Shown here one piece after another: positions 1 through 64,000 of a DNA stretch of 64,000 nt. The notes beneath the pieces were generated by a model that worked only from the letters and a program-made list of their open reading frames with translations, was not told where the DNA came from and ran no database searches. This stretch comes from Companilactobacillus heilongjiangensis. Lineage in GTDB: Bacteria; Bacillota; Bacilli; Lactobacillales; Lactobacillaceae. Where the stretch lies: assembly GCF_000831645.3 (NCBI RefSeq), contig NZ_CP012559.1, forward strand, positions 1,302,001 through 1,366,000. Reading direction: 5' to 3'. A program made the translations under genes and the position numbers. Every line of letters starts with the position of its first letter. Within the stretch, counting starts at the first letter, position 1.

Positions 1-532
1 TTCCCCAACCACAACCAATATCAAGAATAGTTTCGCCAGGTTTAGTATTCAATTTGTTCAAAATATGGTGCACTTTGTTCATTTGAGCTTGTTCCAAAGT
101 ATCTTCTGGTGTGCGGAAATAAGCACATGAGTAAGTCATAGTATCGTCAAGCCACAATTTGTAAAAGTCATTCCCGATATCATAGTGCTCTTGAATTTCT
201 TTTTTATTGCCCTCTTCAGTGTGACTGAACTTAGGAATATACTTCTTTAGTTTCAAACTTGACATAAAACTGTCTGATTGAGTATAAGCAGAAGTAATCA
301 ACTTTTGAATTGAACCTTCGATTTCAAGCTTCTTATCCATATAGGCTTCACCTAAAGTCAAAGTAGCATGTTTAACAAGTTCTGAAACTGGAACCTTTTC
401 ATTAAATTTGATAGTTATATCAGATTTTCCCTCTGGTCCATAACTCTTTTCTTTGCCATCCCAGAAAATCACTTTAATAGGAATAGTAAAGGAACGTGAA
501 AATATTTCATCATAAATCTTTTTATCTAACAT
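1..532 (-). CDS. cfa: Cyclopropane-fatty-acyl-phospholipid synthase, 5' part only
   Basis: The enzyme transfers a methylene group from S-adenosylmethionine onto unsaturated acyl chains of membrane phospholipids. The first 177 codons lie on the minus strand and the window edge cuts the rest. The start is the ATG at 532: GGAGG lies just upstream, and the other nearby ATG (537) stops after three codons. The translation begins [13 protein letters not shown], continues with [15 protein letters not shown] and [10 protein letters not shown], and ends with the SAM-binding motif [11 protein letters not shown]. These are hallmark segments of the Cfa/CmaA family. Family members are about 390 residues, so roughly half is present. 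Confidence 0.9.
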
Positions 533-660
533 AACATCCTCCAAAAAAATAGATATATTAATTGTAAATCAAATCCTGAAAAAATATAAACGAAAAGTGC
601 TATTTTTTCAGAAACATATTCAATAAAACGTCTCTTTTATTGAGTTTTATCTAACATGAT

Positions 661-872
661 ATTTAAATTTGCTGTTTTAGATTGCGAAGGAATGAAGTCT
701 GCTACGAGACCTGTTCGAGCTTAGAAAGTGGATTCGACCCTCACTTTTGAACTTCGCAAAGTACACCGATTTCAAAAAATGTCCTGTAATGTAAGAAGAG
801 AGGATTACCGTTCTTACACCACTTCCACTGTCGACTAACTTCCATCACAACTTCCGACTAATGTACTCTTTG
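661..872 (-). repeat. Structured repeat copy 1 (degenerate)
   Basis: This is a decayed member of the repeat family described under copy 9. Read on the plus strand, the order is a P3-like hairpin, a P2-like hairpin, then P1 (GTAATGTAAGAA pairing with TTCTTACACCAC). It ends with CTTCCGACTAAT as other copies do. The outer stem is largely lost. With copy 2 it makes a head-to-head pair in the 825 bp gap between rpoD and cfa. The rest of that gap (533-660 and 873-1126) is AT-rich and shows nothing I can name. Confidence 0.6.
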
Positions 873-1126
873 ATTCTAATTTCGAGAATTTTACATCCAT
901 ATTCATAAATAAGCAATACAAATATCTTAATCATCAAGTATCAGTTATCAACACAAATAAGTTGATATTTGTAATATCACATTTAATTTATTAGCCACAT
1001 AATTAATTGTAGTAATTTCAATTTTCAATAATAAATGTTGAAAATAATAGTAACTATAAATCAAATATTTTGTATTTTCCAACTAACAAAGATGAGTCAA
1101 ATCCAACATCCCAGCCAACAGATAAA

Positions 1127-1311
1127 CTAGCCTCCGGGTGCCAGAGATTTCACCAGCTATGGAGGTGGCGTTATTGCTTTAGCAATTACACCACAGGGCG
1201 ACTTTGGAGACTCGCGGGTTATGGCGAGGCTTCAAAGTGAGACTTGAGACCTTGGCTCAAGTCGGTCCTCATAGCAGGCGAAAATCTCTGGCACCCGGAG
1301 GCGGCATATTT
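1127..1311 (+). repeat. Structured repeat copy 2 (type B outer stem)
   Basis: The outer arms GCCTCCGGGTGCCAGAGATT and AATCTCTGGCACCCGGAGGC are almost perfectly complementary. Between them lie P1 (GTTATTGCTTTAGCAATTAC core), P2 (CTTTGGAGACT...GGCTTCAAAG) and P3 (GACTTGAGACC...GGCTCAAGTC). The inner modules match the type A copies, but the outer arm sequence is different. The copy lies directly downstream of the rpoD terminator. Confidence 0.85.
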
Positions 1312-1317
1312 AAAAAA

Positions 1318-1349
1318 ACAAAAAAAAGACCACCAATTGGCAGTCTTTA
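1318..1349 (-). terminator. Rho-independent terminator after rpoD
   Basis: On the minus strand the stem AAGACTGCC...GGTGGTCTT is followed by a run of T. It begins 9 bp beyond the rpoD stop codon. Confidence 0.8.
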
Positions 1350-1357
1350 AATTTTAA

Positions 1358-2473
1358 TTATTCAAGGAAATCCTTAAGTTGTTTTGATCTTGAAGGATGA
1401 CGCAATTTTCTCAATGCCTTAGCTTCAATTTGACGGATTCTTTCACGAGTAACACCGAAGACTTTACCAACTTCTTCAAGTGTTCTTGTACGACCATCGT
1501 CCAAACCGAAACGAAGACGTAGCACGTTTTCTTCACGGTCTGTCAAAGTATCAAGTACATTTTCCAATTGTTCCTTCAATAGTTCATAAGATGCGTGGTC
1601 TTCAGGACTGGTTGCATCAGAATCTTCAATGAAGTCACCCAAGTGAGAGTCATCCTCTTCACCAATAGGTGTTTCCAATGAAACTGGTTCTTGAGCAATC
1701 TTCAAGATATCACGTACTTTACCAGTAGGCATATCCATTTCAGCACCGATTTCTTCAGGAAGTGGTTCACGACCTAAATCTTGAAGTAATTGACGTTGGA
1801 TTCTGATCAATTTGTTGATAGTTTCAACCATGTGAACAGGAATACGGATTGTTCTAGCTTGGTCAGCAATGGCACGAGTAATAGCCTGTCTAATCCACCA
1901 GGTTGCATAAGTTGAGAACTTGAAACCTAGACGGTAATCAAACTTTTCAACGGCCTTCATTAGACCCATGTTACCTTCTTGAATTAGATCCAAGAATTGC
2001 ATACCACGACCAACATATCTCTTAGCAATTGAAACAACCAAACGCAAGTTAGCTTCAGCTAGTTTTTGCTTAGCTTCTTCATCACCTTGTTCAATCTTCA
2101 AAGCCAAGTCAACTTCTTGTTGAGCATTAAGCAAAGGAACACGACCAATTTCCTTTAGATACATACGAACAGGATCGTTAACTTTAATATCTGTAGCAGC
2201 GGCTGTAGCTTCCTTTTTACTCTTGCTAGCTTCCTTCTTTTCCTTTAGAAGAGCAAGTTTACTAGGATTACCTTTATCATCAACAACACCGATACCGACA
2301 TCTTCAAGTTCACTAACAAAGTTAGTTAAAGCATCACCCTTAAGTTTGTAAGGTTTGATGATTTTTTCTTGAAGGTCATCTTCTGTAATCTTACCGGTCT
2401 TTTTAAGATCTTTGATGAGTTTCTTTGTTGCAGCTTTTAATTCTTTTGATACTGCTGGTTTTTTAGTTGCCAT
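1358..2473 (-). CDS. rpoD: Primary sigma factor RpoD (SigA)
   Basis: This is the housekeeping sigma subunit, which directs RNA polymerase to -10/-35 promoters. The 371-residue protein has a lysine-rich region 1.1 (about 1-95), region 1.2 starting at [11 protein letters not shown] (about 100), region 2 with [21 protein letters not shown] and [12 protein letters not shown] (about 143-200), region 3, and region 4.2 with [15 protein letters not shown] near the C-terminus. The size fits Firmicute SigA. The ATG at 2473 has GGAGG 10 bases upstream. It follows dnaG with a 23 bp gap, the usual dnaG-rpoD operon of Gram-positive bacteria. Confidence 0.98.
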
Positions 2474-2496
2474 ATATATTTATTCCTCCAGTATGC

Positions 2497-4323
2497 TTAA
2501 TTGCAAAGGATTCTTCTTACATCAACCAATTGCTTCACTAATTCCATCTGCAATTTGTTGTCACCGACCATCGCCGCTTTTTTGAGTTGTTCATTGAGGT
2601 CAGCTAACTTATTTTCCAAATCAGAATTTTGAATATTACGAACATAATCATCAATTTCTTGGTCATTATATTCGTCAGGCATATTCATCATTTCTAGCTC
2701 TGCCAAAAGATTCTTGTCATCATTATCCAAAACATTCATGAAATCGGAGATATTAATCTCGTCATCATCGACATCATCCTGTTCTACATACGATAATAAA
2801 GCGTCAAAAATTCTTTGGTAATTTTGGTGAACAAAACTAAAGCCTTCACCCTTCAAGTTGATTCTGACTTCTGGAAAGTTAATTGCCCAATATAATAAGA
2901 AACGTTCCGATTTCTCCAAACGATTATATTTAGGCCTGACACTCGATGTAACTTGCTCTAGAGCGTGTTGCTGAACATCTTTATAATTGTTAGCAGGTTT
3001 TTGAATTGCTTGCTGACGACGCAGTGCATCTAATTCCTTATTGATAGCTTCCTTAGACACATGCATCTCGTCAGCGACCTTGCCAACATACATATCGACT
3101 TCAACTGGTGATTGTAATTTTACTATTTCGTGTAACGATTGATTCAGAAATTCCAACTGATCATGTTCGTTGTTCAGGTTATAATTACGTTTAAAGTAAT
3201 TCAGGATAAACGCAATCGGCGTTTGAACACCACCACTAGCCAAATTCTGAAACTTTTCAAAACCTTCGCTTCTGATATATTCATCAGGATCCATTCGATT
3301 AGGAATACTGATAACGCCATAGGTGAAACGCTCATCCGTCAGTTGGGTCAAAGCACGGTAAGTAGCTTCAACACCGGGATCATCACCATCGTAACAAACA
3401 TTGATCTTGTTGGTTAAACGGCTCAACACGTAAAGCTGCTGGTCCGTTAAACTGGTACCCATTGATGCGACACCATTGGTAACACCGGCTTTATAAGCAC
3501 TAATAACATCCATGAATCCTTCAAACAAAATTACGTTGCCTTTTTCACGGATTTCTTTTTTGGCATTATTCAAATTGAACAATGTTTTACCCTTATTAAA
3601 GATTTCCGTCTCCGGACTATTGAGATATTTAGCAGTTGAAGCCTCTTTATCTAAAATACGTCCAGAAAAAGCAATGATATTGCCGGATTCATCAGTTATC
3701 GGAATCATCACTCGATCACGAAAGCGGTCGAATAATTCTCCTTCCTGATTTTCAGCGAATAGTCCTGATTTTTTCAAAACATCTTCACTGATATCACGGT
3801 CCTTGAAGAACTGTAACAATAGATTATTGTTATTAGGTGCATAACCGATTCCAAAGGTCTGAATCAAATCATCCGAAAGATCACGATTCTTGAGGTACTT
3901 CAAAGCTGGAGTACCATTTTCAGTCTTTGTCAAAATGTGGCTGTAAAGCTTAGCCGCATCGGCATACATTTTTAGCAATGTTTGACTGTCAGAATTTTGA
4001 TATTGCGTGTTTCTAGCTTCATATTGATCAGGAACAGAAATATTCCCCATTTGGGCGACTTCAATCACTGCTTCAGGGAAAGTTTTATTCTCCATCTCCA
4101 TGATGAACTTATAAACATTGCCACCACGACCACAACTAAAGCAATGAAAAATTTGTTTGTCCTCTGCGACTGAAAACGAAGGAGTTCGTTCTTCATGAAA
4201 CGGGCAAAGTCCAAACAAATTCTTACCTGACTTCTTTAATTGTACATACTTGCTGATAACATCGACAATATCTGTCTTCGAGGTAACTTCATCAATGAAT
4301 TCCTGAGGAATTCTCGTTGCCAT
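2497..4323 (-). CDS. dnaG: DNA primase
   Basis: DnaG makes the RNA primers for DNA replication at the fork. From the ATG at 4323 it is 608 residues. A CHC2-type zinc ribbon (C40, H43, C61, C64 in CPFHEERT...HCFSCG) comes first. The catalytic TOPRIM core follows, with ILFEGFMDVISAYKAG and the acidic CYDGDDPG motif. The C-terminal helicase-binding domain ends the protein. A GTG three codons upstream is also in frame but lies inside the GAGGTGA ribosome site, so ATG 4323 is preferred. The gene is cotranscribed with rpoD. Confidence 0.97.
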   Translation of the reverse strand: MATRIPQEFIDEVTSKTDIVDVISKYVQLKKSGKNLFGLCPFHEERTPSFSVAEDKQIFHCFSCGRGGNVYKFIMEMENKTFPEAVIEVAQMGNISVPDQYEARNTQYQNSDSQTLLKMYADAAKLYSHILTKTENGTPALKYLKNRDLSDDLIQTFGIGYAPNNNNLLLQFFKDRDISEDVLKKSGLFAENQEGELFDRFRDRVMIPITDESGNIIAFSGRILDKEASTAKYLNSPETEIFNKGKTLFNLNNAKKEIREKGNVILFEGFMDVISAYKAGVTNGVASMGTSLTDQQLYVLSRLTNKINVCYDGDDPGVEATYRALTQLTDERFTYGVISIPNRMDPDEYIRSEGFEKFQNLASGGVQTPIAFILNYFKRNYNLNNEHDQLEFLNQSLHEIVKLQSPVEVDMYVGKVADEMHVSKEAINKELDALRRQQAIQKPANNYKDVQQHALEQVTSSVRPKYNRLEKSERFLLYWAINFPEVRINLKGEGFSFVHQNYQRIFDALLSYVEQDDVDDDEINISDFMNVLDNDDKNLLAELEMMNMPDEYNDQEIDDYVRNIQNSDLENKLADLNEQLKKAAMVGDNKLQMELVKQLVDVRRILCN

Positions 4324-4424
4324 GGCCGTCACCTCCTCATATGTTTATAAAAACCGAGAAACATAATCTAACACATTCATTTTTGGAAAACAAACATGTT
4401 GAATCGTACACAAGCGACTAAAAA

Positions 4425-4463
4425 TAAAAAAGTGCTCCCATAAAAAGTGCAAACTGGGACCAC
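4425..4463 (-). terminator. Terminator hairpin in the dnaG-rpoD leader
   Basis: On the minus strand GTGGTCCCA pairs with TGGGAGCAC (4432-4440 with 4455-4463) and six T follow. It lies about 100 bp before dnaG and downstream of a candidate promoter at 4484-4511. The glyS operon already has its own terminator at 4689-4731. This hairpin therefore seems to act on a short leader transcript. The stretch 4324-4776 shows nothing else I can name. Confidence 0.6.
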
Positions 4464-4483
4464 TGTTTGCTTGTCAATTTCTT

Positions 4484-4511
4484 ATTATACACGGTTGTTT
4501 GTAAAAGTCTA
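4484..4511 (-). promoter_or_regulatory. Candidate sigma-A promoter for dnaG-rpoD
   Basis: On the minus strand a perfect TATAAT (4484-4489) lies 16 bp from a weak -35 TAGACT (4506-4511). Transcription would start near 4477, just before the leader terminator at 4425-4463. Confidence 0.45.
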
Positions 4512-4688
4512 GATAATTGGTTACAAAATCTTTACAATCGATAACCAACAAATTAAAACAAGATTAGTTTCTAAGATTGAAATAATGTACTAAAAGTTAC
4601 GTATTTTACCGGAAGCTTAATTATTTACACAATCTTAGTAAATGCTAAACATTCTTAACATAATTACACATTCTTATTATTGCTGTAG

Positions 4689-4731
4689 CAAAAAGGCAGT
4701 CTAGCTCCCATTGGGAATTGGACTGCCTTAC
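4689..4731 (-). terminator. Terminator after glyS
   Basis: A strong stem with arms AAGGCAGTC and GACTGCCTT and an inner CTCCC/GGGA pairing lies 46 bp beyond the glyS stop. A T-rich tract follows on the minus strand. Confidence 0.75.
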
Positions 4732-4776
4732 TTGTGTTATTTTTTAAAGTTCAAATCGATCCTGGAGACGGTTAAT

Positions 4777-6837
4777 CTATTTTGTAACAATCTTAGACAA
4801 GTCACCCAAGTTTTCGATCAAGTGATTAGCAATAACCAATTGAGTCAAACGGTTATTCTTAACATTTTCATCCTTAGCCATAATCATGTTTTCATCAAAA
4901 TATGAATCGATTACTGGACGTAAGGCTGCCAATTGTTTGAATAAGTTTTCTGCATTGTCGTCACTGACTTTAGCGACTTGTTCCTTCAATTGTGATTCTG
5001 AAGGATTTTCGAACAACTTATCATCAACTGTTAAGTCATCTGAGTAACCAAACTTGGCTTTCTTAGACAAGTTAACGATTCTACCAAGTGCTTCCATGAC
5101 AACTTTAAAATCATCATCTTTAACATGGTTTTGAAGTACTTCAGCAACATCAATCATTGCGATTGGATCAACGTTTGAACCAGATGCAACTGCATCAACG
5201 ATATCATTTCTGATACCCTTTTGATTCAACAATTGACGTACACGGTCAATCATGAATTCATTGATAGCTTTTTCATTCTTACTTAGATCTAATTTAGCAG
5301 GTACAGTCAAGTTAGCCTTCAAGTAATCTTGCAAGTCTTCAAGGTTCAATGACCATTGATAGTTATCAAGAATTCTGACGATACCATAAGCTTGACGACG
5401 CAAAGCATATGGATCATTTGAACCACTTGGAATCAAATCAACGGCATAGAATGTTACCAATGAATCAATCTTATCAGCAATAGCTAAAGCAGCACCAACT
5501 TTACTTGCTGGTAAGGCTCCTTCAGCTGAGATTGGCATGTAGTGTTCACGAACGGCTTGAGCAACTGCTTTAGTCTCGCCCATAATTTCGGCATACTTCT
5601 CACCCATGACACCTTGTAATTCAGGGAATTCGTCAACCATGCTTGTTACAAGATCAAACTTGTAAATATCGCTGGCACGTAACAAATCCTTTGTTTCAGT
5701 ATCATCTAGTTTGAATAACTTAGCCAAGTGTTCAGCAATTTGGTGAACACGAGCCATTTTTTCAAACATTGTACCGATTTTAACGTGGAAGTTAACTGAC
5801 TTAAGCTTTTCAACGTAGTCAGCAATTGTCTTCTTTTGATCTTCTTTAAAGAAGAAATCAGCATCTTCAAGACGGGCAACAAGAACTTTTTCATTACCAC
5901 GAACAACATTTTCGATATGTTCTGAGTTACCATTTCTAACTCCGATGAAGTAAGGAGCTAACTTGCCATCTTGGTCACGAACATAGAAATATCTTTGGTT
6001 ATCTTTCATTGAAGTGATAAGAACTTCTTCGGGAATTTCCAAATATTTCTTGTCGAATGAACCGGCAAAAGTAGTTGGGAATTCAACTAAGTTGTTAACT
6101 TCTTCAAGCAAGTCAGGGTCAACATCGATATCCCAGTTGTTGTCTGAAGCAATTTTGTCGATTTGGTCAGAAATAATTTGTTTACGTTCTTTAGCATCAA
6201 CAATAACGAATTGTGACTTAAGCTTTTCAACGTAATTTTTAGCGTCGTCAATTTCAACATCTTCACCTAAGAAACGGTGTCCACGTGTCATGCGGCCAGA
6301 TGTAACATCAAGAATTTTTACAGGAACTTCTTCATTATCAAGGAGTGAAACTAACCAGTGAATTGGACGGATATATTCGAAGTCATATGAACCCCAGCGC
6401 ATTCTTGTTGGGAATGTGATTGATTTGATGACTTCATCCATGTGACTCAAAACAGCCTCAACTTTTTGACCGTCTTCATGTTTTTGAATATAAGCGTATT
6501 CAACACCCTTTAATTCTTCAAAGAAGATATCATCTGGTGTCATCTTTTGTCCACGGGCAAACCCTTGAGCTGCTTTAGTCCAGTTGCCATCAGCATCTTG
6601 AGCAATTTTCTTTGAAGGACCTTTAGCTTTGATATCAATATCAGTTTGCTTTTCAGCAATACCTTTAACCAAAATAGTTAAACGTCTAGGAGTAGAAAAC
6701 TTTTCGATTGAGTCAAAAGAAATACGATTTTCCTTGAGAAACTTTTCAGCTTTTTGTGCGAATTGGTTAACACTCTTTGTTACAACATGGGCTGGCATTT
6801 CTTCCAAACCGATTTCTAGTAAGTAATTTTTAGTCAT
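4777..6837 (-). CDS. glyS: Glycine-tRNA ligase beta subunit
   Basis: This is the beta chain of the heterotetrameric bacterial glycyl-tRNA synthetase, which binds tRNA-Gly and works with the alpha chain GlyQ. The start is the ATG at 6837 ([18 protein letters not shown]), with AAGGAGAACG just upstream. A longer open frame reaches 6903 but runs inside glyQ and has no ribosome site. The 686-residue product matches the family length. Typical blocks are [10 protein letters not shown] at the N-terminus, [25 protein letters not shown]-like sequence near residue 90, and [12 protein letters not shown] in the C-terminal half. It overlaps the end of glyQ by 8 bp, indicating translational coupling. Confidence 0.96.
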
Positions 6838-7741
6838 TTTCGTTCTCCTTTGCTGCATTGCTATTTGCCAAAAGTGGGAAGCCACGTTTCTTTCTTTCTT
6901 CAACGAAGGCTTTAGCTACCTTGTGAGCCATCTTTCTGATTCGTGACAAGAAAGCAGCACGTTCAGTAACAGAAACAGCACCACGGGCATCAAGTAAGTT
7001 AAATGTATGTGAACATTTCAAAATGTAATCGTAAGCTGGGTGAACTAAACCTAGTTCCATCAAACGGTTAGCTTCTTTTTCGTAAGCATCAAAGAATGTA
7101 AATAACATATCTTGATTGCTTTCTTCAAATGAGTATTTTGAGTGTTCGTATTCTGGTTCTTTAAAGATATCTCCATAAAGAACACCGTCGCCCCATTCCA
7201 AATCGTAAACTGAGTTAACGTCTTGGATGTATGAAGCTAAACGTTCAACACCGTAAGTAATTTCACTAGTTGTTGGGTGACATTGTAGTCCTCCGACTTG
7301 TTGGAAGTATGTGAATTGTGAAACTTCCATACCATCAAGCCAAACTTCCCAACCAACACCGGCACAGCCCATTGATGGGTTCTCCCAGTTATCTTCAACG
7401 AAACGAATATCATGTTCTAGTGGTTCAATTCCTAAAGCACGCAATGAATCAAGATAATACTCTTGAATGTTTTCTGGGGCCGGCTTCATTACAACTTGGA
7501 ATTGGTGGTGTTGATACAAACGGTTAGGGTTTTCACCATAACGACCGTCAGCTGGACGTCTTGATGGTTCAACGTAGGCAGCGTTCCAAGGTTCTGGTCC
7601 AATTGCACGTAAGAATGTGTAAGGACTCATTGTCCCGGCACCCTTTTCTGTATCGTATGCTTGCATCAACATACAACCTTTATCACCCCAAAATTTTTGA
7701 AGTGTGAGAATCATATTTTGAACATTTAACTTCTTTACCAT
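6830..7741 (-). CDS. glyQ: Glycine-tRNA ligase alpha subunit
   Basis: This catalytic chain activates glycine and charges tRNA-Gly together with GlyS. From the ATG at 7741 it is 303 residues, the normal length. It contains [33 protein letters not shown] and [19 protein letters not shown], all diagnostic of GlyQ. The open frame continues upstream to 7807, but that extension runs through the T-box terminator hairpin. The ATG at 7741 has GAAGGGAG at the right spacing. Expression is most likely controlled by the T-box at 7765-7945. Confidence 0.97.
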
Positions 7742-7764
7742 TTTTTCTCCCTTCAGGCAAAAGC

Positions 7765-7945
7765 ACAAAAAAATCCCTTGCAGTGTACACTTAGGCACTT
7801 TCTGCAAGGGACGAGTATTCGCGGTTCCACCCTAATTCAGGACCGAGGTCCTGCTCTTTTATATTCGAATTAATTGTACGCCATAAATCTGATCGAAGCT
7901 TTCACTGTCCTTCGTCGCTGTTTCAACATAAATCAATATAACCAT
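7765..7945 (-). promoter_or_regulatory. T-box leader of glyQS
   Basis: On the minus strand the conserved T-box sequence AGGGTGGAACCGCG lies at 7820-7833. A terminator follows, with stem CCCTTGCAG / CTGCAAGGG (7775-7810) and a T run. A short stem I region lies upstream and contains TTTATGGCGTAC. The GGC there is a plausible glycine specifier, but I infer this from the gene rather than from a folded model. T-box leaders read uncharged tRNA and prevent termination when the amino acid is scarce. Confidence 0.92.
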
Positions 7946-7982
7946 TTTTTTGATGATTGTCAATTGGTTTACTGAAGGTCCT

Positions 7983-8191
7983 AATTAAGTATCCCGTCTC
8001 CAGAGCTGGAAAATATTCTCAAGCTGTGCGGAACGGCTCGAGCCAAAGAGCGGTCTCGGGCCTCGGTTTGAAGCCTTGACACAGTTCGTCAAGTCTCCAA
8101 ACACGTCCGGTGGTATAAAGACGGGAGTTTCTCCCGTCCTTATACCACTACCACGGCACACAAATATTTCCCAGCTCTTCCGACTAATTTA
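7983..8191 (-). repeat. Structured repeat copy 3 (type A)
   Basis: A full type A copy with an outer stem (CCAGAGCTGGAAAATATTCT at one end, AAATATTTCCCAGCTCTTCC at the other), then P3, P2 and P1 in plus-strand order. The P1 stem is GTGGTATAAAGACGGGAG with its complement. It fills the gap between recO and the glyQS T-box. Confidence 0.85.
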
Positions 8192-8269
8192 TCAGTAATA
8201 ATTGAATGTAAAAATATTCAATTATGTTTATATTCTAGATACTTTCATTAGACAAATAACATAAAAAAA

Positions 8270-9028
8270 TTACATATGCCATCTTTTCATTCTATCAATA
8301 AACGTTTTGCTCTTAGGATAATATCCCACTGTACCAAGGTAAATTGAATCTATTGCATGTTGAATTAAGTCTTTATTATTTTCTTTGATTTCAATCTTTC
8401 CAACTTGATCTAAGCTGATTTTACTGAATAATCTTAGAAAATATACGATTCGCTTGGGAATATGCAATCGATGAATATCGCTGTCAAAATGTTTTGAGCA
8501 TAATAATCCACCCAATAGGACTGAAAAATCGAAATTCCCTTCTGTTTCTCCGCCTACTACACATGAATCCATATTTGGCGATACTCCAAATGCATCTAAC
8601 AACTTCATCTGCATAATATTGACGATAATTTGAGCATCATAGCCATTCTCGATATACAACAATGACTTAAACAACAGTCTGTACCAGCTATCTGGTATTG
8701 GATCATCCACAAATGCTTCATGATACAAATCGAATAAGAATGTTGCATACGCATTTAACTCAATGTCTTGCATGATTTCATCAAACTGCTTGATATTACT
8801 AGCTGAATTTAGAAATGACAAGCCATTATCTTTAATAACTCCTGTGTACTCGCCATATGAAAAGGTAATCACTGAGCCTGATATTTTCGACTTTGCATTT
8901 TGTGTTCCTCGGACGAAAAAGGTTCTAAATCCATATTCTCTGGTCAAAATGGTGACTAATGCATCCCGTTCTTTGTAGCGTTGGCGCCGAACTACGATAC
9001 CAAAAAAATTAGTAGGCGTGTTAGCCAT
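8270..9028 (-). CDS. recO: DNA repair protein RecO
   Basis: RecO acts with RecF and RecR to load RecA on gapped DNA. The 252-residue protein has the N-terminal OB-fold signature (GIVVRRQRYKERDALVTILT, then GFRTFFVRGTQNAKSK). Its helical C-terminal domain normally carries a four-cysteine zinc site. Here only SCVVGG and GLLCSKH remain, so the zinc site looks half lost. The ATG at 9028 overlaps the era stop by one base (TAATG), so the two are coupled. Confidence 0.93.
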   Translation of the reverse strand: MANTPTNFFGIVVRRQRYKERDALVTILTREYGFRTFFVRGTQNAKSKISGSVITFSYGEYTGVIKDNGLSFLNSASNIKQFDEIMQDIELNAYATFLFDLYHEAFVDDPIPDSWYRLLFKSLLYIENGYDAQIIVNIMQMKLLDAFGVSPNMDSCVVGGETEGNFDFSVLLGGLLCSKHFDSDIHRLHIPKRIVYFLRLFSKISLDQVGKIEIKENNKDLIQHAIDSIYLGTVGYYPKSKTFIDRMKRWHM

Positions 9029-9942
9029 TAATCTTTCAAGTCCTTCATTGAGTAGCCAGCACTTGCTAAGAATGCTTTATCATCACGCCAGTTTTTCTTT
9101 ACACGAACCCAAAGTTTTAAGTTGATCTTTTCGCCAAGCAAATGTTCAATCTTAATACGTGAACCGATACCGATATGCTTCAACATTGCACCACCACGGC
9201 CGATAACGATTGGCTTTTGGCTATCACGTTCAACGTAAATATTAGCCTCAACTTGAAGTTTTCCGGCTGCACTGCGTTGATTCATTGATTCAACGACAAC
9301 AGCGATTGAGTGAGGAATTTCATCACGTGTATCTTCCAAAATCTTTTCACGAATCAATTCTCCGACGATGAAATATTCAGGGTGATCAGTGATTTGGTCG
9401 TCAGCGTAATATTGTGGTCCAACTGGTAAGTGTTTTGTCAAAGTATCGATTAAATCGTCGATATTGTTACCGTTGGTTGCTGAAATAGGAATAATTTCGG
9501 CAAAGTCCATCAAATCTTTGTATTCATCAATTTGTGGAGCCATATCATCAGGGTTGATCAAATCAATCTTGTTTAGAACCAGAAAGACTGGTGCCTTAAC
9601 TTTCTTCAATTCTTCAATGATAAATTTATCACCAGGGCCCGATTTCTCACCGGCTTCAGTCATGAATAAGACAGCATCAACTTCTTTAAGGGCTGAAATG
9701 GCAGCTTTATCCATGTATTGATCCAAGTCATTGTGAGGCTTGTGAATACCAGGTGTGTCCAAGAAAATAATTTGACGTTCGTTGTCAGTATAAATTCCTT
9801 GAATCTTATTTCTAGTTGTTTGTGCCTTTGGTGATGTGATGGCGATTTGTTCCTTAATGATGCGGTTCATAAAGGTTGATTTACCAACATTGGGGCGTCC
9901 AATAATGGCAACGAAACCTGATTTGTAATTTTTATTATCCAT
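9028..9942 (-). CDS. era: GTPase Era
   Basis: Era is an essential GTPase that binds the 3' end of 16S rRNA and helps 30S subunit maturation. The 304-residue protein has [12 protein letters not shown] (G1), a [10 protein letters not shown]3 motif, NKID (G4), and a C-terminal KH domain ([18 protein letters not shown]). It lies 2 bp after cdd and is coupled to recO, in the common Firmicute order ybeY-cdd-era-recO. Confidence 0.98.
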
Positions 9943-9944
9943 AA

Positions 9945-10346
9945 TTAATCCATGTCCTTATCACTGAATGCTAGTGGCAAAATTTCTTTAAAGGTATATT
10001 CTTTGAAATCATTCGTGTTGTTTGCTAAAAACACTGTATCTTCTGGACCCATAAACTCGCTCATAACTTGTCGACAAGCTCCACAGGGCTTTGATAATTC
10101 TTTGGTCCCATTGATGATTATGATCTTCGAAACATGTTTAGCACCTTCTGAAACGGCTTTGAAAATAGCTGTCCTCTCAGCACAATTCGTTAAACCATAT
10201 GAGGCATTTTCAACATTAACACCAGAGTAGATTTTCCCATCGTCACACAGAATGGCAGCGCCAACCGTGTAATGCGAATAAGGAGCATAGGCGTTAGTCA
10301 TTGCCTTATTTGCTGCATCAAATAATTGCTTCTCATTAATTTCCAC
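9945..10346 (-). CDS. cdd: Cytidine deaminase
   Basis: This enzyme hydrolyses cytidine or deoxycytidine to uridine forms in pyrimidine salvage. The 133-residue protein has the zinc site [15 protein letters not shown] (Cys plus catalytic Glu) and [12 protein letters not shown] (two Cys), as in the tetrameric Cdd family. The start is GTG at 10346, with AGGAG nine bases upstream. It begins the cdd-era-recO group downstream of the 10405-10446 terminator. Confidence 0.96.
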
Positions 10347-10404
10347 TAGTTCAGTCTCCTTTTTTGTGTATCTCAGTTAATAATTATAATACAGATGAAT
10401 GGTC

Positions 10405-10446
10405 AAAAAAAAGAATATCGGGCTTATCGTCCAATATTCTTTTTAA
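10405..10446 (-). terminator. Terminator between ybeY and cdd
   Basis: The hairpin AAGAATATTGG...CCCGATATTCTT is followed on the minus strand by eight T. It lies 4 bp after the ybeY stop and separates phoH-ybeY from cdd-era-recO. Confidence 0.8.
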
Positions 10447-10449
10447 TAG

Positions 10450-10920
10450 TTATTTTTCCAATCCATAAGCACTCAAAATCTTCTCTTGTAAACCAATCAT
10501 AACCTTCTCATCTTCAGGCTTGATATGATCGTAACCATTCAAATGCAAGATACCATGAACAATAGTATAACCTAATTCACGGTCAAATGAATGTTCATAG
10601 TCTTTGGCATGTTCATCAACAATTTCAACACTGATGAATAAATCGCCTAAATCAACTGGTAAATCAGGAATTTGTGCTTCCAAATAATCCAATGAATCTT
10701 CACCATCATTGATAGCGAAACTGATTACATCGGTTGCTCGGTCAGTATCACGATATTCCTTGTTGATTTCATGAATCTTATCTTTAGTCACAAAATGGAT
10801 CGACAATTGCGTATTGTCTTTCAATTCCAATTTGTTAAAAGTAAATTGGACGATATCTTTCACCCAATCTTCACGTTTTTGATCAATTAAATTATCATCA
10901 TTATAAATTTCTAAGTCCAT
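10450..10920 (-). CDS. ybeY: Endoribonuclease YbeY
   Basis: YbeY is a metal-dependent endoribonuclease needed for 16S rRNA 3' processing and ribosome quality control. The 156-residue protein carries the three-histidine zinc motif HGILHLNGYDH and the preceding DRATDVISFAI segment. It follows phoH by 15 bp, a conserved pairing. Confidence 0.96.
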   Translation of the reverse strand: MDLEIYNDDNLIDQKREDWVKDIVQFTFNKLELKDNTQLSIHFVTKDKIHEINKEYRDTDRATDVISFAINDGEDSLDYLEAQIPDLPVDLGDLFISVEIVDEHAKDYEHSFDRELGYTIVHGILHLNGYDHIKPEDEKVMIGLQEKILSAYGLEK

Positions 10921-10935
10921 AATAATCCCCAGTAA

Positions 10936-11913
10936 TTATTTTTCGATTTTATCTGATTCATCGTAAGCATCAATAATTTCCGCAACAACTGGATGTCTAA
11001 CAACATCAGCTGAACTGAAATTAACGAATTCAACGTGTGGTAAATTTTTCAAAATTGATTGTGCTTGAACTAATCCACTGCGAGTGTGTCCAGGTAAATC
11101 AATTTGAGAAATATCACCGTTGACAATCATCTTTGAACCAAAGCCTAGACGAGTTAAGAACATTTTCATCTGTTCACGAGTTGTATTTTGAGCTTCATCT
11201 AAAATGACAAAAGCTTCATCCAAAGTACGACCTCTCATATATGCTAAAGGAGCTACTTCAATAACGCCACGTTCAAGTAAACGACTTGTGTGATCTGAGC
11301 CCATAATCGCGTATAAGGCATCGTAGATTGGTCGCATGTAAGGATCAACCTTTTCCTTCAAATCACCTGGTAGGAAGCCTAGGCTCTCTCCAGCCTCAAC
11401 TGCAGGACGAGTTAGAACGATTCTTTGAACTGCTCCCTGTTTTAAAGCAGCCACAGCCATAACTACGGCCAAATAAGTTTTACCAGTACCAGCTGGTCCA
11501 ATTCCAAAGGTGATGTCATTATGATCGATGGCATTCACGTATTGTCTTTGACCAAAATTACGTACTCGTACAGGTTTACCACTAAAGTCTTTGATTAATT
11601 CATCTTTATAAAGATCACCGAAGTAATCCAAAGTACCACGTTCAAGCATTTTTAGACCACTGACAACATCGGCAGAACCCAAACTCACGCCAGATTGAGT
11701 CAACTCCATCAGTTTCCTTAGTAATGCCATTGCATTATTAACGTCACTCTCAACACCAGTTACATCAAGGCGGTCACCGAATGCATGGATTTCAACATTC
11801 AAACCTTCTTCAATCAAATGCAAATTACTGTCATTAACGCCAAAAAGGTTAACTGCATTTTGAGGATTTTTGATCTGAATGCTTTTTTTAATTTGTTCAA
11901 CGTTTTCTGTCAA
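10936..11913 (-). CDS. phoH: PhoH-like ATPase
   Basis: A predicted cytoplasmic P-loop ATPase, probably linked to RNA metabolism because it travels with ybeY. The 325-residue protein has Walker A GPAGTGKTYLAVV, Walker B AFVILDEAQN, and the family segment DLPGHTRSGL. The start is TTG at 11913 with GGAGGG upstream; the nearest ATGs further in would remove conserved sequence. Copy 4 of the structured repeat lies in its leader. Confidence 0.94.
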   Translation of the reverse strand: MTENVEQIKKSIQIKNPQNAVNLFGVNDSNLHLIEEGLNVEIHAFGDRLDVTGVESDVNNAMALLRKLMELTQSGVSLGSADVVSGLKMLERGTLDYFGDLYKDELIKDFSGKPVRVRNFGQRQYVNAIDHNDITFGIGPAGTGKTYLAVVMAVAALKQGAVQRIVLTRPAVEAGESLGFLPGDLKEKVDPYMRPIYDALYAIMGSDHTSRLLERGVIEVAPLAYMRGRTLDEAFVILDEAQNTTREQMKMFLTRLGFGSKMIVNGDISQIDLPGHTRSGLVQAQSILKNLPHVEFVNFSSADVVRHPVVAEIIDAYDESDKIEK

Positions 11914-11956
11914 TAAAATTCGACCCTCCGTATATTACATTAAATGATAATACTAT

Positions 11957-12170
11957 ACGTGTAGTGCTGATTAAATATGCCGTCTCCAGAGCTGGGAAAT
12001 ATTCTCTAGCTGTGCGGAACGGTCCGAGCCAAAGTACGGTCTCGAACCTCGGCACACAAATATTTCCCAGCTCTTGCGACTAATTAACCGTTATTAGTTG
12101 AATGTAAAAGTATTTAAGTACTTTTAAACTATGAAATATTTGTAGTAGGTAATCAACTAGCACCATGCGT
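11957..12170 (-). repeat. Structured repeat copy 4 (P1 and P2 deleted) with inverted ends and target duplication
   Basis: The outer stem and P3 are intact but P1 and P2 are missing. The ends are inverted repeats: ACGTGTAGTGCT at the left, AACTAGCACCATGCGT at the right. The AT-rich tail before the right end is shared with copies 5, 8, 9, 10 and 13. Directly outside, AATACTAT occurs at both 11949-11956 and 12171-12178, a clean target duplication (TAATACTAT if read as 9 bp). Confidence 0.88.
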
Positions 12171-12355
12171 AATACTATGGCTTCTACCATTTTACCACTA
12201 ACATAACGCTTGTTCGACTGTAGACTACCGCTGCGTCTACAGATCTGATTATAATTTATAAAATTTGTTATTTCAGATAAGATATTTAAATAACCGCGTT
12301 TTAGTAGTCAAAGTAAATTACGTAAAACAAAATAAACCAGCGGAAAAAAACAAAA
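12171..12355. other. Intergenic stretch between rpsU and phoH
   Basis: Apart from the target duplication at 12171-12178, the only structure seen is a perfect 8 bp hairpin (CTGTAGAC / GTCTACAG, 12218-12242) without a T run. No gene is supported. A phoH promoter should lie between here and 11914, but I could not place it with confidence. Confidence 0.4.
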
Positions 12356-12398
12356 GCAAAAAAAGTCCTGACAGGCATATTGCCAATCAGGACTAATC
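12356..12398 (-). terminator. Terminator after rpsU
   Basis: The stem AGTCCTGATTGGCA...TGCCTGTCAGGACT is followed by a T run on the minus strand, 18 bp after the rpsU stop. Confidence 0.85.
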
Positions 12399-12415
12399 TT
12401 TTAGAAACTATCGAA

Positions 12416-12598
12416 TTAACGACGTTTCTTATTGCGCTTACGAGCAGCCTCAGACTTTAACTTTCTTTTGACACTTGGCTTTTCGTAAAACTCGCGTTTT
12501 CTATATTCTTGAAGAGTACCACTCTTTGAAACTGAACGTTTGAATCGACGAAGAGCATCATCAAGCGACTCGTTTTCACGAACGACGGTTTTTGCCAT
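12416..12598 (-). CDS. rpsU: 30S ribosomal protein bS21
   Basis: A small basic protein of the 30S subunit. The 60 residues begin [20 protein letters not shown] and end in the lysine/arginine-rich tail [13 protein letters not shown], a standard bS21. A ribosome site (GGAGG) precedes the ATG at 12598. It has its own terminator and is transcribed alone. Confidence 0.97.
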
Positions 12599-12722
12599 AT
12601 GATAATCCCTCCTTCCGATTTAAAACGTAACTGTACTATTGCTCTAGCAGTTCATATGTTATTATAACAAAAAGAAGCTAATGTTCAAATATTTTTTTAC
12701 ATTTTTTTTGGAGGAATTTATT

Positions 12723-13544
12723 ATGAAACAGGAATTAGACGTTTTTGTTCTGTCCGATGGTGTCGGAGAAACTGCTCTGAGAGTTGCTAGAGCAGCATTC
12801 ATACAATTTCCAGAGATGGATATTACTTTTACGAAATATCCGTTCATTAAACAAGATGATCAGTTAAAAACCATCTTAGATCAGGCAAAAGAGAAGAAAG
12901 CAGTGGTTTTACACACAATTGTCTCAAAAGAGATCTGCGAAATCATCAATGAATTTTGTCAAGACAACGGTATTGTCTACTATGATATCTTGAACCCAAT
13001 TATCGGAACTTTCTCACAGATGACTCATCAAACGCCTTTACGTAAAAAAGGTTTGCTCCATGAACTTGATAAAAATTACTTCGATATGATTTCTGCCATG
13101 GAATTTACTATCACAAATGATGATGGTCAAAATCCCAAGGGTCTACTAGAGGCAGATTTAGTTTTATTAGGAATCTCCAGAACTTCGAAAACGCCATTAT
13201 CACTCTATCTCGCCAATAAAAACATCAAGGTAGCTAATCTACCATTGGGGCCAACAACTAACCTCCCAGAGCAATTATGGGACGTTGACAAGAAGAGAAT
13301 CATCGGTTTGACTAATGACATGAATGTTTTGCTTAAAATTCGCCGTCAGAGAATGATTGCTTACGGATTGAACCCTGATACAACATATTCTGACAGTGAT
13401 GAAATTAAAAAGGAACTTGATTATTCAAATCAAATATACAAAGAACTTGGTTGCCCAGTAATCAATGTTGCTGACCGTTCAATTGAGGAAACTGCTGCAA
13501 TTATTATGGAAAAGCTCAATTTCAATGGTTATCAGAATAGCTAA
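12723..13544 (+). CDS. ppsR: Pyruvate, water dikinase / PPDK regulatory protein (PpsR family)
   Basis: Members of this DUF299 family are bifunctional ADP-dependent kinases and Pi-dependent phosphorylases that switch PEP synthase or pyruvate phosphate dikinase off and on. The 273-residue protein starts at the ATG at 12723 (MKQELDVFVLSDGVGETA), with GGAGG 8 bases upstream. An earlier in-frame ATG at 12681 has no ribosome site. The family P-loop GISRTSKTPLSLYLA lies near residue 150. No target dikinase gene is in the window, so which enzyme it controls is unknown. Confidence 0.92.
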   Translation: MKQELDVFVLSDGVGETALRVARAAFIQFPEMDITFTKYPFIKQDDQLKTILDQAKEKKAVVLHTIVSKEICEIINEFCQDNGIVYYDILNPIIGTFSQMTHQTPLRKKGLLHELDKNYFDMISAMEFTITNDDGQNPKGLLEADLVLLGISRTSKTPLSLYLANKNIKVANLPLGPTTNLPEQLWDVDKKRIIGLTNDMNVLLKIRRQRMIAYGLNPDTTYSDSDEIKKELDYSNQIYKELGCPVINVADRSIEETAAIIMEKLNFNGYQNS

Positions 13545-13555
13545 AAATAATTTAC

Positions 13556-13602
13556 TAAAAAATACGCTTGTAATCAACTTAACGATTACAAGCGTATTTT
13601 TG
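13556..13602. terminator. Bidirectional terminator between ppsR and nfo
   Basis: A long stem (AAATACGCTTGTAATC / GATTACAAGCGTATTT) has A and T tracts on both sides and serves the two convergent genes. Confidence 0.9.
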
Positions 13603-13604
13603 TG

Positions 13605-14504
13605 CTATTCTCCAGCAATCAATTTATTCTTCATTTCTGGATCAAACACATTATTACGTAACATTTCAATTTCCGCTTTATAAGGAGCGACACCCTTTTT
13701 GTCATTTTCATCTTTTTTAACATAAGGGGTTTCCATAATCTTAGGCACATTTTCCAACTGTGGATGATGTGCAACATAGCTCAAAGCGTCAAAGCCAATC
13801 TTACCAAAGCCAATATCATCATGACGGTCCTTGTGTGAACCCATATCGTTCTTTGAATCATTCAAATGAATAACTGATAATTTGTCCAAACCGATGATAT
13901 GGTCAAATTCATTCAACACACCATCAAAATCATTTTTAACATCGTAACCAGCATCACTCATGTGACAAGTATCCATTGTGACGGATAGCTTATCATTTTG
14001 CTGGCAATTATCGAAAATTTCAGCAATTTGTTCGAAAGTAATTCCGACTTCAGTTCCCTTACCTGCCATAGTTTCAATCGCTACACTAACTTTTTGATTG
14101 GGCATGATAGCTTCATTTAGGGCTTGACCAATTTGTTTCAAAGCAACATCTGGTTCGGCAGTCAAATGTGCTCCGGGGTGAAAACTGATAGCCTCAATTC
14201 CCAATGCATCGGCACGTAAAAACTCATCGTGCATAAACGAAATTCCAAACGGTAGTTTATCCGGCTTAACGGTGTTACCAAGATTAACAATATATGGAGC
14301 GTGACCGATAATATGGTCAATTCCGTATTCTTTCAAAAGTGCCTGTCCTTCAGGAATCCTCATTTCTGAAACGTCCTTACGACGTGTATTTTGTGGGGCA
14401 CCAGTAAAAATCATCATCGCGTTGGCGCCATAACTGTGTGCTTCTTCGGCTGAACCGACAAGCATCTTGGGTGCTTTCATTGCAACATGTGAACCAATTA
14501 TCAT
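13605..14504 (-). CDS. nfo: Endonuclease IV
   Basis: This is an AP endonuclease of base excision repair that cuts 5' to abasic sites. The 299-residue TIM-barrel protein has the AP endonuclease 2 family motifs: FHPGAH, AIETMAGKGTEVG, DTCHMSDAGYD, and IHLNDSKNDMGSHKDRHDDIG with its zinc ligands. ATG 14504 is chosen over the TTG one codon upstream because it is better spaced from AGGGAGG. Confidence 0.96.
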   Translation of the reverse strand: MIIGSHVAMKAPKMLVGSAEEAHSYGANAMMIFTGAPQNTRRKDVSEMRIPEGQALLKEYGIDHIIGHAPYIVNLGNTVKPDKLPFGISFMHDEFLRADALGIEAISFHPGAHLTAEPDVALKQIGQALNEAIMPNQKVSVAIETMAGKGTEVGITFEQIAEIFDNCQQNDKLSVTMDTCHMSDAGYDVKNDFDGVLNEFDHIIGLDKLSVIHLNDSKNDMGSHKDRHDDIGFGKIGFDALSYVAHHPQLENVPKIMETPYVKKDENDKKGVAPYKAEIEMLRNNVFDPEMKNKLIAGE

Positions 14505-14555
14505 CAAAAAACCTCCCTGATTTATCTACTGAAATTATATCATAGGAAAAAGACA

Positions 14556-14590
14556 ACAAAAAAAGCGAAACCAAATGATTTCACTTTTAC
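14556..14590 (-). terminator. Terminator after the YitT gene
   Basis: On the minus strand AAAAGTGAAATCA...TGGTTTCGCTTTTTTT forms a hairpin with a T run, 4 bp after the stop of the upstream gene. Confidence 0.7.
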
Positions 14591-14594
14591 GTAA

Positions 14595-15473
14595 TTAATA
14601 TATATGAGCCTGATAGAACCGTCCCATGATCGTGATCGTATCAGTAACACTCACGAACGCATGTTGATCGGATAGAGCCATCGCATTTTCCAAATCGTGT
14701 AATTCAGAACGTGAGATAACTGTGAAAAGAATAGTCTTTTCTTCGTGCTTATAAGCACCTTCCGCATCATGGACAATTGTAATACCACGGCGCATTTCAT
14801 TTTGAATTTGTGTAATAACGTTTTTAGGTTTAGAAGTAACTATCATAACTTGAAGTTTTTGATCCTTGTTGTAGATCATATCGATAACTTGACCATTGAT
14901 GAAAATACTGACCGCACTGTAAAGCGCATGCACCCAACCGAATAAAAATCCGGCACACGCAACGATGAAAATGTTGAACATAATATTAATTGTTCCCACA
15001 CTTTTACCGGTTTTCTTACGCAAAATAATTCCTAAAATATCAATCCCACCGGTAGAAATACCATTTCTCAACGCCATACCAGTACCAAAACCATTAGCAA
15101 CCGCACCGAAAATGGCACAAACTAACGGATCTGCTGTAATTTTAACTGGTGGCAATAAATGCATCATTGTACTGGCCAAAGCAACCGCAATTATAGTGAA
15201 AAAGGTAAACTTGTGGTCGATTTTACGCCAAGAAAGTACAAATAATGGTGCATTCAATGCGAAATACATTATTGAGGTTGACAAATTAAATGGCAACCAT
15301 CGATGTGAAATTGTCGAAATCAACTGAGCAGCACCGGTAACACCAGAACCGTAAATCCCACCTGGTGTCCAGAACATGTTAACCGCAATTGAAACAGCAA
15401 TTGAATATAAAAATGCTATTGAAATTTTGGATAAGTTCTGATGTCTTTCAATCAGCTTATCTAATTCACCCAT
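14595..15473 (-). CDS. YitT family membrane protein
   Basis: A 292-residue integral membrane protein of the YitT/DUF161 family with a C-terminal DUF2179 domain. It has about five hydrophobic segments in residues 15-190, including the glycine-rich FWTPGGIYGSGVTGAAQL and GTGMALRNGISTGGIDILG that define the family. The soluble tail from about 200 contains TVISRSELHDLENAM. The biochemical function of the family is unknown. GGAG lies just upstream of the ATG. It is transcribed alone. Confidence 0.88.
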   Translation of the reverse strand: MGELDKLIERHQNLSKISIAFLYSIAVSIAVNMFWTPGGIYGSGVTGAAQLISTISHRWLPFNLSTSIMYFALNAPLFVLSWRKIDHKFTFFTIIAVALASTMMHLLPPVKITADPLVCAIFGAVANGFGTGMALRNGISTGGIDILGIILRKKTGKSVGTINIMFNIFIVACAGFLFGWVHALYSAVSIFINGQVIDMIYNKDQKLQVMIVTSKPKNVITQIQNEMRRGITIVHDAEGAYKHEEKTILFTVISRSELHDLENAMALSDQHAFVSVTDTITIMGRFYQAHIY

Positions 15474-15540
15474 ACTAAAAATTTCTCCTAGTCGTCATAA
15501 GTTACCTAAACATATTAGCACAAATAGTGGAGTTTTCAGC

Positions 15541-16059
15541 TTATTTCTGATGTTTTTTCATAAAATCAGCCCGTCCACCGCTCTCTTCGAGTTCAAAGCG
15601 TTCAGGATTCTTTTTGTAAAAGTCTTGATGATAGTCCTCAGCAGGATAAAAAGTCGTTGCTGGTTGAATTTTTGTCACGATAGGATCAGAAAACTCACCT
15701 GATTCTGACAACGCCTTTTTCGATGCTTCAGCGATTTCTTTTTGAGTTTCATTTTGATAGAAAATAATCGGACGATAACTATCGCCACGGTCTTGGAATT
15801 GTCCCATTGCATCAGTTGGATCAGCAATTTGCCAATATAATTCAACCAAATCTTTATATGAAACAATTTCACTGTCAAAAGTTATTTCAACTGATTCAGC
15901 ATGACCGGTTGTTTCAGTACAAACTTGTTCATAAGTGGGATTTTCCACGTGTCCACCACAGTATCCTGATACAACTGAGATAATTCCTGGTTGTTCGTCA
16001 AATGGCTTAACCATGCACCAGAAACAACCTCCAGCAAAAATTGCAGTTTCTTTTTTCAT
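15541..16059 (-). CDS. msrA: Peptide methionine-S-sulfoxide reductase MsrA
   Basis: MsrA reduces the S epimer of methionine sulfoxide in damaged proteins. The 172-residue protein carries the catalytic GGCFWC motif at residues 10-15 and the family segments [26 protein letters not shown] and [13 protein letters not shown]. It follows msrB with only the stop codon between them, so repair of both epimers is co-expressed. Confidence 0.97.
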
Positions 16060-16503
16060 CTATTCAGCATCCCCGTTTTCAACGTATTTTTTATAATCAG
16101 TATATCCTTGTTCATCCATATCTTCATAGGGAATGAATTTCAATGATGCTGAATTGATACAGTAACGTAGACCACCTTGATCTTTTGGACCATCAGTAAA
16201 GACATGGCCCAAATGTGAACCAGCCGATTTACTAGTAACTTCCGTCCGCTCCATACCAAATGATTGATCACGATGTTCCTTTAGTTTTGCAATCGGTTCA
16301 GTAAAAGATGGCCACCCACAACCAGCATCATACTTTTTAGCTGATGAGAATAATGGCTCGCCACTAGCTACATCAACATAAATTCCTTTTTTATAGAAAT
16401 CATCATATTTTCCAGTAAAAGCACGTTCAGTAGCCGCATTTTGAGTCACTTGGTATTCTTCATCAGTCAGATTGGTTAAATCCTTCTTATATTCCTCAGA
16501 CAT
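16060..16503 (-). CDS. msrB: Peptide methionine-R-sulfoxide reductase MsrB
   Basis: MsrB reduces the R epimer of methionine sulfoxide. The 147-residue protein has the catalytic Cys in [15 protein letters not shown], the GCGWPSF segment and [11 protein letters not shown]. The zinc-binding CxxC pairs of many MsrB proteins are absent ([13 protein letters not shown] replaces a CxxC-type segment), so this is the zinc-free form. ATG 16503 is preferred over an adjacent TTG. Confidence 0.96.
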
Positions 16504-16562
16504 CAAATCACTCCTTCTCTTGTATACGTTTTAGTATATGCTTTCAAGGAATTATTTCTAGA

Positions 16563-16864
16563 TTTTTGCTTATTCAAGTATGCCGTCTCCAGAGCTGGGA
16601 AATATTCTCAAGCTGTGCGGAACGGCCCGAGCCAAAGTACGGTCTCGGCCCTCGGTTTGAAGCCTTGACCCAGTTCGTCAAGTCTCCAAACACGTCCGGT
16701 GGTATAAGTACGGAAGATTTCTTCCGTACTTATACCACTACCACGGCACACAAATATTTCCCAGCTCTTCCGACTAATTAACCGTTATTAGTTGAATGTG
16801 AAAGTATTTAACAAATTTAAACTATGAAATATTTGCAGTAGGTTATCAACCAGCACTATGCATA
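16563..16864 (-). repeat. Structured repeat copy 5 (type A, full, with tail)
   Basis: A complete copy with outer stem, P3, P2 and P1 in plus-strand order. P1 is GTGGTATAAGTACGGAAG with its perfect complement, several bases different from copies 3 and 9 yet still paired. The AT-rich tail runs to the degraded right end AACCAGCACTATGCAT. A short open frame across it is considered spurious. Copies 5 and 6 fill the 668 bp gap between msrB and aspS. Confidence 0.88.
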
Positions 16865-16927
16865 TACTGTATAAATAATTTCTTCAATTTTTAATTAATC
16901 ATTAGTAAACCTGATTTTCAATAATAC

Positions 16928-17120
16928 ACTAGCCTTCGGGTATCAGTAATTGTAGTCCACAATGGAGGTGTCGTTATTGCTTTAGCAATTACACCACGGG
17001 ACGAGTTTGGATACTTGCCGTACTTTGGCAAGGATTCAAATCGAGGTTCGAGACCGCATTTTGGCTCGGACCGGTCCCCATAGCAGAACTACAATTACTG
17101 ACACCCGAAGGTGGCATTTT
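16928..17120 (+). repeat. Structured repeat copy 6 (type B)
   Basis: The outer arms GGGTATCAGTAATTGTAGT and ACTACAATTACTGACACCC differ completely from type A yet pair with each other. Inside are P1 (TTATTGCTTTAGCAATTA), P2 and P3 (GGTTCGAGACC...GGCTCGGACC). It lies head-to-head with copy 5. Confidence 0.88.
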
Positions 17121-17129
17121 TCAAAACAT

Positions 17130-17161
17130 AAAAAAATCCCAAGCAACTAATTGCTTGAGAT
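17130..17161 (-). terminator. Terminator after aspS
   Basis: The stem CTCAAGCAA / TTGCTTGGG is followed by a run of T on the minus strand, about 10 bp after the aspS stop. Confidence 0.8.
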
Positions 17162-17171
17162 TAATAATTAT

Positions 17172-18941
17172 CTAGTCTTTTTTGCTAACTTCAATTCCAA
17201 GATCGTCCAATTGTAGTTTTGCAACTTCAAGTGGAGCGTGTGTCATTGGTTCGGTAGCATTTGAGTTCTTAGGGAAAGCAATGACGTCACGAATGTTGTC
17301 TTTGCCTGAAAGAAGCATTGCAAATCTATCCAAACCGATAGCCAAACCACCATGTGGAGGACAACCGTATTGTAAGGCATCCAATAGGAAGCCGAATTGT
17401 TCGTAAGCTTTTTCTTTAGTAAAGTCCAAAGCCTTCAACATCTTTTCTTGAATCTTGTAATCGTGGATACGAATTGATCCACCACCAAGTTCGTAACCGT
17501 TCAAGACGATATCATAACTTTGTGCATATGCCTTATGAGGATCTTCGCCGTCGTTTAGATAGTGAACATCTTCTTCATTTGGCATTGTGAATGGATGGTG
17601 AGCGGCAGTCCAACGTTGGATTCCTTCATCGTATTCGAACAATGGCCAGTTAACAACCCAGATGAATGCAAATTCATTAGGATCATACAAATGTTGTTCC
17701 TTAGCAATAGCTTTTCTCAAGTAACCTAAAGCGTCAGCAACGACTTTCTTCTTGTCAGCGACGAATAGTAACAAATCATCGTTTTCAAGGCCAAGACGTT
17801 CAACTAAAGCAGCTTCTTGAGGTTTGATAAATTTAGCAACACCACCAGCTAATTCGTTGTCATTGTATTTAGTCCATGCTAAACCTTTAGCACCGAATCG
17901 TTTGATGTATTCTTGGTAAGCTTCAATATTCTTTCTTGAATACTTGTCAGCTCCACCCTTAACAACGATTGCCTTAACTTGGCCGCCGTTATCAATAGTA
18001 CCCTTGAAGACTTTGAATTCTGTGTCTTGGAAGACATCGTTCAAGTTTTGTAATTCCATACCAAAACGAACATCGGGCTTATCTGAACCATAACGATCCA
18101 TGGCGTCATCCCAGTCGATTCTTGGGAATGGAGTTTTAACTTCGATACCCTTTTCGTCTTTCATAACACGAGCAATAAGTCCTTCAGTAACAGTTTGAAT
18201 TTCTTTCTTGTTCATGAAACTTGTTTCAATATCAATTTGTGTAAATTCAGGTTGACGGTCACCACGAAGGTCTTCATCACGGAAACAGTGTGCTAGTTGG
18301 AAGTAACGGTCAAATCCACCAACCATCAATAATTGCTTGAACAATTGTGGTGATTGTGGAAGTGCGAAGAAACGTCCAGGGTAAACACGTGAAGGAACTA
18401 AGTAATCACGGGCACCTTCTGGTGTTGATGGTGTCAAATTAGGTGTTTCGATATCAATAAAACCATTGTCATAAAGATATTCGTTAACAGAATGCTTGAT
18501 TTGGGCACGTGTTCTGATAGCTTTTTGCATTTCAGGTCTACGTAAATCAAGGTAACGATACTTTAATTTAGTTTCTTCTAATGAGTCGATACCATCTTTA
18601 ATTTCGAATGGTGGTGTCAAAGATTTGTTAAGGATTTCAACCTTTTCAACAACAACTTCAACTTTACCAGTCTTCATATCTTCGTTAGTAGCACCTTCAC
18701 CACGAAGTCTAACAGTACCTATAACATTGACAACATATTCTGATCTAAGATTTTCAGCAGCATCAAGTGCTTCTTGATTATCAGTATTGAAAACCAATTG
18801 AACGATGCCCTTATAATCTCTAAGGTCAACGAAAATCAATCCACCTAAATCACGGCGTCGTTGAACCCAGCCATCTAAAGAAACTTTTTTACCAACATAC
18901 TCTTCAGTAATGTTGCCACAATATTCTGTTCTTTCTTCCAT
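17172..18941 (-). CDS. aspS: Aspartate-tRNA ligase
   Basis: A class II synthetase that charges tRNA-Asp. The 589-residue bacterial-type protein has an N-terminal OB anticodon-binding domain ([18 protein letters not shown]), motif 2 with [16 protein letters not shown], the bacteria-specific GAD insertion in the middle, and motif 3 with [13 protein letters not shown]. It follows hisS by 2 bp and shares the T-box at 20225-20385, the common hisS-aspS arrangement of Firmicutes. Confidence 0.98.
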
Positions 18942-18943
18942 GT

Positions 18944-20215
18944 TTATCCCTCGATTTTTTTCAATTCTTCGGCCAAATTTTCCAATGATACACTGACTTG
19001 TTCGCCAGTTGCCATATTTTTAACACTAGCAGTATCATTTTCCAATTCTGAATCACCAATTGTTACTGTATATTTTGCATTTAAGTTATTGGCAGTCTTG
19101 AATTGAGCTTTGATTTTTCTTTGTAGATAATCCTTATCCGCACAGAATCCAGCTCTACGTAAGCTAGAAAGAATTTTCACTGAAGCACGTTCAGCTTTTT
19201 CACCAATTGTTACTAAGTAAACGTCAAGATTATCAGTGCTTGGAAGATCTTCATCCTTCAAAAGCAACATCAAACGTTCTACACCAAGTCCGAAACCGAT
19301 ACCAGGTGTTTCTGGTCCACCAAGTTCTTCAACCAAACCATTGTAACGACCACCAGCTAAGACAGTAATCTCCTTATTGTCAAATGCCGGATCGGTTACC
19401 ATGAATTCGAAGATTGTGTGGTTATAATAGTCAAGACCACGAACCATTGTTGAATCAACTTCATAATTAACATCGAGGTCGTCCAACAAACTCTTAAGAT
19501 ATTCAAAACGTTGTGCCGAAGCATCATTCAAATAATCTAAAATTGATGGTGCATTGGCAACGATTTTCTTATCATTAGCATCTTTACTATCAAGAATTCG
19601 AAGTGGATTCTTTTCCAAACGGATCTTAGAATCATCACTTAATTGATCCTTAAATGGTGTGAAATAATCAACCAAGGCTTTGTGATAAGCTGCTCGTGAC
19701 TCTGGATCACCCAAAGTGTTGATAGCAACTTTCAAATTCTTGATTCCCAAGCGATTCAAGAATTCCAAGCCAACTGAGATAATTTCTGCATCTAACTCTG
19801 GAGAATCGGAACCGAAAGCTTCGACACCGATTTGATGGAATTGACGTTGACGACCTGATTGAGGACGTTCATATCTGAACATAGGGCCCTTGTACCAAAC
19901 TTTATAAGGCTTGATGTGTTCTGGTCCGTAAAGTTTATTTTCAACGTAAGCTCGAACGACACCAGCTGTTCCTTCAGGTCTCAAAGCTAAACGTCTGTCA
20001 CCTTTATCTTTAAAATCATACATTTCCTTTGAAACAATATCAGATGTATCACCTGATGATCTTTCAAAGACTTCGTATGATTCGAAGATTGGCGTTCTTA
20101 TTTCTGAAAAACGATATTTATTGAAAGTTTCTTGAGCGATTGATTCAACATATTGCCATTTTTGAGATTCCCCAGGCAAAATGTCCATCGTCCCTTTCGG
20201 TTTTTGATAACGCAT
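18944..20215 (-). CDS. hisS: Histidine-tRNA ligase
   Basis: A class II synthetase that charges tRNA-His. From the ATG at 20215 it is 423 residues ([17 protein letters not shown]). Motif 2 is [16 protein letters not shown], the histidine-specific motif is [12 protein letters not shown], and the C-terminal anticodon-binding domain ends the protein. The open frame extends upstream to 20329 through the T-box terminator, so that extension is rejected. AAGGAGG lies just before the ATG. Confidence 0.97.
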
Positions 20216-20224
20216 ATAATCCTC

Positions 20225-20385
20225 CTTAAATAAAAAACACCCTTGTCTAAATAAGACAAGGGTGCATTCCGCACGGTACCACCTAGTTTTTTTGCTGCAG
20301 TTAACGCCTGCCAAACGATAAAAAGTCACACAATCAGTCGTTATCTGCTCTCAGCCACCAGATTCTCTGTAAAACGATTTACTTG
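20225..20385 (-). promoter_or_regulatory. T-box leader of hisS-aspS
   Basis: The T-box core AGGTGGTACCGTGCGGA lies on the minus strand at 20268-20284. The terminator stem CACCCTTGTCTT / AAGACAAGGGTG with a T run lies at 20233-20264. I did not resolve the specifier loop, so histidine specificity is inferred from the first gene. Confidence 0.92.
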
Positions 20386-20483
20386 ATTACGAATATACTT
20401 ATAAATTATCCAAAATGACCCAAATTGTCAAGTTAGTTTGGCTATGTTTACGTTTTCAAAAATATTAAAAGTTGGAAGTTTAT

Positions 20484-20678
20484 TGAAGTTTGCCGTTTAC
20501 AGAGCTGAGAGTATTCATCTGCTGCGCGGTACGGTCCGAGCCACAGTACGGTCTCGAACCTCGGTTGAAGCCTTACCACAAACCGGTAAGTCTCCAACAC
20601 GCCCGGTGGTGTAAGAGCTGAAGCTCTAACGCCACTCTCGCGGCATATGAATACTCTCAGCTCTTCCAACTAATTTAT
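20484..20678 (-). repeat. Structured repeat copy 7 (type A variant)
   Basis: The outer arms (AGAGCTGAGAGTATTCAT and ATGAATACTCTCAGCTCT) are perfectly complementary but differ from copies 3 and 5. P1 has shrunk to GTGGTGTAAGAGCTGAAGC with its partner. It gives the uninterrupted form of the site where the group II intron sits in copy 11. Copies 7 and 8 occupy most of the 925 bp between the hisS T-box and the amidase; 20679-20851 is featureless AT-rich DNA. Confidence 0.88.
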
Positions 20679-20851
20679 TTTAAAATACAAACCATAAATA
20701 AAAGCTTCATAACATATAAATAATGGCTAGAACTGCTAACTCTCTTGTTGAATCATGTTTTCATATTTAAGAATCAAATTATTTACTCACGTCTCAAATA
20801 CTTATACAACAGTATCAAATTATCCTAATCAACTATATTTATTCAATCTAA

Positions 20852-21134
20852 ACGCCTGGCGCTAGATTGATAATCCATTAAAAATACTTCATGGTCTAAA
20901 ATCACTTAAATACTTTGACACTCAATTATTACCGATCAATTAGTCGGAAGAGCTGGGAAATATTTGTGTGCCGTGGAAGTGGTATGAGTACGGGAACTTC
21001 TTCCTGTACTTATACCACCGGACGTGTTTGGAGACTTGACGAACTATGTCAAGGCTTCAAACCGAGGTTCGAGACCGCCCTCTGGCTCGGACCGTTCCGC
21101 ACAGCTCGAGAATATTTCCCAGCTCTTCCGACGG
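20852..21134 (+). repeat. Structured repeat copy 8 (type A, with left tail)
   Basis: The left end is ACGCCTGGCGCTAGATTG, a variant of the terminal inverted repeat. The AT-rich tail follows, then the outer stem, P1, P2 and P3. P1 pairs GTGGTATGAGTACGGGAA with TTCCTGTACTTATACCAC. The right terminal repeat is missing. It lies head-to-head with copy 7 and about 170 bp upstream of the amidase gene. Confidence 0.87.
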
Positions 21135-21309
21135 CATATTTAAAGCCCAAAAATCAAATTTACGACAAATTCACAAAAATATACGAACAATAGTTCTAAA
21201 AAGGTAAAATTTATTACAAATTTACAAACATTTCTTTCAACTTACCGCTATATTAAGTAATATATAAGGTGTAGAAATGTCAGTAATTGACAACGAAGGA
21301 ATCAGTTAA

Positions 21310-22611
21310 ATGAAAAAGACTATTAAATTTTTTATTAAAAACCGGATTCTTGTTGCTATTTTGTTATTACTCGCCCTTTCGAGTTGGTCAACAGTGGCTT
21401 TAGCAAGTGCCAATGCCGTTGTTGTACAGTCTGACTCCGTAAATGTTCGTGTCGGCCCAGGACTATCCTATGCTAATATGGGTCAAGTTAAAAAAGGTGA
21501 CAAATTGGCCATCTTGGACGAAAAAAACAAATGGTATCAAGTCAGATTATCCGGAGACAAAATTGGCTGGGTCGCCAGCTGGTTGATCGACAACACTGAA
21601 GTTAGTTCGGCAACCAATAAAGTTGGAATCGTCAAAGTACCTAATACAACAGTTTTCAAGAGTGCTGATGCTGGTAGTAACGTTTTGGGAACAATTGAAC
21701 AATCTCAAAAAGTTACTATTATGTATCAGGAACAAGATTGGACACAGATTTTATACGGTGGAACTGCTGGTTGGGTCAAATCAAGTTTCATTCAAGGTAC
21801 CCAAGAAACTTCTGGCTCAACAAATTCTTCCAATACATCTGATAATGACATTAAGAAAGTTACAGTCACTCAACCTAACACGAAATTGCGTATCGATCCG
21901 GATCAAAACGGTCGTGTTGTTAAAACAGCTAAAGTTGGTAAACAATTTGACTTCTTGAGTAAAGATGGTAAATGGTACAAAGTTCGTGACGCTGACGGTT
22001 CAGTTGGCTACGTTGCTAGCTGGGTCGTAACAATCTCTGGTACTAAGAGTGCTGTAAAGTCCGCCGCAACTAATATTTCAGAAGCTACAATCGTGATTGA
22101 TCCTGGTCACGGTGGTGATGACTCTGGTGCGGAATCAAAGAAGAGCACCTATGAAAAGAACTTTACCCTCGCCTATGCCAAAGCCATTAAGAGTGACCTA
22201 GAAAAGACTGGTGCTCGTGTAGTCTTAACTCGCTCTGGTGATGATAGTAAATCTCTTGGTGAACGAGCTCGTCTATCAAGTAAAATTCAAGCCGATGCAT
22301 TTATCAGTTTACACTTTGACTCTAGTGCTCAAGCTAACGCTGGTTCCGGTGTAACAACTTACTATTACAACAAAGGTAAAGATGGCACCCTAGCTAACGA
22401 TTTGAACAGTCAGCTTAAAGGCTTACCTATTGGCAACCGTGGGACCGCTCAAAAGGACCTTTACGTCTTGCACTATAACAGTCAACCATCTGTCTTAATT
22501 GAATTAGGCTATATCAACTCAATGACCGATTATAAGCATATTAATTCCTCTACTTATAAAGAGGCAGTCGCAAAAGATGTAACTAACGGTTTAAAAGAAT
22601 ATTTTAAATAA
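21310..22611 (+). CDS. Secreted N-acetylmuramoyl-L-alanine amidase with SH3 repeats
   Basis: A peptidoglycan hydrolase that cleaves the bond between MurNAc and the stem peptide. The 433-residue protein has an N-terminal signal or anchor (MKKTIKFFIKNRILVAILLL... to about residue 33) and three bacterial SH3 domains (about 37-95, 105-160 and 178-245; each has a V(N/K)VR-like start and a GW(V)xSW-like end). An Amidase_3 domain runs from about 258 to the end. The zinc ligands are visible: IDPGHGGDDSGA, YEKNF, FISLHFDSS and SVLIELGYINS. It acts outside the cell in wall turnover. It has its own terminator. Confidence 0.95.
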   Translation: MKKTIKFFIKNRILVAILLLLALSSWSTVALASANAVVVQSDSVNVRVGPGLSYANMGQVKKGDKLAILDEKNKWYQVRLSGDKIGWVASWLIDNTEVSSATNKVGIVKVPNTTVFKSADAGSNVLGTIEQSQKVTIMYQEQDWTQILYGGTAGWVKSSFIQGTQETSGSTNSSNTSDNDIKKVTVTQPNTKLRIDPDQNGRVVKTAKVGKQFDFLSKDGKWYKVRDADGSVGYVASWVVTISGTKSAVKSAATNISEATIVIDPGHGGDDSGAESKKSTYEKNFTLAYAKAIKSDLEKTGARVVLTRSGDDSKSLGERARLSSKIQADAFISLHFDSSAQANAGSGVTTYYYNKGKDGTLANDLNSQLKGLPIGNRGTAQKDLYVLHYNSQPSVLIELGYINSMTDYKHINSSTYKEAVAKDVTNGLKEYFK

Positions 22612-22612
22612 A

Positions 22613-22656
22613 TTGAAAAGAACTGTCATTTATTAGTTAAATGACGGTTCTTTTTG
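22613..22656 (+). terminator. Terminator after the amidase
   Basis: The hairpin AAGAACTGTCATTTA / TAAATGACGGTTCTT followed by a T run begins a few bases after the stop. Confidence 0.85.
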
Positions 22657-22712
22657 TTATAGTTGAAACAAATTATTAAATATCGTGTCTACAAAAAACG
22701 GAGGTCATGCCA

Positions 22713-23240
22713 ATGAAAGTTTACTTAATACGCCACTCTCAACCAGATTTTAAGCAAGTTGATCAAGCTGGTTACGTTGGATACGGACGTGACTTAACCC
22801 GTTTGACTCCTTATGGTATTAAAGTTGCTCAAAAAGCCGCGCTGGACCCAATTTTTGACCAAATGCAGCTGCTATTGGTCTCGCCTTACACTAGAACCAT
22901 GCAAACCGCTATGGAAATTGTCAAAATTCATCCTAACTTACCGACCCAAGTTGAATTGATGTTGCACGAATGGCGCCCTGATTTGACCGGTCGTAAATTG
23001 ACTGGCTATCCGCAAGTTAAAGCAGCGTATAATGATTACTTAAATAATACTCATAATTCAGGTATGGACTACGAAACTGCTGATCAAATTATCAATCGTG
23101 TTAGCTCAGTCTTGGATAAATATAAAAAAGATTATGACTGTATCGGCTGTGTAACCCATGGCCAAGTTATCCGTCGCATGAAGGGGTTGGATATGCGGAC
23201 ACAAATTCCATACTGCGGTATTTATCGACTTGATTATTAA
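22713..23240 (+). CDS. Histidine phosphatase family protein
   Basis: A 175-residue member of the phosphoglycerate mutase-like histidine phosphatase superfamily. The phospho-acceptor motif is RHSQP at residues 6-10 (most members have RHG or RHA). The second catalytic histidine is in CVTHGQVIRR. A YTRTMQTA segment (LLVSPYTRTMQTAM) completes the site. ATG 22713 is chosen because GGAGG is 8 bases upstream, while ATG 22707 is only 2 bases from it. The substrate cannot be told from sequence. Confidence 0.88.
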   Translation: MKVYLIRHSQPDFKQVDQAGYVGYGRDLTRLTPYGIKVAQKAALDPIFDQMQLLLVSPYTRTMQTAMEIVKIHPNLPTQVELMLHEWRPDLTGRKLTGYPQVKAAYNDYLNNTHNSGMDYETADQIINRVSSVLDKYKKDYDCIGCVTHGQVIRRMKGLDMRTQIPYCGIYRLDY

Positions 23241-23243
23241 TCA

Positions 23244-23555
23244 ACGCATACTGCTAATTGATAATTTATTTCAGTATATAAAGTAAGTTGAATATAAAAG
23301 CAACTGAATACTTTTACATTCAATTAATATAGATTAACTAGTCGGAAGAGCTGGGAAATATTTGTGTGCCGTGGTAGTGGTATAAGGACGGGAGGAATCT
23401 CCCGTCCTTATACCACCGGGCGCGTTTGGAGACTTGACGAACTGTGTCAAGGCTTCAAACCGAGGTTCGAGACCGCACTCTGGCTCGGACCGTCCCGCAC
23501 AGCTTGAGAATATTTCCAAGCTCTGGAGACGGAATACTTAACTAGCACTACACGT
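23244..23555 (+). repeat. Structured repeat copy 9 (type A, complete reference copy)
   Basis: This is the most complete copy. The left end is ACGCATACTGCTAATTG and an AT-rich tail of about 95 bp follows. The outer 5' arm is GTCGGAAGAGCTGGGAAATA. P1 has an 18 bp perfect stem (GTGGTATAAGGACGGGAG). P2 is TTTGGAGACTTGAC...GTCAAGGCTTCAAA and P3 is GGTTCGAGACC...GGCTCGGACC. The outer 3' arm and a right end AACTAGCACTACACGT complete it. TAATCA (23238-23243) and TAACCA (23556-23561) flank it, a slightly decayed target duplication. It begins 4 bp after the phosphatase stop codon. Confidence 0.9.
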
Positions 23556-23719
23556 TAACCAACAATAAGAAAGTCAAACTTATCATACTCACTGGGGAAT
23601 CAATTATCAAAAACTTTGAAAAATCACTACCTACCAAAAATAGTCGCGAACTTTATGACGAAAATCAAAAATTACCAAAATTATTTAGAACATACAATCG
23701 ACGCCAATTCTTCGAATTA

Positions 23720-23914
23720 TTGATTGGTTTAGCTACACTGGTCGTCCGTGGAATCGGAGTTCTGTTTTTAATTGCATCCCTAATGGATCTGTATTTCTTC
23801 TCAACCGTCTATAAAGTCAGAAATATGCAGACAGGTGAAACTTTTCTGATGGAACGAAACGAATGGTCACATTATCGAAAGTTATATAAAGAACAAAAGA
23901 ATAATCAAGCATAG
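23720..23914 (+). pseudogene. Small membrane protein gene, apparently without its 5' end
   Basis: The conservative reading starts at TTG 23720 and gives 64 residues: a membrane segment (about LVVRGIGVLFLIASLMDLYF), then a charged tail ending YRKLYKEQKNNQA. No ribosome site precedes that TTG. The same frame is open and protein-like upstream to 23546, about 58 codons (with FEKSLPTKNSRELYDENQ and FRTYNRRQFFELL), but has no ATG, GTG or TTG start with a ribosome site. The open frame runs right back into the end of repeat copy 9. I read this as a gene that lost its start. The family is not recognised. Confidence 0.5.
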
Positions 23915-23925
23915 TAACATAAAAA

Positions 23926-23970
23926 AGAAGCGAGTAATTTATACAAAATTACCCACTTCTTTTTTTTTTC
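23926..23970 (+). terminator. Terminator after the small membrane gene
   Basis: The stem AAGAAGCGAGTAATTT / AAATTACCCACTTCTT is followed by ten T. It could also serve the minus-strand gene ending at 24014. Confidence 0.8.
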
Positions 23971-24013
23971 AAAATTATATTTAAAGTGAACAAATCCACC
24001 CTCTGACAGAATC

Positions 24014-24421
24014 TTATTCACTATAAGGATGAACGCAATCAGCTAAACGTGACTGAATATAATTAAGTTCGGTCTTTTTCAATTCACGAGTTTCCTTGAT
24101 TGTTTTAACAAGCCCTAAAATGGTTTCTTTATCCAGCTCATTACTCAAGTCCAAACAATGCCCATTCCGACGCAAGAAAAAGTCCATCGCCGCAATCGCT
24201 GTTTGCGTATTATATTTGTCAAAAATATCGTCACAAATAATTGTGCAGAATAAATGTGTCAAATAAACATTCAAATTATCGAATTGATTCAAAAATTCGA
24301 CGTTACTTTGAAGTCGTTTCTCACTGAAGGTAATTTCCTCACTATCTTCAATTGCCAAATGTATCGCTACTATTTGGTCATAAGTTAATTTCTCAAGTTT
24401 GCTATCCATATTTACATCCAT
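24014..24421 (-). CDS. Degenerate Fic/Doc-like protein
   Basis: The 135-residue product resembles death-on-curing proteins: LTYDQIVAIHLAI at the start and TAIAAMDFFLRRNGHCLDL at the position of the usual TALAA..FLxxNG helix. The Fic catalytic motif HPFxDGNKRT is replaced by DIFDKYNTQT, so the catalytic His and the phosphate-binding Gly and Arg are gone. AMPylation or phosphorylation activity is therefore unlikely. No antitoxin-like partner is adjacent. Its start codon is split from the upstream HAD gene by repeat copy 10; before that insertion the two genes overlapped as TAATG. Alternative start: ATG 24409. Confidence 0.65.
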   Translation of the reverse strand: MDVNMDSKLEKLTYDQIVAIHLAIEDSEEITFSEKRLQSNVEFLNQFDNLNVYLTHLFCTIICDDIFDKYNTQTAIAAMDFFLRRNGHCLDLSNELDKETILGLVKTIKETRELKKTELNYIQSRLADCVHPYSE

Positions 24422-24423
24422 TA

Positions 24424-24636
24424 CGCATGGTGCTAGTTAAAATCCTACTACAAATATTTCATAGTTTAAAAATATTTAAATACTCTTATATTCAACTAAT
24501 AATGATTAATTAGTCGGAAGAGCTGGGAAATATTTGTGTGCCGTGGTTCGAGACCGCCCTTTGGCTCGGGCCGTTCCGCACAGCTTGAAAATATTTTCCA
24601 GCTCTTCCGACGGCATATTTAACTAGCACCACACGT
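24424..24636 (+). repeat. Structured repeat copy 10 (P1 and P2 deleted) with 8 bp target duplication
   Basis: The left end CGCATGGTGCTAGTT and the right end AACTAGCACCACACGT are inverted. The AT-rich tail, outer stem and P3 remain; P1 and P2 are absent. ATCCATTA flanks it on both sides (24416-24423 and 24637-24644), a perfect 8 bp target duplication. The duplicated bases contain the stop codon of the HAD gene on one side and the start codon of the Fic-like gene on the other. Confidence 0.92.
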
Positions 24637-24641
24637 ATCCA

Positions 24642-25265
24642 TTAAATTATTTTTTCAATTTCCAACAAATCACTAACTTGATAATCATAATCAAAGTCAA
24701 CTTTTTCTGAATTCAAGAGAATCGTCTGTGCCCCAACGCTGCGGCCAAAGTCGATATCAATCTTACGATCACCAACGACCCAGAGGTCCTCTTTTTTGAG
24801 ATCATACTTTTCAATTAAGTAATCTAACATTTCAGAATCTGGCTTGCGCTTGAAATCATCTGCAACACTGACAATTTCTTTGAAATAATGTTCAATACCC
24901 AAAGATTTAGCCAATGGATAAATTGAATCGTCACGATGTGTCACAATAAATTGCATGTAATGTTTCTCATCGCAATACTTCAAAATATTTTTAATATGAG
25001 GAATCAGCGTGATTTTATCATGATAATCCTTCTCATATCGATAATAACTAGCGTAGAAGACTTTAACAGCCTGATCTACATCCTCTTGGTCACTCAACAA
25101 TTCGTTGACAAATTTTCGTACTGAAGTCTTCTTGGCTTCTTTAAAAATCGTATCTTTCGACAAGCTAATGTCAAAGTTTTCGCGTAGAGATTTTTGTGTA
25201 GCTGAGACAATCCCCGGATAACTATTGGCAATAGTATCATCAAAGTCCCAAACAATGCTTTTCAT
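24642..25265 (-). CDS. HAD-superfamily phosphatase
   Basis: A 207-residue haloacid dehalogenase-like hydrolase of the phosphoglycolate-phosphatase type. Motif I is VWDFDDTIANS with the nucleophile Asp at residue 8. Motif II is FIVTHRD, motif III lysine is in FKRKPDSEM, and motif IV is VVGDRKIDIDFG. A helical cap lies between motifs I and II. The substrate is unknown. It is 2 bp downstream of dtd and is the last intact gene of the rel-dtd group before the repeat insertion. Confidence 0.85.
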   Translation of the reverse strand: MKSIVWDFDDTIANSYPGIVSATQKSLRENFDISLSKDTIFKEAKKTSVRKFVNELLSDQEDVDQAVKVFYASYYRYEKDYHDKITLIPHIKNILKYCDEKHYMQFIVTHRDDSIYPLAKSLGIEHYFKEIVSVADDFKRKPDSEMLDYLIEKYDLKKEDLWVVGDRKIDIDFGRSVGAQTILLNSEKVDFDYDYQVSDLLEIEKII

Positions 25266-25267
25266 TT

Positions 25268-25705
25268 TTATCTCTCCATTAAAATAGTCACTGGTCCATC
25301 ATTGGTAAGTGATACTTGCATATCCGCGCCAAATTCTCCAGTTTCAACAGTTAAACCGTACCCTCTCAATAAATCATTAAACTGATCATATCTCTTGCTT
25401 GAATCTGCAAAATTGCCTGCCCCAGTAAAACTAGGTCGATTACCATGTTTCGTATCTGCGTAAAGCGTAAATTGAGAAATGGATAGTATTTTACCATCGA
25501 CATCATTTATCGCTAAGTTCATTTTATCATCAGCATCGGAAAAGACACGCATATTTGCAATTTTGTGTGCCATATATTCGAGTGTTTCGTCGGTATCATC
25601 ATCCGCAAAAGCCACTAACAAACAAAATCCTTGATCGATTTGACCAAGGATTTTGTCGTCAACAGTAACTTTAGCTTGAGATACTCGTTGTATTACAACT
25701 TTCAT
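25268..25705 (-). CDS. dtd: D-aminoacyl-tRNA deacylase
   Basis: Dtd hydrolyses D-amino acids (and glycine mischarged on tRNA-Ala) from tRNA. The 145-residue protein begins MKVVIQRVSQAKVTVD and contains the two cross-subunit motifs SQFTLYADTKHGNRPSF and the C-terminal LTNDGPVTILME. It directly abuts rel, the standard Firmicute pairing. Confidence 0.97.
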   Translation of the reverse strand: MKVVIQRVSQAKVTVDDKILGQIDQGFCLLVAFADDDTDETLEYMAHKIANMRVFSDADDKMNLAINDVDGKILSISQFTLYADTKHGNRPSFTGAGNFADSSKRYDQFNDLLRGYGLTVETGEFGADMQVSLTNDGPVTILMER

Positions 25706-27940
25706 TTAAGCTACCGTCCTCTTGATTTCATAGACATTCGGAATATTCTTCAATTTCGAAATAATACTGTCCAAATGTTCCTTATTATTAACACCGATAC
25801 TTACGTGAATAATAGCCATCTTCTCTTTATCGAGACGACCAATCACATTATTGAGTGTATTTGTATTCGAGTTGATTACTTGTAAAACTTCATTAATTAA
25901 ACCATTACGATTAAAGGCATAGACGTCCAATTCAGCAGTATAACGCTTTTCTTGAGTGACGTTATCCCAACTAACTTCGATGAAACGCTTCTTAGCATCC
26001 TCACTCTGAACGTTAGGACAATCGGCTCTGTGAATTGTCAAACCACGACCTTTAGTGATGTATCCGACAATATCATCCCCAGGAATAGGGCTGCAACACT
26101 TAGCCAAACGAATCAATAGATTATCGATTCCTTGAACAGAAATGCTGGTATTAGCGTTATTACGTTCTTTTTTAAGCTTAGGACTGTCAACTTGAGGTTG
26201 AGTTGTCTTATTGTCATCAGTATCAGTGATAACTTGCTCTTCAAGCTCTTTTTTCTCGGCCTCTTTCTTACGGTCAGGATCTTCACTAACTAGCTTGTGA
26301 ACCACGTTAATTGGCGAAAGTTCACCATAACCAACGGCATTGAATAACTCATCTGGTTCAGTATAGTTGAAAATCTTCATCGCAATTTCCAAATGTTTCT
26401 TGTCGAGATATTTTTTACTTGATAAGGAACGATTCTTCAACTCATTTTCAATCGACTCACGACCGAGAACAATATTTTCTTCACGGTCCTTCGTTCTGAA
26501 GTAACGTTTGATCTTATTTCTGGCACGAGAAGTGTAAACGACATTGACCCAATCACGACTTGGTGAAGAGTTCGAGTTCGTCAACATTTCAACGATATCA
26601 CCATTCTTGAGTTGATAATTCAAAGGCACCATTCTGCCATTGATTTTGGCACCAACCGAGTGATTTCCGACTTCAGTATGCACTTGATAAGCAAAATCCA
26701 AGGTAACCGCACCCTTTGGCAACTCGATAACTTCACCTTCAGGCGTAAAGACGTAGACACGGTCATTGAAAATTTCACCCTTAACTGACTTCATAAAGTC
26801 TGAAGCATTGTCAGAGTTTTCCTGCAATTCCAAAATTTCACGGAAGACATCGATTTTTTGTTCATCATCGTCTAAGTGAACGCCTTCAAAATTACCTTCT
26901 TTATATGCCCAGTGAGCAGCAACACCATATTCAGCGACTTGGTGCATTTCAAATGTTCTAATCTGAACTTCTAGTGGTTGACCACCGGGTCCGATGATTG
27001 TTGTATGCAATGATTGATAGCCATTAGCTTTAGGTACAGCAATATAATCCTTGAAACGACCAGGAATTGGCTTCCACTTGGAGTGAATTGAACCTAAGAC
27101 GGCATAACAATCCTTAACTGAATCAACGACAATTCGGATAGCTAACAAATCGTATAGTTCAGAAAATTGCTTATGCTTATCGCGCATCTTTTTATAGATA
27201 GAATAAATATGTTTAGGACGACCATAAATATCATACTTAATGCCCAAAGCATCAACATTCGTCTTGATATAGTCAATCGCTTCAGCAATATAAGCTTCAC
27301 GTTGATCACGTTTACTATTCATCAAATGAACAATTCGGTAGTATTGTTGCGGATTGATATAGTGTAATGACAAATCCTCAAGTTCCCACTTGATCTTACT
27401 GATACCTAAACGATCAGCTAGTGGAGCATAGATTTCCAAAGTTTCATTAGCAATTCGACGTTGTTTGTCAGGACGCAATGCCTTCAAAGTTCTCATATTG
27501 TGCAAACGGTCGGCCAACTTGACCATGATGACACGCAAATCTTTGGCAGTTGCTAAAAGCATCTTCCGGTGATTTTCGGCCAAAAGTTCTTGATGTGAGT
27601 GATATTTATATTTACTAATTTTGGTAACGCCATCAACGATAGTCGCAACTTGGTCGCCAAATAACTCTCTGACATCCCCCAAAGTTACATTAGTGTCTTC
27701 AACAACATCATGTAAGTAACCCGCTGCAACAGTATATGGATCCATACGCAATGATGCTAAAATTTGTGCCACTTGAGTTGGGTGAATAATGTAAGGTTCC
27801 CCAGTCGCACGCTTTTGTTCCTTGTGAACGTAAGCCGCAAACTGATAGGACTTATTGACAAATTCGACGTGTTCCTCATTCATGTAGCCACGACAAATAT
27901 CTAAAACTTCTTCTGGTGTATAATCTTTAATTTTTTTCAT
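25706..27940 (-). CDS. rel: Bifunctional (p)ppGpp synthetase/hydrolase
   Basis: This enzyme makes and degrades the stringent-response alarmone. The 744-residue protein has an HD hydrolase domain (GYLHDVVEDTNVT, about residue 75), the synthetase domain (YDIYGRPKHIYSIYKKM and RIVVDSVKDCYAVLG, about 235-290), a TGS domain (VYVFTPEGEVIELPKGAVTL, about 400), a zinc-finger-like region with AKCCSPIPGDDIVGY, and a C-terminal ACT domain. It is the usual long Rel of Gram-positive bacteria. Confidence 0.97.
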   Translation of the reverse strand: MKKIKDYTPEEVLDICRGYMNEEHVEFVNKSYQFAAYVHKEQKRATGEPYIIHPTQVAQILASLRMDPYTVAAGYLHDVVEDTNVTLGDVRELFGDQVATIVDGVTKISKYKYHSHQELLAENHRKMLLATAKDLRVIMVKLADRLHNMRTLKALRPDKQRRIANETLEIYAPLADRLGISKIKWELEDLSLHYINPQQYYRIVHLMNSKRDQREAYIAEAIDYIKTNVDALGIKYDIYGRPKHIYSIYKKMRDKHKQFSELYDLLAIRIVVDSVKDCYAVLGSIHSKWKPIPGRFKDYIAVPKANGYQSLHTTIIGPGGQPLEVQIRTFEMHQVAEYGVAAHWAYKEGNFEGVHLDDDEQKIDVFREILELQENSDNASDFMKSVKGEIFNDRVYVFTPEGEVIELPKGAVTLDFAYQVHTEVGNHSVGAKINGRMVPLNYQLKNGDIVEMLTNSNSSPSRDWVNVVYTSRARNKIKRYFRTKDREENIVLGRESIENELKNRSLSSKKYLDKKHLEIAMKIFNYTEPDELFNAVGYGELSPINVVHKLVSEDPDRKKEAEKKELEEQVITDTDDNKTTQPQVDSPKLKKERNNANTSISVQGIDNLLIRLAKCCSPIPGDDIVGYITKGRGLTIHRADCPNVQSEDAKKRFIEVSWDNVTQEKRYTAELDVYAFNRNGLINEVLQVINSNTNTLNNVIGRLDKEKMAIIHVSIGVNNKEHLDSIISKLKNIPNVYEIKRTVA

Positions 27941-27961
27941 GAAATATTCACCCCGTTACAA

Positions 27962-27987
27962 TAAAAAGCACTCATTGAGTGCTTTAA
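27962..27987 (-). terminator. Terminator between the 112-residue membrane gene and rel
   Basis: The hairpin AAAGCACTCA / TGAGTGCTTT is followed by T on the minus strand. It lies in the rel leader, so rel likely has its own promoter in 27988-28030, which I could not place. Confidence 0.65.
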
Positions 27988-28027
27988 GTTTACATATTAT
28001 TATGATTACTTTATTGCTAATAAGCAA

Positions 28028-28366
28028 TTATTTTTCTTTATCAAATAAGAAATAAATTAAAATACTTAAAACTAAGTAAATTCCGGCTAAAAAGTACCCG
28101 TAGCGTCCATATTTAACGAAAACGCTGATAACAAATATCACAGGAAAAATAACTAAATTATAAAAAGATAAGTCATATTTCTTCGAGAACCAACCAATAA
28201 AACTGGCAAATAAGATATTGATAATAAAGAATAGCCAGATGATGCGATTTGTTCTGCCCAAATGAAACAGATTAAACAAGATTGGCATGATAAATACCAA
28301 TATGATTGAGATTAATGCGATGTAAGTTGTTTTTGATTTTTCAACTTTATTCCAAATATTTTTCAC
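28028..28366 (-). CDS. Small integral membrane protein, unknown function
   Basis: The 112 residues contain four hydrophobic segments (about 14-33, 43-60, 68-84 and 91-108) separated by short charged turns, ending FLFDKEK. A short charged N-terminus MKNIWNKVEKSK precedes them. It follows rsmE by 10 bp, so it belongs to the prmA-rsmE transcript. I do not recognise the family. Confidence 0.7.
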   Translation of the reverse strand: MKNIWNKVEKSKTTYIALISIILVFIMPILFNLFHLGRTNRIIWLFFIINILFASFIGWFSKKYDLSFYNLVIFPVIFVISVFVKYGRYGYFLAGIYLVLSILIYFLFDKEK

Positions 28367-28376
28367 GATTTGTTCC

Positions 28377-29126
28377 TCATTTTACAGTTAGTTCGTATTT
28401 ATATGATAGCACTGATAGGAAGTACATGGGGGCTGTTTCTGCTCGCATGATACGAGGTCCTAAACCAACTGACAAGAAATCCGCCTGATTTAGAAAATCA
28501 ATTTCATCTGGAGCAAATCCGCCTTCTGGCCCAAAAGCACAGAGAACTGATTTGGGAGTCTCATCTAACGTCTGTACCAAACGGCTAATTTCACCCTGCT
28601 TAGCTGACTCTTCATAAGCAACCAAGTTAGCTTCAGCTTTATATTTCAACAAATCCTGCAAGTTATCGACATAAATAACTTCGGGAATAATGCGTCGCTT
28701 GGACTGTTGAGCCGCATTTTTAGCAATTTCTTGTAAACGAGCTAATTTCTTTTCGACAACATTCTTCTTCCATTTCATAATGGAATACTTGGAATCGAAG
28801 AAAACAATCGTTGTTGCTCCTAATTCAGTCGACTTTTGAGTGATCCACTCAATCTTATCCTTCTTTGACAACGAACAAGCCACTGTAACTGCCACCGGCA
28901 TCTCGGTACTAGGACTGTCGACTAGCTCAACAGCGGTCAAAATTTGTGAATTATCGACATCGATTTTAGTAATCGTAGCCGCATATAATTTTTCATTGGT
29001 ATCAACTAGGTAAACAACATCGCCATTTTTATGACGCATAACTTTTGCTACATGCTTAAAAGTTTCTGGATCATCAATAGCAAAACTATTTCCGCTAATA
29101 ACATTTTTAACGAAGTATTGCTCCAT
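28377..29126 (-). CDS. rsmE: 16S rRNA (uracil1498-N3)-methyltransferase
   Basis: RsmE methylates U1498 of 16S rRNA in the 30S subunit. The 249-residue SPOUT protein has the N-terminal PUA-like part (HVAKVMRHKNGD) and the SAM-binding knot with CAFGPEGGFAPDEIDFL and LGPRIMRAETAP, diagnostic of RsmE. Its start overlaps the end of prmA by 20 bp. Confidence 0.95.
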   Translation of the reverse strand: MEQYFVKNVISGNSFAIDDPETFKHVAKVMRHKNGDVVYLVDTNEKLYAATITKIDVDNSQILTAVELVDSPSTEMPVAVTVACSLSKKDKIEWITQKSTELGATTIVFFDSKYSIMKWKKNVVEKKLARLQEIAKNAAQQSKRRIIPEVIYVDNLQDLLKYKAEANLVAYEESAKQGEISRLVQTLDETPKSVLCAFGPEGGFAPDEIDFLNQADFLSVGLGPRIMRAETAPMYFLSVLSYKYELTVK

Positions 29127-30024
29127 CTTCTGCCTCGTACTCTTCTTTTCTTCTACAGATTAACGTTGACCAACCTTTCAAATGGAAAGCTTCCAAGACC
29201 ATAAAGTCTTGTTCTGCCATCTGTTCAGTGATCAATGCTTCTTTTTCATTAATAATACCTGATAATACCACAAATCCGTTAGCATTTAGATGTCCATCAA
29301 TGTCAGGAATAAATTTCTGAATAACGTCAGCCAACATATTGGCAACAATCACATCAACTTTACCATCAACACCATCAAGTAAGGAGTTTTCAAACACCTC
29401 AATATCCTCACAACCAGGGTTCAATTGAATGTTCTCCTTGGCAGCACGGACAGCTTCGGGATCAAGGTCGTAAGCCTTAATATCCTTAACGCCCAACAAA
29501 CGTGCTTGAATCGACAAGATACCTGACCCAGTACCGACATCATAAAGTGAATCAGCGTCGCCCAAAATCAATTCCAGCGCTTGCATACATGAATAAGTTG
29601 TTGGATGAGTTCCCGTTCCAAACGACTTACCCGGATCCATAACGATGATATGTTCATCTTGGTACTTAGGCTGATAATCGACCCAGTTAGGTACAACCGT
29701 CAAATAACGACTAATTTTCACTGGATGGTAATATTGCTTCCACTCATTTTCCCAGCTGCTATCATCTAGTTCACTAACAGAAACCTCAACACCAGTAATA
29801 TCAAAGCCAAATTCAGGTAATTTTTTAATTTGAGCCTGTAGATTATTTAAAATTGTTTCATTATAACTATTTTCATCAAAGTATGAATTAATCTTTGTTT
29901 TAACACTATCATTTTCATCATCAACCATTTCAGTCCCATTAGCACCTACGCGCATAAAGACATCTGAAATAATCTCAGGATCAAAATCATTCGGAATCGC
30001 AACCGATATTTTTTTCCAAAGCAT
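29107..30024 (-). CDS. prmA: Ribosomal protein L11 methyltransferase
   Basis: PrmA trimethylates ribosomal protein uL11. The 305-residue protein has an N-terminal substrate-binding domain with WENEWKQYYHPVKIS, a linker with DPGKSFGTGTHPTT, and a Rossmann methyltransferase domain with LYDVGTGSGILSIQARLLG and the catalytic VANMLADVI. GGAGG lies 5-9 bp upstream of the ATG. Its leader holds repeat copy 11, now split by the group II intron, so any distant promoter must read through about 2 kb or have been replaced. Confidence 0.95.
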   Translation of the reverse strand: MLWKKISVAIPNDFDPEIISDVFMRVGANGTEMVDDENDSVKTKINSYFDENSYNETILNNLQAQIKKLPEFGFDITGVEVSVSELDDSSWENEWKQYYHPVKISRYLTVVPNWVDYQPKYQDEHIIVMDPGKSFGTGTHPTTYSCMQALELILGDADSLYDVGTGSGILSIQARLLGVKDIKAYDLDPEAVRAAKENIQLNPGCEDIEVFENSLLDGVDGKVDVIVANMLADVIQKFIPDIDGHLNANGFVVLSGIINEKEALITEQMAEQDFMVLEAFHLKGWSTLICRRKEEYEAEDGAILR

Positions 30025-30082
30025 AAAAGTTCCTCCATTATTAACTGTGGCCGTTTCCAGAGCTGAGAGTATTCATCTGCTG

Positions 30083-31968
30083 ATCGAGTAGGAGGTATCT
30101 CACGATACCGACCTCTCACACCACCGTACGTACGGTTCCGTATACGGCGGTTCATTAATTTAAGCATTTTGCAAAGACTGGAGTCTTTTGGTCATGTCTA
30201 TTAGGCCAAAAGATTCTAGCTTTTTCTTGCTTAGGGCGTGTTGCACCACACTGCTGTGCGCTGTTCGCCAGTATCCTTTACTGGAGTTTGCACAGATAAA
30301 CGCTTGACGCCGTGTCACGCCTAATTTAACCAACTTCCTATACTTTGCTTTGGGTCTTTTCCATGACTTCCAAATATATTGTCTAATACGTGCTCGCAAC
30401 CAAGAATCAAGTTTTCTGATAAAATCCTTCATCGCACCAATTCCATAGTAATTGAGCCATCCAACCATCTTTTGTCTTATTTCTTTCAGGATAACTTCAA
30501 GCTTTCGACCTCGATTCCTCTTTGTGAGTTTTCTTAGCGATTGCTTGACCCTCTTTTCGGCTTGATAGCTCGGGCGTAAACATACGCCCTTGTTGGTAAA
30601 GCCTAAAGAGAATCCTAAAAACTTTGACTTTGTTGGCACTGTAATTTTGGTCTTTTCTTGGTTTAAAGTTAGCTTTAAACCACTTTCTAGGAACCTTGAA
30701 ATACTATTCAGGACTCTTCTTCCTGCTCGTTTACTTTTGACATAAATATTACAGTCATCAGCGTAGCGGACGAATTTATGACCACGGGTGGTCAATAACT
30801 TGTCCAGCTCATTTAAATATATGTTGGCCAAGAGTGGAGAAAGGTTACCGCCTTGAGGCGTACCTTTTTCCATTTCTTGAAATAGTTTTCCATCCATTAC
30901 GCCACTGGTTAGGAACTTACGAATTAGATTTAACAACCATTCATCATCAGTATATTGCTTGATGAACTTGATAAGTAAATCATGGTTCACCGTGTCGAAG
31001 TAAGACTTTAGGTCAAGGTCTATCACAACGTGATAGCCTTGCTTGTAAAAACTCACAACCTGTTTTACTGCGTCATGGGCACTTCGATTTGGTCTAAATC
31101 CAAAGCTGTTGTTAGAGAAGATTTTCTCAAAGATAGGGCTCATAACCTGCGCCACTGCTTGTTGTACCACACGGTCGAAGACTGTTGGTATACCAAGCTT
31201 ACGCATAGTCCCATTTGGCTTAGGTATTTCTACCCTTTTGACGGGGCTAGGTTTATAAGTTGAATCACTTAAGGACTTAAGTAGTGCTTCCTTGTTCTTA
31301 CGAATATAGTCGAACAAGTCATAGACAGTCATTCCATCTATGCCAGCTCCACCCTTGTTTTCCTTGACTCGCTTATAGGCTCTATTGAGATTATTTTCAT
31401 CTAAAACTAGTTGCTTAAATGAAATGCCATTCTTATTCGTATTTTCGCCAGAAGCGGCGCTACGTACCATCATTTGTTCACATATGTGAGCATTAAAATG
31501 GTCGAATTTACATTCTATTTTCTGCGATTGTCGCATCGCTTCCACCTCCAATATCGAAAAGAATTATTAATGTTCAGTCCTTCGTCGCAAAGCGACTACT
31601 ATGACCTCTGCTGACTTCTGCATCGTTCAGTTAGACATCACGGCCTAATTTGTCTGTAGGACTCATTTCGAGTCCTTGCCAGACATTCGATACAGACCTC
31701 CCTGGGTAAGAACGTTAACTTTCGTACCATGTAGCTGTTGGCTCTACTTGATTTGCCCTTGCAGTAGTGATCGGATTTGAATTCCGCGGCACCCTTATCC
31801 TGCAAATCCAGCCTTATAGCCACTTCTTGTACATCAGCTCGGTACTTTGCCTTGGACTTCCTTCAGATTCCACCTCACGATGGACACCCTTGTCCTAAGC
31901 TAGTGATTCCGACTACTACGGTTCACAGAGGACTTTCACCTCTAAGTTAACGCCCATGCCAGGCGCAC
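30083..31968 (-). mobile_element. Group II intron, complete (1886 bp)
   Basis: On the minus strand the intron begins GTGCGCCTGGCATGGG, matching the group II 5' consensus GUGYG, and ends CTCGAT. Near the 3' end, domain V is visible as a hairpin with arms ACCGCCGTATACGGAACCG and CGGTGGT-type sequence, followed by a domain VI hairpin (GGTATCGTGAGATACC). Residual domain I-IV structure fills 31537-31968. The insertion point lies 8 bases downstream of a perfect palindromic hairpin of the host repeat. That fits the hairpin-directed targeting known for class C introns, but I infer the class rather than prove it. Confidence 0.92.
30160..31536 (-). CDS. ltrA: Group II intron reverse transcriptase/maturase
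   Basis: This protein splices its own intron RNA and copies it into DNA during retrohoming. From ATG 31536 (GGAGG 7 bases upstream) it is 458 residues. The RT domain spans about 50-330 with GGAGIDGMTV, PKPNGTMRKLGIPTVFDR, TPQGGNLSPLLANIY and the catalytic RYADDCNIYV. A maturase domain follows, and the C-terminal end has ANSSKGYWRTAHS. No HNH endonuclease domain is present. The frame is intact, so the element may be active. Confidence 0.95.
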   Translation of the reverse strand: MRQSQKIECKFDHFNAHICEQMMVRSAASGENTNKNGISFKQLVLDENNLNRAYKRVKENKGGAGIDGMTVYDLFDYIRKNKEALLKSLSDSTYKPSPVKRVEIPKPNGTMRKLGIPTVFDRVVQQAVAQVMSPIFEKIFSNNSFGFRPNRSAHDAVKQVVSFYKQGYHVVIDLDLKSYFDTVNHDLLIKFIKQYTDDEWLLNLIRKFLTSGVMDGKLFQEMEKGTPQGGNLSPLLANIYLNELDKLLTTRGHKFVRYADDCNIYVKSKRAGRRVLNSISRFLESGLKLTLNQEKTKITVPTKSKFLGFSLGFTNKGVCLRPSYQAEKRVKQSLRKLTKRNRGRKLEVILKEIRQKMVGWLNYYGIGAMKDFIRKLDSWLRARIRQYIWKSWKRPKAKYRKLVKLGVTRRQAFICANSSKGYWRTAHSSVVQHALSKKKLESFGLIDMTKRLQSLQNA

Positions 31969-32228
31969 CGCGGAACGGCTCGAGCCAAAGAGCGGTCTCG
32001 AGCCTCGGTTGAAGCCTTACCACAGACTGGTAAGTCTCCAACACGCCCGGTGGTGTAATGGCTAAAGCCATAACGCCACACCCACAGCGGGTAAATGTCC
32101 TCATCTCTTCCGACTAATTTAAATATTCCATATATTTTAAATAGTTCATATATTATAGAATTTGTATTTTAAGTCATCCGTATACAAATTGTGTCAGTAA
32201 AAAAAATAAAACATAACACAATCCATTA

Positions 32229-32410
32229 GCCGGAGGTTGTCAGTAATATAGTCGGCAGTGAAGGTGGAGTTGGGACGAGTGTTTTTCTCGTTCTTACTCC
32301 ACGGACGACTTTTGAGACGCGATTTTCGGCTCAAAAGCGAGGTTCGAGACCGTACTTTGGCTCGAACCGGTCCTCACAGCCGACTGTATTACTGGCAACC
32401 GGAGGCGGCT
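32229..32410 (+). repeat. Structured repeat copy 12 (type B)
   Basis: The outer arms GGTTGTCAGTAATATAGTCGG and CCGACTGTATTACTGGCAACC pair, with a sequence unlike the type A arms. P1 is GTGGAGTAAGAACGAG-type (read on the minus strand); P2 and P3 (GGTTCGAGACC...GGCTCGAACC) are conserved. It is head-to-head with copy 11. Between them, 32124-32228 is AT-rich without visible features. Confidence 0.85.
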
Positions 32411-32468
32411 CACCCACTTAATAATAAGATTACTAGAAAAAGCCCACAAAAAAAAGACGTTACCGCCT

Positions 32469-32870
32469 TTATTTAATGAAAACATTAATCGAATTAACGA
32501 ATTCTTCTTGACTTGCTTTAATTTTTGACCGTGCTTGTTCCATACTTGTCTGGTTCAGAGCGTTATTCTCAGTATCAAGGCAGTTGAGCGCATCAATCAA
32601 ATTGATAAAATAATTGTTCAATTTTTCAGCCATTGGACTGTTCTGTAGGTTGTATTTCTCAATGTAGGAATTACACAGCTTCATAAACCGATCAATATTT
32701 GAAAGATAATTATCAGCCAAGCGTGAATATGTTTCATATCTCAACGCCTCACCTCTTTCGATAATTTTCATCGTTTTAAAATGTTCCATGAAGACCTCGT
32801 TATAAGTAACAAATCTTTCTAATAGGACATTTGTTTCTAAAATACGATATCTACTTGTCATTGCTGTCAT
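32469..32870 (-). CDS. Hypothetical helical protein
   Basis: The 133-residue product is charged and largely helical by composition, with no signal peptide or membrane segment. GAGGTG is well placed before ATG 32870; an internal ATG three codons on is less well spaced. It is flanked by repeat copy 12 and a GH31 gene on the same strand. I do not recognise it and see no catalytic motif. The 32871-33039 gap is AT-rich. Confidence 0.6.
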   Translation of the reverse strand: MTAMTSRYRILETNVLLERFVTYNEVFMEHFKTMKIIERGEALRYETYSRLADNYLSNIDRFMKLCNSYIEKYNLQNSPMAEKLNNYFINLIDALNCLDTENNALNQTSMEQARSKIKASQEEFVNSINVFIK

Positions 32871-33039
32871 GTACTACACCTCTTTTTTTCCTTTTTTACA
32901 TAATATCATATGAATATAATTATGGAAAGCATAAGTTTATATTTATATTCATATTTTTTACAAATATAATTTTCTTTGCTAACACTGTCATATCACCACT
33001 TACATCGATTTGTATTCAAGCAACACTTATTTGAATACA

Positions 33040-33088
33040 AAAAAATAAGATGATTATCTATAAAATTTAGACAAATCATCTTATTTTT
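33040..33088 (-). terminator. Terminator after the GH31 gene
   Basis: The arms AAAATAAGATGATT and AATCATCTTATTTT form a long hairpin with T tracts, 10 bp after the stop. Confidence 0.85.
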
Positions 33089-33098
33089 TGCGGATAAT

Positions 33099-35300
33099 TT
33101 ACTTATAGGAGCGTCTTACATACGCAATTTCACTTAAGCTACTCCGTAGATCATTATTGTCCAACGTGTTTAGGAGATTCATAAATGCAGCATAACTATA
33201 CTCGTCGTCGTTAAATGCATCTGACAATTTTTGCTTTAAATCAAAGCTGATATAAGCTTTTTGCAATTTATTATTAAATTCCTTTTCCGCTGCCCGTCTG
33301 TTGTTATGATAAGTTTTTACCGAAATATTTCGATGTTTTGGAATAATATTGTCGGGATCGGTTACTTTCCACTTAAGTGACTTTTCCAACTCATTCCAAG
33401 TAAATAATGTTTTAGCAACCTTATCACCTAAATGCTCCACCATTTCAAAACTACCGTCACGTCCTGCAAACACTTCAACTTGAATGTTATTTGGTAAATC
33501 ATTCAAATCATCCATGTAGTCCGGATTAGTTACGATTAAGCTGCCTTCACGAACAAACACTGGAATCGTGTTGCTATCTCGATAAGTTTTAATAACCGAA
33601 TTTCCACGATAACGCAGATGATTGAAATAATCGATCCAGTCGCCCTCCGGTAACCAAGTTTCACTGTAAGCCGATTGAGTTTGTTCATCATGCGGTCTAG
33701 TAATTGGAGAAACCAACATTTCTGAGCCAAAAAAGTATTCATTCTTCATTGTATAAGCTTCAGTTTTATCAGGATAGTCATAATAAAGCGGCTTGACTAA
33801 AGGAATTCCTTTGGTATGCGTTCTAAAGTTAGCCGTATCTGTATATGGAACCAATTTTGTTCGTAGACGCAAAAACTCTTCTTGGATTTCTTCAAAGTCA
33901 GCACGATAATTCCAAGGCTCCTTGCCACTGAAAGTATTATTCGACGAATGCAAACGATTAATAGGACTGAAAACTCCAAACTGGAGCCAACGGGTTGCCA
34001 GTTCAGCATCAAAACTCCCATGCATGTGACCACCAATATCATGACTCCACCACGTGTAGCCGATATTAGCTGCCGTAGCCGTAAAGTATGGTTGAAAGTT
34101 TAATGACTTCCAAGAAATGACCGAATCCCCTGAGAATCCCAAAGGATAACGATGTGACCCTGGACCTGCATAGCGACTGAGAATTAGACCATTACCGTTT
34201 GTTCGTTGGTTATTGTCAGTAAAGTGATAATAATTCAACAACCACAATGGATCCATCTTCTGAGCAGACTTAGCAGTTCCCTGTTGCCAATCTACCCACC
34301 AAAAATCAATTCCTTCATCCTCTAACTTATGATGAACATCAGTAAAATATGCTTTACGGAATTTTTCATTAGCCAAATCAAACGAGGCTGGTTCAGCTTT
34401 CTCAACATCCAAGTCCAAATCCTTCGCAACTGCCGGATAACTATCCTCGAACGCTCTAATACCAGCCGCTGGATGAACATTTACGGTGACTTTTTTACCA
34501 TCGTCGTGCAGCCAATTTAATAATTTTTGATGGTCTGGAAATAACTCTTTATTCCAGGAATAACCTGTCCAACCAGAACCATACTTTTGTGGAACATCAA
34601 CTTTATGCCAATCCATATCCAAGACTGAAACATTAATTGGCACTTTTTTCTGATCAAATTTTCTCATCAAAGCTTGATAATCTGCTTGGGTGTAACGATA
34701 ATATCTGCTCCACCAATTACCCAAAGCAAACCTAGGCAACAATGGCGTTGGACCAGTTAATTTATAAAAATCAGTCAAAGTTTGTTGATAATTTCGGCCA
34801 TAACAGAACAAATAGCCGTCAATTACGGAATTTTCTCGAGCTTTAAAAGAGTCCGATTCCGGCAGATACACGAATGATTTCGAATCGTCCAAATAGCTGT
34901 AACCATCACGTGACATAATCCCCTTATCCAACGGAATTGCCCCGTCAGCGTGGTCAAGAGTGCGCACAGTCCCCAGAAGATTTTGTTGATGATCATCGTT
35001 ATCTTCACCAAAATACCAGCGATTTTGATAAACAGAATAAGCCTTCTTAATATCAATATAAAGTGACTCGGCCGAAAACTTCCCGCCGTCATAATATAGG
35101 TGGAAGCCTTTCGTCTCAATTTCAACTTCATGACCGTTAGAATTGCGCAAGACTTCCACTTCAGGTTCATCAAAATCTCGATTAAGCACAGTTTGCGTAG
35201 ACTGGTCTTCAAAATTTCCAGTGCTGTCCTCTTCAATTCTCAATAAATAATCGGTAATAACTGTAAAACGATAAGTCTTACCTACAATTATCTTATTCAT
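33099..35300 (-). CDS. Glycoside hydrolase family 31 alpha-glycosidase
   Basis: GH31 enzymes are retaining alpha-glucosidases or alpha-xylosidases. The 733-residue cytoplasmic protein (no signal peptide) has an N-terminal beta-sandwich (about 1-185), a TIM barrel starting near PTPLLPRFALGNWWSRY, the nucleophile Asp337 in FWWVDWQQG, the acid/base Asp392 in RYPLGFSGDS, and the active-site segment WWSHDIGGH. C-terminal beta domains follow. No sugar transporter or sugar regulator is adjacent, so the natural substrate is not indicated. An expected role is in oligosaccharide breakdown. Confidence 0.92.
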   Translation of the reverse strand: MNKIIVGKTYRFTVITDYLLRIEEDSTGNFEDQSTQTVLNRDFDEPEVEVLRNSNGHEVEIETKGFHLYYDGGKFSAESLYIDIKKAYSVYQNRWYFGEDNDDHQQNLLGTVRTLDHADGAIPLDKGIMSRDGYSYLDDSKSFVYLPESDSFKARENSVIDGYLFCYGRNYQQTLTDFYKLTGPTPLLPRFALGNWWSRYYRYTQADYQALMRKFDQKKVPINVSVLDMDWHKVDVPQKYGSGWTGYSWNKELFPDHQKLLNWLHDDGKKVTVNVHPAAGIRAFEDSYPAVAKDLDLDVEKAEPASFDLANEKFRKAYFTDVHHKLEDEGIDFWWVDWQQGTAKSAQKMDPLWLLNYYHFTDNNQRTNGNGLILSRYAGPGSHRYPLGFSGDSVISWKSLNFQPYFTATAANIGYTWWSHDIGGHMHGSFDAELATRWLQFGVFSPINRLHSSNNTFSGKEPWNYRADFEEIQEEFLRLRTKLVPYTDTANFRTHTKGIPLVKPLYYDYPDKTEAYTMKNEYFFGSEMLVSPITRPHDEQTQSAYSETWLPEGDWIDYFNHLRYRGNSVIKTYRDSNTIPVFVREGSLIVTNPDYMDDLNDLPNNIQVEVFAGRDGSFEMVEHLGDKVAKTLFTWNELEKSLKWKVTDPDNIIPKHRNISVKTYHNNRRAAEKEFNNKLQKAYISFDLKQKLSDAFNDDEYSYAAFMNLLNTLDNNDLRSSLSEIAYVRRSYK

Positions 35301-35414
35301 ACGACAGTCCTCCCATTTATTAAAAGGTATTTAACTCATGCTATTTAGTCATTTAAAAAAACTTTCTTAATATCTATTATCAACTTACAATATTATCCAA
35401 AGTTACGCGAATAC

Positions 35415-35455
35415 AAAAAGTGGCACCCATGCTTAACCATGAATGCCACTTTAGT
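35415..35455 (-). terminator. Terminator after the 60-residue gene
   Basis: The stem AAAGTGGCATTCATGG...CCATGGGTGCCACTTT-type pairing with a T-rich flank lies 4 bp after the stop at 35459. Confidence 0.75.
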
Positions 35456-35458
35456 TTA

Positions 35459-35641
35459 TTACTTATCGTCATTTTGAGATACCCGATTTGGGCCATCAAC
35501 AACTTTTTTTCTTAAAGATTCATTATCCTTAAATAACTTTTGAGCCTCGGATAATTTTTTAGGACTATTCTTAATTTCTTGAGAAATTTTACTAAAATCA
35601 TTCTTGGCAGGATCTTCTTGATGTTTTTTGAAAAAACTCAT
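35459..35641 (-). CDS. Small charged protein, unknown function
   Basis: The 60 residues start MSFFKKHQEDPAKNDFSK and are rich in Lys, Asp and Asn. No hydrophobic segment is present, so it is cytoplasmic and probably partly disordered. A ribosome site (AGGAG) lies upstream of ATG 35641 and a terminator follows, supporting a real monocistronic gene. The family is not recognised. Confidence 0.6.
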   Translation of the reverse strand: MSFFKKHQEDPAKNDFSKISQEIKNSPKKLSEAQKLFKDNESLRKKVVDGPNRVSQNDDK

Positions 35642-35691
35642 TCTAATCGCTCCTTATCCTGTTGTAACGCTAACAATTATATAACAGTAAT

Positions 35692-35843
35692 ACGCATGGT
35701 GCTAGTTGATAACCTTTTAAAAATATTCCACAGTTTAAAATTGCTTAAATGCTTATATATTCAACTAATACCGATCAATTAGTCGGAAGAGCTGGGAAAT
35801 ATTTTCCAACTCTGGAGACGGCATATTTAACTAGAACCACATA
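35692..35843 (+). repeat. Structured repeat copy 13 (all inner hairpins deleted)
   Basis: The left terminal repeat ACGCATGGTGCTAGTTG, the AT-rich tail and the outer stem (GTCGGAAGAGCTGGGAAATA with TTTTCCAACTCTGGAGAC) remain. P1, P2 and P3 are all gone, leaving a 152 bp MITE-like remnant. It lies between the 60-residue gene and ybaK; the rest of the 35642-35965 gap is AT-rich. Confidence 0.85.
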
Positions 35844-35965
35844 TAACAATAACTTGAAAATTAAAATTAATTTTCTAACCACTAAAGCCACTTCACTTTT
35901 AAAAATTATTAGCTTTGTTATTATATACTAAGTAAGCATTAAGTTTTAGGGGTTGAAAAGAAAAA

Positions 35966-36472
35966 ATGAGTAAAAAGAAGAAAATACAAAAAACATTAGT
36001 AGAAAAAATTCTCGATAAAGAAAAAGTTGATTACATTCCAATGACTTTTCCAACAAAAGCTGATGGCGATACTCAAGAACTCGTCACAGACAGTAGTGTT
36101 CAAGATGGCTATAAGATTTATAAAACCTTAGTTTTGACTGGCAATAAAACTGGTCCACTTGTCGGTATGTTGCCACTTGATAAGCACTTGAGTTATAAAA
36201 TGTTGGCCAAATTATCCGGTAACAAAAAAGTTGGGATGGTTCCCTTGAAGGATCTTATTAAAACTAGTGGCTTTGAACACGGTGCAAATAGTCCAGTCGG
36301 AATCCACTCACTGCACAATTATCCAATTTTCTTTGATAATGAAGCAGCACGTTCTGAAAAAATTATCGTTTCAGCTGGTAAGGTTGGACAATCCGTTCTT
36401 ATCGAGCCACATGCTTTAGCTAAGGCTGTTAACGCCACATTTGGTGACTTTGCCGTCGATAATCCAGAGTAA
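35966..36472 (+). CDS. ybaK: YbaK/EbsC family aminoacyl-tRNA deacylase
   Basis: This protein hydrolyses Cys mischarged on tRNA-Pro, in trans. The 168-residue single-domain protein has the family core YKTLVLTGNKTGPLVGMLP (with the catalytic Lys), LSGNKKVGMVPLKDL, GANSPVGI and the C-terminal AGKVGQSVLIEP. A ribosome site (GGGG) precedes the ATG. It is transcribed alone with its own terminator. Confidence 0.93.
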   Translation: MSKKKKIQKTLVEKILDKEKVDYIPMTFPTKADGDTQELVTDSSVQDGYKIYKTLVLTGNKTGPLVGMLPLDKHLSYKMLAKLSGNKKVGMVPLKDLIKTSGFEHGANSPVGIHSLHNYPIFFDNEAARSEKIIVSAGKVGQSVLIEPHALAKAVNATFGDFAVDNPE

Positions 36473-36513
36473 AAAAAAATCGCCAATGACCAAAGTCATT
36501 GACGAATTAATTT
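36473..36513. terminator. Terminator between ybaK and the 44-residue gene
   Basis: The hairpin CGCCAATGAC / GTCATTGACG has A/T tracts on both sides and can serve both convergent genes. Confidence 0.85.
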
Positions 36514-36514
36514 T

Positions 36515-36652
36515 TTATGCAGCTTTATTGTTGTTTTTTAAACTTGAAATAGCTTTTTCAATGGTTGTACCGTTACCAAAGTTATTGCTATCGTTAACAT
36601 CAACTGCGGTGAATAATTGATCTTTAAGATCTAATAAAATTCTGTATTTCAT
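36515..36652 (-). CDS. Small protein of 44 residues, unknown function
   Basis: From ATG 36652 with AGGAGG at good spacing, the product begins MKYRILLDLKDQLFTAVD and ends SSLKNNNKAA. The longer frame back to 36736 has no ribosome site. It is soluble and unrecognised. The strong ribosome site and shared terminator argue that it is real. Confidence 0.6.
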   Translation of the reverse strand: MKYRILLDLKDQLFTAVDVNDSNNFGNGTTIEKAISSLKNNNKAA

Positions 36653-36811
36653 ATTATTCACGCCTCCTTTACGTTCCGTATCTTTTAGAGGGTAGCGACT
36701 GATTGTTATATTACATGCCTCATCAATTAAAGTCAACGAAAGAGTCTTTCACTTGACTTTATTACGAATTTGAATAGAATTTAAGACACAATAAAAAAAG
36801 AGGAGAACTAA

Positions 36812-36991
36812 ATGAACAACATTTGGAAGTACATTTTGGGATTCTTCATCGCCCTACTATTATTTTCATTCTTCATCCACATAATTTTGCCACTAATCGT
36901 AATTTTAGCTATTGTCGGTGGCATCTATTACCTTTATAGAAGACATCAAAACAACAAATATACACCCGATGGTCGTAAAAAAGTAAACTAA
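36812..36991 (+). CDS. Small membrane protein of 59 residues
   Basis: AGAGGAGAAC lies 6 bases before ATG 36812. The product begins MNNIWKYILGFFIALLLF and has two nearly continuous hydrophobic stretches (about 6-24 and 26-42), then a basic tail YLYRRHQNNKYTPDGRKKVN. A strong terminator follows. The family is not recognised. The basic tail suggests a cytoplasmic C-terminus. Confidence 0.65.
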   Translation: MNNIWKYILGFFIALLLFSFFIHIILPLIVILAIVGGIYYLYRRHQNNKYTPDGRKKVN

Positions 36992-37030
36992 TTTTGTTGT
37001 TTCCAGTAAATATTCAATTAATATAAAATA

Positions 37031-37076
37031 AAAATAAGAGCCAGTAATCTTTTTCACTTAGATTACTGGCTCTTTT
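37031..37076 (+). terminator. Terminator after the 59-residue membrane gene
   Basis: The perfect stem AAGAGCCAGTAATCT / AGATTACTGGCTCTT is followed by T. It also faces the minus-strand gene at 37151. Confidence 0.88.
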
Positions 37077-37150
37077 CATGCGTTCAATTTTAAACAAATC
37101 ATTCGTAGTATAAACTACACTGGACTTTTCACCCGAAGGCGACAGAAACG

Positions 37151-37324
37151 TTATTTACTAGGTCGATCAATATCAGCAGTAGCTGAAATCAACAATAGAA
37201 CCGCCCCTGCAACCGCAGCCGAGAGTAAATTAGAGTTATTGAACCACTTGAAAATAAATCCCAACACAGCCACAACTAATAATAAAATCCCCAACCAACG
37301 GTCTAATTTCATTAATAAATTCAT
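37151..37324 (-). CDS. Small membrane protein of 57 residues
   Basis: ATG 37324 has AAAGGACG upstream. The product begins MNLLMKLDRWLGILLLVVAV and shows two hydrophobic segments (about 11-26 and 34-50) around FKWFNNSN, ending TADIDRPSK. A two-span membrane protein of unknown function. It is divergent from the peptidase gene at 37423. Confidence 0.6.
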   Translation of the reverse strand: MNLLMKLDRWLGILLLVVAVLGFIFKWFNNSNLLSAAVAGAVLLLISATADIDRPSK

Positions 37325-37422
37325 TTTGCACGTCCTTTTATTATTAATTTTGAATAAAGAATACTAAAATAGAATGTGATACGATAATTACTATTATTAT
37401 ACATTATCTTGGAGGGGTAAAA

Positions 37423-38643
37423 ATGGATAAAGCACAAAGACTGGGTGTTTTGGATGATTTAATTAAATTGGAAACGGTCAATGGTAACGAGGAAATCGTG
37501 GCCCATTACCTTAAGGATTTATTCGAAAAGAATGGTATTGAAACTGAAGTTAACAAATACGCCGATAATCGGATTAACCTTATTGCTACTATTAAAAAAG
37601 GTGACGGAAAATTCTTAGGTTTCACTGGTCATGAGGACGTTGTTGGTACAGTTGACAACGATAAGTGGAACTATGGTCCTTTCAATCCTAAACACATTGA
37701 CGGAAAAATCTTTGGTCGTGGCTCATCTGACATGAAAGGTGGACTAGCTGGAATGGCTATCGCCTTGATTGAATTGAACGAAGATCCTAACTTCAAAGGC
37801 AATATCAAATTTATTGCTACTGTTGGTGAAGAAGTCGGTGAGCTTGGTGCTGAAAAGCTTGCCAAAGAAGGATATGTTGACGATGTTAGTGCTTTAGTCG
37901 TTGGTGAACCAAGTAACTCATCATCACGTTTAGTTTTGGAAAAATTAGTTGGTGCTGGTCTCATTGAAACAAATGGTCAAAAACCAGAATCACGTATGGC
38001 AGCTTTTTGCGCTCATAAAGGTTCAGTAACTTACAAAGTTATTTCTCACGGTCGTGCCGCTCACAGTTCAATGCCTGAGGTCGGTATCAATGCCCTCGAT
38101 AACTTAGTTACTTACTACAATAAACAAGCTGATTACTTTAAGGATATTGTTAAAACCGAAGATGACGTTCTTGGTACAACTAAGCCTTCTGTAACAATTA
38201 TGAATGCTGGTAAACAAGAGAATACCATCCCTGATTACGCAGAAATGACTGTTAAAATCAGAACTATCCCTGAATATAACAATGACAAGATTATTGGTGA
38301 ATTAAAGGAAATGATCGACCAAATGAATCAAGCCAATCCAAGAATGAATTTGGAATTCCAACTATCAAGCAGCAACTGGCCTGTTAAGACTGATATTGAT
38401 TCTGACTTCATCAAGCTTGTTCGTGAAAGTTACAAGGATGTTTTAGGCATTAACATTTTGACTGTCGGTGCTCCCGGCGGTACAGATGCTTCTCAATTTA
38501 TTCAAGCTAATCAAAACTTAGATGTAGTTGTTGCCGGTCCTGGTAATGAATCAGCTCACCAAATCAATGAATTTGTCTTTGAAGATGATTACTTGAAGTA
38601 CATTGATATTTATAAAACCATTGCTACTAAATATTTTGGATAA
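37423..38643 (+). CDS. M20 family deacylase/peptidase (ArgE/DapE-like)
   Basis: A zinc-dependent amidohydrolase of the succinyl-diaminopimelate desuccinylase / acetylornithine deacetylase family. The 406-residue protein has the metal-site motifs GHEDVVG, GRGSSDMKGGLAGM (bridging Asp) and TVGEEVGELGAE (catalytic and ligand Glu), the dimerisation insert with GRAAHSSMPEVGINA, and APGGTDASQF near the C-terminus. No lysine or arginine biosynthesis gene is adjacent, so the substrate is uncertain; DapE-type use is the usual automatic call. Confidence 0.88.
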   Translation: MDKAQRLGVLDDLIKLETVNGNEEIVAHYLKDLFEKNGIETEVNKYADNRINLIATIKKGDGKFLGFTGHEDVVGTVDNDKWNYGPFNPKHIDGKIFGRGSSDMKGGLAGMAIALIELNEDPNFKGNIKFIATVGEEVGELGAEKLAKEGYVDDVSALVVGEPSNSSSRLVLEKLVGAGLIETNGQKPESRMAAFCAHKGSVTYKVISHGRAAHSSMPEVGINALDNLVTYYNKQADYFKDIVKTEDDVLGTTKPSVTIMNAGKQENTIPDYAEMTVKIRTIPEYNNDKIIGELKEMIDQMNQANPRMNLEFQLSSSNWPVKTDIDSDFIKLVRESYKDVLGINILTVGAPGGTDASQFIQANQNLDVVVAGPGNESAHQINEFVFEDDYLKYIDIYKTIATKYFG

Positions 38644-38673
38644 GTGATACATTATTTTAAGTTGAACATAATC

Positions 38674-38730
38674 AAATGCTAGATATTTTTCTGATTTATA
38701 CCAAGAAAAATACCTAGCATTTTTTATTTT
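38674..38730 (+). terminator. Terminator after the M20 gene
   Basis: The arms AAATGCTAGATATTTTTCT and AGAAAAATACCTAGCATTTT form a long hairpin followed by T. Confidence 0.85.
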
Positions 38731-38846
38731 CGATTCTATAACCAAACTTGGGAAAGACTCCGATTTAGGATTGCTGATAATATTTGCTTTAGGTGGAAGA
38801 AGCCATGTTTTGTCCAAAACTTTTTTGCAATAAAGTATCCTTACAT

Positions 38847-39029
38847 ACGTGTGGTGCTAGTTGACTTTTAACTATATCTAAAATTAATTTTAAAATCCAA
38901 ATATCCCCCTTATCCTATGGCTGTAATTATCAGTGACATTATAATATTGAAAGTTATTCACTATTGATTTAGAAACAAAGAATAAACCAGCCGGAAAGAG
39001 CAAGAGATTTTGGAGGCGGCCACCACGCA
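38847..39029 (+). repeat. Structured repeat copy 14 (deleted remnant with flanking direct repeat)
   Basis: The left end ACGTGTGGTGCTAGTTG is a perfect terminal repeat. The right part retains only AGCCGGAAAGAGCAAGAGAT and TGGAGGCGGC, like the ends of copy 15. All inner hairpins are gone. TATCCTTACAT flanks it at 38836-38846 and 39030-39040. It accounts for most of the 38644-39121 gap. Confidence 0.72.
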
Positions 39030-39121
39030 TATCCTTACATATTTGTAAGCAACCCGTAAGTAAATCAAATGTAAAAAAATGGTCAACTTTAATAATCTAG
39101 TCATAGGAGGAAAATTCACTT

Positions 39122-39508
39122 ATGAGAAAATTATTGAAATCACTATTTTTAACAATTTCTATTATCGGATTAGTTTACGTTGGTGCTTGTGTTTATACAA
39201 AGGATCGGACTGATGATTTTGCCCAATTAATGGGACAATTCAATTTTCTAGTTAAAGAAGAACCACGTTTTGTTAAAATTAACAATGCCAAGGGAAAAGA
39301 TGAAGACGGCTATGGAAATTACAACTACACCCTGACTAGCTACGACAAAGATGGTAATGAACATCCCATTAAATTCACTGGTATGGGCAAACTTAAACAA
39401 GGACACTTCCTGGAAGTTACTGCAAAGGGTGCTTACGTCATCACTTATAAAGAAGTTTTCAAAAATGACATGCCAACTAATGTGTACAACAAACTACAAA
39501 CCGAATAA
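39122..39508 (+). CDS. YxeA family protein
   Basis: A 128-residue protein of the YxeA/DUF1093 family, whose function is not established. An N-terminal hydrophobic segment (about 7-25, LFLTISIIGLVYVGACVY) is a signal peptide or single anchor. The rest is predicted outside: YTLTSYDKDGNEHPIKFTG is the typical core. AGGAGG lies upstream of the ATG. It is transcribed alone with a terminator. Confidence 0.82.
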   Translation: MRKLLKSLFLTISIIGLVYVGACVYTKDRTDDFAQLMGQFNFLVKEEPRFVKINNAKGKDEDGYGNYNYTLTSYDKDGNEHPIKFTGMGKLKQGHFLEVTAKGAYVITYKEVFKNDMPTNVYNKLQTE

Positions 39509-39512
39509 CCCC

Positions 39513-39563
39513 AAACTAAAAGACACCTTCGAAAATCATTTGATTTCTCAAAGGTGTCTTTTG
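39513..39563 (+). terminator. Terminator after the YxeA gene
   Basis: The arms AAAAGACACCTTCGAAA and TCTCAAAGGTGTCTTTT pair. It can also end the rib operon transcript from the opposite strand. Confidence 0.85.
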
Positions 39564-39599
39564 GCATCATCAAATTACTTTACTCTATCGAATATTACT

Positions 39600-40073
39600 T
39601 TATACCAACTCATCTATTTGAGCTTCAACACTAAGCATCTGCACAATTCCTGCAGCGCACTCAGTCCCTTTATTACCTGATTTACCTCCAGCACGATCAA
39701 TTGCTTGAGCTAAGGATTCAGTGGTCAAAACGCCAAACATAACGGGAACTGCCCCCTGTAAGGACACTTGACTCAATCCGGCTGCAGTTTCTTTGCAGAC
39801 ATAGTCATAATGATTCGTCTCACCTTTGATAACCGCCCCTAATGCAATTATCCCGTCGACTAAACCACTCTTTGATAATTTATTGACAACCCGAGCTAAT
39901 TCCAAGGCACCAGGTACATGGACAACTATAATTTGCTCAGAAGTAACCGCACTTTCTTGAAGCTTTTGAACTGCACCATTCAATAATGCATTAGTAACGA
40001 TACTGTTAAAATCTGCGACCACAATACCGATTTTCTTAGAACCATTAATTTGTTTAGTAGTAATTTCCTTCAT
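39600..40073 (-). CDS. ribH: 6,7-dimethyl-8-ribityllumazine synthase
   Basis: RibH condenses the pyrimidine intermediate with dihydroxybutanone phosphate to make ribityllumazine, the last intermediate before riboflavin. The 157-residue protein has VVADFN near the start, VPGALELARVV, GAVIKGETNHYDYVC (catalytic His) and FGVLTTESLAQAIDRAGG. It is the last gene of ribD-ribE-ribBA-ribH, 1 bp after ribBA. Confidence 0.97.
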   Translation of the reverse strand: MKEITTKQINGSKKIGIVVADFNSIVTNALLNGAVQKLQESAVTSEQIIVVHVPGALELARVVNKLSKSGLVDGIIALGAVIKGETNHYDYVCKETAAGLSQVSLQGAVPVMFGVLTTESLAQAIDRAGGKSGNKGTECAAGIVQMLSVEAQIDELV

Positions 40074-40074
40074 T

Positions 40075-41289
40075 TTAATTTACCTCACTCAATATATGAT
40101 GAAATTTCTTTTTTTTTGTTTTTAAATAATCTTGATTTTCCTTTGTTAAGCCCACTTCTAAGGGAATCCTTTGAACGACTTCGATTCCTGATTCTTGCAG
40201 TTGCTTGACCTTATCAGGATTATTAGTCATTAATTCTATTTGTTTAACCCCTTTAGATTTAAGGATTTCAGCGGCAAGATCATAGTGACGGGCATCTGCT
40301 GGCAAACCAAGTGCCTGATTTGCTTCAACCGTATCCAGCCCTGTATCTTGCAAATGATAGGCGCGCAATTTATTAGTTAAACCAATTCCACGACCTTCTT
40401 GTCGTAAATAAATCACCGCACCGCGGCCAGCTTGTTCAATTCTCCGTAATGATTCCCGCAATTGCGGACCACAATCACAACGAAGTGAACCAAGAACATC
40501 ACCCGTCAGACATTCACTGTGAACGCGCACTAATAATGGCTCCTTACCAGTAATATCACCTTTAGAAATCAATAAGTTTGGTTCCTTTTCTCCATCTCCA
40601 AATGCTTGTAACTGAAAATGTCCATAAGCTGTTGGCAAGTCAACAGTTGCATATGGTTTAATCTGTGCATTTTCCTGAAACTCTCGATACTTTAAAATAT
40701 CGTTAATAGTCAAAAAAATGAGCTTATTTTGTTTGGCAAATAATTGTAAATCTTTTGTCCTCGCCATGTGACCATCTTCTTTAACAATCTCACAAATATA
40801 GGCCACTGGTGTAGCTCCAGCAAGTTTGGCCAAATCAACCGCCGCTTCAGTGTGTCCGCCACGAGTTTTGACCCCGCCATCTTTCGCAATGAGTGGAAAA
40901 ATATGCCCTGGATGATAAAATCTGTCCCAATTACTTGTCGGGTCAGCTAAAGTCTTGATCGTATCGGCACGGTCATAAGCTGAGATTCCTGTCATAGTTG
41001 TTTTAGCATCCAAACTAACCGTGAAGGCCGTTCCAAAGGCATCTGTCCCGTGGGAAATCATTGGTTCCAGAGACAATCTTTGTGCTACTTGTTGACTCAT
41101 CGGAACACACAACAATCCTTTAGCCTGACTGATCATTTGATTAACTGTATAAGGTGTCGCAAAGTCAGCCAACCCAACCATATCTCCTTCACCTTCGCGA
41201 TCAACGGCATCAGCGACAACTACTAATTGTCCTTGTTTTAAAGCTTTGATTGCTGACTCAACTCTTTGAATATACTCATCTTTACTCAT
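40075..41289 (-). CDS. ribBA: Bifunctional DHBP synthase / GTP cyclohydrolase II
   Basis: The N-terminal half makes 3,4-dihydroxy-2-butanone 4-phosphate (DREGEGDMVGLADFATP, RGGHTEAAVDL). The C-terminal half opens the GTP ring (VRVHSECLTGDVLGSLRCDCG zinc site, RQEGRGIGLTNKLRAY). The 404-residue length is normal for RibBA. ATG 41289 with GAGGTAG upstream is preferred over TTG 41295. It overlaps the end of ribE by 8 bp. Confidence 0.97.
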   Translation of the reverse strand: MSKDEYIQRVESAIKALKQGQLVVVADAVDREGEGDMVGLADFATPYTVNQMISQAKGLLCVPMSQQVAQRLSLEPMISHGTDAFGTAFTVSLDAKTTMTGISAYDRADTIKTLADPTSNWDRFYHPGHIFPLIAKDGGVKTRGGHTEAAVDLAKLAGATPVAYICEIVKEDGHMARTKDLQLFAKQNKLIFLTINDILKYREFQENAQIKPYATVDLPTAYGHFQLQAFGDGEKEPNLLISKGDITGKEPLLVRVHSECLTGDVLGSLRCDCGPQLRESLRRIEQAGRGAVIYLRQEGRGIGLTNKLRAYHLQDTGLDTVEANQALGLPADARHYDLAAEILKSKGVKQIELMTNNPDKVKQLQESGIEVVQRIPLEVGLTKENQDYLKTKKKKFHHILSEVN

Positions 41290-41887
41290 AGTCAACTACC
41301 TCATTATTCATTTTCACGACATATTTACCTAAGATATCAGTCTCAATATTTACTTTTTCTCCGGATTTCAATTGTCCTAAGATTGTTTCCTTTAATGTGT
41401 AAGGAATCAAGGCTACTTGAAACCAGTCTGATCCAACAGAAACAACCGTTAAGCTGACACCGTCTATTCCAATGGAACCTTTTTCGACAATAAATGGCAT
41501 TTGGCTAGAATCTATTTTAAAAGTAAATACCTTGGAACTCGACTGTTCTTCAATTTTAGTTACTACAGCTGTCGTATCCACGTGTCCTAAGAGAAAATGG
41601 CCATTCAAGCGTTCCGTCACTTGTAAAGTCGGTTCTAAGTTAACTAAACTGTTCAATTGCAGCTCATCGAAAGTAGTTCTCTTTAAAGTTTCTGGCATGG
41701 CATCAACCCAGAAGTCGTTATTTTGAAATTTAGTAATCGTTAAACATACTCCGTTGATCGAAATACTTTCACCAATTGCAAAATTCTCAGGGTCAATCAA
41801 TGATGATGCAATTCTAATTTGTTCAGTTCCATGATTATCTTGCAGTTGCACGATTTTTCCTTGTCCTTTGACGATCCCTGTAAACAT
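41282..41887 (-). CDS. ribE: Riboflavin synthase alpha chain
   Basis: This enzyme dismutates two ribityllumazines into riboflavin and a pyrimidine. From ATG 41887 it is 201 residues with the classic start MFTGIVKGQGKIV and two lumazine-binding repeats (SINGVCLTI in the first, GIDGVSLTV in the second; GHFLLGHVDTTA between). The frame upstream to 41983 lies inside ribD and is rejected. The ATG overlaps the ribD stop (TGATG). Confidence 0.97.
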   Translation of the reverse strand: MFTGIVKGQGKIVQLQDNHGTEQIRIASSLIDPENFAIGESISINGVCLTITKFQNNDFWVDAMPETLKRTTFDELQLNSLVNLEPTLQVTERLNGHFLLGHVDTTAVVTKIEEQSSSKVFTFKIDSSQMPFIVEKGSIGIDGVSLTVVSVGSDWFQVALIPYTLKETILGQLKSGEKVNIETDILGKYVVKMNNEVVDYE

Positions 41888-42933
41888 CAATACACCCTCT
41901 TTGCGGAAATTTTTATATCTGATCCTAATGGAGTAATTTGTTTGAGCTCGAAATTCATCATCTCGGAAATTCCTGGTCCCCAAATACTTGGTAACCCAGT
42001 TCCCCCAATCAACTTCGGTGCAATATAGACAATTAAATTATCGACTAAATTACTTTTAACAAAGTTGGCATGAATATGACTGCCGCCTTCAATCAACAAA
42101 GATTGAATTCCTTGTTGGGTCAAAAAATCAATAATTTTTCGTGGCGTCCAAACTTCATCAACTAAAACGTGAATGTTTTCTGGTAAAACTTGTTCATTTT
42201 TGTGATTAGTCAAAATATAGATGGGACCCTTTGACTGAAAAATGGCTTGTTGTAAATCTAATTTTTGAGCATTATGAATCAATACAATCCTAAAAGGTGG
42301 AAATGCTGGATTCGACCGTATTGTTAATTTAGGATCATCAACTTTCAAAGTGTTTTCGCCAATCAAGATGGCTTGGTTCATCTGTCGTAATTTTTGAGTA
42401 TCTTGAAAAGTATCCTTGCCAGTTAACATAGTACGATAGCCATCTTTTTGATTGATTTTTCCATCCAATGACATGGCATACTTCAAAGTAATGAGTGGCC
42501 GCTGATTTTGAAAATAAAAATTATAAGCTAGATTCAGTGACTCACTATTATCCAAATTAGTTACTTGAATATTATGCTGTTTCAGACGTTCAACACTTTT
42601 TCCCGCAACCAGTGGATTAGGATCAATTTGGCCAATAACTACGCGCTTAAATCCCAGTTCAATTATTTTATTGACGCATGGTGGTGTCTTTCCTTGATGG
42701 CTACAAGGTTCTAAGGTCACATAAATCGTCGCTCCAGTGCCCTCTTTCTCATTTTTTAAATGACTAATGGCATCAATTTCAGCATGATTCTCACCAAAAC
42801 GATGGTGATAACCTTTCGCTAAAATCTGACCATTTTTAACAATAACCGCACCAACTAAAGGATTTTGCCAAGTCTGGCCCAATCCTTTTTTTGCTTGGTT
42901 TATTGCTATTTCTAAATACTGCTGATCTGTCAA
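41887..42933 (-). CDS. ribD: Bifunctional riboflavin deaminase/reductase RibD
   Basis: RibD deaminates and then reduces the early pyrimidine intermediate. The 348-residue protein has the zinc deaminase domain (NHAEIDAI, EPCSHQGKTPPC) and a C-terminal NADPH reductase domain (LKYAMSLDGKI, LLIEGGSHIHANF). It is the first gene of the operon and follows the FMN riboswitch and its terminator. Confidence 0.97.
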   Translation of the reverse strand: MTDQQYLEIAINQAKKGLGQTWQNPLVGAVIVKNGQILAKGYHHRFGENHAEIDAISHLKNEKEGTGATIYVTLEPCSHQGKTPPCVNKIIELGFKRVVIGQIDPNPLVAGKSVERLKQHNIQVTNLDNSESLNLAYNFYFQNQRPLITLKYAMSLDGKINQKDGYRTMLTGKDTFQDTQKLRQMNQAILIGENTLKVDDPKLTIRSNPAFPPFRIVLIHNAQKLDLQQAIFQSKGPIYILTNHKNEQVLPENIHVLVDEVWTPRKIIDFLTQQGIQSLLIEGGSHIHANFVKSNLVDNLIVYIAPKLIGGTGLPSIWGPGISEMMNFELKQITPLGSDIKISAKRVY

Positions 42934-42944
42934 TCTTATTCACC

Positions 42945-42979
42945 CCAAAAAAAAGGTCCCGCAAAAATGCGGGGCCCCA
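42945..42979 (-). terminator. Riboswitch expression-platform terminator
   Basis: On the minus strand GGCCCCGCATT / TTTTGCGGGACC is followed by eight T, between the FMN aptamer and ribD. It is the likely FMN-controlled terminator. Confidence 0.88.
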
Positions 42980-43057
42980 TTATTTTTATTAAGCCAAATA
43001 AGACTTCTTTCGAAGACAATCTTAAATAAACGTACTGAGTACGAAAAAATCTTATTT

Positions 43058-43186
43058 TTCTTCTCCCATCCAGACTATACTGTCGGTTCCAGACTCACAC
43101 TGGATCCACCGCAAAACGCGGGTCACGGACTTCAACTTTTAGTTGTTACCGTCGGTCGGGAATTACACCCTGCCCCGAAGAAATCA
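43058..43186 (-). promoter_or_regulatory. FMN riboswitch (RFN element)
   Basis: On the minus strand the conserved RFN blocks appear in order: CTTCGGGGCAGGGTG, AATTCCCGACCGACGGT, AAGTCCGTGACCCG, GGTGGATCCAGTGTGA, CTGGAACCGACAGTA and AGTCTGGATGGGAGA. Binding of FMN favours the downstream terminator and lowers rib expression. Confidence 0.97.
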
Positions 43187-43206
43187 TTATTCAGTTTTCA
43201 AAAGCG

Positions 43207-43235
43207 ATATTATCATAGTAAAAATATAATTGCAA
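43207..43235 (-). promoter_or_regulatory. Candidate promoter of the rib operon
   Basis: The -35 TTGCAA (43230-43235) and -10 TAATAT (43207-43212) are 17 bp apart on the minus strand, placing the start about 15 bp before the FMN aptamer. Repeat copy 15 begins directly upstream of the -35. Confidence 0.5.
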
Positions 43236-43433
43236 TGCGAGTTATTTAAATATGCCACCTCCAAGAGCAAGAAATCAGGTCGCTATGGGAACCGACAAAA
43301 GCCGAGGTCTTTTGTCTCGATTTTGAACCTCGCACAAATCACGAGTTTCAAAAGTCGTTCCGTGGTGTAAGCACTAAAGTGCTAACGCCACCTGCACAGC
43401 GACCTGATTTCTTGCTCTTTCCGGCTAGTTCAT
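43236..43433 (-). repeat. Structured repeat copy 15 (third outer-stem type)
   Basis: The outer arms AAGAGCAAGAAATCAGGTCGC and GCGACCTGATTTCTTGCTCTT are perfectly complementary and unlike types A and B. Inside are P3-, P2- and P1-like hairpins; P1 is GTGGTGTAAGCACTAAAGTG with its partner. It is the last copy in the window. The 43434-43599 stretch after it has no supported feature. Confidence 0.85.
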
Positions 43434-43599
43434 TATTCGTTTTTGGATTAATATTAAACAACTTTGAGTATTATTTTGCCGTTAATGAATAAAATTACAG
43501 GATATAGAGTATATTCTGAATCTTTTGTTTTTAAAAATTATTTCAATTCCATAATCAAAAAATAAACTAGTGGTACCTAGTGGACCAAAGTCCGTAGAT

Positions 43600-44160
43600 T
43601 TAACGTTCATGAAAGGCTTTATAACCACTTTCCACAAAATAATTCATTAATTTTACATCGTGTTTCCAGTCGGCTGTTCTTTGCCAATGATGTTGATAAT
43701 TTACGTAAAATGAACCGCGTAAAGTGTATTGAAACATCAAATCAGCATCTTTTTGATTGAGATTAGTCTTCTTCATATTATCTGGAATCATTCTGTCCTT
43801 TTCATGTGAATAAATTCGACCGATAATATATTCGGTCAAATTAGAGTCCATGAACAAAGCCTGATATTTACTTGACTTAGCAACTCTTTGACATGCTGGA
43901 ATAAATGACTCATCGTTAAATGGTCCATTTTCAGAAACTAACTGAAAATCAAGTGCATCCTCTAATACCTCATTTAACACTGCGGTTATATTGTCAAAAT
44001 GCAAGTAAAAGGTCGTTCGTGTAATATCGGCTCTTCGACATAACTTTGCTACAGTTATTTTTGAATATCCATTCTCTTCAACTAATTTCAAAATTGAATC
44101 CTTCACTATTTGTACGGTATACAAGGTTCTACGATCAATTTTTCTGTTTATATTTGTCAT
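43600..44160 (-). CDS. TetR family transcriptional regulator
   Basis: The 186-residue protein has an N-terminal TetR helix-turn-helix (about 8-55): IVKDSILKLVEENGYSKITVAKLCRRADITRTTFYLHF. The ligand domain follows without recognisable specificity. ATG 44160 has GGAG 6 bases upstream; in-frame starts at 44172 and 44205 are possible but worse placed. It is divergent from the sirtuin pair 160 bp away and is the obvious candidate to regulate it. Confidence 0.85.
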   Translation of the reverse strand: MTNINRKIDRRTLYTVQIVKDSILKLVEENGYSKITVAKLCRRADITRTTFYLHFDNITAVLNEVLEDALDFQLVSENGPFNDESFIPACQRVAKSSKYQALFMDSNLTEYIIGRIYSHEKDRMIPDNMKKTNLNQKDADLMFQYTLRGSFYVNYQHHWQRTADWKHDVKLMNYFVESGYKAFHER

Positions 44161-44319
44161 TTTAAACTCCATTACACTTTCCCAGTTATGTTCAAAAAAA
44201 TACAATTTTATAATAACTGTTCTTAACTTTTATTTCCCATTAGTTAAAATAAACTTTATTAATTTCGTTACACCGTGTCAAGAATTTAATTAATAAACAA
44301 CTTTTTGGAGGAAATCTTC

Positions 44320-45300
44320 ATGACTTTTTATGAACGACTAGTTTTACAAGCACAACAAAGTTTTCAAAGTAACTATTCCACCTATGCGCAAGGAAAGACG
44401 CCAATAAAATTAAGCACTAAACAACCTGAAAAATATGAAACACAAATTGAGCAATTTAGCAAAATGCTTAACGATGCAGAATATGTTGTAATCGGCGGTG
44501 CATCAGGATTATCAGCTGCTGGCGGTGGTGATTTCTATTACACTGATACGCCATCATTTTATGAAACTTTCGGAAAGTTTTCAGAGAAATATGGTTTTAA
44601 AGGTGCTTTCGCTGGTATGCAATATCCCTTCCCTAATCGTGAAACTTACTGGGGATATTTAGCAACATTTTTACATACAACTTTGAACGCCCAAATCAGA
44701 CAACCGTATCAAGATCTAGCAGCAATTTTACAAGATAAAGATTTTGATATTGTAACTACTAATCAGGATACACAATTTATAAAAGAATTTGACGAGACTA
44801 CAGTTTCTGAAATTCAGGGAGATCACCGCTTCTTTCAATGTTCTAACGCTTGTACCGATGATGTTTGGGATGCAACTAAATCAATCGATCAAATGATTCA
44901 AGCTATGGGTGATGACACTCAGATACCGACTGACTTAATTCCCCATTGTCCACACTGTGGTGCCGAAGCGTTCCCCTGGGTTCGTGGCTATGGTAATTTT
45001 TTGGAAGGAAAAAAATACCAAGAAGAATATACTAAGATTTCCAATGCACTGCTAAGTCATCAAGGAGCAAAGACATTATTCATTGAACTGGGGGTTGGGC
45101 GTATGACACCTACGTTCATTCAAGAACCCTTCTGGACTTTAAGCTACAATTTACCAAACGCTAGTTATATTTCCGTAAATCATGACAATGCCTTTTTACC
45201 TGAACAACTAGAAAACAAAGGTTTAGCCATGCAAAACGATACTGCTAAAGTATTACACGACGTAAGAAATCAGTTAGTCGAGGCTAAAAATGACAAGTAA
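44320..45300 (+). CDS. Class M-like sirtuin (SIR2 family)
   Basis: SIR2 proteins use NAD+ to remove acyl groups or transfer ADP-ribose. The 326-residue protein has the NAD site VIGGASGLSAAGGGDFYY, VTTNQDTQF, IQGDHRFFQCSNAC, the zinc-type CPHCGAEAFPWVR, and IELGVGRMTPTFIQEPFW. This layout resembles SirTM enzymes of streptococci and lactobacilli, which ADP-ribosylate a lipoylated GcvH-like carrier; that comparison is from memory. ATG 44320 has GGAGG upstream; the TTG at 44305 lies inside that site. No macrodomain, GcvH-like or lipoate ligase gene is next to it. It overlaps the next gene by 11 bp. Confidence 0.88.
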   Translation: MTFYERLVLQAQQSFQSNYSTYAQGKTPIKLSTKQPEKYETQIEQFSKMLNDAEYVVIGGASGLSAAGGGDFYYTDTPSFYETFGKFSEKYGFKGAFAGMQYPFPNRETYWGYLATFLHTTLNAQIRQPYQDLAAILQDKDFDIVTTNQDTQFIKEFDETTVSEIQGDHRFFQCSNACTDDVWDATKSIDQMIQAMGDDTQIPTDLIPHCPHCGAEAFPWVRGYGNFLEGKKYQEEYTKISNALLSHQGAKTLFIELGVGRMTPTFIQEPFWTLSYNLPNASYISVNHDNAFLPEQLENKGLAMQNDTAKVLHDVRNQLVEAKNDK

Positions 45301-46141
45301 ATTAAATCAGGCCAAACAAATTTTAAATTCTGCTCCCCACGTTCTAGTCACTGCCAGTAATGGCTTTTCAATCGGTGAAGGTATCAATATTTTCCAAAAT
45401 AACGACGCTTTCCAAAAAGTCCTAGGCGATCTCATTCCCAAGTATCATTTTAATTCTATCCTTTCAGCATTATCATATCCGTATGATAATCTTTTGGATG
45501 CTTGGCAAGTCTGGGCTCGTTTAATAAATTATTTTGTTGGAAATTATCACATCAGTCCACAAATGCAATCTTTGAAACAATTACTAAAAAGCAAGGATTA
45601 TTTAATTGCCACATCTAATGGTGAATATCACTTTAATCTCGCCGGTTTCAATGACGAATCTGTTTTAGCTACTGAAGGTGATTGGGGAACGGTTCAGTGC
45701 TTTGGTTCACATGATAATAGACAAGAAATTAAGTCACTACCAATTGCTGAAAAAATTCTCGCTGCTGACAAAGAAAACAAGCTTACCTTTGACTCATTAC
45801 CTAAGTGTGAAACTTGCGGAAATATACTATTGCCTAATCTACCATTTAATGCAAAATATCTTAAAACCGTTCAAAGTCAAGATAAGTTTTCGGCCTTTCT
45901 AAATTCAACAATTTCTATGCATAACCCTTTAACTGTTTTAGAATTGGGCGTTGGACAAAATCATCCTAATTTGCGCAAACCGATATTCGACATGCTGGCA
46001 TTAGCTCCACAAGCCAATTATATTATCATCAATCGTGACCACATCGTTATTCCAGATTCAATTAAAAAGCAAACTATTGAATTTTCAGGAAATATTGAAG
46101 ATGTTTTGCGAGATCTTACAGCACCACAAAATACATTTTAA
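45290..46141 (+). CDS. Divergent second sirtuin-like protein
   Basis: The 283-residue protein is a paralogue of its upstream neighbour. It aligns along its length: VLVTASNGFSIGEG for the NAD loop, LIATSNGEYHF for TTNQD, TEGDWGTVQCFGS for IQGDHRFFQCS, CETCGNILLPN for the zinc pair, and LELGVGQNHPNLRKPIF for LGVGRMTPTFI. Key positions are changed (GGASGLSAAGG is reduced to ASNGFSIGEG, and the TTN-D motif is lost). The first Cys pair near FGSHD is also incomplete. It may be catalytically altered or a regulatory partner. Translation is coupled to the first gene. Confidence 0.78.
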   Translation: MTSKLNQAKQILNSAPHVLVTASNGFSIGEGINIFQNNDAFQKVLGDLIPKYHFNSILSALSYPYDNLLDAWQVWARLINYFVGNYHISPQMQSLKQLLKSKDYLIATSNGEYHFNLAGFNDESVLATEGDWGTVQCFGSHDNRQEIKSLPIAEKILAADKENKLTFDSLPKCETCGNILLPNLPFNAKYLKTVQSQDKFSAFLNSTISMHNPLTVLELGVGQNHPNLRKPIFDMLALAPQANYIIINRDHIVIPDSIKKQTIEFSGNIEDVLRDLTAPQNTF

Positions 46142-46142
46142 A

Positions 46143-46195
46143 AATAAATAACCATCTATTTTCAACCAATTTTAATGTAGGTCGAAAATAGATGG
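46143..46195. terminator. Bidirectional terminator after the sirtuin pair
   Basis: The arms AATAACCATCTATTTTC and GAAAATAGATGGTTATT are perfectly complementary with A/T flanks. It ends both the sirtuin operon and the minus-strand importer operon. Confidence 0.9.
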
Positions 46196-46227
46196 TTATT
46201 TGGGTTTTATTTACAATTACCTAAGTC

Positions 46228-47064
46228 TTAAATTAAATGACTTCTGTACTCGTTCAATACATCTGGCCAATCAGTTTGAATCGCATTGATTCCAAAATCT
46301 AGTGTTTTCGTCCAGCTTTGATCCATCCCTGACAATAGTGCTAAATTGTCGTCCAATCCGCCAAACAAAACATTCTTATCATTCAATCTGATACTGTTGC
46401 TAAGAAACATATAATCACCATTGCGATATTTATCAAAAGCCGGTGCATTAACTAGTTCAAAACGTAAACCTTTCTCAATAATTTCAAATCCAACAATATT
46501 CAAATTAGGATAATCAGCTAGAACTTCTAATTCCTCTACATTGGTGACAATCGGAAAATATAAATATTGCACCGAATGATTATTCAGTTTTTCTAAACAC
46601 TCACGTTTAACCGGTGATTTCAAGATAAAGTATTCTCGCATCACTTCATAATTATCTAGCTCTGGCAAGAACGTATCCCAATAATCCCATGATCGATCAA
46701 TATTTAAGAAGACATCACGATTTATATGGTTATAGAAATAATCGAACGTTTCGACAGACTTAGAAATCGTATCGCCTAAAGCATTTCTAAAATGTTTAGA
46801 GTTAATCTCAGTTGTCGAAAGCTCTTGAATATTACGATTCTCATCCAAAAGCCGTTCTTCTCCCCCATCGTGGAAAACGAAAAAGTCATTATCAGTCGAC
46901 ATAGAAATATCCATCTCAACAATATCAGCATGTTGCAATTGTGAAACTTTAACCGCATCGCTCGTATTCTCGATAATGTTTCCTCCATGTGAACCACGAT
47001 GAACGACGATTAAAAATTTGTTTTGGTGCAGCTTTTTTAAAAATTTTCTTTTGTTAACTTTCAT
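46228..47064 (-). CDS. Glycerophosphodiester phosphodiesterase family protein
   Basis: GDPD enzymes split glycerophosphodiesters into glycerol 3-phosphate and an alcohol. The 278-residue protein has HRGSHGGNIIENT (catalytic His and Glu), DIVEMDISMSTDNDFFVFHD (metal Glu and Asp, second His) and a C-terminal NAIQTDWPDVL. No signal peptide is visible, so it acts inside the cell. It overlaps the permease gene by 11 bp and is the last gene of the importer operon, which suggests that the imported substrate is a glycerophosphodiester. That link is inference. Confidence 0.88.
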   Translation of the reverse strand: MKVNKRKFLKKLHQNKFLIVVHRGSHGGNIIENTSDAVKVSQLQHADIVEMDISMSTDNDFFVFHDGGEERLLDENRNIQELSTTEINSKHFRNALGDTISKSVETFDYFYNHINRDVFLNIDRSWDYWDTFLPELDNYEVMREYFILKSPVKRECLEKLNNHSVQYLYFPIVTNVEELEVLADYPNLNIVGFEIIEKGLRFELVNAPAFDKYRNGDYMFLSNSIRLNDKNVLFGGLDDNLALLSGMDQSWTKTLDFGINAIQTDWPDVLNEYRSHLI

Positions 47065-48787
47065 GTTTTATCTTTCTACTAAATAGATTTCTCAGAACAT
47101 TTTTTCCGTCCGCATATACGAAAAAGAAAACTAGTGAATTAATCGTCATCAGTAAAACGGAATAAACAAAATTCAAGGCAATCCCCTCAATTCCTGATTC
47201 GGAACTGGAATTACTTCTGATAACGACCCCAACTGGTTTAGCAATCGGGTTATACAAAAAGACGGATAAATCATAATCACTTAATTTTCCATTGAAATTA
47301 ATTGCTAGCATGGCAAGAATCGTTGGCAAAATAATGGGTAAAACAATCTTGATATATGAATATAGTGGCTTTGCACCTAAAATTTTAGCTGCATCTTCTA
47401 AAGATTGATCAACACCATAATAAGATGCTTTCAAAAACCTAAACGTCTTTGGCATTAAGACAACCACATAAGCGATTAGCATAATTACTAACGAACCTGT
47501 CAAAACGTTATTGAACACAATCCCATGTGGATGGGAATATGTCATAACCAAACCCAAAGCAAACATTAAACCTGGAAAGACCCATGGTATATGAATCAAC
47601 ATTTCCAGCACCGTTGAAAATTTAGTTCGATGTTTAAAAATGAATCTAGCCACTACCATCATCAACAACACAACAATAATTGAAGCGGCTGTCGCATAAA
47701 ATACACTTGTCACAAATGGACGATAAGCCGTATCACTAGTCAAAATTAACCGATAATTGTCCAGACTAAAACTCTTCAAAGTTAAATGTCGCGATGAAAT
47801 TGTTTGGTAATCAGTAAATGAAAACAGCAAAACAATCAATAACGGCATAGTATTAATCAAGGCAAATGCATAGGCTGTGATATGTGTCAAAATATTTAAA
47901 AATTTGTTATGAATCTTAACCCGTTTTATGGTCGTTTTGACTTTAGAAATAGATAAAAAGTTTCCTTTGCGCTCATTTCTTTGAATTATATATAACAGTA
48001 CTAACTGCATCAATCCCAAGAAGAACGACAAAACCGCTGCTAAGGTTCTAGATGATGGCCTTTGTGTGAAGGTCAAAATCAACGGACTAATCGTTTCAAA
48101 TTGACGGCCTCCAATCATTAAAGGTGCTGCCATAGCCATCAAACCTGTTTGGAATAACAAAATTGTACATGTCAAAAAGATTGGTTTTAAAGTTGGAAAA
48201 ACTACTTTCAAAAGAATCTTGAAGTCCGTTTCTCCTAAACCCCGAGCGGCTTCAATCGTTTGATAATCAATATTCGTAAAAGCATTTCGAAAGAAGATCA
48301 TATAGGTCGATGTACAAGCAAATGACATCAAAAATAAAACCGCACCGTAACCACGAAACCAAGCTGGATTCATATGAGGAAAGATATTCAATAAGATTGT
48401 TGTAATAAAACCTCTGGAACCATAGGTAAACATATAACCATTAGCTAACATTACCCCACCAAATACCAAAGGAATCATATAAGCAACTTTGATCAGTTTA
48501 CGACCTTTAATCTCAAAATATTCTAAGAATAAAACTTCCAAAATACCAATGATGGTCGTCGTTATCGGTAAAGTTACTGCCAATAGAAATGAGTTCTTGA
48601 TTCCTCTGACAGCACGTTGAGAACTCACGATAGACTGTAATCTTTCGGTTGAAACACCATCAGCTGAGAAGAAAACTGATTTAATGATCGAAAAATTAGG
48701 AATAATGACAAAGGCTAGGATAAACCATAAGAACATTCCTAGAAAAAGTATGATCCCGAGATTCACTTTTTTTAATTTTGCCATCAT
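47054..48787 (-). CDS. ABC importer permease, two permease units fused
   Basis: The 577-residue protein has about twelve membrane segments in two similar halves, each carrying a binding-protein-dependent EAA loop. The first is EAARGLGETDFKILLKVVFP near residue 190. The second is EDAAKILGAKPLYSYIKIVLP near residue 480. This fused layout is typical of Fe3+/phosphonate/spermidine-type importers (FbpB-like). Its ATG overlaps the ATPase stop (ATGA). It forms the channel of the importer with the ATPase and binding protein. Confidence 0.92.
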   Translation of the reverse strand: MMAKLKKVNLGIILFLGMFLWFILAFVIIPNFSIIKSVFFSADGVSTERLQSIVSSQRAVRGIKNSFLLAVTLPITTTIIGILEVLFLEYFEIKGRKLIKVAYMIPLVFGGVMLANGYMFTYGSRGFITTILLNIFPHMNPAWFRGYGAVLFLMSFACTSTYMIFFRNAFTNIDYQTIEAARGLGETDFKILLKVVFPTLKPIFLTCTILLFQTGLMAMAAPLMIGGRQFETISPLILTFTQRPSSRTLAAVLSFFLGLMQLVLLYIIQRNERKGNFLSISKVKTTIKRVKIHNKFLNILTHITAYAFALINTMPLLIVLLFSFTDYQTISSRHLTLKSFSLDNYRLILTSDTAYRPFVTSVFYATAASIIVVLLMMVVARFIFKHRTKFSTVLEMLIHIPWVFPGLMFALGLVMTYSHPHGIVFNNVLTGSLVIMLIAYVVVLMPKTFRFLKASYYGVDQSLEDAAKILGAKPLYSYIKIVLPIILPTILAMLAINFNGKLSDYDLSVFLYNPIAKPVGVVIRSNSSSESGIEGIALNFVYSVLLMTINSLVFFFVYADGKNVLRNLFSRKIKHES

Positions 48788-49800
48788 AATTGAACCCCAT
48801 CAGCGTAATTTAGAACGTTATCCAAATTGATAAATACTGATACTTCATCGCCCAATTCGAATTCATCAGCGTTACTTTCACTTTGGAAAGACAAGAAGCG
48901 CACACCATTCACTTCAATTTTGTAATAAGCATACATCCCATAAAACTCTTTAGAAACGATTCGACCAGTAATCAAACTTCGTTTCTCTTTGGACAAATAA
49001 ACTTTTTCTGGACGAATATAAAATTTATTGGCGTGTTCAAAGTGTGATGAATTAAGTCCAATTTTTTCCAAATCAGTTTTCGAAAAATAATTAGCATCCC
49101 CAATAAATTTACAAACAAACTCTGTTGCGGACTGATTATAAATTTCATTTGGTGTTCCAATTTGATCTAAACGACCTTGATTAAAGACTGCAATTCGATC
49201 GGACAGCATTAATGCTTCTTCTTGATCATGCGTTACATAAACCATCGTGATATCATACTTCTTTTGGAAATCGCGAATGTCTTTGCGTAATGATTTTCTC
49301 AATTTAGCATCTAAGTTTGACAATGGCTCATCCATAACTAAAATTTTAGGTTTCTTAGCTAATGCACGAGCAATGGCCACACGCTGTTGCTGACCACCAG
49401 ACATATTTGAAACATTCTTTGCCAATTGTTCTTCAGTCAAGTCAACCATTTCTGCCAGTTCAGCAACTCGTTTCTCAATATAATCTTTCGATTGTTTTTC
49501 AACCTTTAATCCGAAAGCAATATTTTCATACGCGGACATACTGGGAAATAAGGCATAACTTTGGAAAACCATCCCCACTTGTCGTTCATGAACTGGAACA
49601 TCAGTTATATCTTTATCATCAATCGTAATTACACCGTGGCTAGTCTTTAAAAAACCAGCTAAAGCTCGTAATGTTGTGGTTTTACCACAACCGGAGGGAC
49701 CAAGCAAGGTAAAAAACTCGCCTTCTTTTACATCAAAAGTTAAATTAGGAATTGCAACAAAATCGTCATATTTAATTTGAATATTTTTAAACGTAATCAT
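48784..49800 (-). CDS. ABC importer ATPase
   Basis: The 338-residue protein has Walker A GPSGCGKTT (about 34-42), the signature SGGQQQRVAIARAL, Walker B ILVMDEPLSNLD, and the H-loop VTHDQEEAL. A C-terminal TOBE-type domain follows from about 240. It belongs to the MalK/PotA/FbpC group that energises importers. It lies 13 bp after the binding protein gene. Confidence 0.93.
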   Translation of the reverse strand: MITFKNIQIKYDDFVAIPNLTFDVKEGEFFTLLGPSGCGKTTTLRALAGFLKTSHGVITIDDKDITDVPVHERQVGMVFQSYALFPSMSAYENIAFGLKVEKQSKDYIEKRVAELAEMVDLTEEQLAKNVSNMSGGQQQRVAIARALAKKPKILVMDEPLSNLDAKLRKSLRKDIRDFQKKYDITMVYVTHDQEEALMLSDRIAVFNQGRLDQIGTPNEIYNQSATEFVCKFIGDANYFSKTDLEKIGLNSSHFEHANKFYIRPEKVYLSKEKRSLITGRIVSKEFYGMYAYYKIEVNGVRFLSFQSESNADEFELGDEVSVFINLDNVLNYADGVQL

Positions 49801-49813
49801 GACATTCTTTCCC

Positions 49814-50887
49814 CTACTTCAAAATATTCAATTCAATGTTTTCATCCCACTTAGCTAGATGATCATTCACAAATTCATAATCAAGGTTTTGTGGTGTAGT
49901 TTCCTTCATTACTTCTTTAACTCGTTTGTTCATTGATGATTGAGCATCCTTATTTACTGGAGCTGTTCCGAATTTCTCAGCCCATTTACCTTGAAATTCT
50001 GCTGTTCCTAGCCAATCAACAAACTTCTTAGCACTGGCACTGACATGCTTCTTCTTCAAAATACCAACTTGTTCAACTGTTTGTGGTACCCCATAAGGAG
50101 GATTTACAATGCCCAACTTAACTCCAAGCTTTTGTTCAACAACAGGAATATTACTCAAGAATGTATATGAATAATCAACATCACCGTTTGCTAAGGCCGC
50201 TACTTCTGTTTGACCCTCAGACAAAATTGCTCCATTTTTAAAGAACTTATCTAACTCATTCCAACCTTTATTAGAAATACCCAACTTACCATCTTTATCT
50301 TTATGGTTCATTAGTTGTGTATAGACAACAGCATTGGCAGTTGCTCCACCCAGGTTAGTTGGTACGATATACTTTCCTTTCAAACTACTTGTTGTATAAA
50401 GATCTTTCCAAGATTTGATTACTTTATTTTTTTTGATTTTTTCAGAATTGTAAATCATGAATACACGTTGTTCTGATAATGGTGAAAATTTTGAATCCTT
50501 GTCGATCAATTTCTTATCAACTTTATCAAGCCACTTAGGAGAGTAGGCTGAAAGCATGCCCTTTTTCTTAAGTGTTGTGAACATCATTTGGTTCATACCG
50601 AAAGTTACATCGGCAACTGGTGCATCTTTTTCAGCAATAAGACGATTGAACAAGTCATTACCACCAAGATCAACAACTTCCAATTTAAAGCCTTTCTTTT
50701 TGGCTTCTTCTTTCAGGAAGTCCCCACGTCCGTTACTGACTGAGTTAGAATAAACGACAACTTTCTCGTTCTTCTCCCCTTTAGACGTATTCTTACTTGC
50801 GCTTTGGCTAGTTTTGTTGGCCCCACAACCTGCCAAAATACCTAAAAATAATGCAGAAACAAAGAATATTTTAAAAATGTTCTTCAC
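49814..50887 (-). CDS. ABC importer substrate-binding lipoprotein
   Basis: From GTG 50887 (GGGAG 8 bases upstream) it is 357 residues with a lipoprotein signal peptide ending in the lipobox LAGC (Cys near residue 21). The mature part is a two-lobed binding protein of the Fe3+/2-aminoethylphosphonate type (ADVTFGMNQMMFTTLKKKG, GKYIVPTNLGGATANAVVY, PYGVPQTVEQVGILKKKH). It is anchored outside the membrane and delivers the ligand to the permease. The open frame upstream to 50929 lacks a ribosome site. The ligand is unknown; the GDPD in the operon suggests a glycerophosphodiester. Confidence 0.9.
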   Translation of the reverse strand: MKNIFKIFFVSALFLGILAGCGANKTSQSASKNTSKGEKNEKVVVYSNSVSNGRGDFLKEEAKKKGFKLEVVDLGGNDLFNRLIAEKDAPVADVTFGMNQMMFTTLKKKGMLSAYSPKWLDKVDKKLIDKDSKFSPLSEQRVFMIYNSEKIKKNKVIKSWKDLYTTSSLKGKYIVPTNLGGATANAVVYTQLMNHKDKDGKLGISNKGWNELDKFFKNGAILSEGQTEVAALANGDVDYSYTFLSNIPVVEQKLGVKLGIVNPPYGVPQTVEQVGILKKKHVSASAKKFVDWLGTAEFQGKWAEKFGTAPVNKDAQSSMNKRVKEVMKETTPQNLDYEFVNDHLAKWDENIELNILK

Positions 50888-50931
50888 AATCTGTTCTCCC
50901 TTATAATGTTTCAATATTTTTTCACCCAAAA

Positions 50932-50945
50932 TTGAAACGTTTTAA
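50932..50945. promoter_or_regulatory. LacI-type palindromic operator
   Basis: TTGAAACGTTTTAA is a 14 bp near-perfect palindrome centred on CG, the form of operator bound by LacI-family regulators. A related sequence (TTGAAACATTATAA on the minus strand) lies about 30 bp nearer the binding protein gene, around 50902-50915. The pair sits between the importer operon and the divergent LacI-type regulator. Confidence 0.65.
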
Positions 50946-50961
50946 TTTTAGATGATATAAT
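50932..50961 (+). promoter_or_regulatory. Candidate promoter of the LacI/solute-binding regulator
   Basis: The -35 TTGAAA (50932-50937) and perfect -10 TATAAT (50956-50961) are 18 bp apart. The -35 lies inside the palindromic operator, so the regulator probably represses its own gene. Confidence 0.55.
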
Positions 50962-51057
50962 CATTATATGGAAATTCTCTCAGTCTTCAATCATATTAAT
51001 GTAAAGATTGTGTAAATTTTTCAAAAAGCCTATTATACTAGCCTTCGGGAGGCCAAT

Positions 51058-53118
51058 ATGAGTAATGCAACCATCAGTGATATTGCAAAAAAAGCTAACG
51101 TCAGCATTGGAACTGTCTCAAATGTTCTAAACAAAAAAGGTAATGTCAAAATTGAAACCATTCGTAAAGTTGAAGAAGCTGCGAAACTACTCAGTTATGT
51201 TCGAAACACCAATGCCCTATCGATTCGCCAAAAGGAGTCGACAATCGTCGCATTGGTAATGCCACAGTTAAATGACCTGACTAGTGCGCTATATACTAAC
51301 CTCTATCACGAACTAATCTTACGTAATTTAACGTTGCAACTATACGAGACCAATTCAAATATCGAAACAGAACGTGAATGCTACCAACAAATCAATCAAC
51401 AGAATTGTCGGGCTGTATTTGTTGTGAATCCAATTGATTCAATCGAAAATCTTAAATCATGGTTAGATGATTCATCTGAGCTTTTTGTTCTATCACCTTC
51501 GTCGGAAAATCTGAAATTTGATTTATCAAAAATAACCAAAAAAATAGACAACGAAAGAATTTTCGTCGTCAAAGATGATTTGACATTTGGCTTTTACAAG
51601 TATTTCAAAGATTACAAAATCATCAAAAACAGAATGAATATTATTTATCAGGAGCTCAAAACTAATGATAATTTAACCATCTTAGTGTTTGATGATAAGC
51701 TAGCCAGTCGTATTTCAACAATCTTGGAAAATATGCCTGATAAAAATATCAAGATTATCTTATTAACTTCTAAGAACATCGTTTCATTCAAACAGAGTGA
51801 GAATAAATATGTCTTTCATTACTCTGCCAACAAGATTGCTCTAGACTTTCTGAGTTTGCTTGATTCCCCCGCCACTAAAGCCATAAATATTTACCAGACC
51901 AACTATCAGCTGTTCCAAAATAATTCGAATAATACCTCGATTGATTTATTGATGCTAGAAACACCCTTTTCCAAAATATTAACCGGTTTGGCTGATGATT
52001 TTTACAGCAAGTATCACATCAAAGTAACTATCCATACGAAGAGTTTCAGTGAGATGCGAACAATTCTTGCTTCTGGAAAACTGACTGATTACGATTTAAT
52101 TAGACTCGATATTAGTGATTTCAACTGGTACGGTCGAAAAATATTCCAATCATTAGAAAATCAGCCTGGTTTACAACCGATAATTTCTAAACTAGATAAT
52201 TGGCATAAATATATTTATTTGGACAAAGTACCTTATTCAATTCCATTGGATCCAAGTGTTCAAATGATGCTTTACCAAAAGGATGTCTTCAACAATTCCA
52301 TTCTTCAAAAACAATTTGCGGAAAAATATGACACGGAATTACTTCCACCAACAACTTATTCTGAGTTGGCTGATTTTTCTGAATTTTTGACTAATTTGAA
52401 TATTCCAGAAAAGAATAATTACTATCCGTTATCACTAATCGACAGCGCTGGCACACTAATTGCTTCAGAGTTTTTACCATACTATCATTCAATTGGTGGC
52501 AAGATAGAATATCGTGAAGGATTGTTCCACTTCAACGCTGAGGAATTCATTCAAACATATAATTTATATCAGAAAATTAGATTACAAAGTAAAATCGAAA
52601 ACAAATCATGGTGGGATTCTGAAACGATCGACTTTGACAACAAGAAAACTGCTTTAGTCATTGGATTTACTAATCATCTGAATAATATCGATCAAACACA
52701 ATATGGCATTGCCCCTATCCCTGGAAACAAACCGGCCCTAGGTGGTGGTGTAATCGGGATTGGTAAATCATCGAAAAAGGTTACTGAGTCAATATTATTT
52801 TTACAATGGTTATATCAATATCAAATTCAACATGAAATTGCCTTAATGGGTGGCGATGTACCCGCAACTGATTTGTTCTTCGAACGAGAAATATATGAGC
52901 AATTCCCATTCTTATCCTATTCGACAGAACTCTATTCAACTGGGGTCAGAAAAACCAAGGTAGGTCAAAATCAGCCTATAAACACTCTGTTATTTGAAAA
53001 AATAATTGGAACTGAAGTTTATAACGGTATTCAAAATACACTTGATGCAACCGATGTTTTGATAAATATCAATAACACTTTAATAAAGAATATCTTTAGA
53101 ATAATTGATAATAATTAG
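51058..53118 (+). CDS. LacI-family regulator fused to an extra solute-binding domain
   Basis: The 686-residue protein is twice the size of a LacI regulator. Residues 1-55 are a clear LacI DNA-binding domain (TISDIAKKANVSIGTVSNVLN). About 60-300 resemble the LacI ligand domain (ESTIVALVMPQLNDL). About 300-680 resemble a MalE/UgpB-type extracellular binding protein but without a signal peptide: LLPPTTYSELADFSEFL, YGIAPIPGNKPALGGGVIGIG, ILFLQWLYQ and LMGGDVPA. It would be a cytoplasmic DNA-binding sensor with two binding folds. GGAGG lies before the ATG. It is divergent from the importer operon, its likely target, and probably senses the imported compound. Confidence 0.87.
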   Translation: MSNATISDIAKKANVSIGTVSNVLNKKGNVKIETIRKVEEAAKLLSYVRNTNALSIRQKESTIVALVMPQLNDLTSALYTNLYHELILRNLTLQLYETNSNIETERECYQQINQQNCRAVFVVNPIDSIENLKSWLDDSSELFVLSPSSENLKFDLSKITKKIDNERIFVVKDDLTFGFYKYFKDYKIIKNRMNIIYQELKTNDNLTILVFDDKLASRISTILENMPDKNIKIILLTSKNIVSFKQSENKYVFHYSANKIALDFLSLLDSPATKAINIYQTNYQLFQNNSNNTSIDLLMLETPFSKILTGLADDFYSKYHIKVTIHTKSFSEMRTILASGKLTDYDLIRLDISDFNWYGRKIFQSLENQPGLQPIISKLDNWHKYIYLDKVPYSIPLDPSVQMMLYQKDVFNNSILQKQFAEKYDTELLPPTTYSELADFSEFLTNLNIPEKNNYYPLSLIDSAGTLIASEFLPYYHSIGGKIEYREGLFHFNAEEFIQTYNLYQKIRLQSKIENKSWWDSETIDFDNKKTALVIGFTNHLNNIDQTQYGIAPIPGNKPALGGGVIGIGKSSKKVTESILFLQWLYQYQIQHEIALMGGDVPATDLFFEREIYEQFPFLSYSTELYSTGVRKTKVGQNQPINTLLFEKIIGTEVYNGIQNTLDATDVLININNTLIKNIFRIIDNN

Positions 53119-53128
53119 TAACTTCATA

Positions 53129-53164
53129 TTTGACTCTTTCAATAATAATTGAAGGAGTTTTTTT
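53129..53164 (+). terminator. Terminator after the LacI fusion gene
   Basis: The stem GACTCTTTCAAT / ATTGAAGGAGTT is followed by seven T, 10 bp after the stop. Confidence 0.88.
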
Positions 53165-53242
53165 GATGGCTGCCCTTATCCTTGAGTAACCGTTTGCATT
53201 GGAATATTATTAAATAGTATGAATAATTAGGAGGTTGAGGAT

Positions 53243-54238
53243 ATGTATTCTGCTTCAGAAGATCGTTATAAAAATAATTCTGTTCGTCATGCTGGTCAAA
53301 CTGGTTTAATGTTGCCACCTATTTCTTTAGGATTATGGCGCCATTTTGGTAGTGCCGACCCATTGAGTGACAGACGTGATGTGATTTTACATGCTTTTGA
53401 TAAAGGAGTTTTCCACTTTGATGTTGCTAATCATTATGGCGATGGTCAAGTTGGTTTTGGTAGTTCCGAACAATTGCTAGGTCAAATTTTGAAAGATGAT
53501 TTAAAACCTTACCGTGATGAATTAGTCATTTCAACTAAGGTTGGCTATGAAATCCACGATGGTCCTTACGGAATTGGGACTTCTCGTAAATCCTTAATTC
53601 AAGGCATCAACGATTCATTACAACGTTTAAATTTGGACTATGTCGACATTTATTATGCACACCGTTACGATGACACAACTCCAATTGAAGAAACCGTTCG
53701 CGCATTGGATGACATCGTTCGTTCCGGTAAAGCTTTATACGTTGGTGTTTCTAACTATGAAGTGCCTGAATTAAAGAAAGCTATTGCCTTATTCAAACAA
53801 CTTGGTACACCATTTGTCTTAGATCAAATGAGTATGAACTTATTGAATGACCATGTTGAAACAAGCGGTATTGCTCAAGTACTTAAAGATAATGGTGCTG
53901 GTGTAATTGCTTATGGCCCTCTTTGTGAAGGTTTATTATCTGACCGTTATCTTGGCGGAATCTCAAGCGACTACAAGATTCACCACACTAACGCAAGCCT
54001 CTTGGACAATGGCCCTGAAGCTTTGGTTGCCAAATTGAACAATCTAAATGATATTGCTAAAGGCCGTGACCAAACACTTAGCCAAATGTCACTTGCTTGG
54101 TTATTGCGTGATCCAGTTGTTGCCAGTGTTATCATTGGAACGACTAGCAACAAACACTTGGATGAAAATCTCAAAGCATTAGATAACCTTGAATTCTCAA
54201 CTGATGAAATTGAACAAATCAATAAACTGATCAAGTAA
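53243..54238 (+). CDS. Aldo/keto reductase
   Basis: An NAD(P)H-dependent oxidoreductase of the YghZ/L-glyceraldehyde 3-phosphate reductase group. The 331-residue TIM barrel has the catalytic tetrad in FDVANHYGDG (Asp, Tyr), ISTKVGYE (Lys) and YYAHRYDD (His), plus GVSNYEVPEL and the cofactor segment SVIIGTTSNKHLDENL. AGGAGG lies upstream. It is transcribed alone. The substrate is uncertain. Confidence 0.92.
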   Translation: MYSASEDRYKNNSVRHAGQTGLMLPPISLGLWRHFGSADPLSDRRDVILHAFDKGVFHFDVANHYGDGQVGFGSSEQLLGQILKDDLKPYRDELVISTKVGYEIHDGPYGIGTSRKSLIQGINDSLQRLNLDYVDIYYAHRYDDTTPIEETVRALDDIVRSGKALYVGVSNYEVPELKKAIALFKQLGTPFVLDQMSMNLLNDHVETSGIAQVLKDNGAGVIAYGPLCEGLLSDRYLGGISSDYKIHHTNASLLDNGPEALVAKLNNLNDIAKGRDQTLSQMSLAWLLRDPVVASVIIGTTSNKHLDENLKALDNLEFSTDEIEQINKLIK

Positions 54239-54284
54239 AAAAATGAATCCTAAACTGAATTTCAGTCTAAGGATTCATTTTTTT
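54237..54284. terminator. Terminator shared by the reductase and a Cof phosphatase
   Basis: The arms AAAATGAATCCTAAACTG and CAGTCTAAGGATTCATTTT form a strong hairpin with A and T tracts on both sides between convergent genes. Confidence 0.9.
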
Positions 54285-54301
54285 TGTATCCGTTTTTACT
54301 T

Positions 54302-55123
54302 TTATAGAACAAATTTATTAATAACTTCAGCCAAAGCATCATGGTTATTATCGGCCTCTGTAACATATTTAGCAGCATCTTTGACAGTATCAATTCCGTT
54401 AGAAACACTGACTGGCAATCCAACTGCTTTTAGCATTGGTAAATCATTACTATTATCACCCGCCGCAATAATTTCTTCTGGTTTAATATCAAGTAATTTA
54501 CCTAATTGGACTGAAGCACTACCTTTGTCAATTCCAGCCGGATTAAACTCAACATAACGACCTGATGAAAAAGTAACTGCCAATTTACTTGAGTCAACTT
54601 TACTCTGGACAGCATCGCGCATTGCTTTACGCTCATCAACCGTTGGCAAAGCCATGATAACTTTCATAACATTTAGATTCTTAAATTGATCAAAGTCAGG
54701 AGTATCCATCACTTCAAACGATACACCACGTGTCTTCAAATAGTTGGAATCATCAGGCGTTGGATTATAAATATACAACACATCTTGAGTATAGACATGT
54801 GTCGCTGCAGCATGATTAGCAGCTCCCACTTCAAAAACATCTTTAGCAACATCAAATGGCATTGCGTTAACAATCAGGGGCTTATTGTCTTTATTTTCCA
54901 AAACTAAACCACCATTATATGAAATTGAATACTGATTAGGTTGATCACGTAAGTGCATTTTCTCTAAATCATTTTGAAATGACGTATAACTGCGACCTGA
55001 GTTCACAACAAAATGAACTCCCTTGGCTGTAGCAGCTTGAATCGCTTCAGCATTTTTATCTGACAGACTTCCATCATCATTCATTAACGTTTCATCTAGA
55101 TCGCAAACAATCATTTTATACAT
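54302..55123 (-). CDS. Cof-type HAD phosphatase
   Basis: A 273-residue HAD hydrolase with the C2B cap of the Cof/YidA group, acting on sugar phosphates or flavin/PLP-type phosphates. Motif I is IVCDLDETLMNDDG (nucleophile Asp8), motif II is VVNSGRSY, and motif IV is IAAGDNSNDLPMLKAVG. It starts at ATG 55123 and is transcribed alone. Confidence 0.92.
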   Translation of the reverse strand: MYKMIVCDLDETLMNDDGSLSDKNAEAIQAATAKGVHFVVNSGRSYTSFQNDLEKMHLRDQPNQYSISYNGGLVLENKDNKPLIVNAMPFDVAKDVFEVGAANHAAATHVYTQDVLYIYNPTPDDSNYLKTRGVSFEVMDTPDFDQFKNLNVMKVIMALPTVDERKAMRDAVQSKVDSSKLAVTFSSGRYVEFNPAGIDKGSASVQLGKLLDIKPEEIIAAGDNSNDLPMLKAVGLPVSVSNGIDTVKDAAKYVTEADNNHDALAEVINKFVL

Positions 55124-55286
55124 AGTAAAAACCTCTCACCTTTAAAGATTACCTATTAACCTTATCGAAGTATTGATGTAAACGCAACCACTAGGGCATT
55201 TCTATTTAATTTTAATAATGAACAGAACCCTTTTCTTGTAAAAAAATAGCCTATTCTCTTTGTTTTACAGAGAACAAACTATGATA

Positions 55287-55403
55287 TTACATAATTTTTT
55301 TATGAATAATCGAAAGCAATATCTTGAATGGCTTACGTATCCATTCTTTTACTGATTCTCCAAATCCTAACAAAGCTAATATGACTATGGATATTTTTTC
55401 CAT
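55287..55403 (-). CDS. Small cationic hydrophobic peptide, 38 residues
   Basis: AGGAG lies 6 bases before ATG 55403. The peptide begins MEKISIVILALLGFGESV and ends KILLSIIHKKIM. It has a hydrophobic start, a central charged turn (KEWIRKPFK) and an amphipathic basic end, net charge about +4. It lies 60 bp after an immunity-like gene on the same strand. It could be a leaderless bacteriocin, a type I toxin-like peptide or a small membrane protein. No double-glycine leader and no YGNGV motif are present. The function is unproven. Confidence 0.5.
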   Translation of the reverse strand: MEKISIVILALLGFGESVKEWIRKPFKILLSIIHKKIM

Positions 55404-55463
55404 CTGTCTTCTCCTGATTTCTAGTTACCGAACCATTAGTATAATTGCCTTGCTTTTCAGATA

Positions 55464-55778
55464 CTATTCAAACTGTATTCTTAAATCACCTAATCCCGTA
55501 CTACTCCATTGATACCCAGCCACACGAGAAATTCTTGTCAATTCAGAAATTTCTTGACTAATTTTGGATCCAAAAATTTCGTTACTATGAGTTAAAATAT
55601 ACAAACTAAACCCATTAACAGTTTTAGTCGCAACAATCTGTGGTGGAACATTTTTGTTTAAAGCGGCCCCAGCTTTTAACAAAATATTCAATATCTGCTG
55701 ATCTCGTTTCTCGTTATGCAACTGATTATACATTGCATCAATTATTTGAAATGTTTCTGTTTTCAGATTTTCTCCCAT
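55464..55778 (-). CDS. Putative bacteriocin immunity protein (EntA/LcaB-like)
   Basis: The 104-residue soluble helical protein ends with ISQEISELTRISRVAGYQWSS. This resembles the C-terminal helix pattern (L..I...AG) of immunity proteins for pediocin-like bacteriocins. GGAG lies before ATG 55778. The assignment rests on size and pattern, not on a diagnostic motif. No pediocin-like bacteriocin or its transporter is in the window, so it could be an orphan immunity gene. Confidence 0.5.
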   Translation of the reverse strand: MGENLKTETFQIIDAMYNQLHNEKRDQQILNILLKAGAALNKNVPPQIVATKTVNGFSLYILTHSNEIFGSKISQEISELTRISRVAGYQWSSTGLGDLRIQFE

Positions 55779-55925
55779 AATAATCTCCTTTCAAACTCAT
55801 AATAATTATAAATAACTTGACCCTTCGTAGCTACAAAACGTCCTCAACAACGATTTTCTATTCCTCAATCAATTACTTTTCAATGGTTTGTTGCGACTTT
55901 TTCTGGTCATGATTTACCCACCTGA

Positions 55926-57170
55926 TCAATTTTTAAAATTATTGGTCAATGCATCTAACATTTCATCTGAATCTATTATTGGTGTAGCACCGAATCGCCC
56001 TTCGACATACCGTTTCATGTAACTAATTCCACTACGCGTTGTATTTCTAGTATCTTTAAAATCAAAAATCGACGTCAACTCACTCTCACCCTTAAAATCT
56101 TTTTCGACTAAGTAAATTTGGTCCACTCGGACGTCAGAATCTAATAATTGTAATTCATGGGTCGTTAATATAAATTGGCTTTGATTAGCTTTAGAATTGA
56201 ATATTTTAACCATCGCTTGAGACAATTCTAAATGCAATGAATCATCAAATTCATCGAATAATAAGGTTTTACCATGTCCATTGATTTCGGCATTAATAAA
56301 AGATAACGCAATCATAAGTATTTTTTGCGTTCCTCGAGACTCACTATCAATGGATAAACGCCTCCTTCCGATTAAATCTCCTTTGTCGTTATGTACCTTA
56401 TGAACCGCAAACAATTGATTCATCATTGGCGAACCAGCAGAATAATTCAAGGTATTTCCCATCACTGGTTGTTCGTTTACTTCTAAGTCAATAATATTGA
56501 AATCCGCAAAGTGCAGAAACCTAAGCAATTGTTCCTTAACTGATTCATCTTTTGCCAGCCCCATAAGTTCACTAACCGTTGAATTCAATCTATAATCACC
56601 AACAAAAACTAAATCCTCAGAAAACCAAGTAAAAATCTCCGTTGGAATTTTAATATTATTCTGCATGGCCGTATAAAGCACCAAACTATTTCGTTTAGTC
56701 CTCTTAGCAATTTCGATTAAAGATTGATCACCAGATTCAAAATTATTTTGTTCCCGCTTAAAGTAAACTCTTTTACGGGTTTTTAAAACTTTTGAAAGTT
56801 TCTCAGAAGTTATTTCCTTGCTAGTATAGGAAAAGCCGTATTCATAGATATCTTTGCCTATAGAAAAAATTACGTTAAAACTCGTATCACTTGAACTAGA
56901 ATCCAAAACAAAGCCATTATAAGGCAATAAATCGGTAACTTTTGAAGGGTTACTTAAAATCATCGTTTGCATACATTTCAAACCGTCTAACAAATTAGAT
57001 TTACCAGAACCATTAGGTCCAAAAATCAAAAGATTTTTTAAAATATGCTTATTATTCACTAATACGGTATTAGTATCCTGATGTTTCCGTAATCTTTCAC
57101 CAGCCTCGGCTGATAAACTAATTTCTTGTTTAAAGGACTTAAAATTACGCATAGAAAAATCAATTAGCAT
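55926..57170 (-). CDS. AAA family ATPase of the AAA15/OLD-like group
   Basis: The 414-residue protein has an ABC/SMC-like ATPase fold: Walker A FGPNGSGKSNLLDGL (about 52-66), a middle insertion, the signature-like DSESRGTQKIL, Walker B TLLFDEFDDSLH and the switch His in LTTHELQLLD. Related proteins act in phage defence (AbiLi/RloC/AriA-type), usually beside a RloB or TOPRIM partner. None is adjacent here. ATG 57170 is preferred over GTG 57176, which is too close to AGG. A defence role is inference. Confidence 0.82.
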   Translation of the reverse strand: MLIDFSMRNFKSFKQEISLSAEAGERLRKHQDTNTVLVNNKHILKNLLIFGPNGSGKSNLLDGLKCMQTMILSNPSKVTDLLPYNGFVLDSSSSDTSFNVIFSIGKDIYEYGFSYTSKEITSEKLSKVLKTRKRVYFKREQNNFESGDQSLIEIAKRTKRNSLVLYTAMQNNIKIPTEIFTWFSEDLVFVGDYRLNSTVSELMGLAKDESVKEQLLRFLHFADFNIIDLEVNEQPVMGNTLNYSAGSPMMNQLFAVHKVHNDKGDLIGRRRLSIDSESRGTQKILMIALSFINAEINGHGKTLLFDEFDDSLHLELSQAMVKIFNSKANQSQFILTTHELQLLDSDVRVDQIYLVEKDFKGESELTSIFDFKDTRNTTRSGISYMKRYVEGRFGATPIIDSDEMLDALTNNFKN

Positions 57171-57336
57171 AATCACGACCTACTTTCTAAAAAGGTTATT
57201 TTCTTAATTACCTATATTTTATCATTTAAGAAGGTTAAACTGTGATTAAGTGCTTACTATTTCTACTTTATTGTTATTATTCGACGTTTTAGCACGTTTT
57301 TTGTATTTATTGGTAAGAAAATTACCATTACAGCAG

Positions 57337-57381
57337 ATAAAAAAAGTATTTGAACTTGATGAAAAGTTCAAATACTTTTTT
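57337..57381. terminator. Terminator at the end of the second Cof phosphatase gene
   Basis: The stem AAAAGTATTTGAAC / GTTCAAATACTTTT with T on both sides overlaps the stop codon at 57380. The 57177-57336 region upstream is AT-rich without features. Confidence 0.88.
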
Positions 57382-58201
57382 AGATCAAACGACTCAAAAC
57401 ATTAAGCACGCCCTCATCATTATTTGACTCAGTATAGTGGTTAACTGCACCCTTAATTTTATCTGTCGCATTAGCAACCGCATAACCGTAAGGTGTCAAT
57501 TCCAACATACTCAAATCATTTTCATTATCGCCAAAAGTCATAATTTCATCGTCAGCAATATTGAATTTATCCTGTAATTCATGTAAACCAGCAGCCTTAT
57601 TAACTGAGTTTTCACTGATCAATTCTGTATTGTAACCAGAAGTTTGACTGGATAAACCATTTGGCAATGATTGACGTAAACCAGCCAGTGCCTTTTTGAA
57701 GTCCACGTGATTTGCAAAAGTTACACCTATACTAGTAACTTGGTCCTGCAACTTCTGAGGTGTCACAGTTGGCAAGTCATCAACTCGTTGTAAATGATTG
57801 TAGTAATGATAAGTTAAATCATAAGCCGCTTGCGAAATAGTTTGGTCAACATAAGCTGACTTCACTCCAACAACCAAGTGTTCAGCAATATCAGTTGAAT
57901 CAAACTGATGATTAATAATGTTTAGGGTTGCTGTCACGGCCTCTTCAGGCATTGCTTGAATCAATAATGGCTGACCATTGCTGTAAACTGCCGCACCATT
58001 TTGAGAAACAAAATCCATTTCAGTCTTGAATTCATCAAATTGATCCAACAAACGTTGATATTGTGAACCACTGGCAGCTACCACTCGCGTACCTTTAGCT
58101 CGTAATTCTTTTAAAATTTCACCAAAACGTTGGTGATTGTATGTATTTTGATCATTTAGGAAAGTTCCATCCATGTCAAAAGCAACTAATTTAATGGTCA
58201 T
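57380..58201 (-). CDS. Cof-type HAD phosphatase (second)
   Basis: A 273-residue HAD hydrolase of the same length and type as the one at 54302, but only distantly similar. Motif I is AFDMDGTFLNDQN (nucleophile Asp8), motif II is VAASGSQY, and motif IV is MTFGDNENDLSMLELT. GGAG lies before ATG 58201. The substrate is unknown. Confidence 0.92.
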   Translation of the reverse strand: MTIKLVAFDMDGTFLNDQNTYNHQRFGEILKELRAKGTRVVAASGSQYQRLLDQFDEFKTEMDFVSQNGAAVYSNGQPLLIQAMPEEAVTATLNIINHQFDSTDIAEHLVVGVKSAYVDQTISQAAYDLTYHYYNHLQRVDDLPTVTPQKLQDQVTSIGVTFANHVDFKKALAGLRQSLPNGLSSQTSGYNTELISENSVNKAAGLHELQDKFNIADDEIMTFGDNENDLSMLELTPYGYAVANATDKIKGAVNHYTESNNDEGVLNVLSRLI

Positions 58202-58446
58202 AAATTTATCTCCTTAAAAGCATTATTTTATGATATCACAAAGTAGGCCGTTTTCCGAAAAAAGTCAGTGCGACGCTTTACTTTAATCGTCCTAATAACT
58301 ACTATATCAGCGTGAATTAAGTGTTACTTTAATACACATTTTTATATTAGAACTATAATTGCATTAATGAATAGGATGAAAATTTTCTAATTTATAATCC
58401 AATTTCATTATTTATGAGGGTTTTTCAAAAAAAGATGGTGAAAAAA

Positions 58447-61221
58447 ATGAAGGACATTCATGCACAAAATTCTAAAGAAAATTACGCTACAGAACCAATT
58501 GAACAATTACTTGACCACTTGAAGACTACCACGGCAGGTTTGAGTCAAACCGAAGCCACTAAACGGCAAGCTCAATATGGACCAAATATGATTCATCACA
58601 GTAAACAGAAATCACAGATTAAAGCTTTTCTGAAAAACTTTATTAGTCTGATGGCGATTCTTTTATGGGTCAGCGGTTTGATTGCTATTTTTACCGGCTC
58701 AGTTGAACTAGGTATCGCAATTTGGTTAGTTAATATCATCAACGGTATTTTCAGTTTTTGGCAAGAACATAAGGCGGCCAAAGCAACTGACTCTTTGATG
58801 GCAATGTTACCAACCTACACACAAGTATTTCGTGATGGTGAGGAACAAAAATTAAACGCCACTGATTTGGTTCCTGGGGACGTCTTCAATTTACAAGCTG
58901 GTAACTCAGTTCCTGCTGATGCTAGACTACTTGAGGCAACCTCGATTCAAATCGATCAGTCAGCCTTAACCGGTGAAACTGTTCCAGAATCCAAGAATGT
59001 TAAATTTTTACCTGGCGAAGGTAAATTTTCTGAATCTAATCTAGTTTATGCTGGAACCACAGTTGGTGCCGGAACCGCTAAAGCTGTTGCTATCACAACT
59101 GGTATGCAGACTGAATTCGGTAAAATTGCTTCATTGACTCAAAAGCAAAATAAAGAAACTAGCCCACTACAATTGGAATTGAATCGACTAACCAAACAGA
59201 TTTCACTGATTGCCATGGGTATTGGTGTGGCCTTTTTCGTGGCCGCAATTCTCGTTGTACATCACCCTATTGCTCAATCATTTATCTTTGCATTAGGTAT
59301 GATTGTGGCCTTTATTCCTGAAGGACTCTTGCCAACTGTCACATTATCATTGGCTCAAGGTGTCCAACGGATGGCTAAGAAACACGCATTGGTAAAAGAC
59401 TTGAACAGTGTTGAGACTTTGGGTGAAACGACCGTTATTTGTTCTGATAAAACTGGTACTTTGACTCAAAATCAAATGACTGTTAATAATATCTGGTTGG
59501 CTTCTGGAGTATATACCATCTCTGGTCAAGGATATGTCAACAACGGTACTATCCAAAGAAAACAACAAAAAGTTGATTATCAAACTGATCCAGACTTGAA
59601 ACAGTTATTGACTATTGCCGCATTCAATAATGATACAACTGTTGAATATGCAAAAGATACTAAAAAGCCTAAGATTTTAGGTACACCAACTGAAGCCGCA
59701 TTAGTCATTTTGACTCAAAAGGCTGGTTTTAAAACTTCAGAATACTTGAAGGACAACCCACGTCTCAAGGAATTACCTTTCGATTCTGACCGTAAACGAA
59801 TGACTACGATTCACCAACAAGGCAAGCAATTATTGGTTGCTGTCAAAGGTTCGTTGAGTGATCTTTTGAAACAGTGTTCTACCATTCAAGATCATGGAAA
59901 TATCCGTCCCATAACAAGTGCAGACCAAACTGCTATCAATCAAGCTAACCGAGCTTACGCTACCAAAGGATTGCGTTCATTGGCATTTGCTTATCAGACC
60001 ATTCCTTATAGTGGTAAAGATCAACTTGATTCGTTGACCATTGACAGTGTTGAAAAGAACTTAACGTTCGTTGGTTTAACAGTCATGGCTGACCCTCCCC
60101 GTCCTGAAATTTATGATGCCGTTAAAAAATGTCACAATGCTAAAATCAAAATTATTATGGTTACTGGTGACAGTGAAATTACTGCTAAATCAATTGCTGT
60201 TAAAATTGGTATCACCAGTGACAAAGCACGTGTTGTCACCGGTTCTGAATTGGACCAAATGAGTACAGATGAATTAAAGCAAGCTCTCAAGGGTGAAATT
60301 ATCTTTGCTAGAGTTGCTCCTGAACAAAAATATAAAATTGTCTCAACGCTACAAACAATGGGTCAAATCGTTGCTTCAACTGGTGACGGTGTCAATGATG
60401 CCCCAGCTCTGAAGAAAGCAAATATCGGTGTCGCTATGGGTGTTACTGGTACAGATGTTGCTAAGGATGCCGCCGATATGATTCTAACCGATGACAACTT
60501 TGCTTCTATCGTTGCTGCCATTGAAGAAGGTCGAACAGTTTATAGTAATATTCAAAAATTTTTGCTGTATATCTTCAATTCCAACGTACCAGAGGCTATC
60601 CCTTCAGTTCTATTCTTGTTAAGCCGAGGTTTAATTCCATTGCCATTAACAGTTCTACAAATTTTAGTTGTTGATCTTGGTACCGATATGTTACCCGCCT
60701 TAGGATTGGGCGCTGAACAGCCTGAACCTGGTATCATGAATCAGGCTCCACGTTCTCGTAACTCTCATCTACTTGATAAACATTTAATTCTGACAGCATT
60801 TGCTTGGTATGGTGCGTTTGCCTCACTAGTTTCAACTTTGGCATATTTCTTCGTCAATTTCGAAAATGGTTGGCCCGCCCAACACTTGTTATCATCTGGT
60901 ATCGGTTATAACCGTGCTACAACAATGACGTTAGCAGCGATTATCTTCTGTCAAATTGCTGCCGCTTTAAATTGTCGGAGTAAATATACTTCAGTTCTCA
61001 AATTAGGATTATTTAGTAACCATCGAATTTGGGCAGGTATTGTCTTTGAAGTACTTTTATTGGCAATCCTCGTCTACACACCTGGTATTCAAGAAGTATT
61101 TAATACTGCTCCACTCCAAGTTAGAGATTGGATTTTCTTATTTATCGTTCCAATTCCAATCTTCTTAATTGAAGAATTGAGAAAATTAATTGTTAGATAT
61201 AGACATCCACAAACTGCATAA
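58447..61221 (+). CDS. P-type cation-transporting ATPase (P2-type, Na+/K+-ATPase-like)
   Basis: A membrane ion pump of 924 residues from ATG 58447 (GGTGA upstream; ATGs at 58414 and 58435 lack sites). It has about ten membrane segments, the TGET actuator motif, and the phosphorylation site CSDKTGTLT with Asp334. ATP-binding motifs (KGSLSDLLKQC, MVTGD, STGDGVNDAPALK) follow. Segment M4 reads IPEGLLPTVT and M6 reads DLGTDMLPALGLGAEQPEPG. These are closer to animal Na+/K+-ATPases than to Ca2+ or Mg2+ pumps. The transported ion is not proven. It is transcribed alone. Confidence 0.9.
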   Translation: MKDIHAQNSKENYATEPIEQLLDHLKTTTAGLSQTEATKRQAQYGPNMIHHSKQKSQIKAFLKNFISLMAILLWVSGLIAIFTGSVELGIAIWLVNIINGIFSFWQEHKAAKATDSLMAMLPTYTQVFRDGEEQKLNATDLVPGDVFNLQAGNSVPADARLLEATSIQIDQSALTGETVPESKNVKFLPGEGKFSESNLVYAGTTVGAGTAKAVAITTGMQTEFGKIASLTQKQNKETSPLQLELNRLTKQISLIAMGIGVAFFVAAILVVHHPIAQSFIFALGMIVAFIPEGLLPTVTLSLAQGVQRMAKKHALVKDLNSVETLGETTVICSDKTGTLTQNQMTVNNIWLASGVYTISGQGYVNNGTIQRKQQKVDYQTDPDLKQLLTIAAFNNDTTVEYAKDTKKPKILGTPTEAALVILTQKAGFKTSEYLKDNPRLKELPFDSDRKRMTTIHQQGKQLLVAVKGSLSDLLKQCSTIQDHGNIRPITSADQTAINQANRAYATKGLRSLAFAYQTIPYSGKDQLDSLTIDSVEKNLTFVGLTVMADPPRPEIYDAVKKCHNAKIKIIMVTGDSEITAKSIAVKIGITSDKARVVTGSELDQMSTDELKQALKGEIIFARVAPEQKYKIVSTLQTMGQIVASTGDGVNDAPALKKANIGVAMGVTGTDVAKDAADMILTDDNFASIVAAIEEGRTVYSNIQKFLLYIFNSNVPEAIPSVLFLLSRGLIPLPLTVLQILVVDLGTDMLPALGLGAEQPEPGIMNQAPRSRNSHLLDKHLILTAFAWYGAFASLVSTLAYFFVNFENGWPAQHLLSSGIGYNRATTMTLAAIIFCQIAAALNCRSKYTSVLKLGLFSNHRIWAGIVFEVLLLAILVYTPGIQEVFNTAPLQVRDWIFLFIVPIPIFLIEELRKLIVRYRHPQTA

Positions 61222-61233
61222 TTTGTCCGGAGT

Positions 61234-61278
61234 CAAAAAGACTGAATTTACTTTTCAACTAGTAAATTCAGTCTTTTT
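61234..61278. terminator. Terminator between convergent P-type ATPase and ABC permease genes
   Basis: The arms AAAAAGACTGAATTTACT and AGTAAATTCAGTCTTTTT are perfectly complementary, with tracts on both sides. Confidence 0.92.
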
Positions 61279-62862
61279 TTAATCAAATTGATTCCAAAAT
61301 TTCATTCGATAATGTCTCAACAATAACCAAGATGAAATTAAAATTACAGCTAAAACTACAACGTTAATCATTGCTGACCAAGGTGTATTAATTAGCAGCA
61401 TACTATAAGCTACAAGGATAATTACACTAATGAATACTGATGCAAACATAGTTGCTACCATCCCTAAATTACCGCCACCACGATTGAACAGTTCAGTTAC
61501 ATTTGTCCAATTAGTCAATCTTAAACGATAATCACGACTGAAATAATGCAAGCTCATCAAATAAGTGCCCCATGCGGATCCACAAATTAGTGCCAAAGCC
61601 ATTATCAGACCAGCATTCAAAACTACTGAGATAATAATAACTATCACAACATTGAGAATAATTTGCATTAAATAACCAAATAAAAACTTTCGACGTAAAT
61701 ATTGTTTCATTGAAATTGGTAATGATCTAACAAATTCAAAGTTAGTTCTATCCAAGGAAATTAGATTACCTACTAAAGCAGACTGATTGGTTGTAAAACT
61801 ACTAAACGCAATCCCAGCCACGAAGAAAACTCCAATCCATTTGAGTGGCAAATCACTTGGTAATTTGGCAAACGAAAAAGAAATAATAAAAATTACCGGA
61901 ATCATAATTGAATTCATTATGACTTGTAACAATAAATTAGGTTCTTTCAATAGTTGCCAATTATATGAATCCAAGTTGGCGTTCAATCCTTGACGTTTGA
62001 CAGCTTTTCGTTGGCCTGATCCGTTCAATAACGCTGAATTAACGGCGGTTAATTGCTCATTCAATTGAGGTACAATCAAATATTTCAAAATACCACCAAA
62101 CACCACTAATAGAATCAATAACCCTAGCCATGAAATCCCACTATTTATGGAAACAGGTACATTAAAGATTTGGAATATTGGCATAAAAATACTGATTACA
62201 GAGCGATCATAACTTGTTCCGGTTGTATTATTACCACTGCTCATCAACATGATTCCACCAATAGCAATTACCATCGTTATTCCCATCAGACCATTCATTA
62301 CTAAACTCTGATGCTCGCGAAAAACTTTAGTCTTCGTCAATGCAAAGACTATCAGCGCACAGAACATGAAGATAATCGTCATAATCAATAAATAAACGAC
62401 TAATGACATTAATGCCGCTATTGGAATCATTATTCCAGAATGCCAGCCGGTTAAGAAAAATGCTATCAAAAGTGGCAACGTAAACGGAATTACATTGAAC
62501 GCCACAATCAAAACTTTGCTCAAAAAAATCTCACTTTGCCGAAATGGCAACGGTAAATAACTATTGATATCCTTTCCGGCAAAGAAAACATTATACAAAC
62601 CAGAAATGCTTTGAGATATTCCCAATAAAACAAATAGTCCAACGTAAAAGGTAAACATCCCTGGCATCTTACTAAAATCAATCGATAACATCGTAAAACC
62701 ATATATAAATAAAAAAATTACTGTATTAGTCAAAAATTGTAGTTTTAATTTGTTTGTTAATTCCGAACCCGTCTTACCTTTTTTACGGTAGCGGTCAGTC
62801 ACTTGCGGATTCAATAAACGCAAATTGACCGCTAACAAAGCACCAAGCTGTCGTTTATTCAT
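61279..62862 (-). CDS. ABC exporter permease
   Basis: The 527-residue integral membrane protein has about twelve hydrophobic segments and no large soluble domain. ATG 62862 (MNKRQLGALLAVNLRLLNPQ) has GAAGGTGA upstream; the longer frame to 62886 lies inside the ATPase gene. It overlaps that gene by 8 bp, so the two form one transporter. It resembles ABC-2/EcsB-like export permeases. The cargo is unknown. Confidence 0.83.
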   Translation of the reverse strand: MNKRQLGALLAVNLRLLNPQVTDRYRKKGKTGSELTNKLKLQFLTNTVIFLFIYGFTMLSIDFSKMPGMFTFYVGLFVLLGISQSISGLYNVFFAGKDINSYLPLPFRQSEIFLSKVLIVAFNVIPFTLPLLIAFFLTGWHSGIMIPIAALMSLVVYLLIMTIIFMFCALIVFALTKTKVFREHQSLVMNGLMGITMVIAIGGIMLMSSGNNTTGTSYDRSVISIFMPIFQIFNVPVSINSGISWLGLLILLVVFGGILKYLIVPQLNEQLTAVNSALLNGSGQRKAVKRQGLNANLDSYNWQLLKEPNLLLQVIMNSIMIPVIFIISFSFAKLPSDLPLKWIGVFFVAGIAFSSFTTNQSALVGNLISLDRTNFEFVRSLPISMKQYLRRKFLFGYLMQIILNVVIVIIISVVLNAGLIMALALICGSAWGTYLMSLHYFSRDYRLRLTNWTNVTELFNRGGGNLGMVATMFASVFISVIILVAYSMLLINTPWSAMINVVVLAVILISSWLLLRHYRMKFWNQFD

Positions 62863-63619
62863 GAGTATCACCTTCGATATCGTCAACTAAGTGACCATCT
62901 CCTTGGCGACCGGCCATTTGAAGGTATATTTCTTCAAGTGACTCGTTCTCATGTTGAGCTAACAAGTCTTTAACTGAACCGTTATATATCAGCTCACCAG
63001 TCTTTAAAATAGCTAACTCATCGCATAATTGTTGAGCTGTATCCAAATTGTGGGTCGAAAAGATAACTGTTTTTCCCTTTTTAGCGTGAGCTTGCATCAA
63101 TTGTTTTAAATCATAGGCTGCCTGTGGATCTAATCCTTGCATCGGTTCATCCAATATCCAAACATCAGGGTCAGATAATAACGCTCCAATTAAAACAGTC
63201 TTTTGACGCATACCATGTGAAAAACTTGCCATAGTCTCGTCCACATGTAAACCCATATTGAATAGATTCACTAACTTTTGACGTCGAGATTTAACTTCAT
63301 CCTCAGATAAATCATAGGCTGCTGCCAATAAGTTCCAATATTCTGTCGCTGTTAACTGCAAAAAGATATCTGGAGTATCCGGAACATAAGCAATTTTTTG
63401 TTTAATTTCTTGACGATGCTCTGATAATTCTAGACCGTCAACTTTAATCGAGCCACTAGTAGGTTGAATAATACTTACTAAATTTTTGATAGTAGTCGAT
63501 TTACCGGCACCATTATGACCCAAGAATCCGAAAATTTCCCCAGGTTTAATTTGCAATGTTAAATGTTGTAAAGCTTTTTTATTACCATAGCTCTTTGATA
63601 GGTCGTTGATATCAATCAT
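62855..63619 (-). CDS. ABC exporter ATPase
   Basis: The 254-residue protein has Walker A GHNGAGKSTTIKNL (about 34-47), the signature SFSHGMRQKT (a variant of LSGGQ), Walker B DPDVWILDEPMQGLDP and H-loop FSTHNLDTAQQL. It is of the ABC-2 (CcmA/EcsA) type and pairs with the permease downstream. No resistance or regulatory gene is adjacent. The 63620-63731 gap shows nothing notable. Confidence 0.92.
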   Translation of the reverse strand: MIDINDLSKSYGNKKALQHLTLQIKPGEIFGFLGHNGAGKSTTIKNLVSIIQPTSGSIKVDGLELSEHRQEIKQKIAYVPDTPDIFLQLTATEYWNLLAAAYDLSEDEVKSRRQKLVNLFNMGLHVDETMASFSHGMRQKTVLIGALLSDPDVWILDEPMQGLDPQAAYDLKQLMQAHAKKGKTVIFSTHNLDTAQQLCDELAILKTGELIYNGSVKDLLAQHENESLEEIYLQMAGRQGDGHLVDDIEGDTHE

Positions 63620-63731
63620 TTGTGCACCCCATTAACGTTATATTAGTAATAAGCATAACAAATTTTTGTATTGAACTCAGGATATTAAAAGAATTCTAGA
63701 TAAATTATTTGCTATTTCCAATTGACAAAAT

Positions 63732-64000
63732 TTATTTTGCTAAATCATAACTTTCTTGCAAACGTTCAAATATTTCTTGATTATCAACTGAACCATTTAA
63801 CATAATCGTGTACCAGCTTCGCTTACTCATATGATAACCGGGAAAATATTTTTTATTGTCAACGAGTTTTTCAATCATCTCCGGATCAGCTCGCATATCG
63901 ATCACCGTAACGGTTTCATCAGAATCCAATCCCAACTTAGACTTAGGAATTACCGATAATAGGCCGAACCATTTATTTGTATCGCCACGACGCCAAATTG
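63732..64000 (-). CDS. MmcQ/YjbR family protein, N-terminal part cut off
   Basis: The 3' 89 codons lie on the minus strand and continue past the window edge. The readable part has DTNKWFGLLSVIPKSKLGL, the segment ETVTVIDMRADPEMI, FPGYHMSKRSWYTIML and a C-terminal helix. This is the double-wing CyaY-like fold of MmcQ/YjbR proteins, which are small DNA-binding-like proteins of unknown role. The open frame continues upstream of the Met at 63935, so that is not the start. Confidence 0.8.
   Translation of the reverse strand, partial: IWRRGDTNKWFGLLSVIPKSKLGLDSDETVTVIDMRADPEMIEKLVDNKKYFPGYHMSKRSWYTIMLNGSVDNQEIFERLQESYDLAK

Follow-up and report, generated by a model that had tools for sequence, protein, structure and literature searches.

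Scattered through the window analysed here, a stretch of 64,000 nucleotides from Companilactobacillus heilongjiangensis, are copies of what is apparently a large, unnamed family of folded non-coding intergenic repeats in lactobacilli. The basic module, which I call a half, is about 190 nt long, its two ends pairing to close a conserved multi-helix fold. A half may stand alone or form a head-to-head doublet with a second one, the 3' end of each then facing outward. I propose that they are non-autonomous mobile repeats whose fold matters, spreading as selfish DNA throughout the Lactobacillaceae, and the evidence set out below makes this probable.

Copies in the window

All 15 positions that a sequence-only reading of the window had assigned to one repeat family do belong to it (Table 1). 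Ten are full copies (661, 1127, 7983, 16563, 16928, 20484, 20852, 23244, 32229, and 43236), an eleventh (30041) is full but split by a group II intron, and four are shortened, two of them (11957 and 24424) retaining only the outer stem and P3. A covariance model, R1, matches 13 of the 15 (E from 3.7e-28 to 2.3e-4), 10 of these 13 having gone into its construction. A second model, R2, made of copies that R1 had retrieved from other genomes, matches the same 13 and nothing further at E up to 0.01. The two missed by both models, 35692 and 38847, consist of ends and lack inner stems; they are assigned to the family from their terminal repeats and outer-stem sequence.

Table 1. Repeat copies and the associated intron in the window
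Feature	Position	Strand	Evidence
Divergent full half; pair 1 (head to head), left member	658..863	-	R1, E 7.7e-12
Full half, right member of pair 1; faces 3' end of ORF 1358-2473(-)	1121..1319	+	R1 match
Full half, MITE-type core, arms decayed	7981..8190	-	R1 match
214-bp MITE form without P1/P2 (deleted); flanking duplication ATAGTATT(A)	11957..12170	-	R1 match
Full half, left member of pair 2	16568..16775	-	R1 match
Full half, right member of pair 2	16924..17127	+	R1 match
Full half, AGTTGGAAG-start subtype, left member of pair 3	20478..20680	-	
Full half, MITE-type core and left arm, right member of pair 3	20934..21148	+	
312-bp MITE form with full core and a long left arm; terminal repeats at both ends (3 and 2 mismatches)	23244..23555	+	
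214-bp MITE form reduced to outer stem and P3; terminal repeats intact at both ends; flanked by duplication ATCCATT(A)	24423..24636	+	
3' piece of intron-split full half, left member of pair 4	30041..30082 (outer limit approximate)	-	
Group II intron (RT ORF 30160-31551), inserted just 3' of the repeat's P3	30083..31968	-	
5' piece of split half: outer-stem 5' arm, P1, P2, P3	31969..32125	-	R1 match
Full half, right member of pair 4	32220..32422	+	R1 match
153-bp MITE form, inner stems absent	35692..35844	+	terminal repeats
MITE form, inner stems absent; flanking direct repeat ATCCTTACAT (by eye)	38847..39030	+	
Full single half; 3' end faces FMN riboswitch 43054-43186	43241..43434	-	R1 match

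Abundance and spread

An evenly spaced sample of 400 kb of the genome contains 90 matches to R1 and 92 to R2, and extrapolation from the latter gives about 640 copies per genome. It had been expected that the family would be restricted to one genus. This is refuted by matches in 12 of 40 genera of Lactobacillaceae (121 of 388 genomes); the 397 other genomes of the phylum yielded one marginal match. One MITE-type copy lies on a plasmid of Limosilactobacillus reuteri. Searches by blastn found nothing in phage records with one window core, and nothing in plasmids with doublets of two other genera.

The repeats do form a family that shares one fold, and it is absent from Rfam: no model scored above its gathering threshold on the window repeats or in 11 loci of relatives, nor did relaxed E values give anything relevant at 20400-23600 of the window. 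A search of the titles and abstract beginnings of CC-licensed PubMed Central text found no paper on the repeat family. By word search, a review of MITEs (PMC10969869) contains neither 'IS982' nor 'Lactobacillus'.

A conserved fold

The shared architecture that had been described is borne out, with one further helix. Within an outer stem, P0, lies P1, followed by a short stem, GGAC..GTCC, that encloses P2 and P3. Two-sided changes are seen in 25 of the 51 pairs amongst 10 window copies (shuffled mean 11.8) and in 49 of 51 when 120 distinct copies from several genera are fitted to the covariance model, a result that none of 500 shuffles equalled on any of five measures. Cells are paired at 92.8%; shuffling gives 81.8%, and shifting the partners by 1-3 columns gives 36.5-46.3%. 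The model does not include the arms of the outer stem; these are Watson-Crick complementary at 90.7% of positions within a copy and at 69.2% between copies, and 72 copies have 59 distinct 5' arms.

In those inner pairs that are mostly Watson-Crick, G.T exceeds A.C, 97 to 25 in the model-fitted alignment and 32 to 13 in an alignment by sequence only (p = 0.007 if cells are independent). The outer stem is almost purely Watson-Crick, with G.T and A.C equally frequent (23 vs 24). Covariation, together with an excess of G.T over A.C confined to the inner stems, supports a folded single strand, either RNA or ssDNA, and to that extent the folded RNA suggested by the sequence-only reading. The folded strand would likely be the sense strand of the repeat, present as ssDNA during replication or as RNA.

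Is the fold under selection, and for what?

Such a fold might belong to a structured RNA family domesticated by the host, with halves transcribed outward from the middle of a doublet, copies multiplied by transposition, and a role such as mRNA processing or the binding of a protein. Covariation across genera in nearly all pairs, the G.T excess of the inner pairs, and the fact that singles remain well conserved all speak for this idea. I consider it unlikely nonetheless. There is no sign of an upstream promoter, TATAAT-like hexamers showing no enrichment upstream of 74 copies (176 vs 234 in shuffles), and no link with gene arrangement, copies occupying 28% of tandem, 35% of convergent, and 29% of divergent regions. 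At one inner pair, 46 of 78 copies have A.C. The copies are diverged and number in the hundreds, and at the few sites compared they differ between related species: window copies are 61-76% identical to those at the same place in two relatives (four comparisons), and the 7981 site holds a different subtype in C. huachuanensis (61% identical).

Perhaps covariation says nothing about selection on the fold and reflects DNA repair, template switching (quasi-palindrome correction) keeping the arms complementary. The outer stem, near-purely Watson-Crick and freely variable in sequence, is what one would expect to find. But such correction should erase the features that persist in defiance of Watson-Crick pairing: an A.G mismatch in P2, a bulged A in P3, recurrent G.U, and invariant unpaired bases. 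The order of the helices also holds across genera, and the explanation is improbable.

That all copies are intergenic, as the sequence-only reading had it, is essentially right: an ORF of 90 aa or more, as called by a crude method, overlaps 10 of 102 copies (90 from the sample and 12 from the window), leaving 92 free, and most of the 10 overlaps, on my reading, are start extensions or spurious frames. Many copies adjoin convergent terminators or promoters, judging by eye, and in 35 of 48 single copies the closer gene is the one on the 3' side (p = 0.002). Bidirectional transcription terminators or insulators, also suggested earlier, would suit these positions, but they are highly improbable, since the repeats prefer no kind of gene pair, convergent or other, and the copies inspected lack a T-tract immediately after the stem (the 3' flanks are GGCATATTTAA or variable). 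Several, judged by eye, also have an ordinary terminator of another origin next to them.

Head-to-head doublets

The rule governing doublets is strict. Where an intergenic region has two copies, they are head to head in 22 of 22 cases; in other genera, close pairs have this arrangement in 34 cases of 35. There are four such pairs in the window (661/1127, 16563/16928, 20484/20852, and 30041/32229). The sequence-only reading mentions neither these pairs, nor the intron in one copy, nor the MITE arms and the duplications that some copies have.

Doublet partners in this genome are 0.69 similar, compared to 0.705 for random pairs (sd 0.015). Partners thus resemble each other to the same degree as copies paired at random, and the doublet is not evidently copied as a unit here. 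Singles do not look like relics: amongst non-MITE copies, the median score is 107.2 bits for singles (n=39) and 109.7 for paired copies (n=40; p = 0.70). A decayed partner beside singles was sought, and 4 of 46 singles score at least 15, the same as in a wrong-strand control; one of the four (L142 15368) has a weak partner that is also found with R2. A rule pairing two types of half gives no signal in this genome. In two other genera, one clade contributes a member to 11 doublets; the partner falls outside the clade in 10 of these and inside it in the other (L200), counts that come from the leaf order of one tree without support values. The single candidate examined for a long spacer with a transposase (L112, 1.1 kb) contains an ordinary gene, which I take to be msrA.

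MITEs, introns, and the mobility of halves

One subfamily bears the signature of transposition. Its ends, of the IS982 type (ACGYRTGGTGCTAGTT), pair at distances of 101-321 bp in this genome. The copy at 24424 has an exact empty site in C. huachuanensis, C. nantensis, C. nuruki, and C. kimchiensis, the four relatives compared, which supports a selfish nature for this subfamily, the part of the family for which that earlier suggestion is upheld. Besides the duplications given in Table 1, ATGAAAAAT and ATTAATTA(A) flank other copies. Many MITE-type copies have no clear target duplication, in a test that used only rows with clear ends and left the minus-strand loci of this genome (L001-L030) unoriented. 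None was recognised by eye at non-MITE halves. A 961-bp element with the same ends in another genome (G006) surrounds a broken gene for an IS982-family transposase, both pieces of which match NF033520 best, each below that model's cut-off for whole proteins.

These terminal repeats do not accompany the whole family. Amongst 36 genomes of the genus, 8 have any match to the ends and just 4 have them in number. With cores found in 12 genera, the structured core looks older than the MITE that carries it.

The repeats also serve as landing sites, at P3, for a mobile intron: six of six near-identical group II introns are inserted at the same point just 3' of P3. The intron at 30083-31968 appears to be of group IIC, with an RT/maturase ORF containing RVT_1 and GIIM domains and insertion 3' of a DNA hairpin. 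By eye, a hairpin precedes the insertion in all 16 intron copies with a readable 5' flank (of 21).

What moves the halves? An all-against-all comparison of ORFs in about 1.5 kb around 53 loci found no recurrent partner that might travel with the repeat; the most frequent ORFs, in 6 loci, overlap the repeat itself, and the next group is in 5 of the 53. The presence of a RAYT-like transposase of the REPIN family Y1_Tnp (PF01797) is not correlated with the repeats. It is absent from seven copy-rich genomes (G002, G006, G009, G011, G016, G021, and G024) and present in G007, which has no matches to R1.

Under the proposal of selfish spread, the MITE subfamily would be moved in trans by an IS982-family transposase, and the remaining halves by a mechanism, REPIN-like or attC-like, that reads the folded single strand. 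Recombination between copies may replace the halves at a site; in two species of Lapidilactobacillus the left halves of two sites seem to have changed places, the two arms of the outer stem at once. A bolder version, which I offer tentatively as possible but not likely, is that halves are a new kind of mobile module, known by its fold and not by its sequence, and that in all 12 genera some factor captures the folded single strand, inserts or swaps halves, and adds a second half head to head.

Comparison with known repeats

REPINs (REP-BIMEs) of Pseudomonas and Escherichia are many extragenic palindromic modules, in inverted doublets and singlets, whose movement is likened to IS200/IS605 transposition (PMC3116915). 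The repeats of lactobacilli share with them inverted doublets and singlets in extragenic space, and are best read as analogous to REPINs but much larger: modules of about 190 nt and five helices, in place of one short palindrome. They differ also in having no association with a Y1 transposase and in singles that are not decayed, as singlets are in the REPIN picture. MITEs of the IS982 family are matched by one subfamily, in its terminal repeats, in the duplications seen at several of its copies, and in the exact empty site. This subfamily differs in that it carries a structured core as cargo and that its ends are missing from most genomes of the genus that have cores. The bcr1 and other SLS stem-loop families are likewise dispersed, mostly intergenic, and of common predicted fold (PMC2267715), a likeness of description; the sole lactobacillus named in the text of that paper is L. 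johnsonii, in one occurrence. Lastly, group IIC introns target attC sites and terminators (PMC4424553), and there too a folded DNA motif is the site of insertion. In contrast to attC, the repeats are dispersed in the chromosome with no integron seen, and insertion is 3' of P3.

Alongside terminators and attC, the family gives group II introns another type of hairpin at which to land. With some 640 copies in this genome and a spread over a dozen genera, it provides natural variants of a single fold in their thousands. Its strict head-to-head rule begs for a mechanism, and one subfamily has a clear transposition signature. On the practical side, the repeats may drive rearrangement, confuse the annotation of non-coding RNA, and break assemblies, the last suggested by several matches that lie within 350 bases of a contig end.

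A structured repeat family in the Lactobacillaceae

The 15 repeat copies that the sequence-only reading had listed in the window do all belong to one family. There are ten uninterrupted full copies and one full copy that a group II intron splits; two more are reduced to the outer stem and P3, and two lack any inner stem. It is the last two that escape both covariance models: R1, built from 10 window copies, and R2, built from 122 copies of other genomes, each detect 13 of the 15 and nothing more in the window, R1 having been trained on 10 of its 13 matches and R2 on none. The source genome is one contig of 2.79 Mb, and the window is assigned to Companilactobacillus because one of its ORFs, presumably aspartyl-tRNA synthetase, is 98% identical to its counterparts in C. 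huachuanensis and C. nantensis.

A sample of twenty 20-kb stretches, evenly spaced and covering 14% of this genome, contains 90 matches to R1 (E up to 0.001) and 92 to R2 (E up to 0.01), which extrapolates to about 630-640 copies; a search of the whole genome gave at least 150 matches (150 of 150 scored candidates). The sequence-only reading had expected the family to be restricted to the genus, and this does not hold. R1 is present in 17 of 25 genus genomes (own included). Across the Lactobacillaceae it reaches 63 of 301 genomes, from 9 of 40 genera, and R2 reaches 121 of 388, from 12 of 40 genera, these two family-wide searches scoring few candidates per genome and so giving presence, not copy number. 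The genera matched by name are Companilactobacillus, Lactiplantibacillus, Lapidilactobacillus and, more weakly, Lacticaseibacillus. Stretches taken from four other genomes contain 12 (G002) and 6 (G001) matches in 100 kb each, and 9 (G275) and 8 (G337) in 60 kb each (E up to 0.01). R1 found nothing in 16 genomes from other families of the order, and R2 gave one marginal match (E 1.7e-4) among 397 other genomes of the phylum. An Rfam search, which had been proposed as a check on novelty, returned no match to the family, and a literature search found no description of it.

Positions of the features discussed
Feature	Sequence	Position	Remark
ORF, aspartyl-tRNA synthetase (presumed)	window	17172-18941	
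MITE copy with empty site in relatives	window	24423-24636	
Group II intron	window	30083-31968	RT and maturase domains
FMN riboswitch	window	43054-43186	directly adjoins repeat copy 43241-43434
Array of halves	L031 (G010:C11)	474-1632	three minus-strand halves, ~345-bp spacing, then one plus-strand half
961-bp IS982-family element with MITE ends	L184 (G006:C32)	~897-1857	transposase gene broken
MITE-type copy, L. reuteri plasmid	L204 (NZ_CP030091.1)	~1420-1630	near IS30-family transposase gene
Solo left half, Lapidilactobacillus	L088	14405-14761	flanked by ~40-bp imperfect direct repeat
The ~40-bp repeat, single, other Lapidilactobacillus species	L089	14300-14343	
Second structured-looking repeat	L088	~14720-14820, 8300-8400	
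Second structured-looking repeat	L089	~14290-14400	

The fold of the half

Read in its own orientation, the basic module, or half, begins at about TAAAYTAGYCGGA; its end lies near GGAGRCGGC, and ATATTTAA is frequently the sequence that comes next. Within it lie, in order, a variable outer stem (P0), P1, a short stem around P2 and P3, and these two hairpins themselves. In the 10 window copies 92.8% of pairing cells pair, compared with 81.8% after shuffling and 36.5-46.3% when partners are slid, and 25 of 51 pairs change on both sides. In a set of 122 copies taken from several genera, 120 of them distinct, that number rises to 49 of 51; the 1263 doubly changed cells compare with 327 in shuffled alignments, none of 500 shuffles reaching the observed value, and pairing falls from 91.9% to 33.5-46.4% with partners slid, in an alignment that was fitted to the covariance model and is therefore biased towards structure. 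P0 is not part of that model, and its arms are 90.7% complementary by Watson-Crick pairing within a copy as against 69.2% between copies.

If a single strand does the folding, it is expected to tolerate G.T more than A.C. Amongst mostly Watson-Crick pairs, G.T exceeds A.C by 97 to 25 in the model-fitted alignment and by 32 to 13 when 78 distinct own-genome copies are aligned on sequence only (p = 0.007, assuming independent cells). Amongst less conserved pairs of the latter alignment, five have 23 to 55 G.U and one has 46 A.C. It is the excess of G.T that makes the inner part of the half look like a one-strand fold, either RNA or single-stranded DNA. The counts for the outer stem, 23 and 24 in 63 non-MITE copies, do not discriminate the folding strand. 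No promoter signal was found upstream of the copies (74 of 85 usable).

The doublet rule

Neighbouring R1 matches less than 600 bp apart in the sample are minus-plus in 22 cases, plus-minus in two, both of which by my reading span a gene, and never tandem. Counting the window with the sample, all 22 intergenic regions with two copies have them head to head; a further region holds three. The rule extends to loci of other genera, where 34 of 35 close pairs obey it, one minus-minus tandem being the exception. Of 11 doublets in two other genera with a member in one clade, 10 have their partner outside it, as read from the leaf order of a single tree; in the own genome, partners (19 pairs) are neither more alike nor more unlike than random. 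There is no preference for a kind of gene pair, copies occupying 28% of tandem, 35% of convergent and 29% of divergent regions. Of 48 single copies, 35 have the 3' end as the one closer to a gene. A longer 5' arm would explain the position of a second copy, not its orientation. The array of halves at one locus (L031) looks like local tandem amplification.

The nearest analogue is the REPINs, described as palindromic modules that occupy extragenic space as inverted doublets (PMC3116915). The family likewise obeys a doublet rule. Unlike REPINs, it has no link to a Y1 transposase, its single copies are not decayed, and its module is far larger, and for these reasons I do not file it as a REPIN, although its working mode may be REPIN-like.

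Introns and the P3 hairpin

The intron in the window has five near-identical copies elsewhere in the same contig, and all six lie at one point just 3' of P3, in halves of one subtype. A seventh copy, 74% identical, follows a terminator-like hairpin, and there is a partial eighth. Amongst 21 intron copies or ends examined across the genus, 5 had no readable 5' flank; the 16 readable flanks are, by my reading, the six of the P3 set, one after P3 in another species, one P1-like hairpin, six T-rich terminator-like hairpins and two other hairpins. Relatives of the intron in other species are often found behind hairpins of the terminator-like kind. Terminators and attC sites are described as targets of group IIC introns (PMC4424553). 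To such hairpin targets of group II introns the repeat apparently adds one more, and this use of it suggests that P3 forms an exposed DNA hairpin inside cells.

Mobility and turnover

Some copies, the MITE subfamily, carry the terminal repeats ACGYRTGGTGCTAGTT. Where two ends pair in the own genome, the distance between them is 101 to 321 bp, and 303-305 bp for seven pairs; one form, of 214 bp, is without P1 and P2. The site of the MITE copy tabulated for the window is exactly empty in C. huachuanensis, nantensis, nuruki and kimchiensis, and ATCCATT(A) is duplicated around the copy; duplications of 8-10 bp flank some other MITE copies, and many showed no clear one. The same ends bound a 961-bp element in another genome (G006), both ORF pieces of which have the IS982 transposase model as their best match, neither reaching its whole-protein cut-off. 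A Limosilactobacillus reuteri plasmid carries one MITE-type copy that lacks P1 and P2 and has ends that I read as decayed. Since no more than 4 of 36 genus genomes contain the ends in number, the MITE appears to be a latecomer carrying a repeat core older than itself. In the non-MITE halves, inspection by eye recognised no terminal repeat or target duplication, and no partner gene was found among ORFs beside copies. A Y1 transposase was considered as their mover and rejected, there being no link between such enzymes and the repeats.

Copies at the same place in relatives are 59-76% identical (five comparisons); for the two relatives, most of the flanking blocks that align show 80-98% identity. 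In two Lapidilactobacillus species, left halves look swapped between two sites of one ~0.8-kb unit, both arms of the outer stem moving together. This apparent exchange, seen in four sequences, suggests recombination between repeat copies.

Loci L088 and L089 hold a second structured-looking repeat, GAGTGTGA..CATTAGCCTAGC..GCTAAGCG, which has no Rfam match. The ~40-bp imperfect direct repeat around the solo left half is far longer than usual target duplications.
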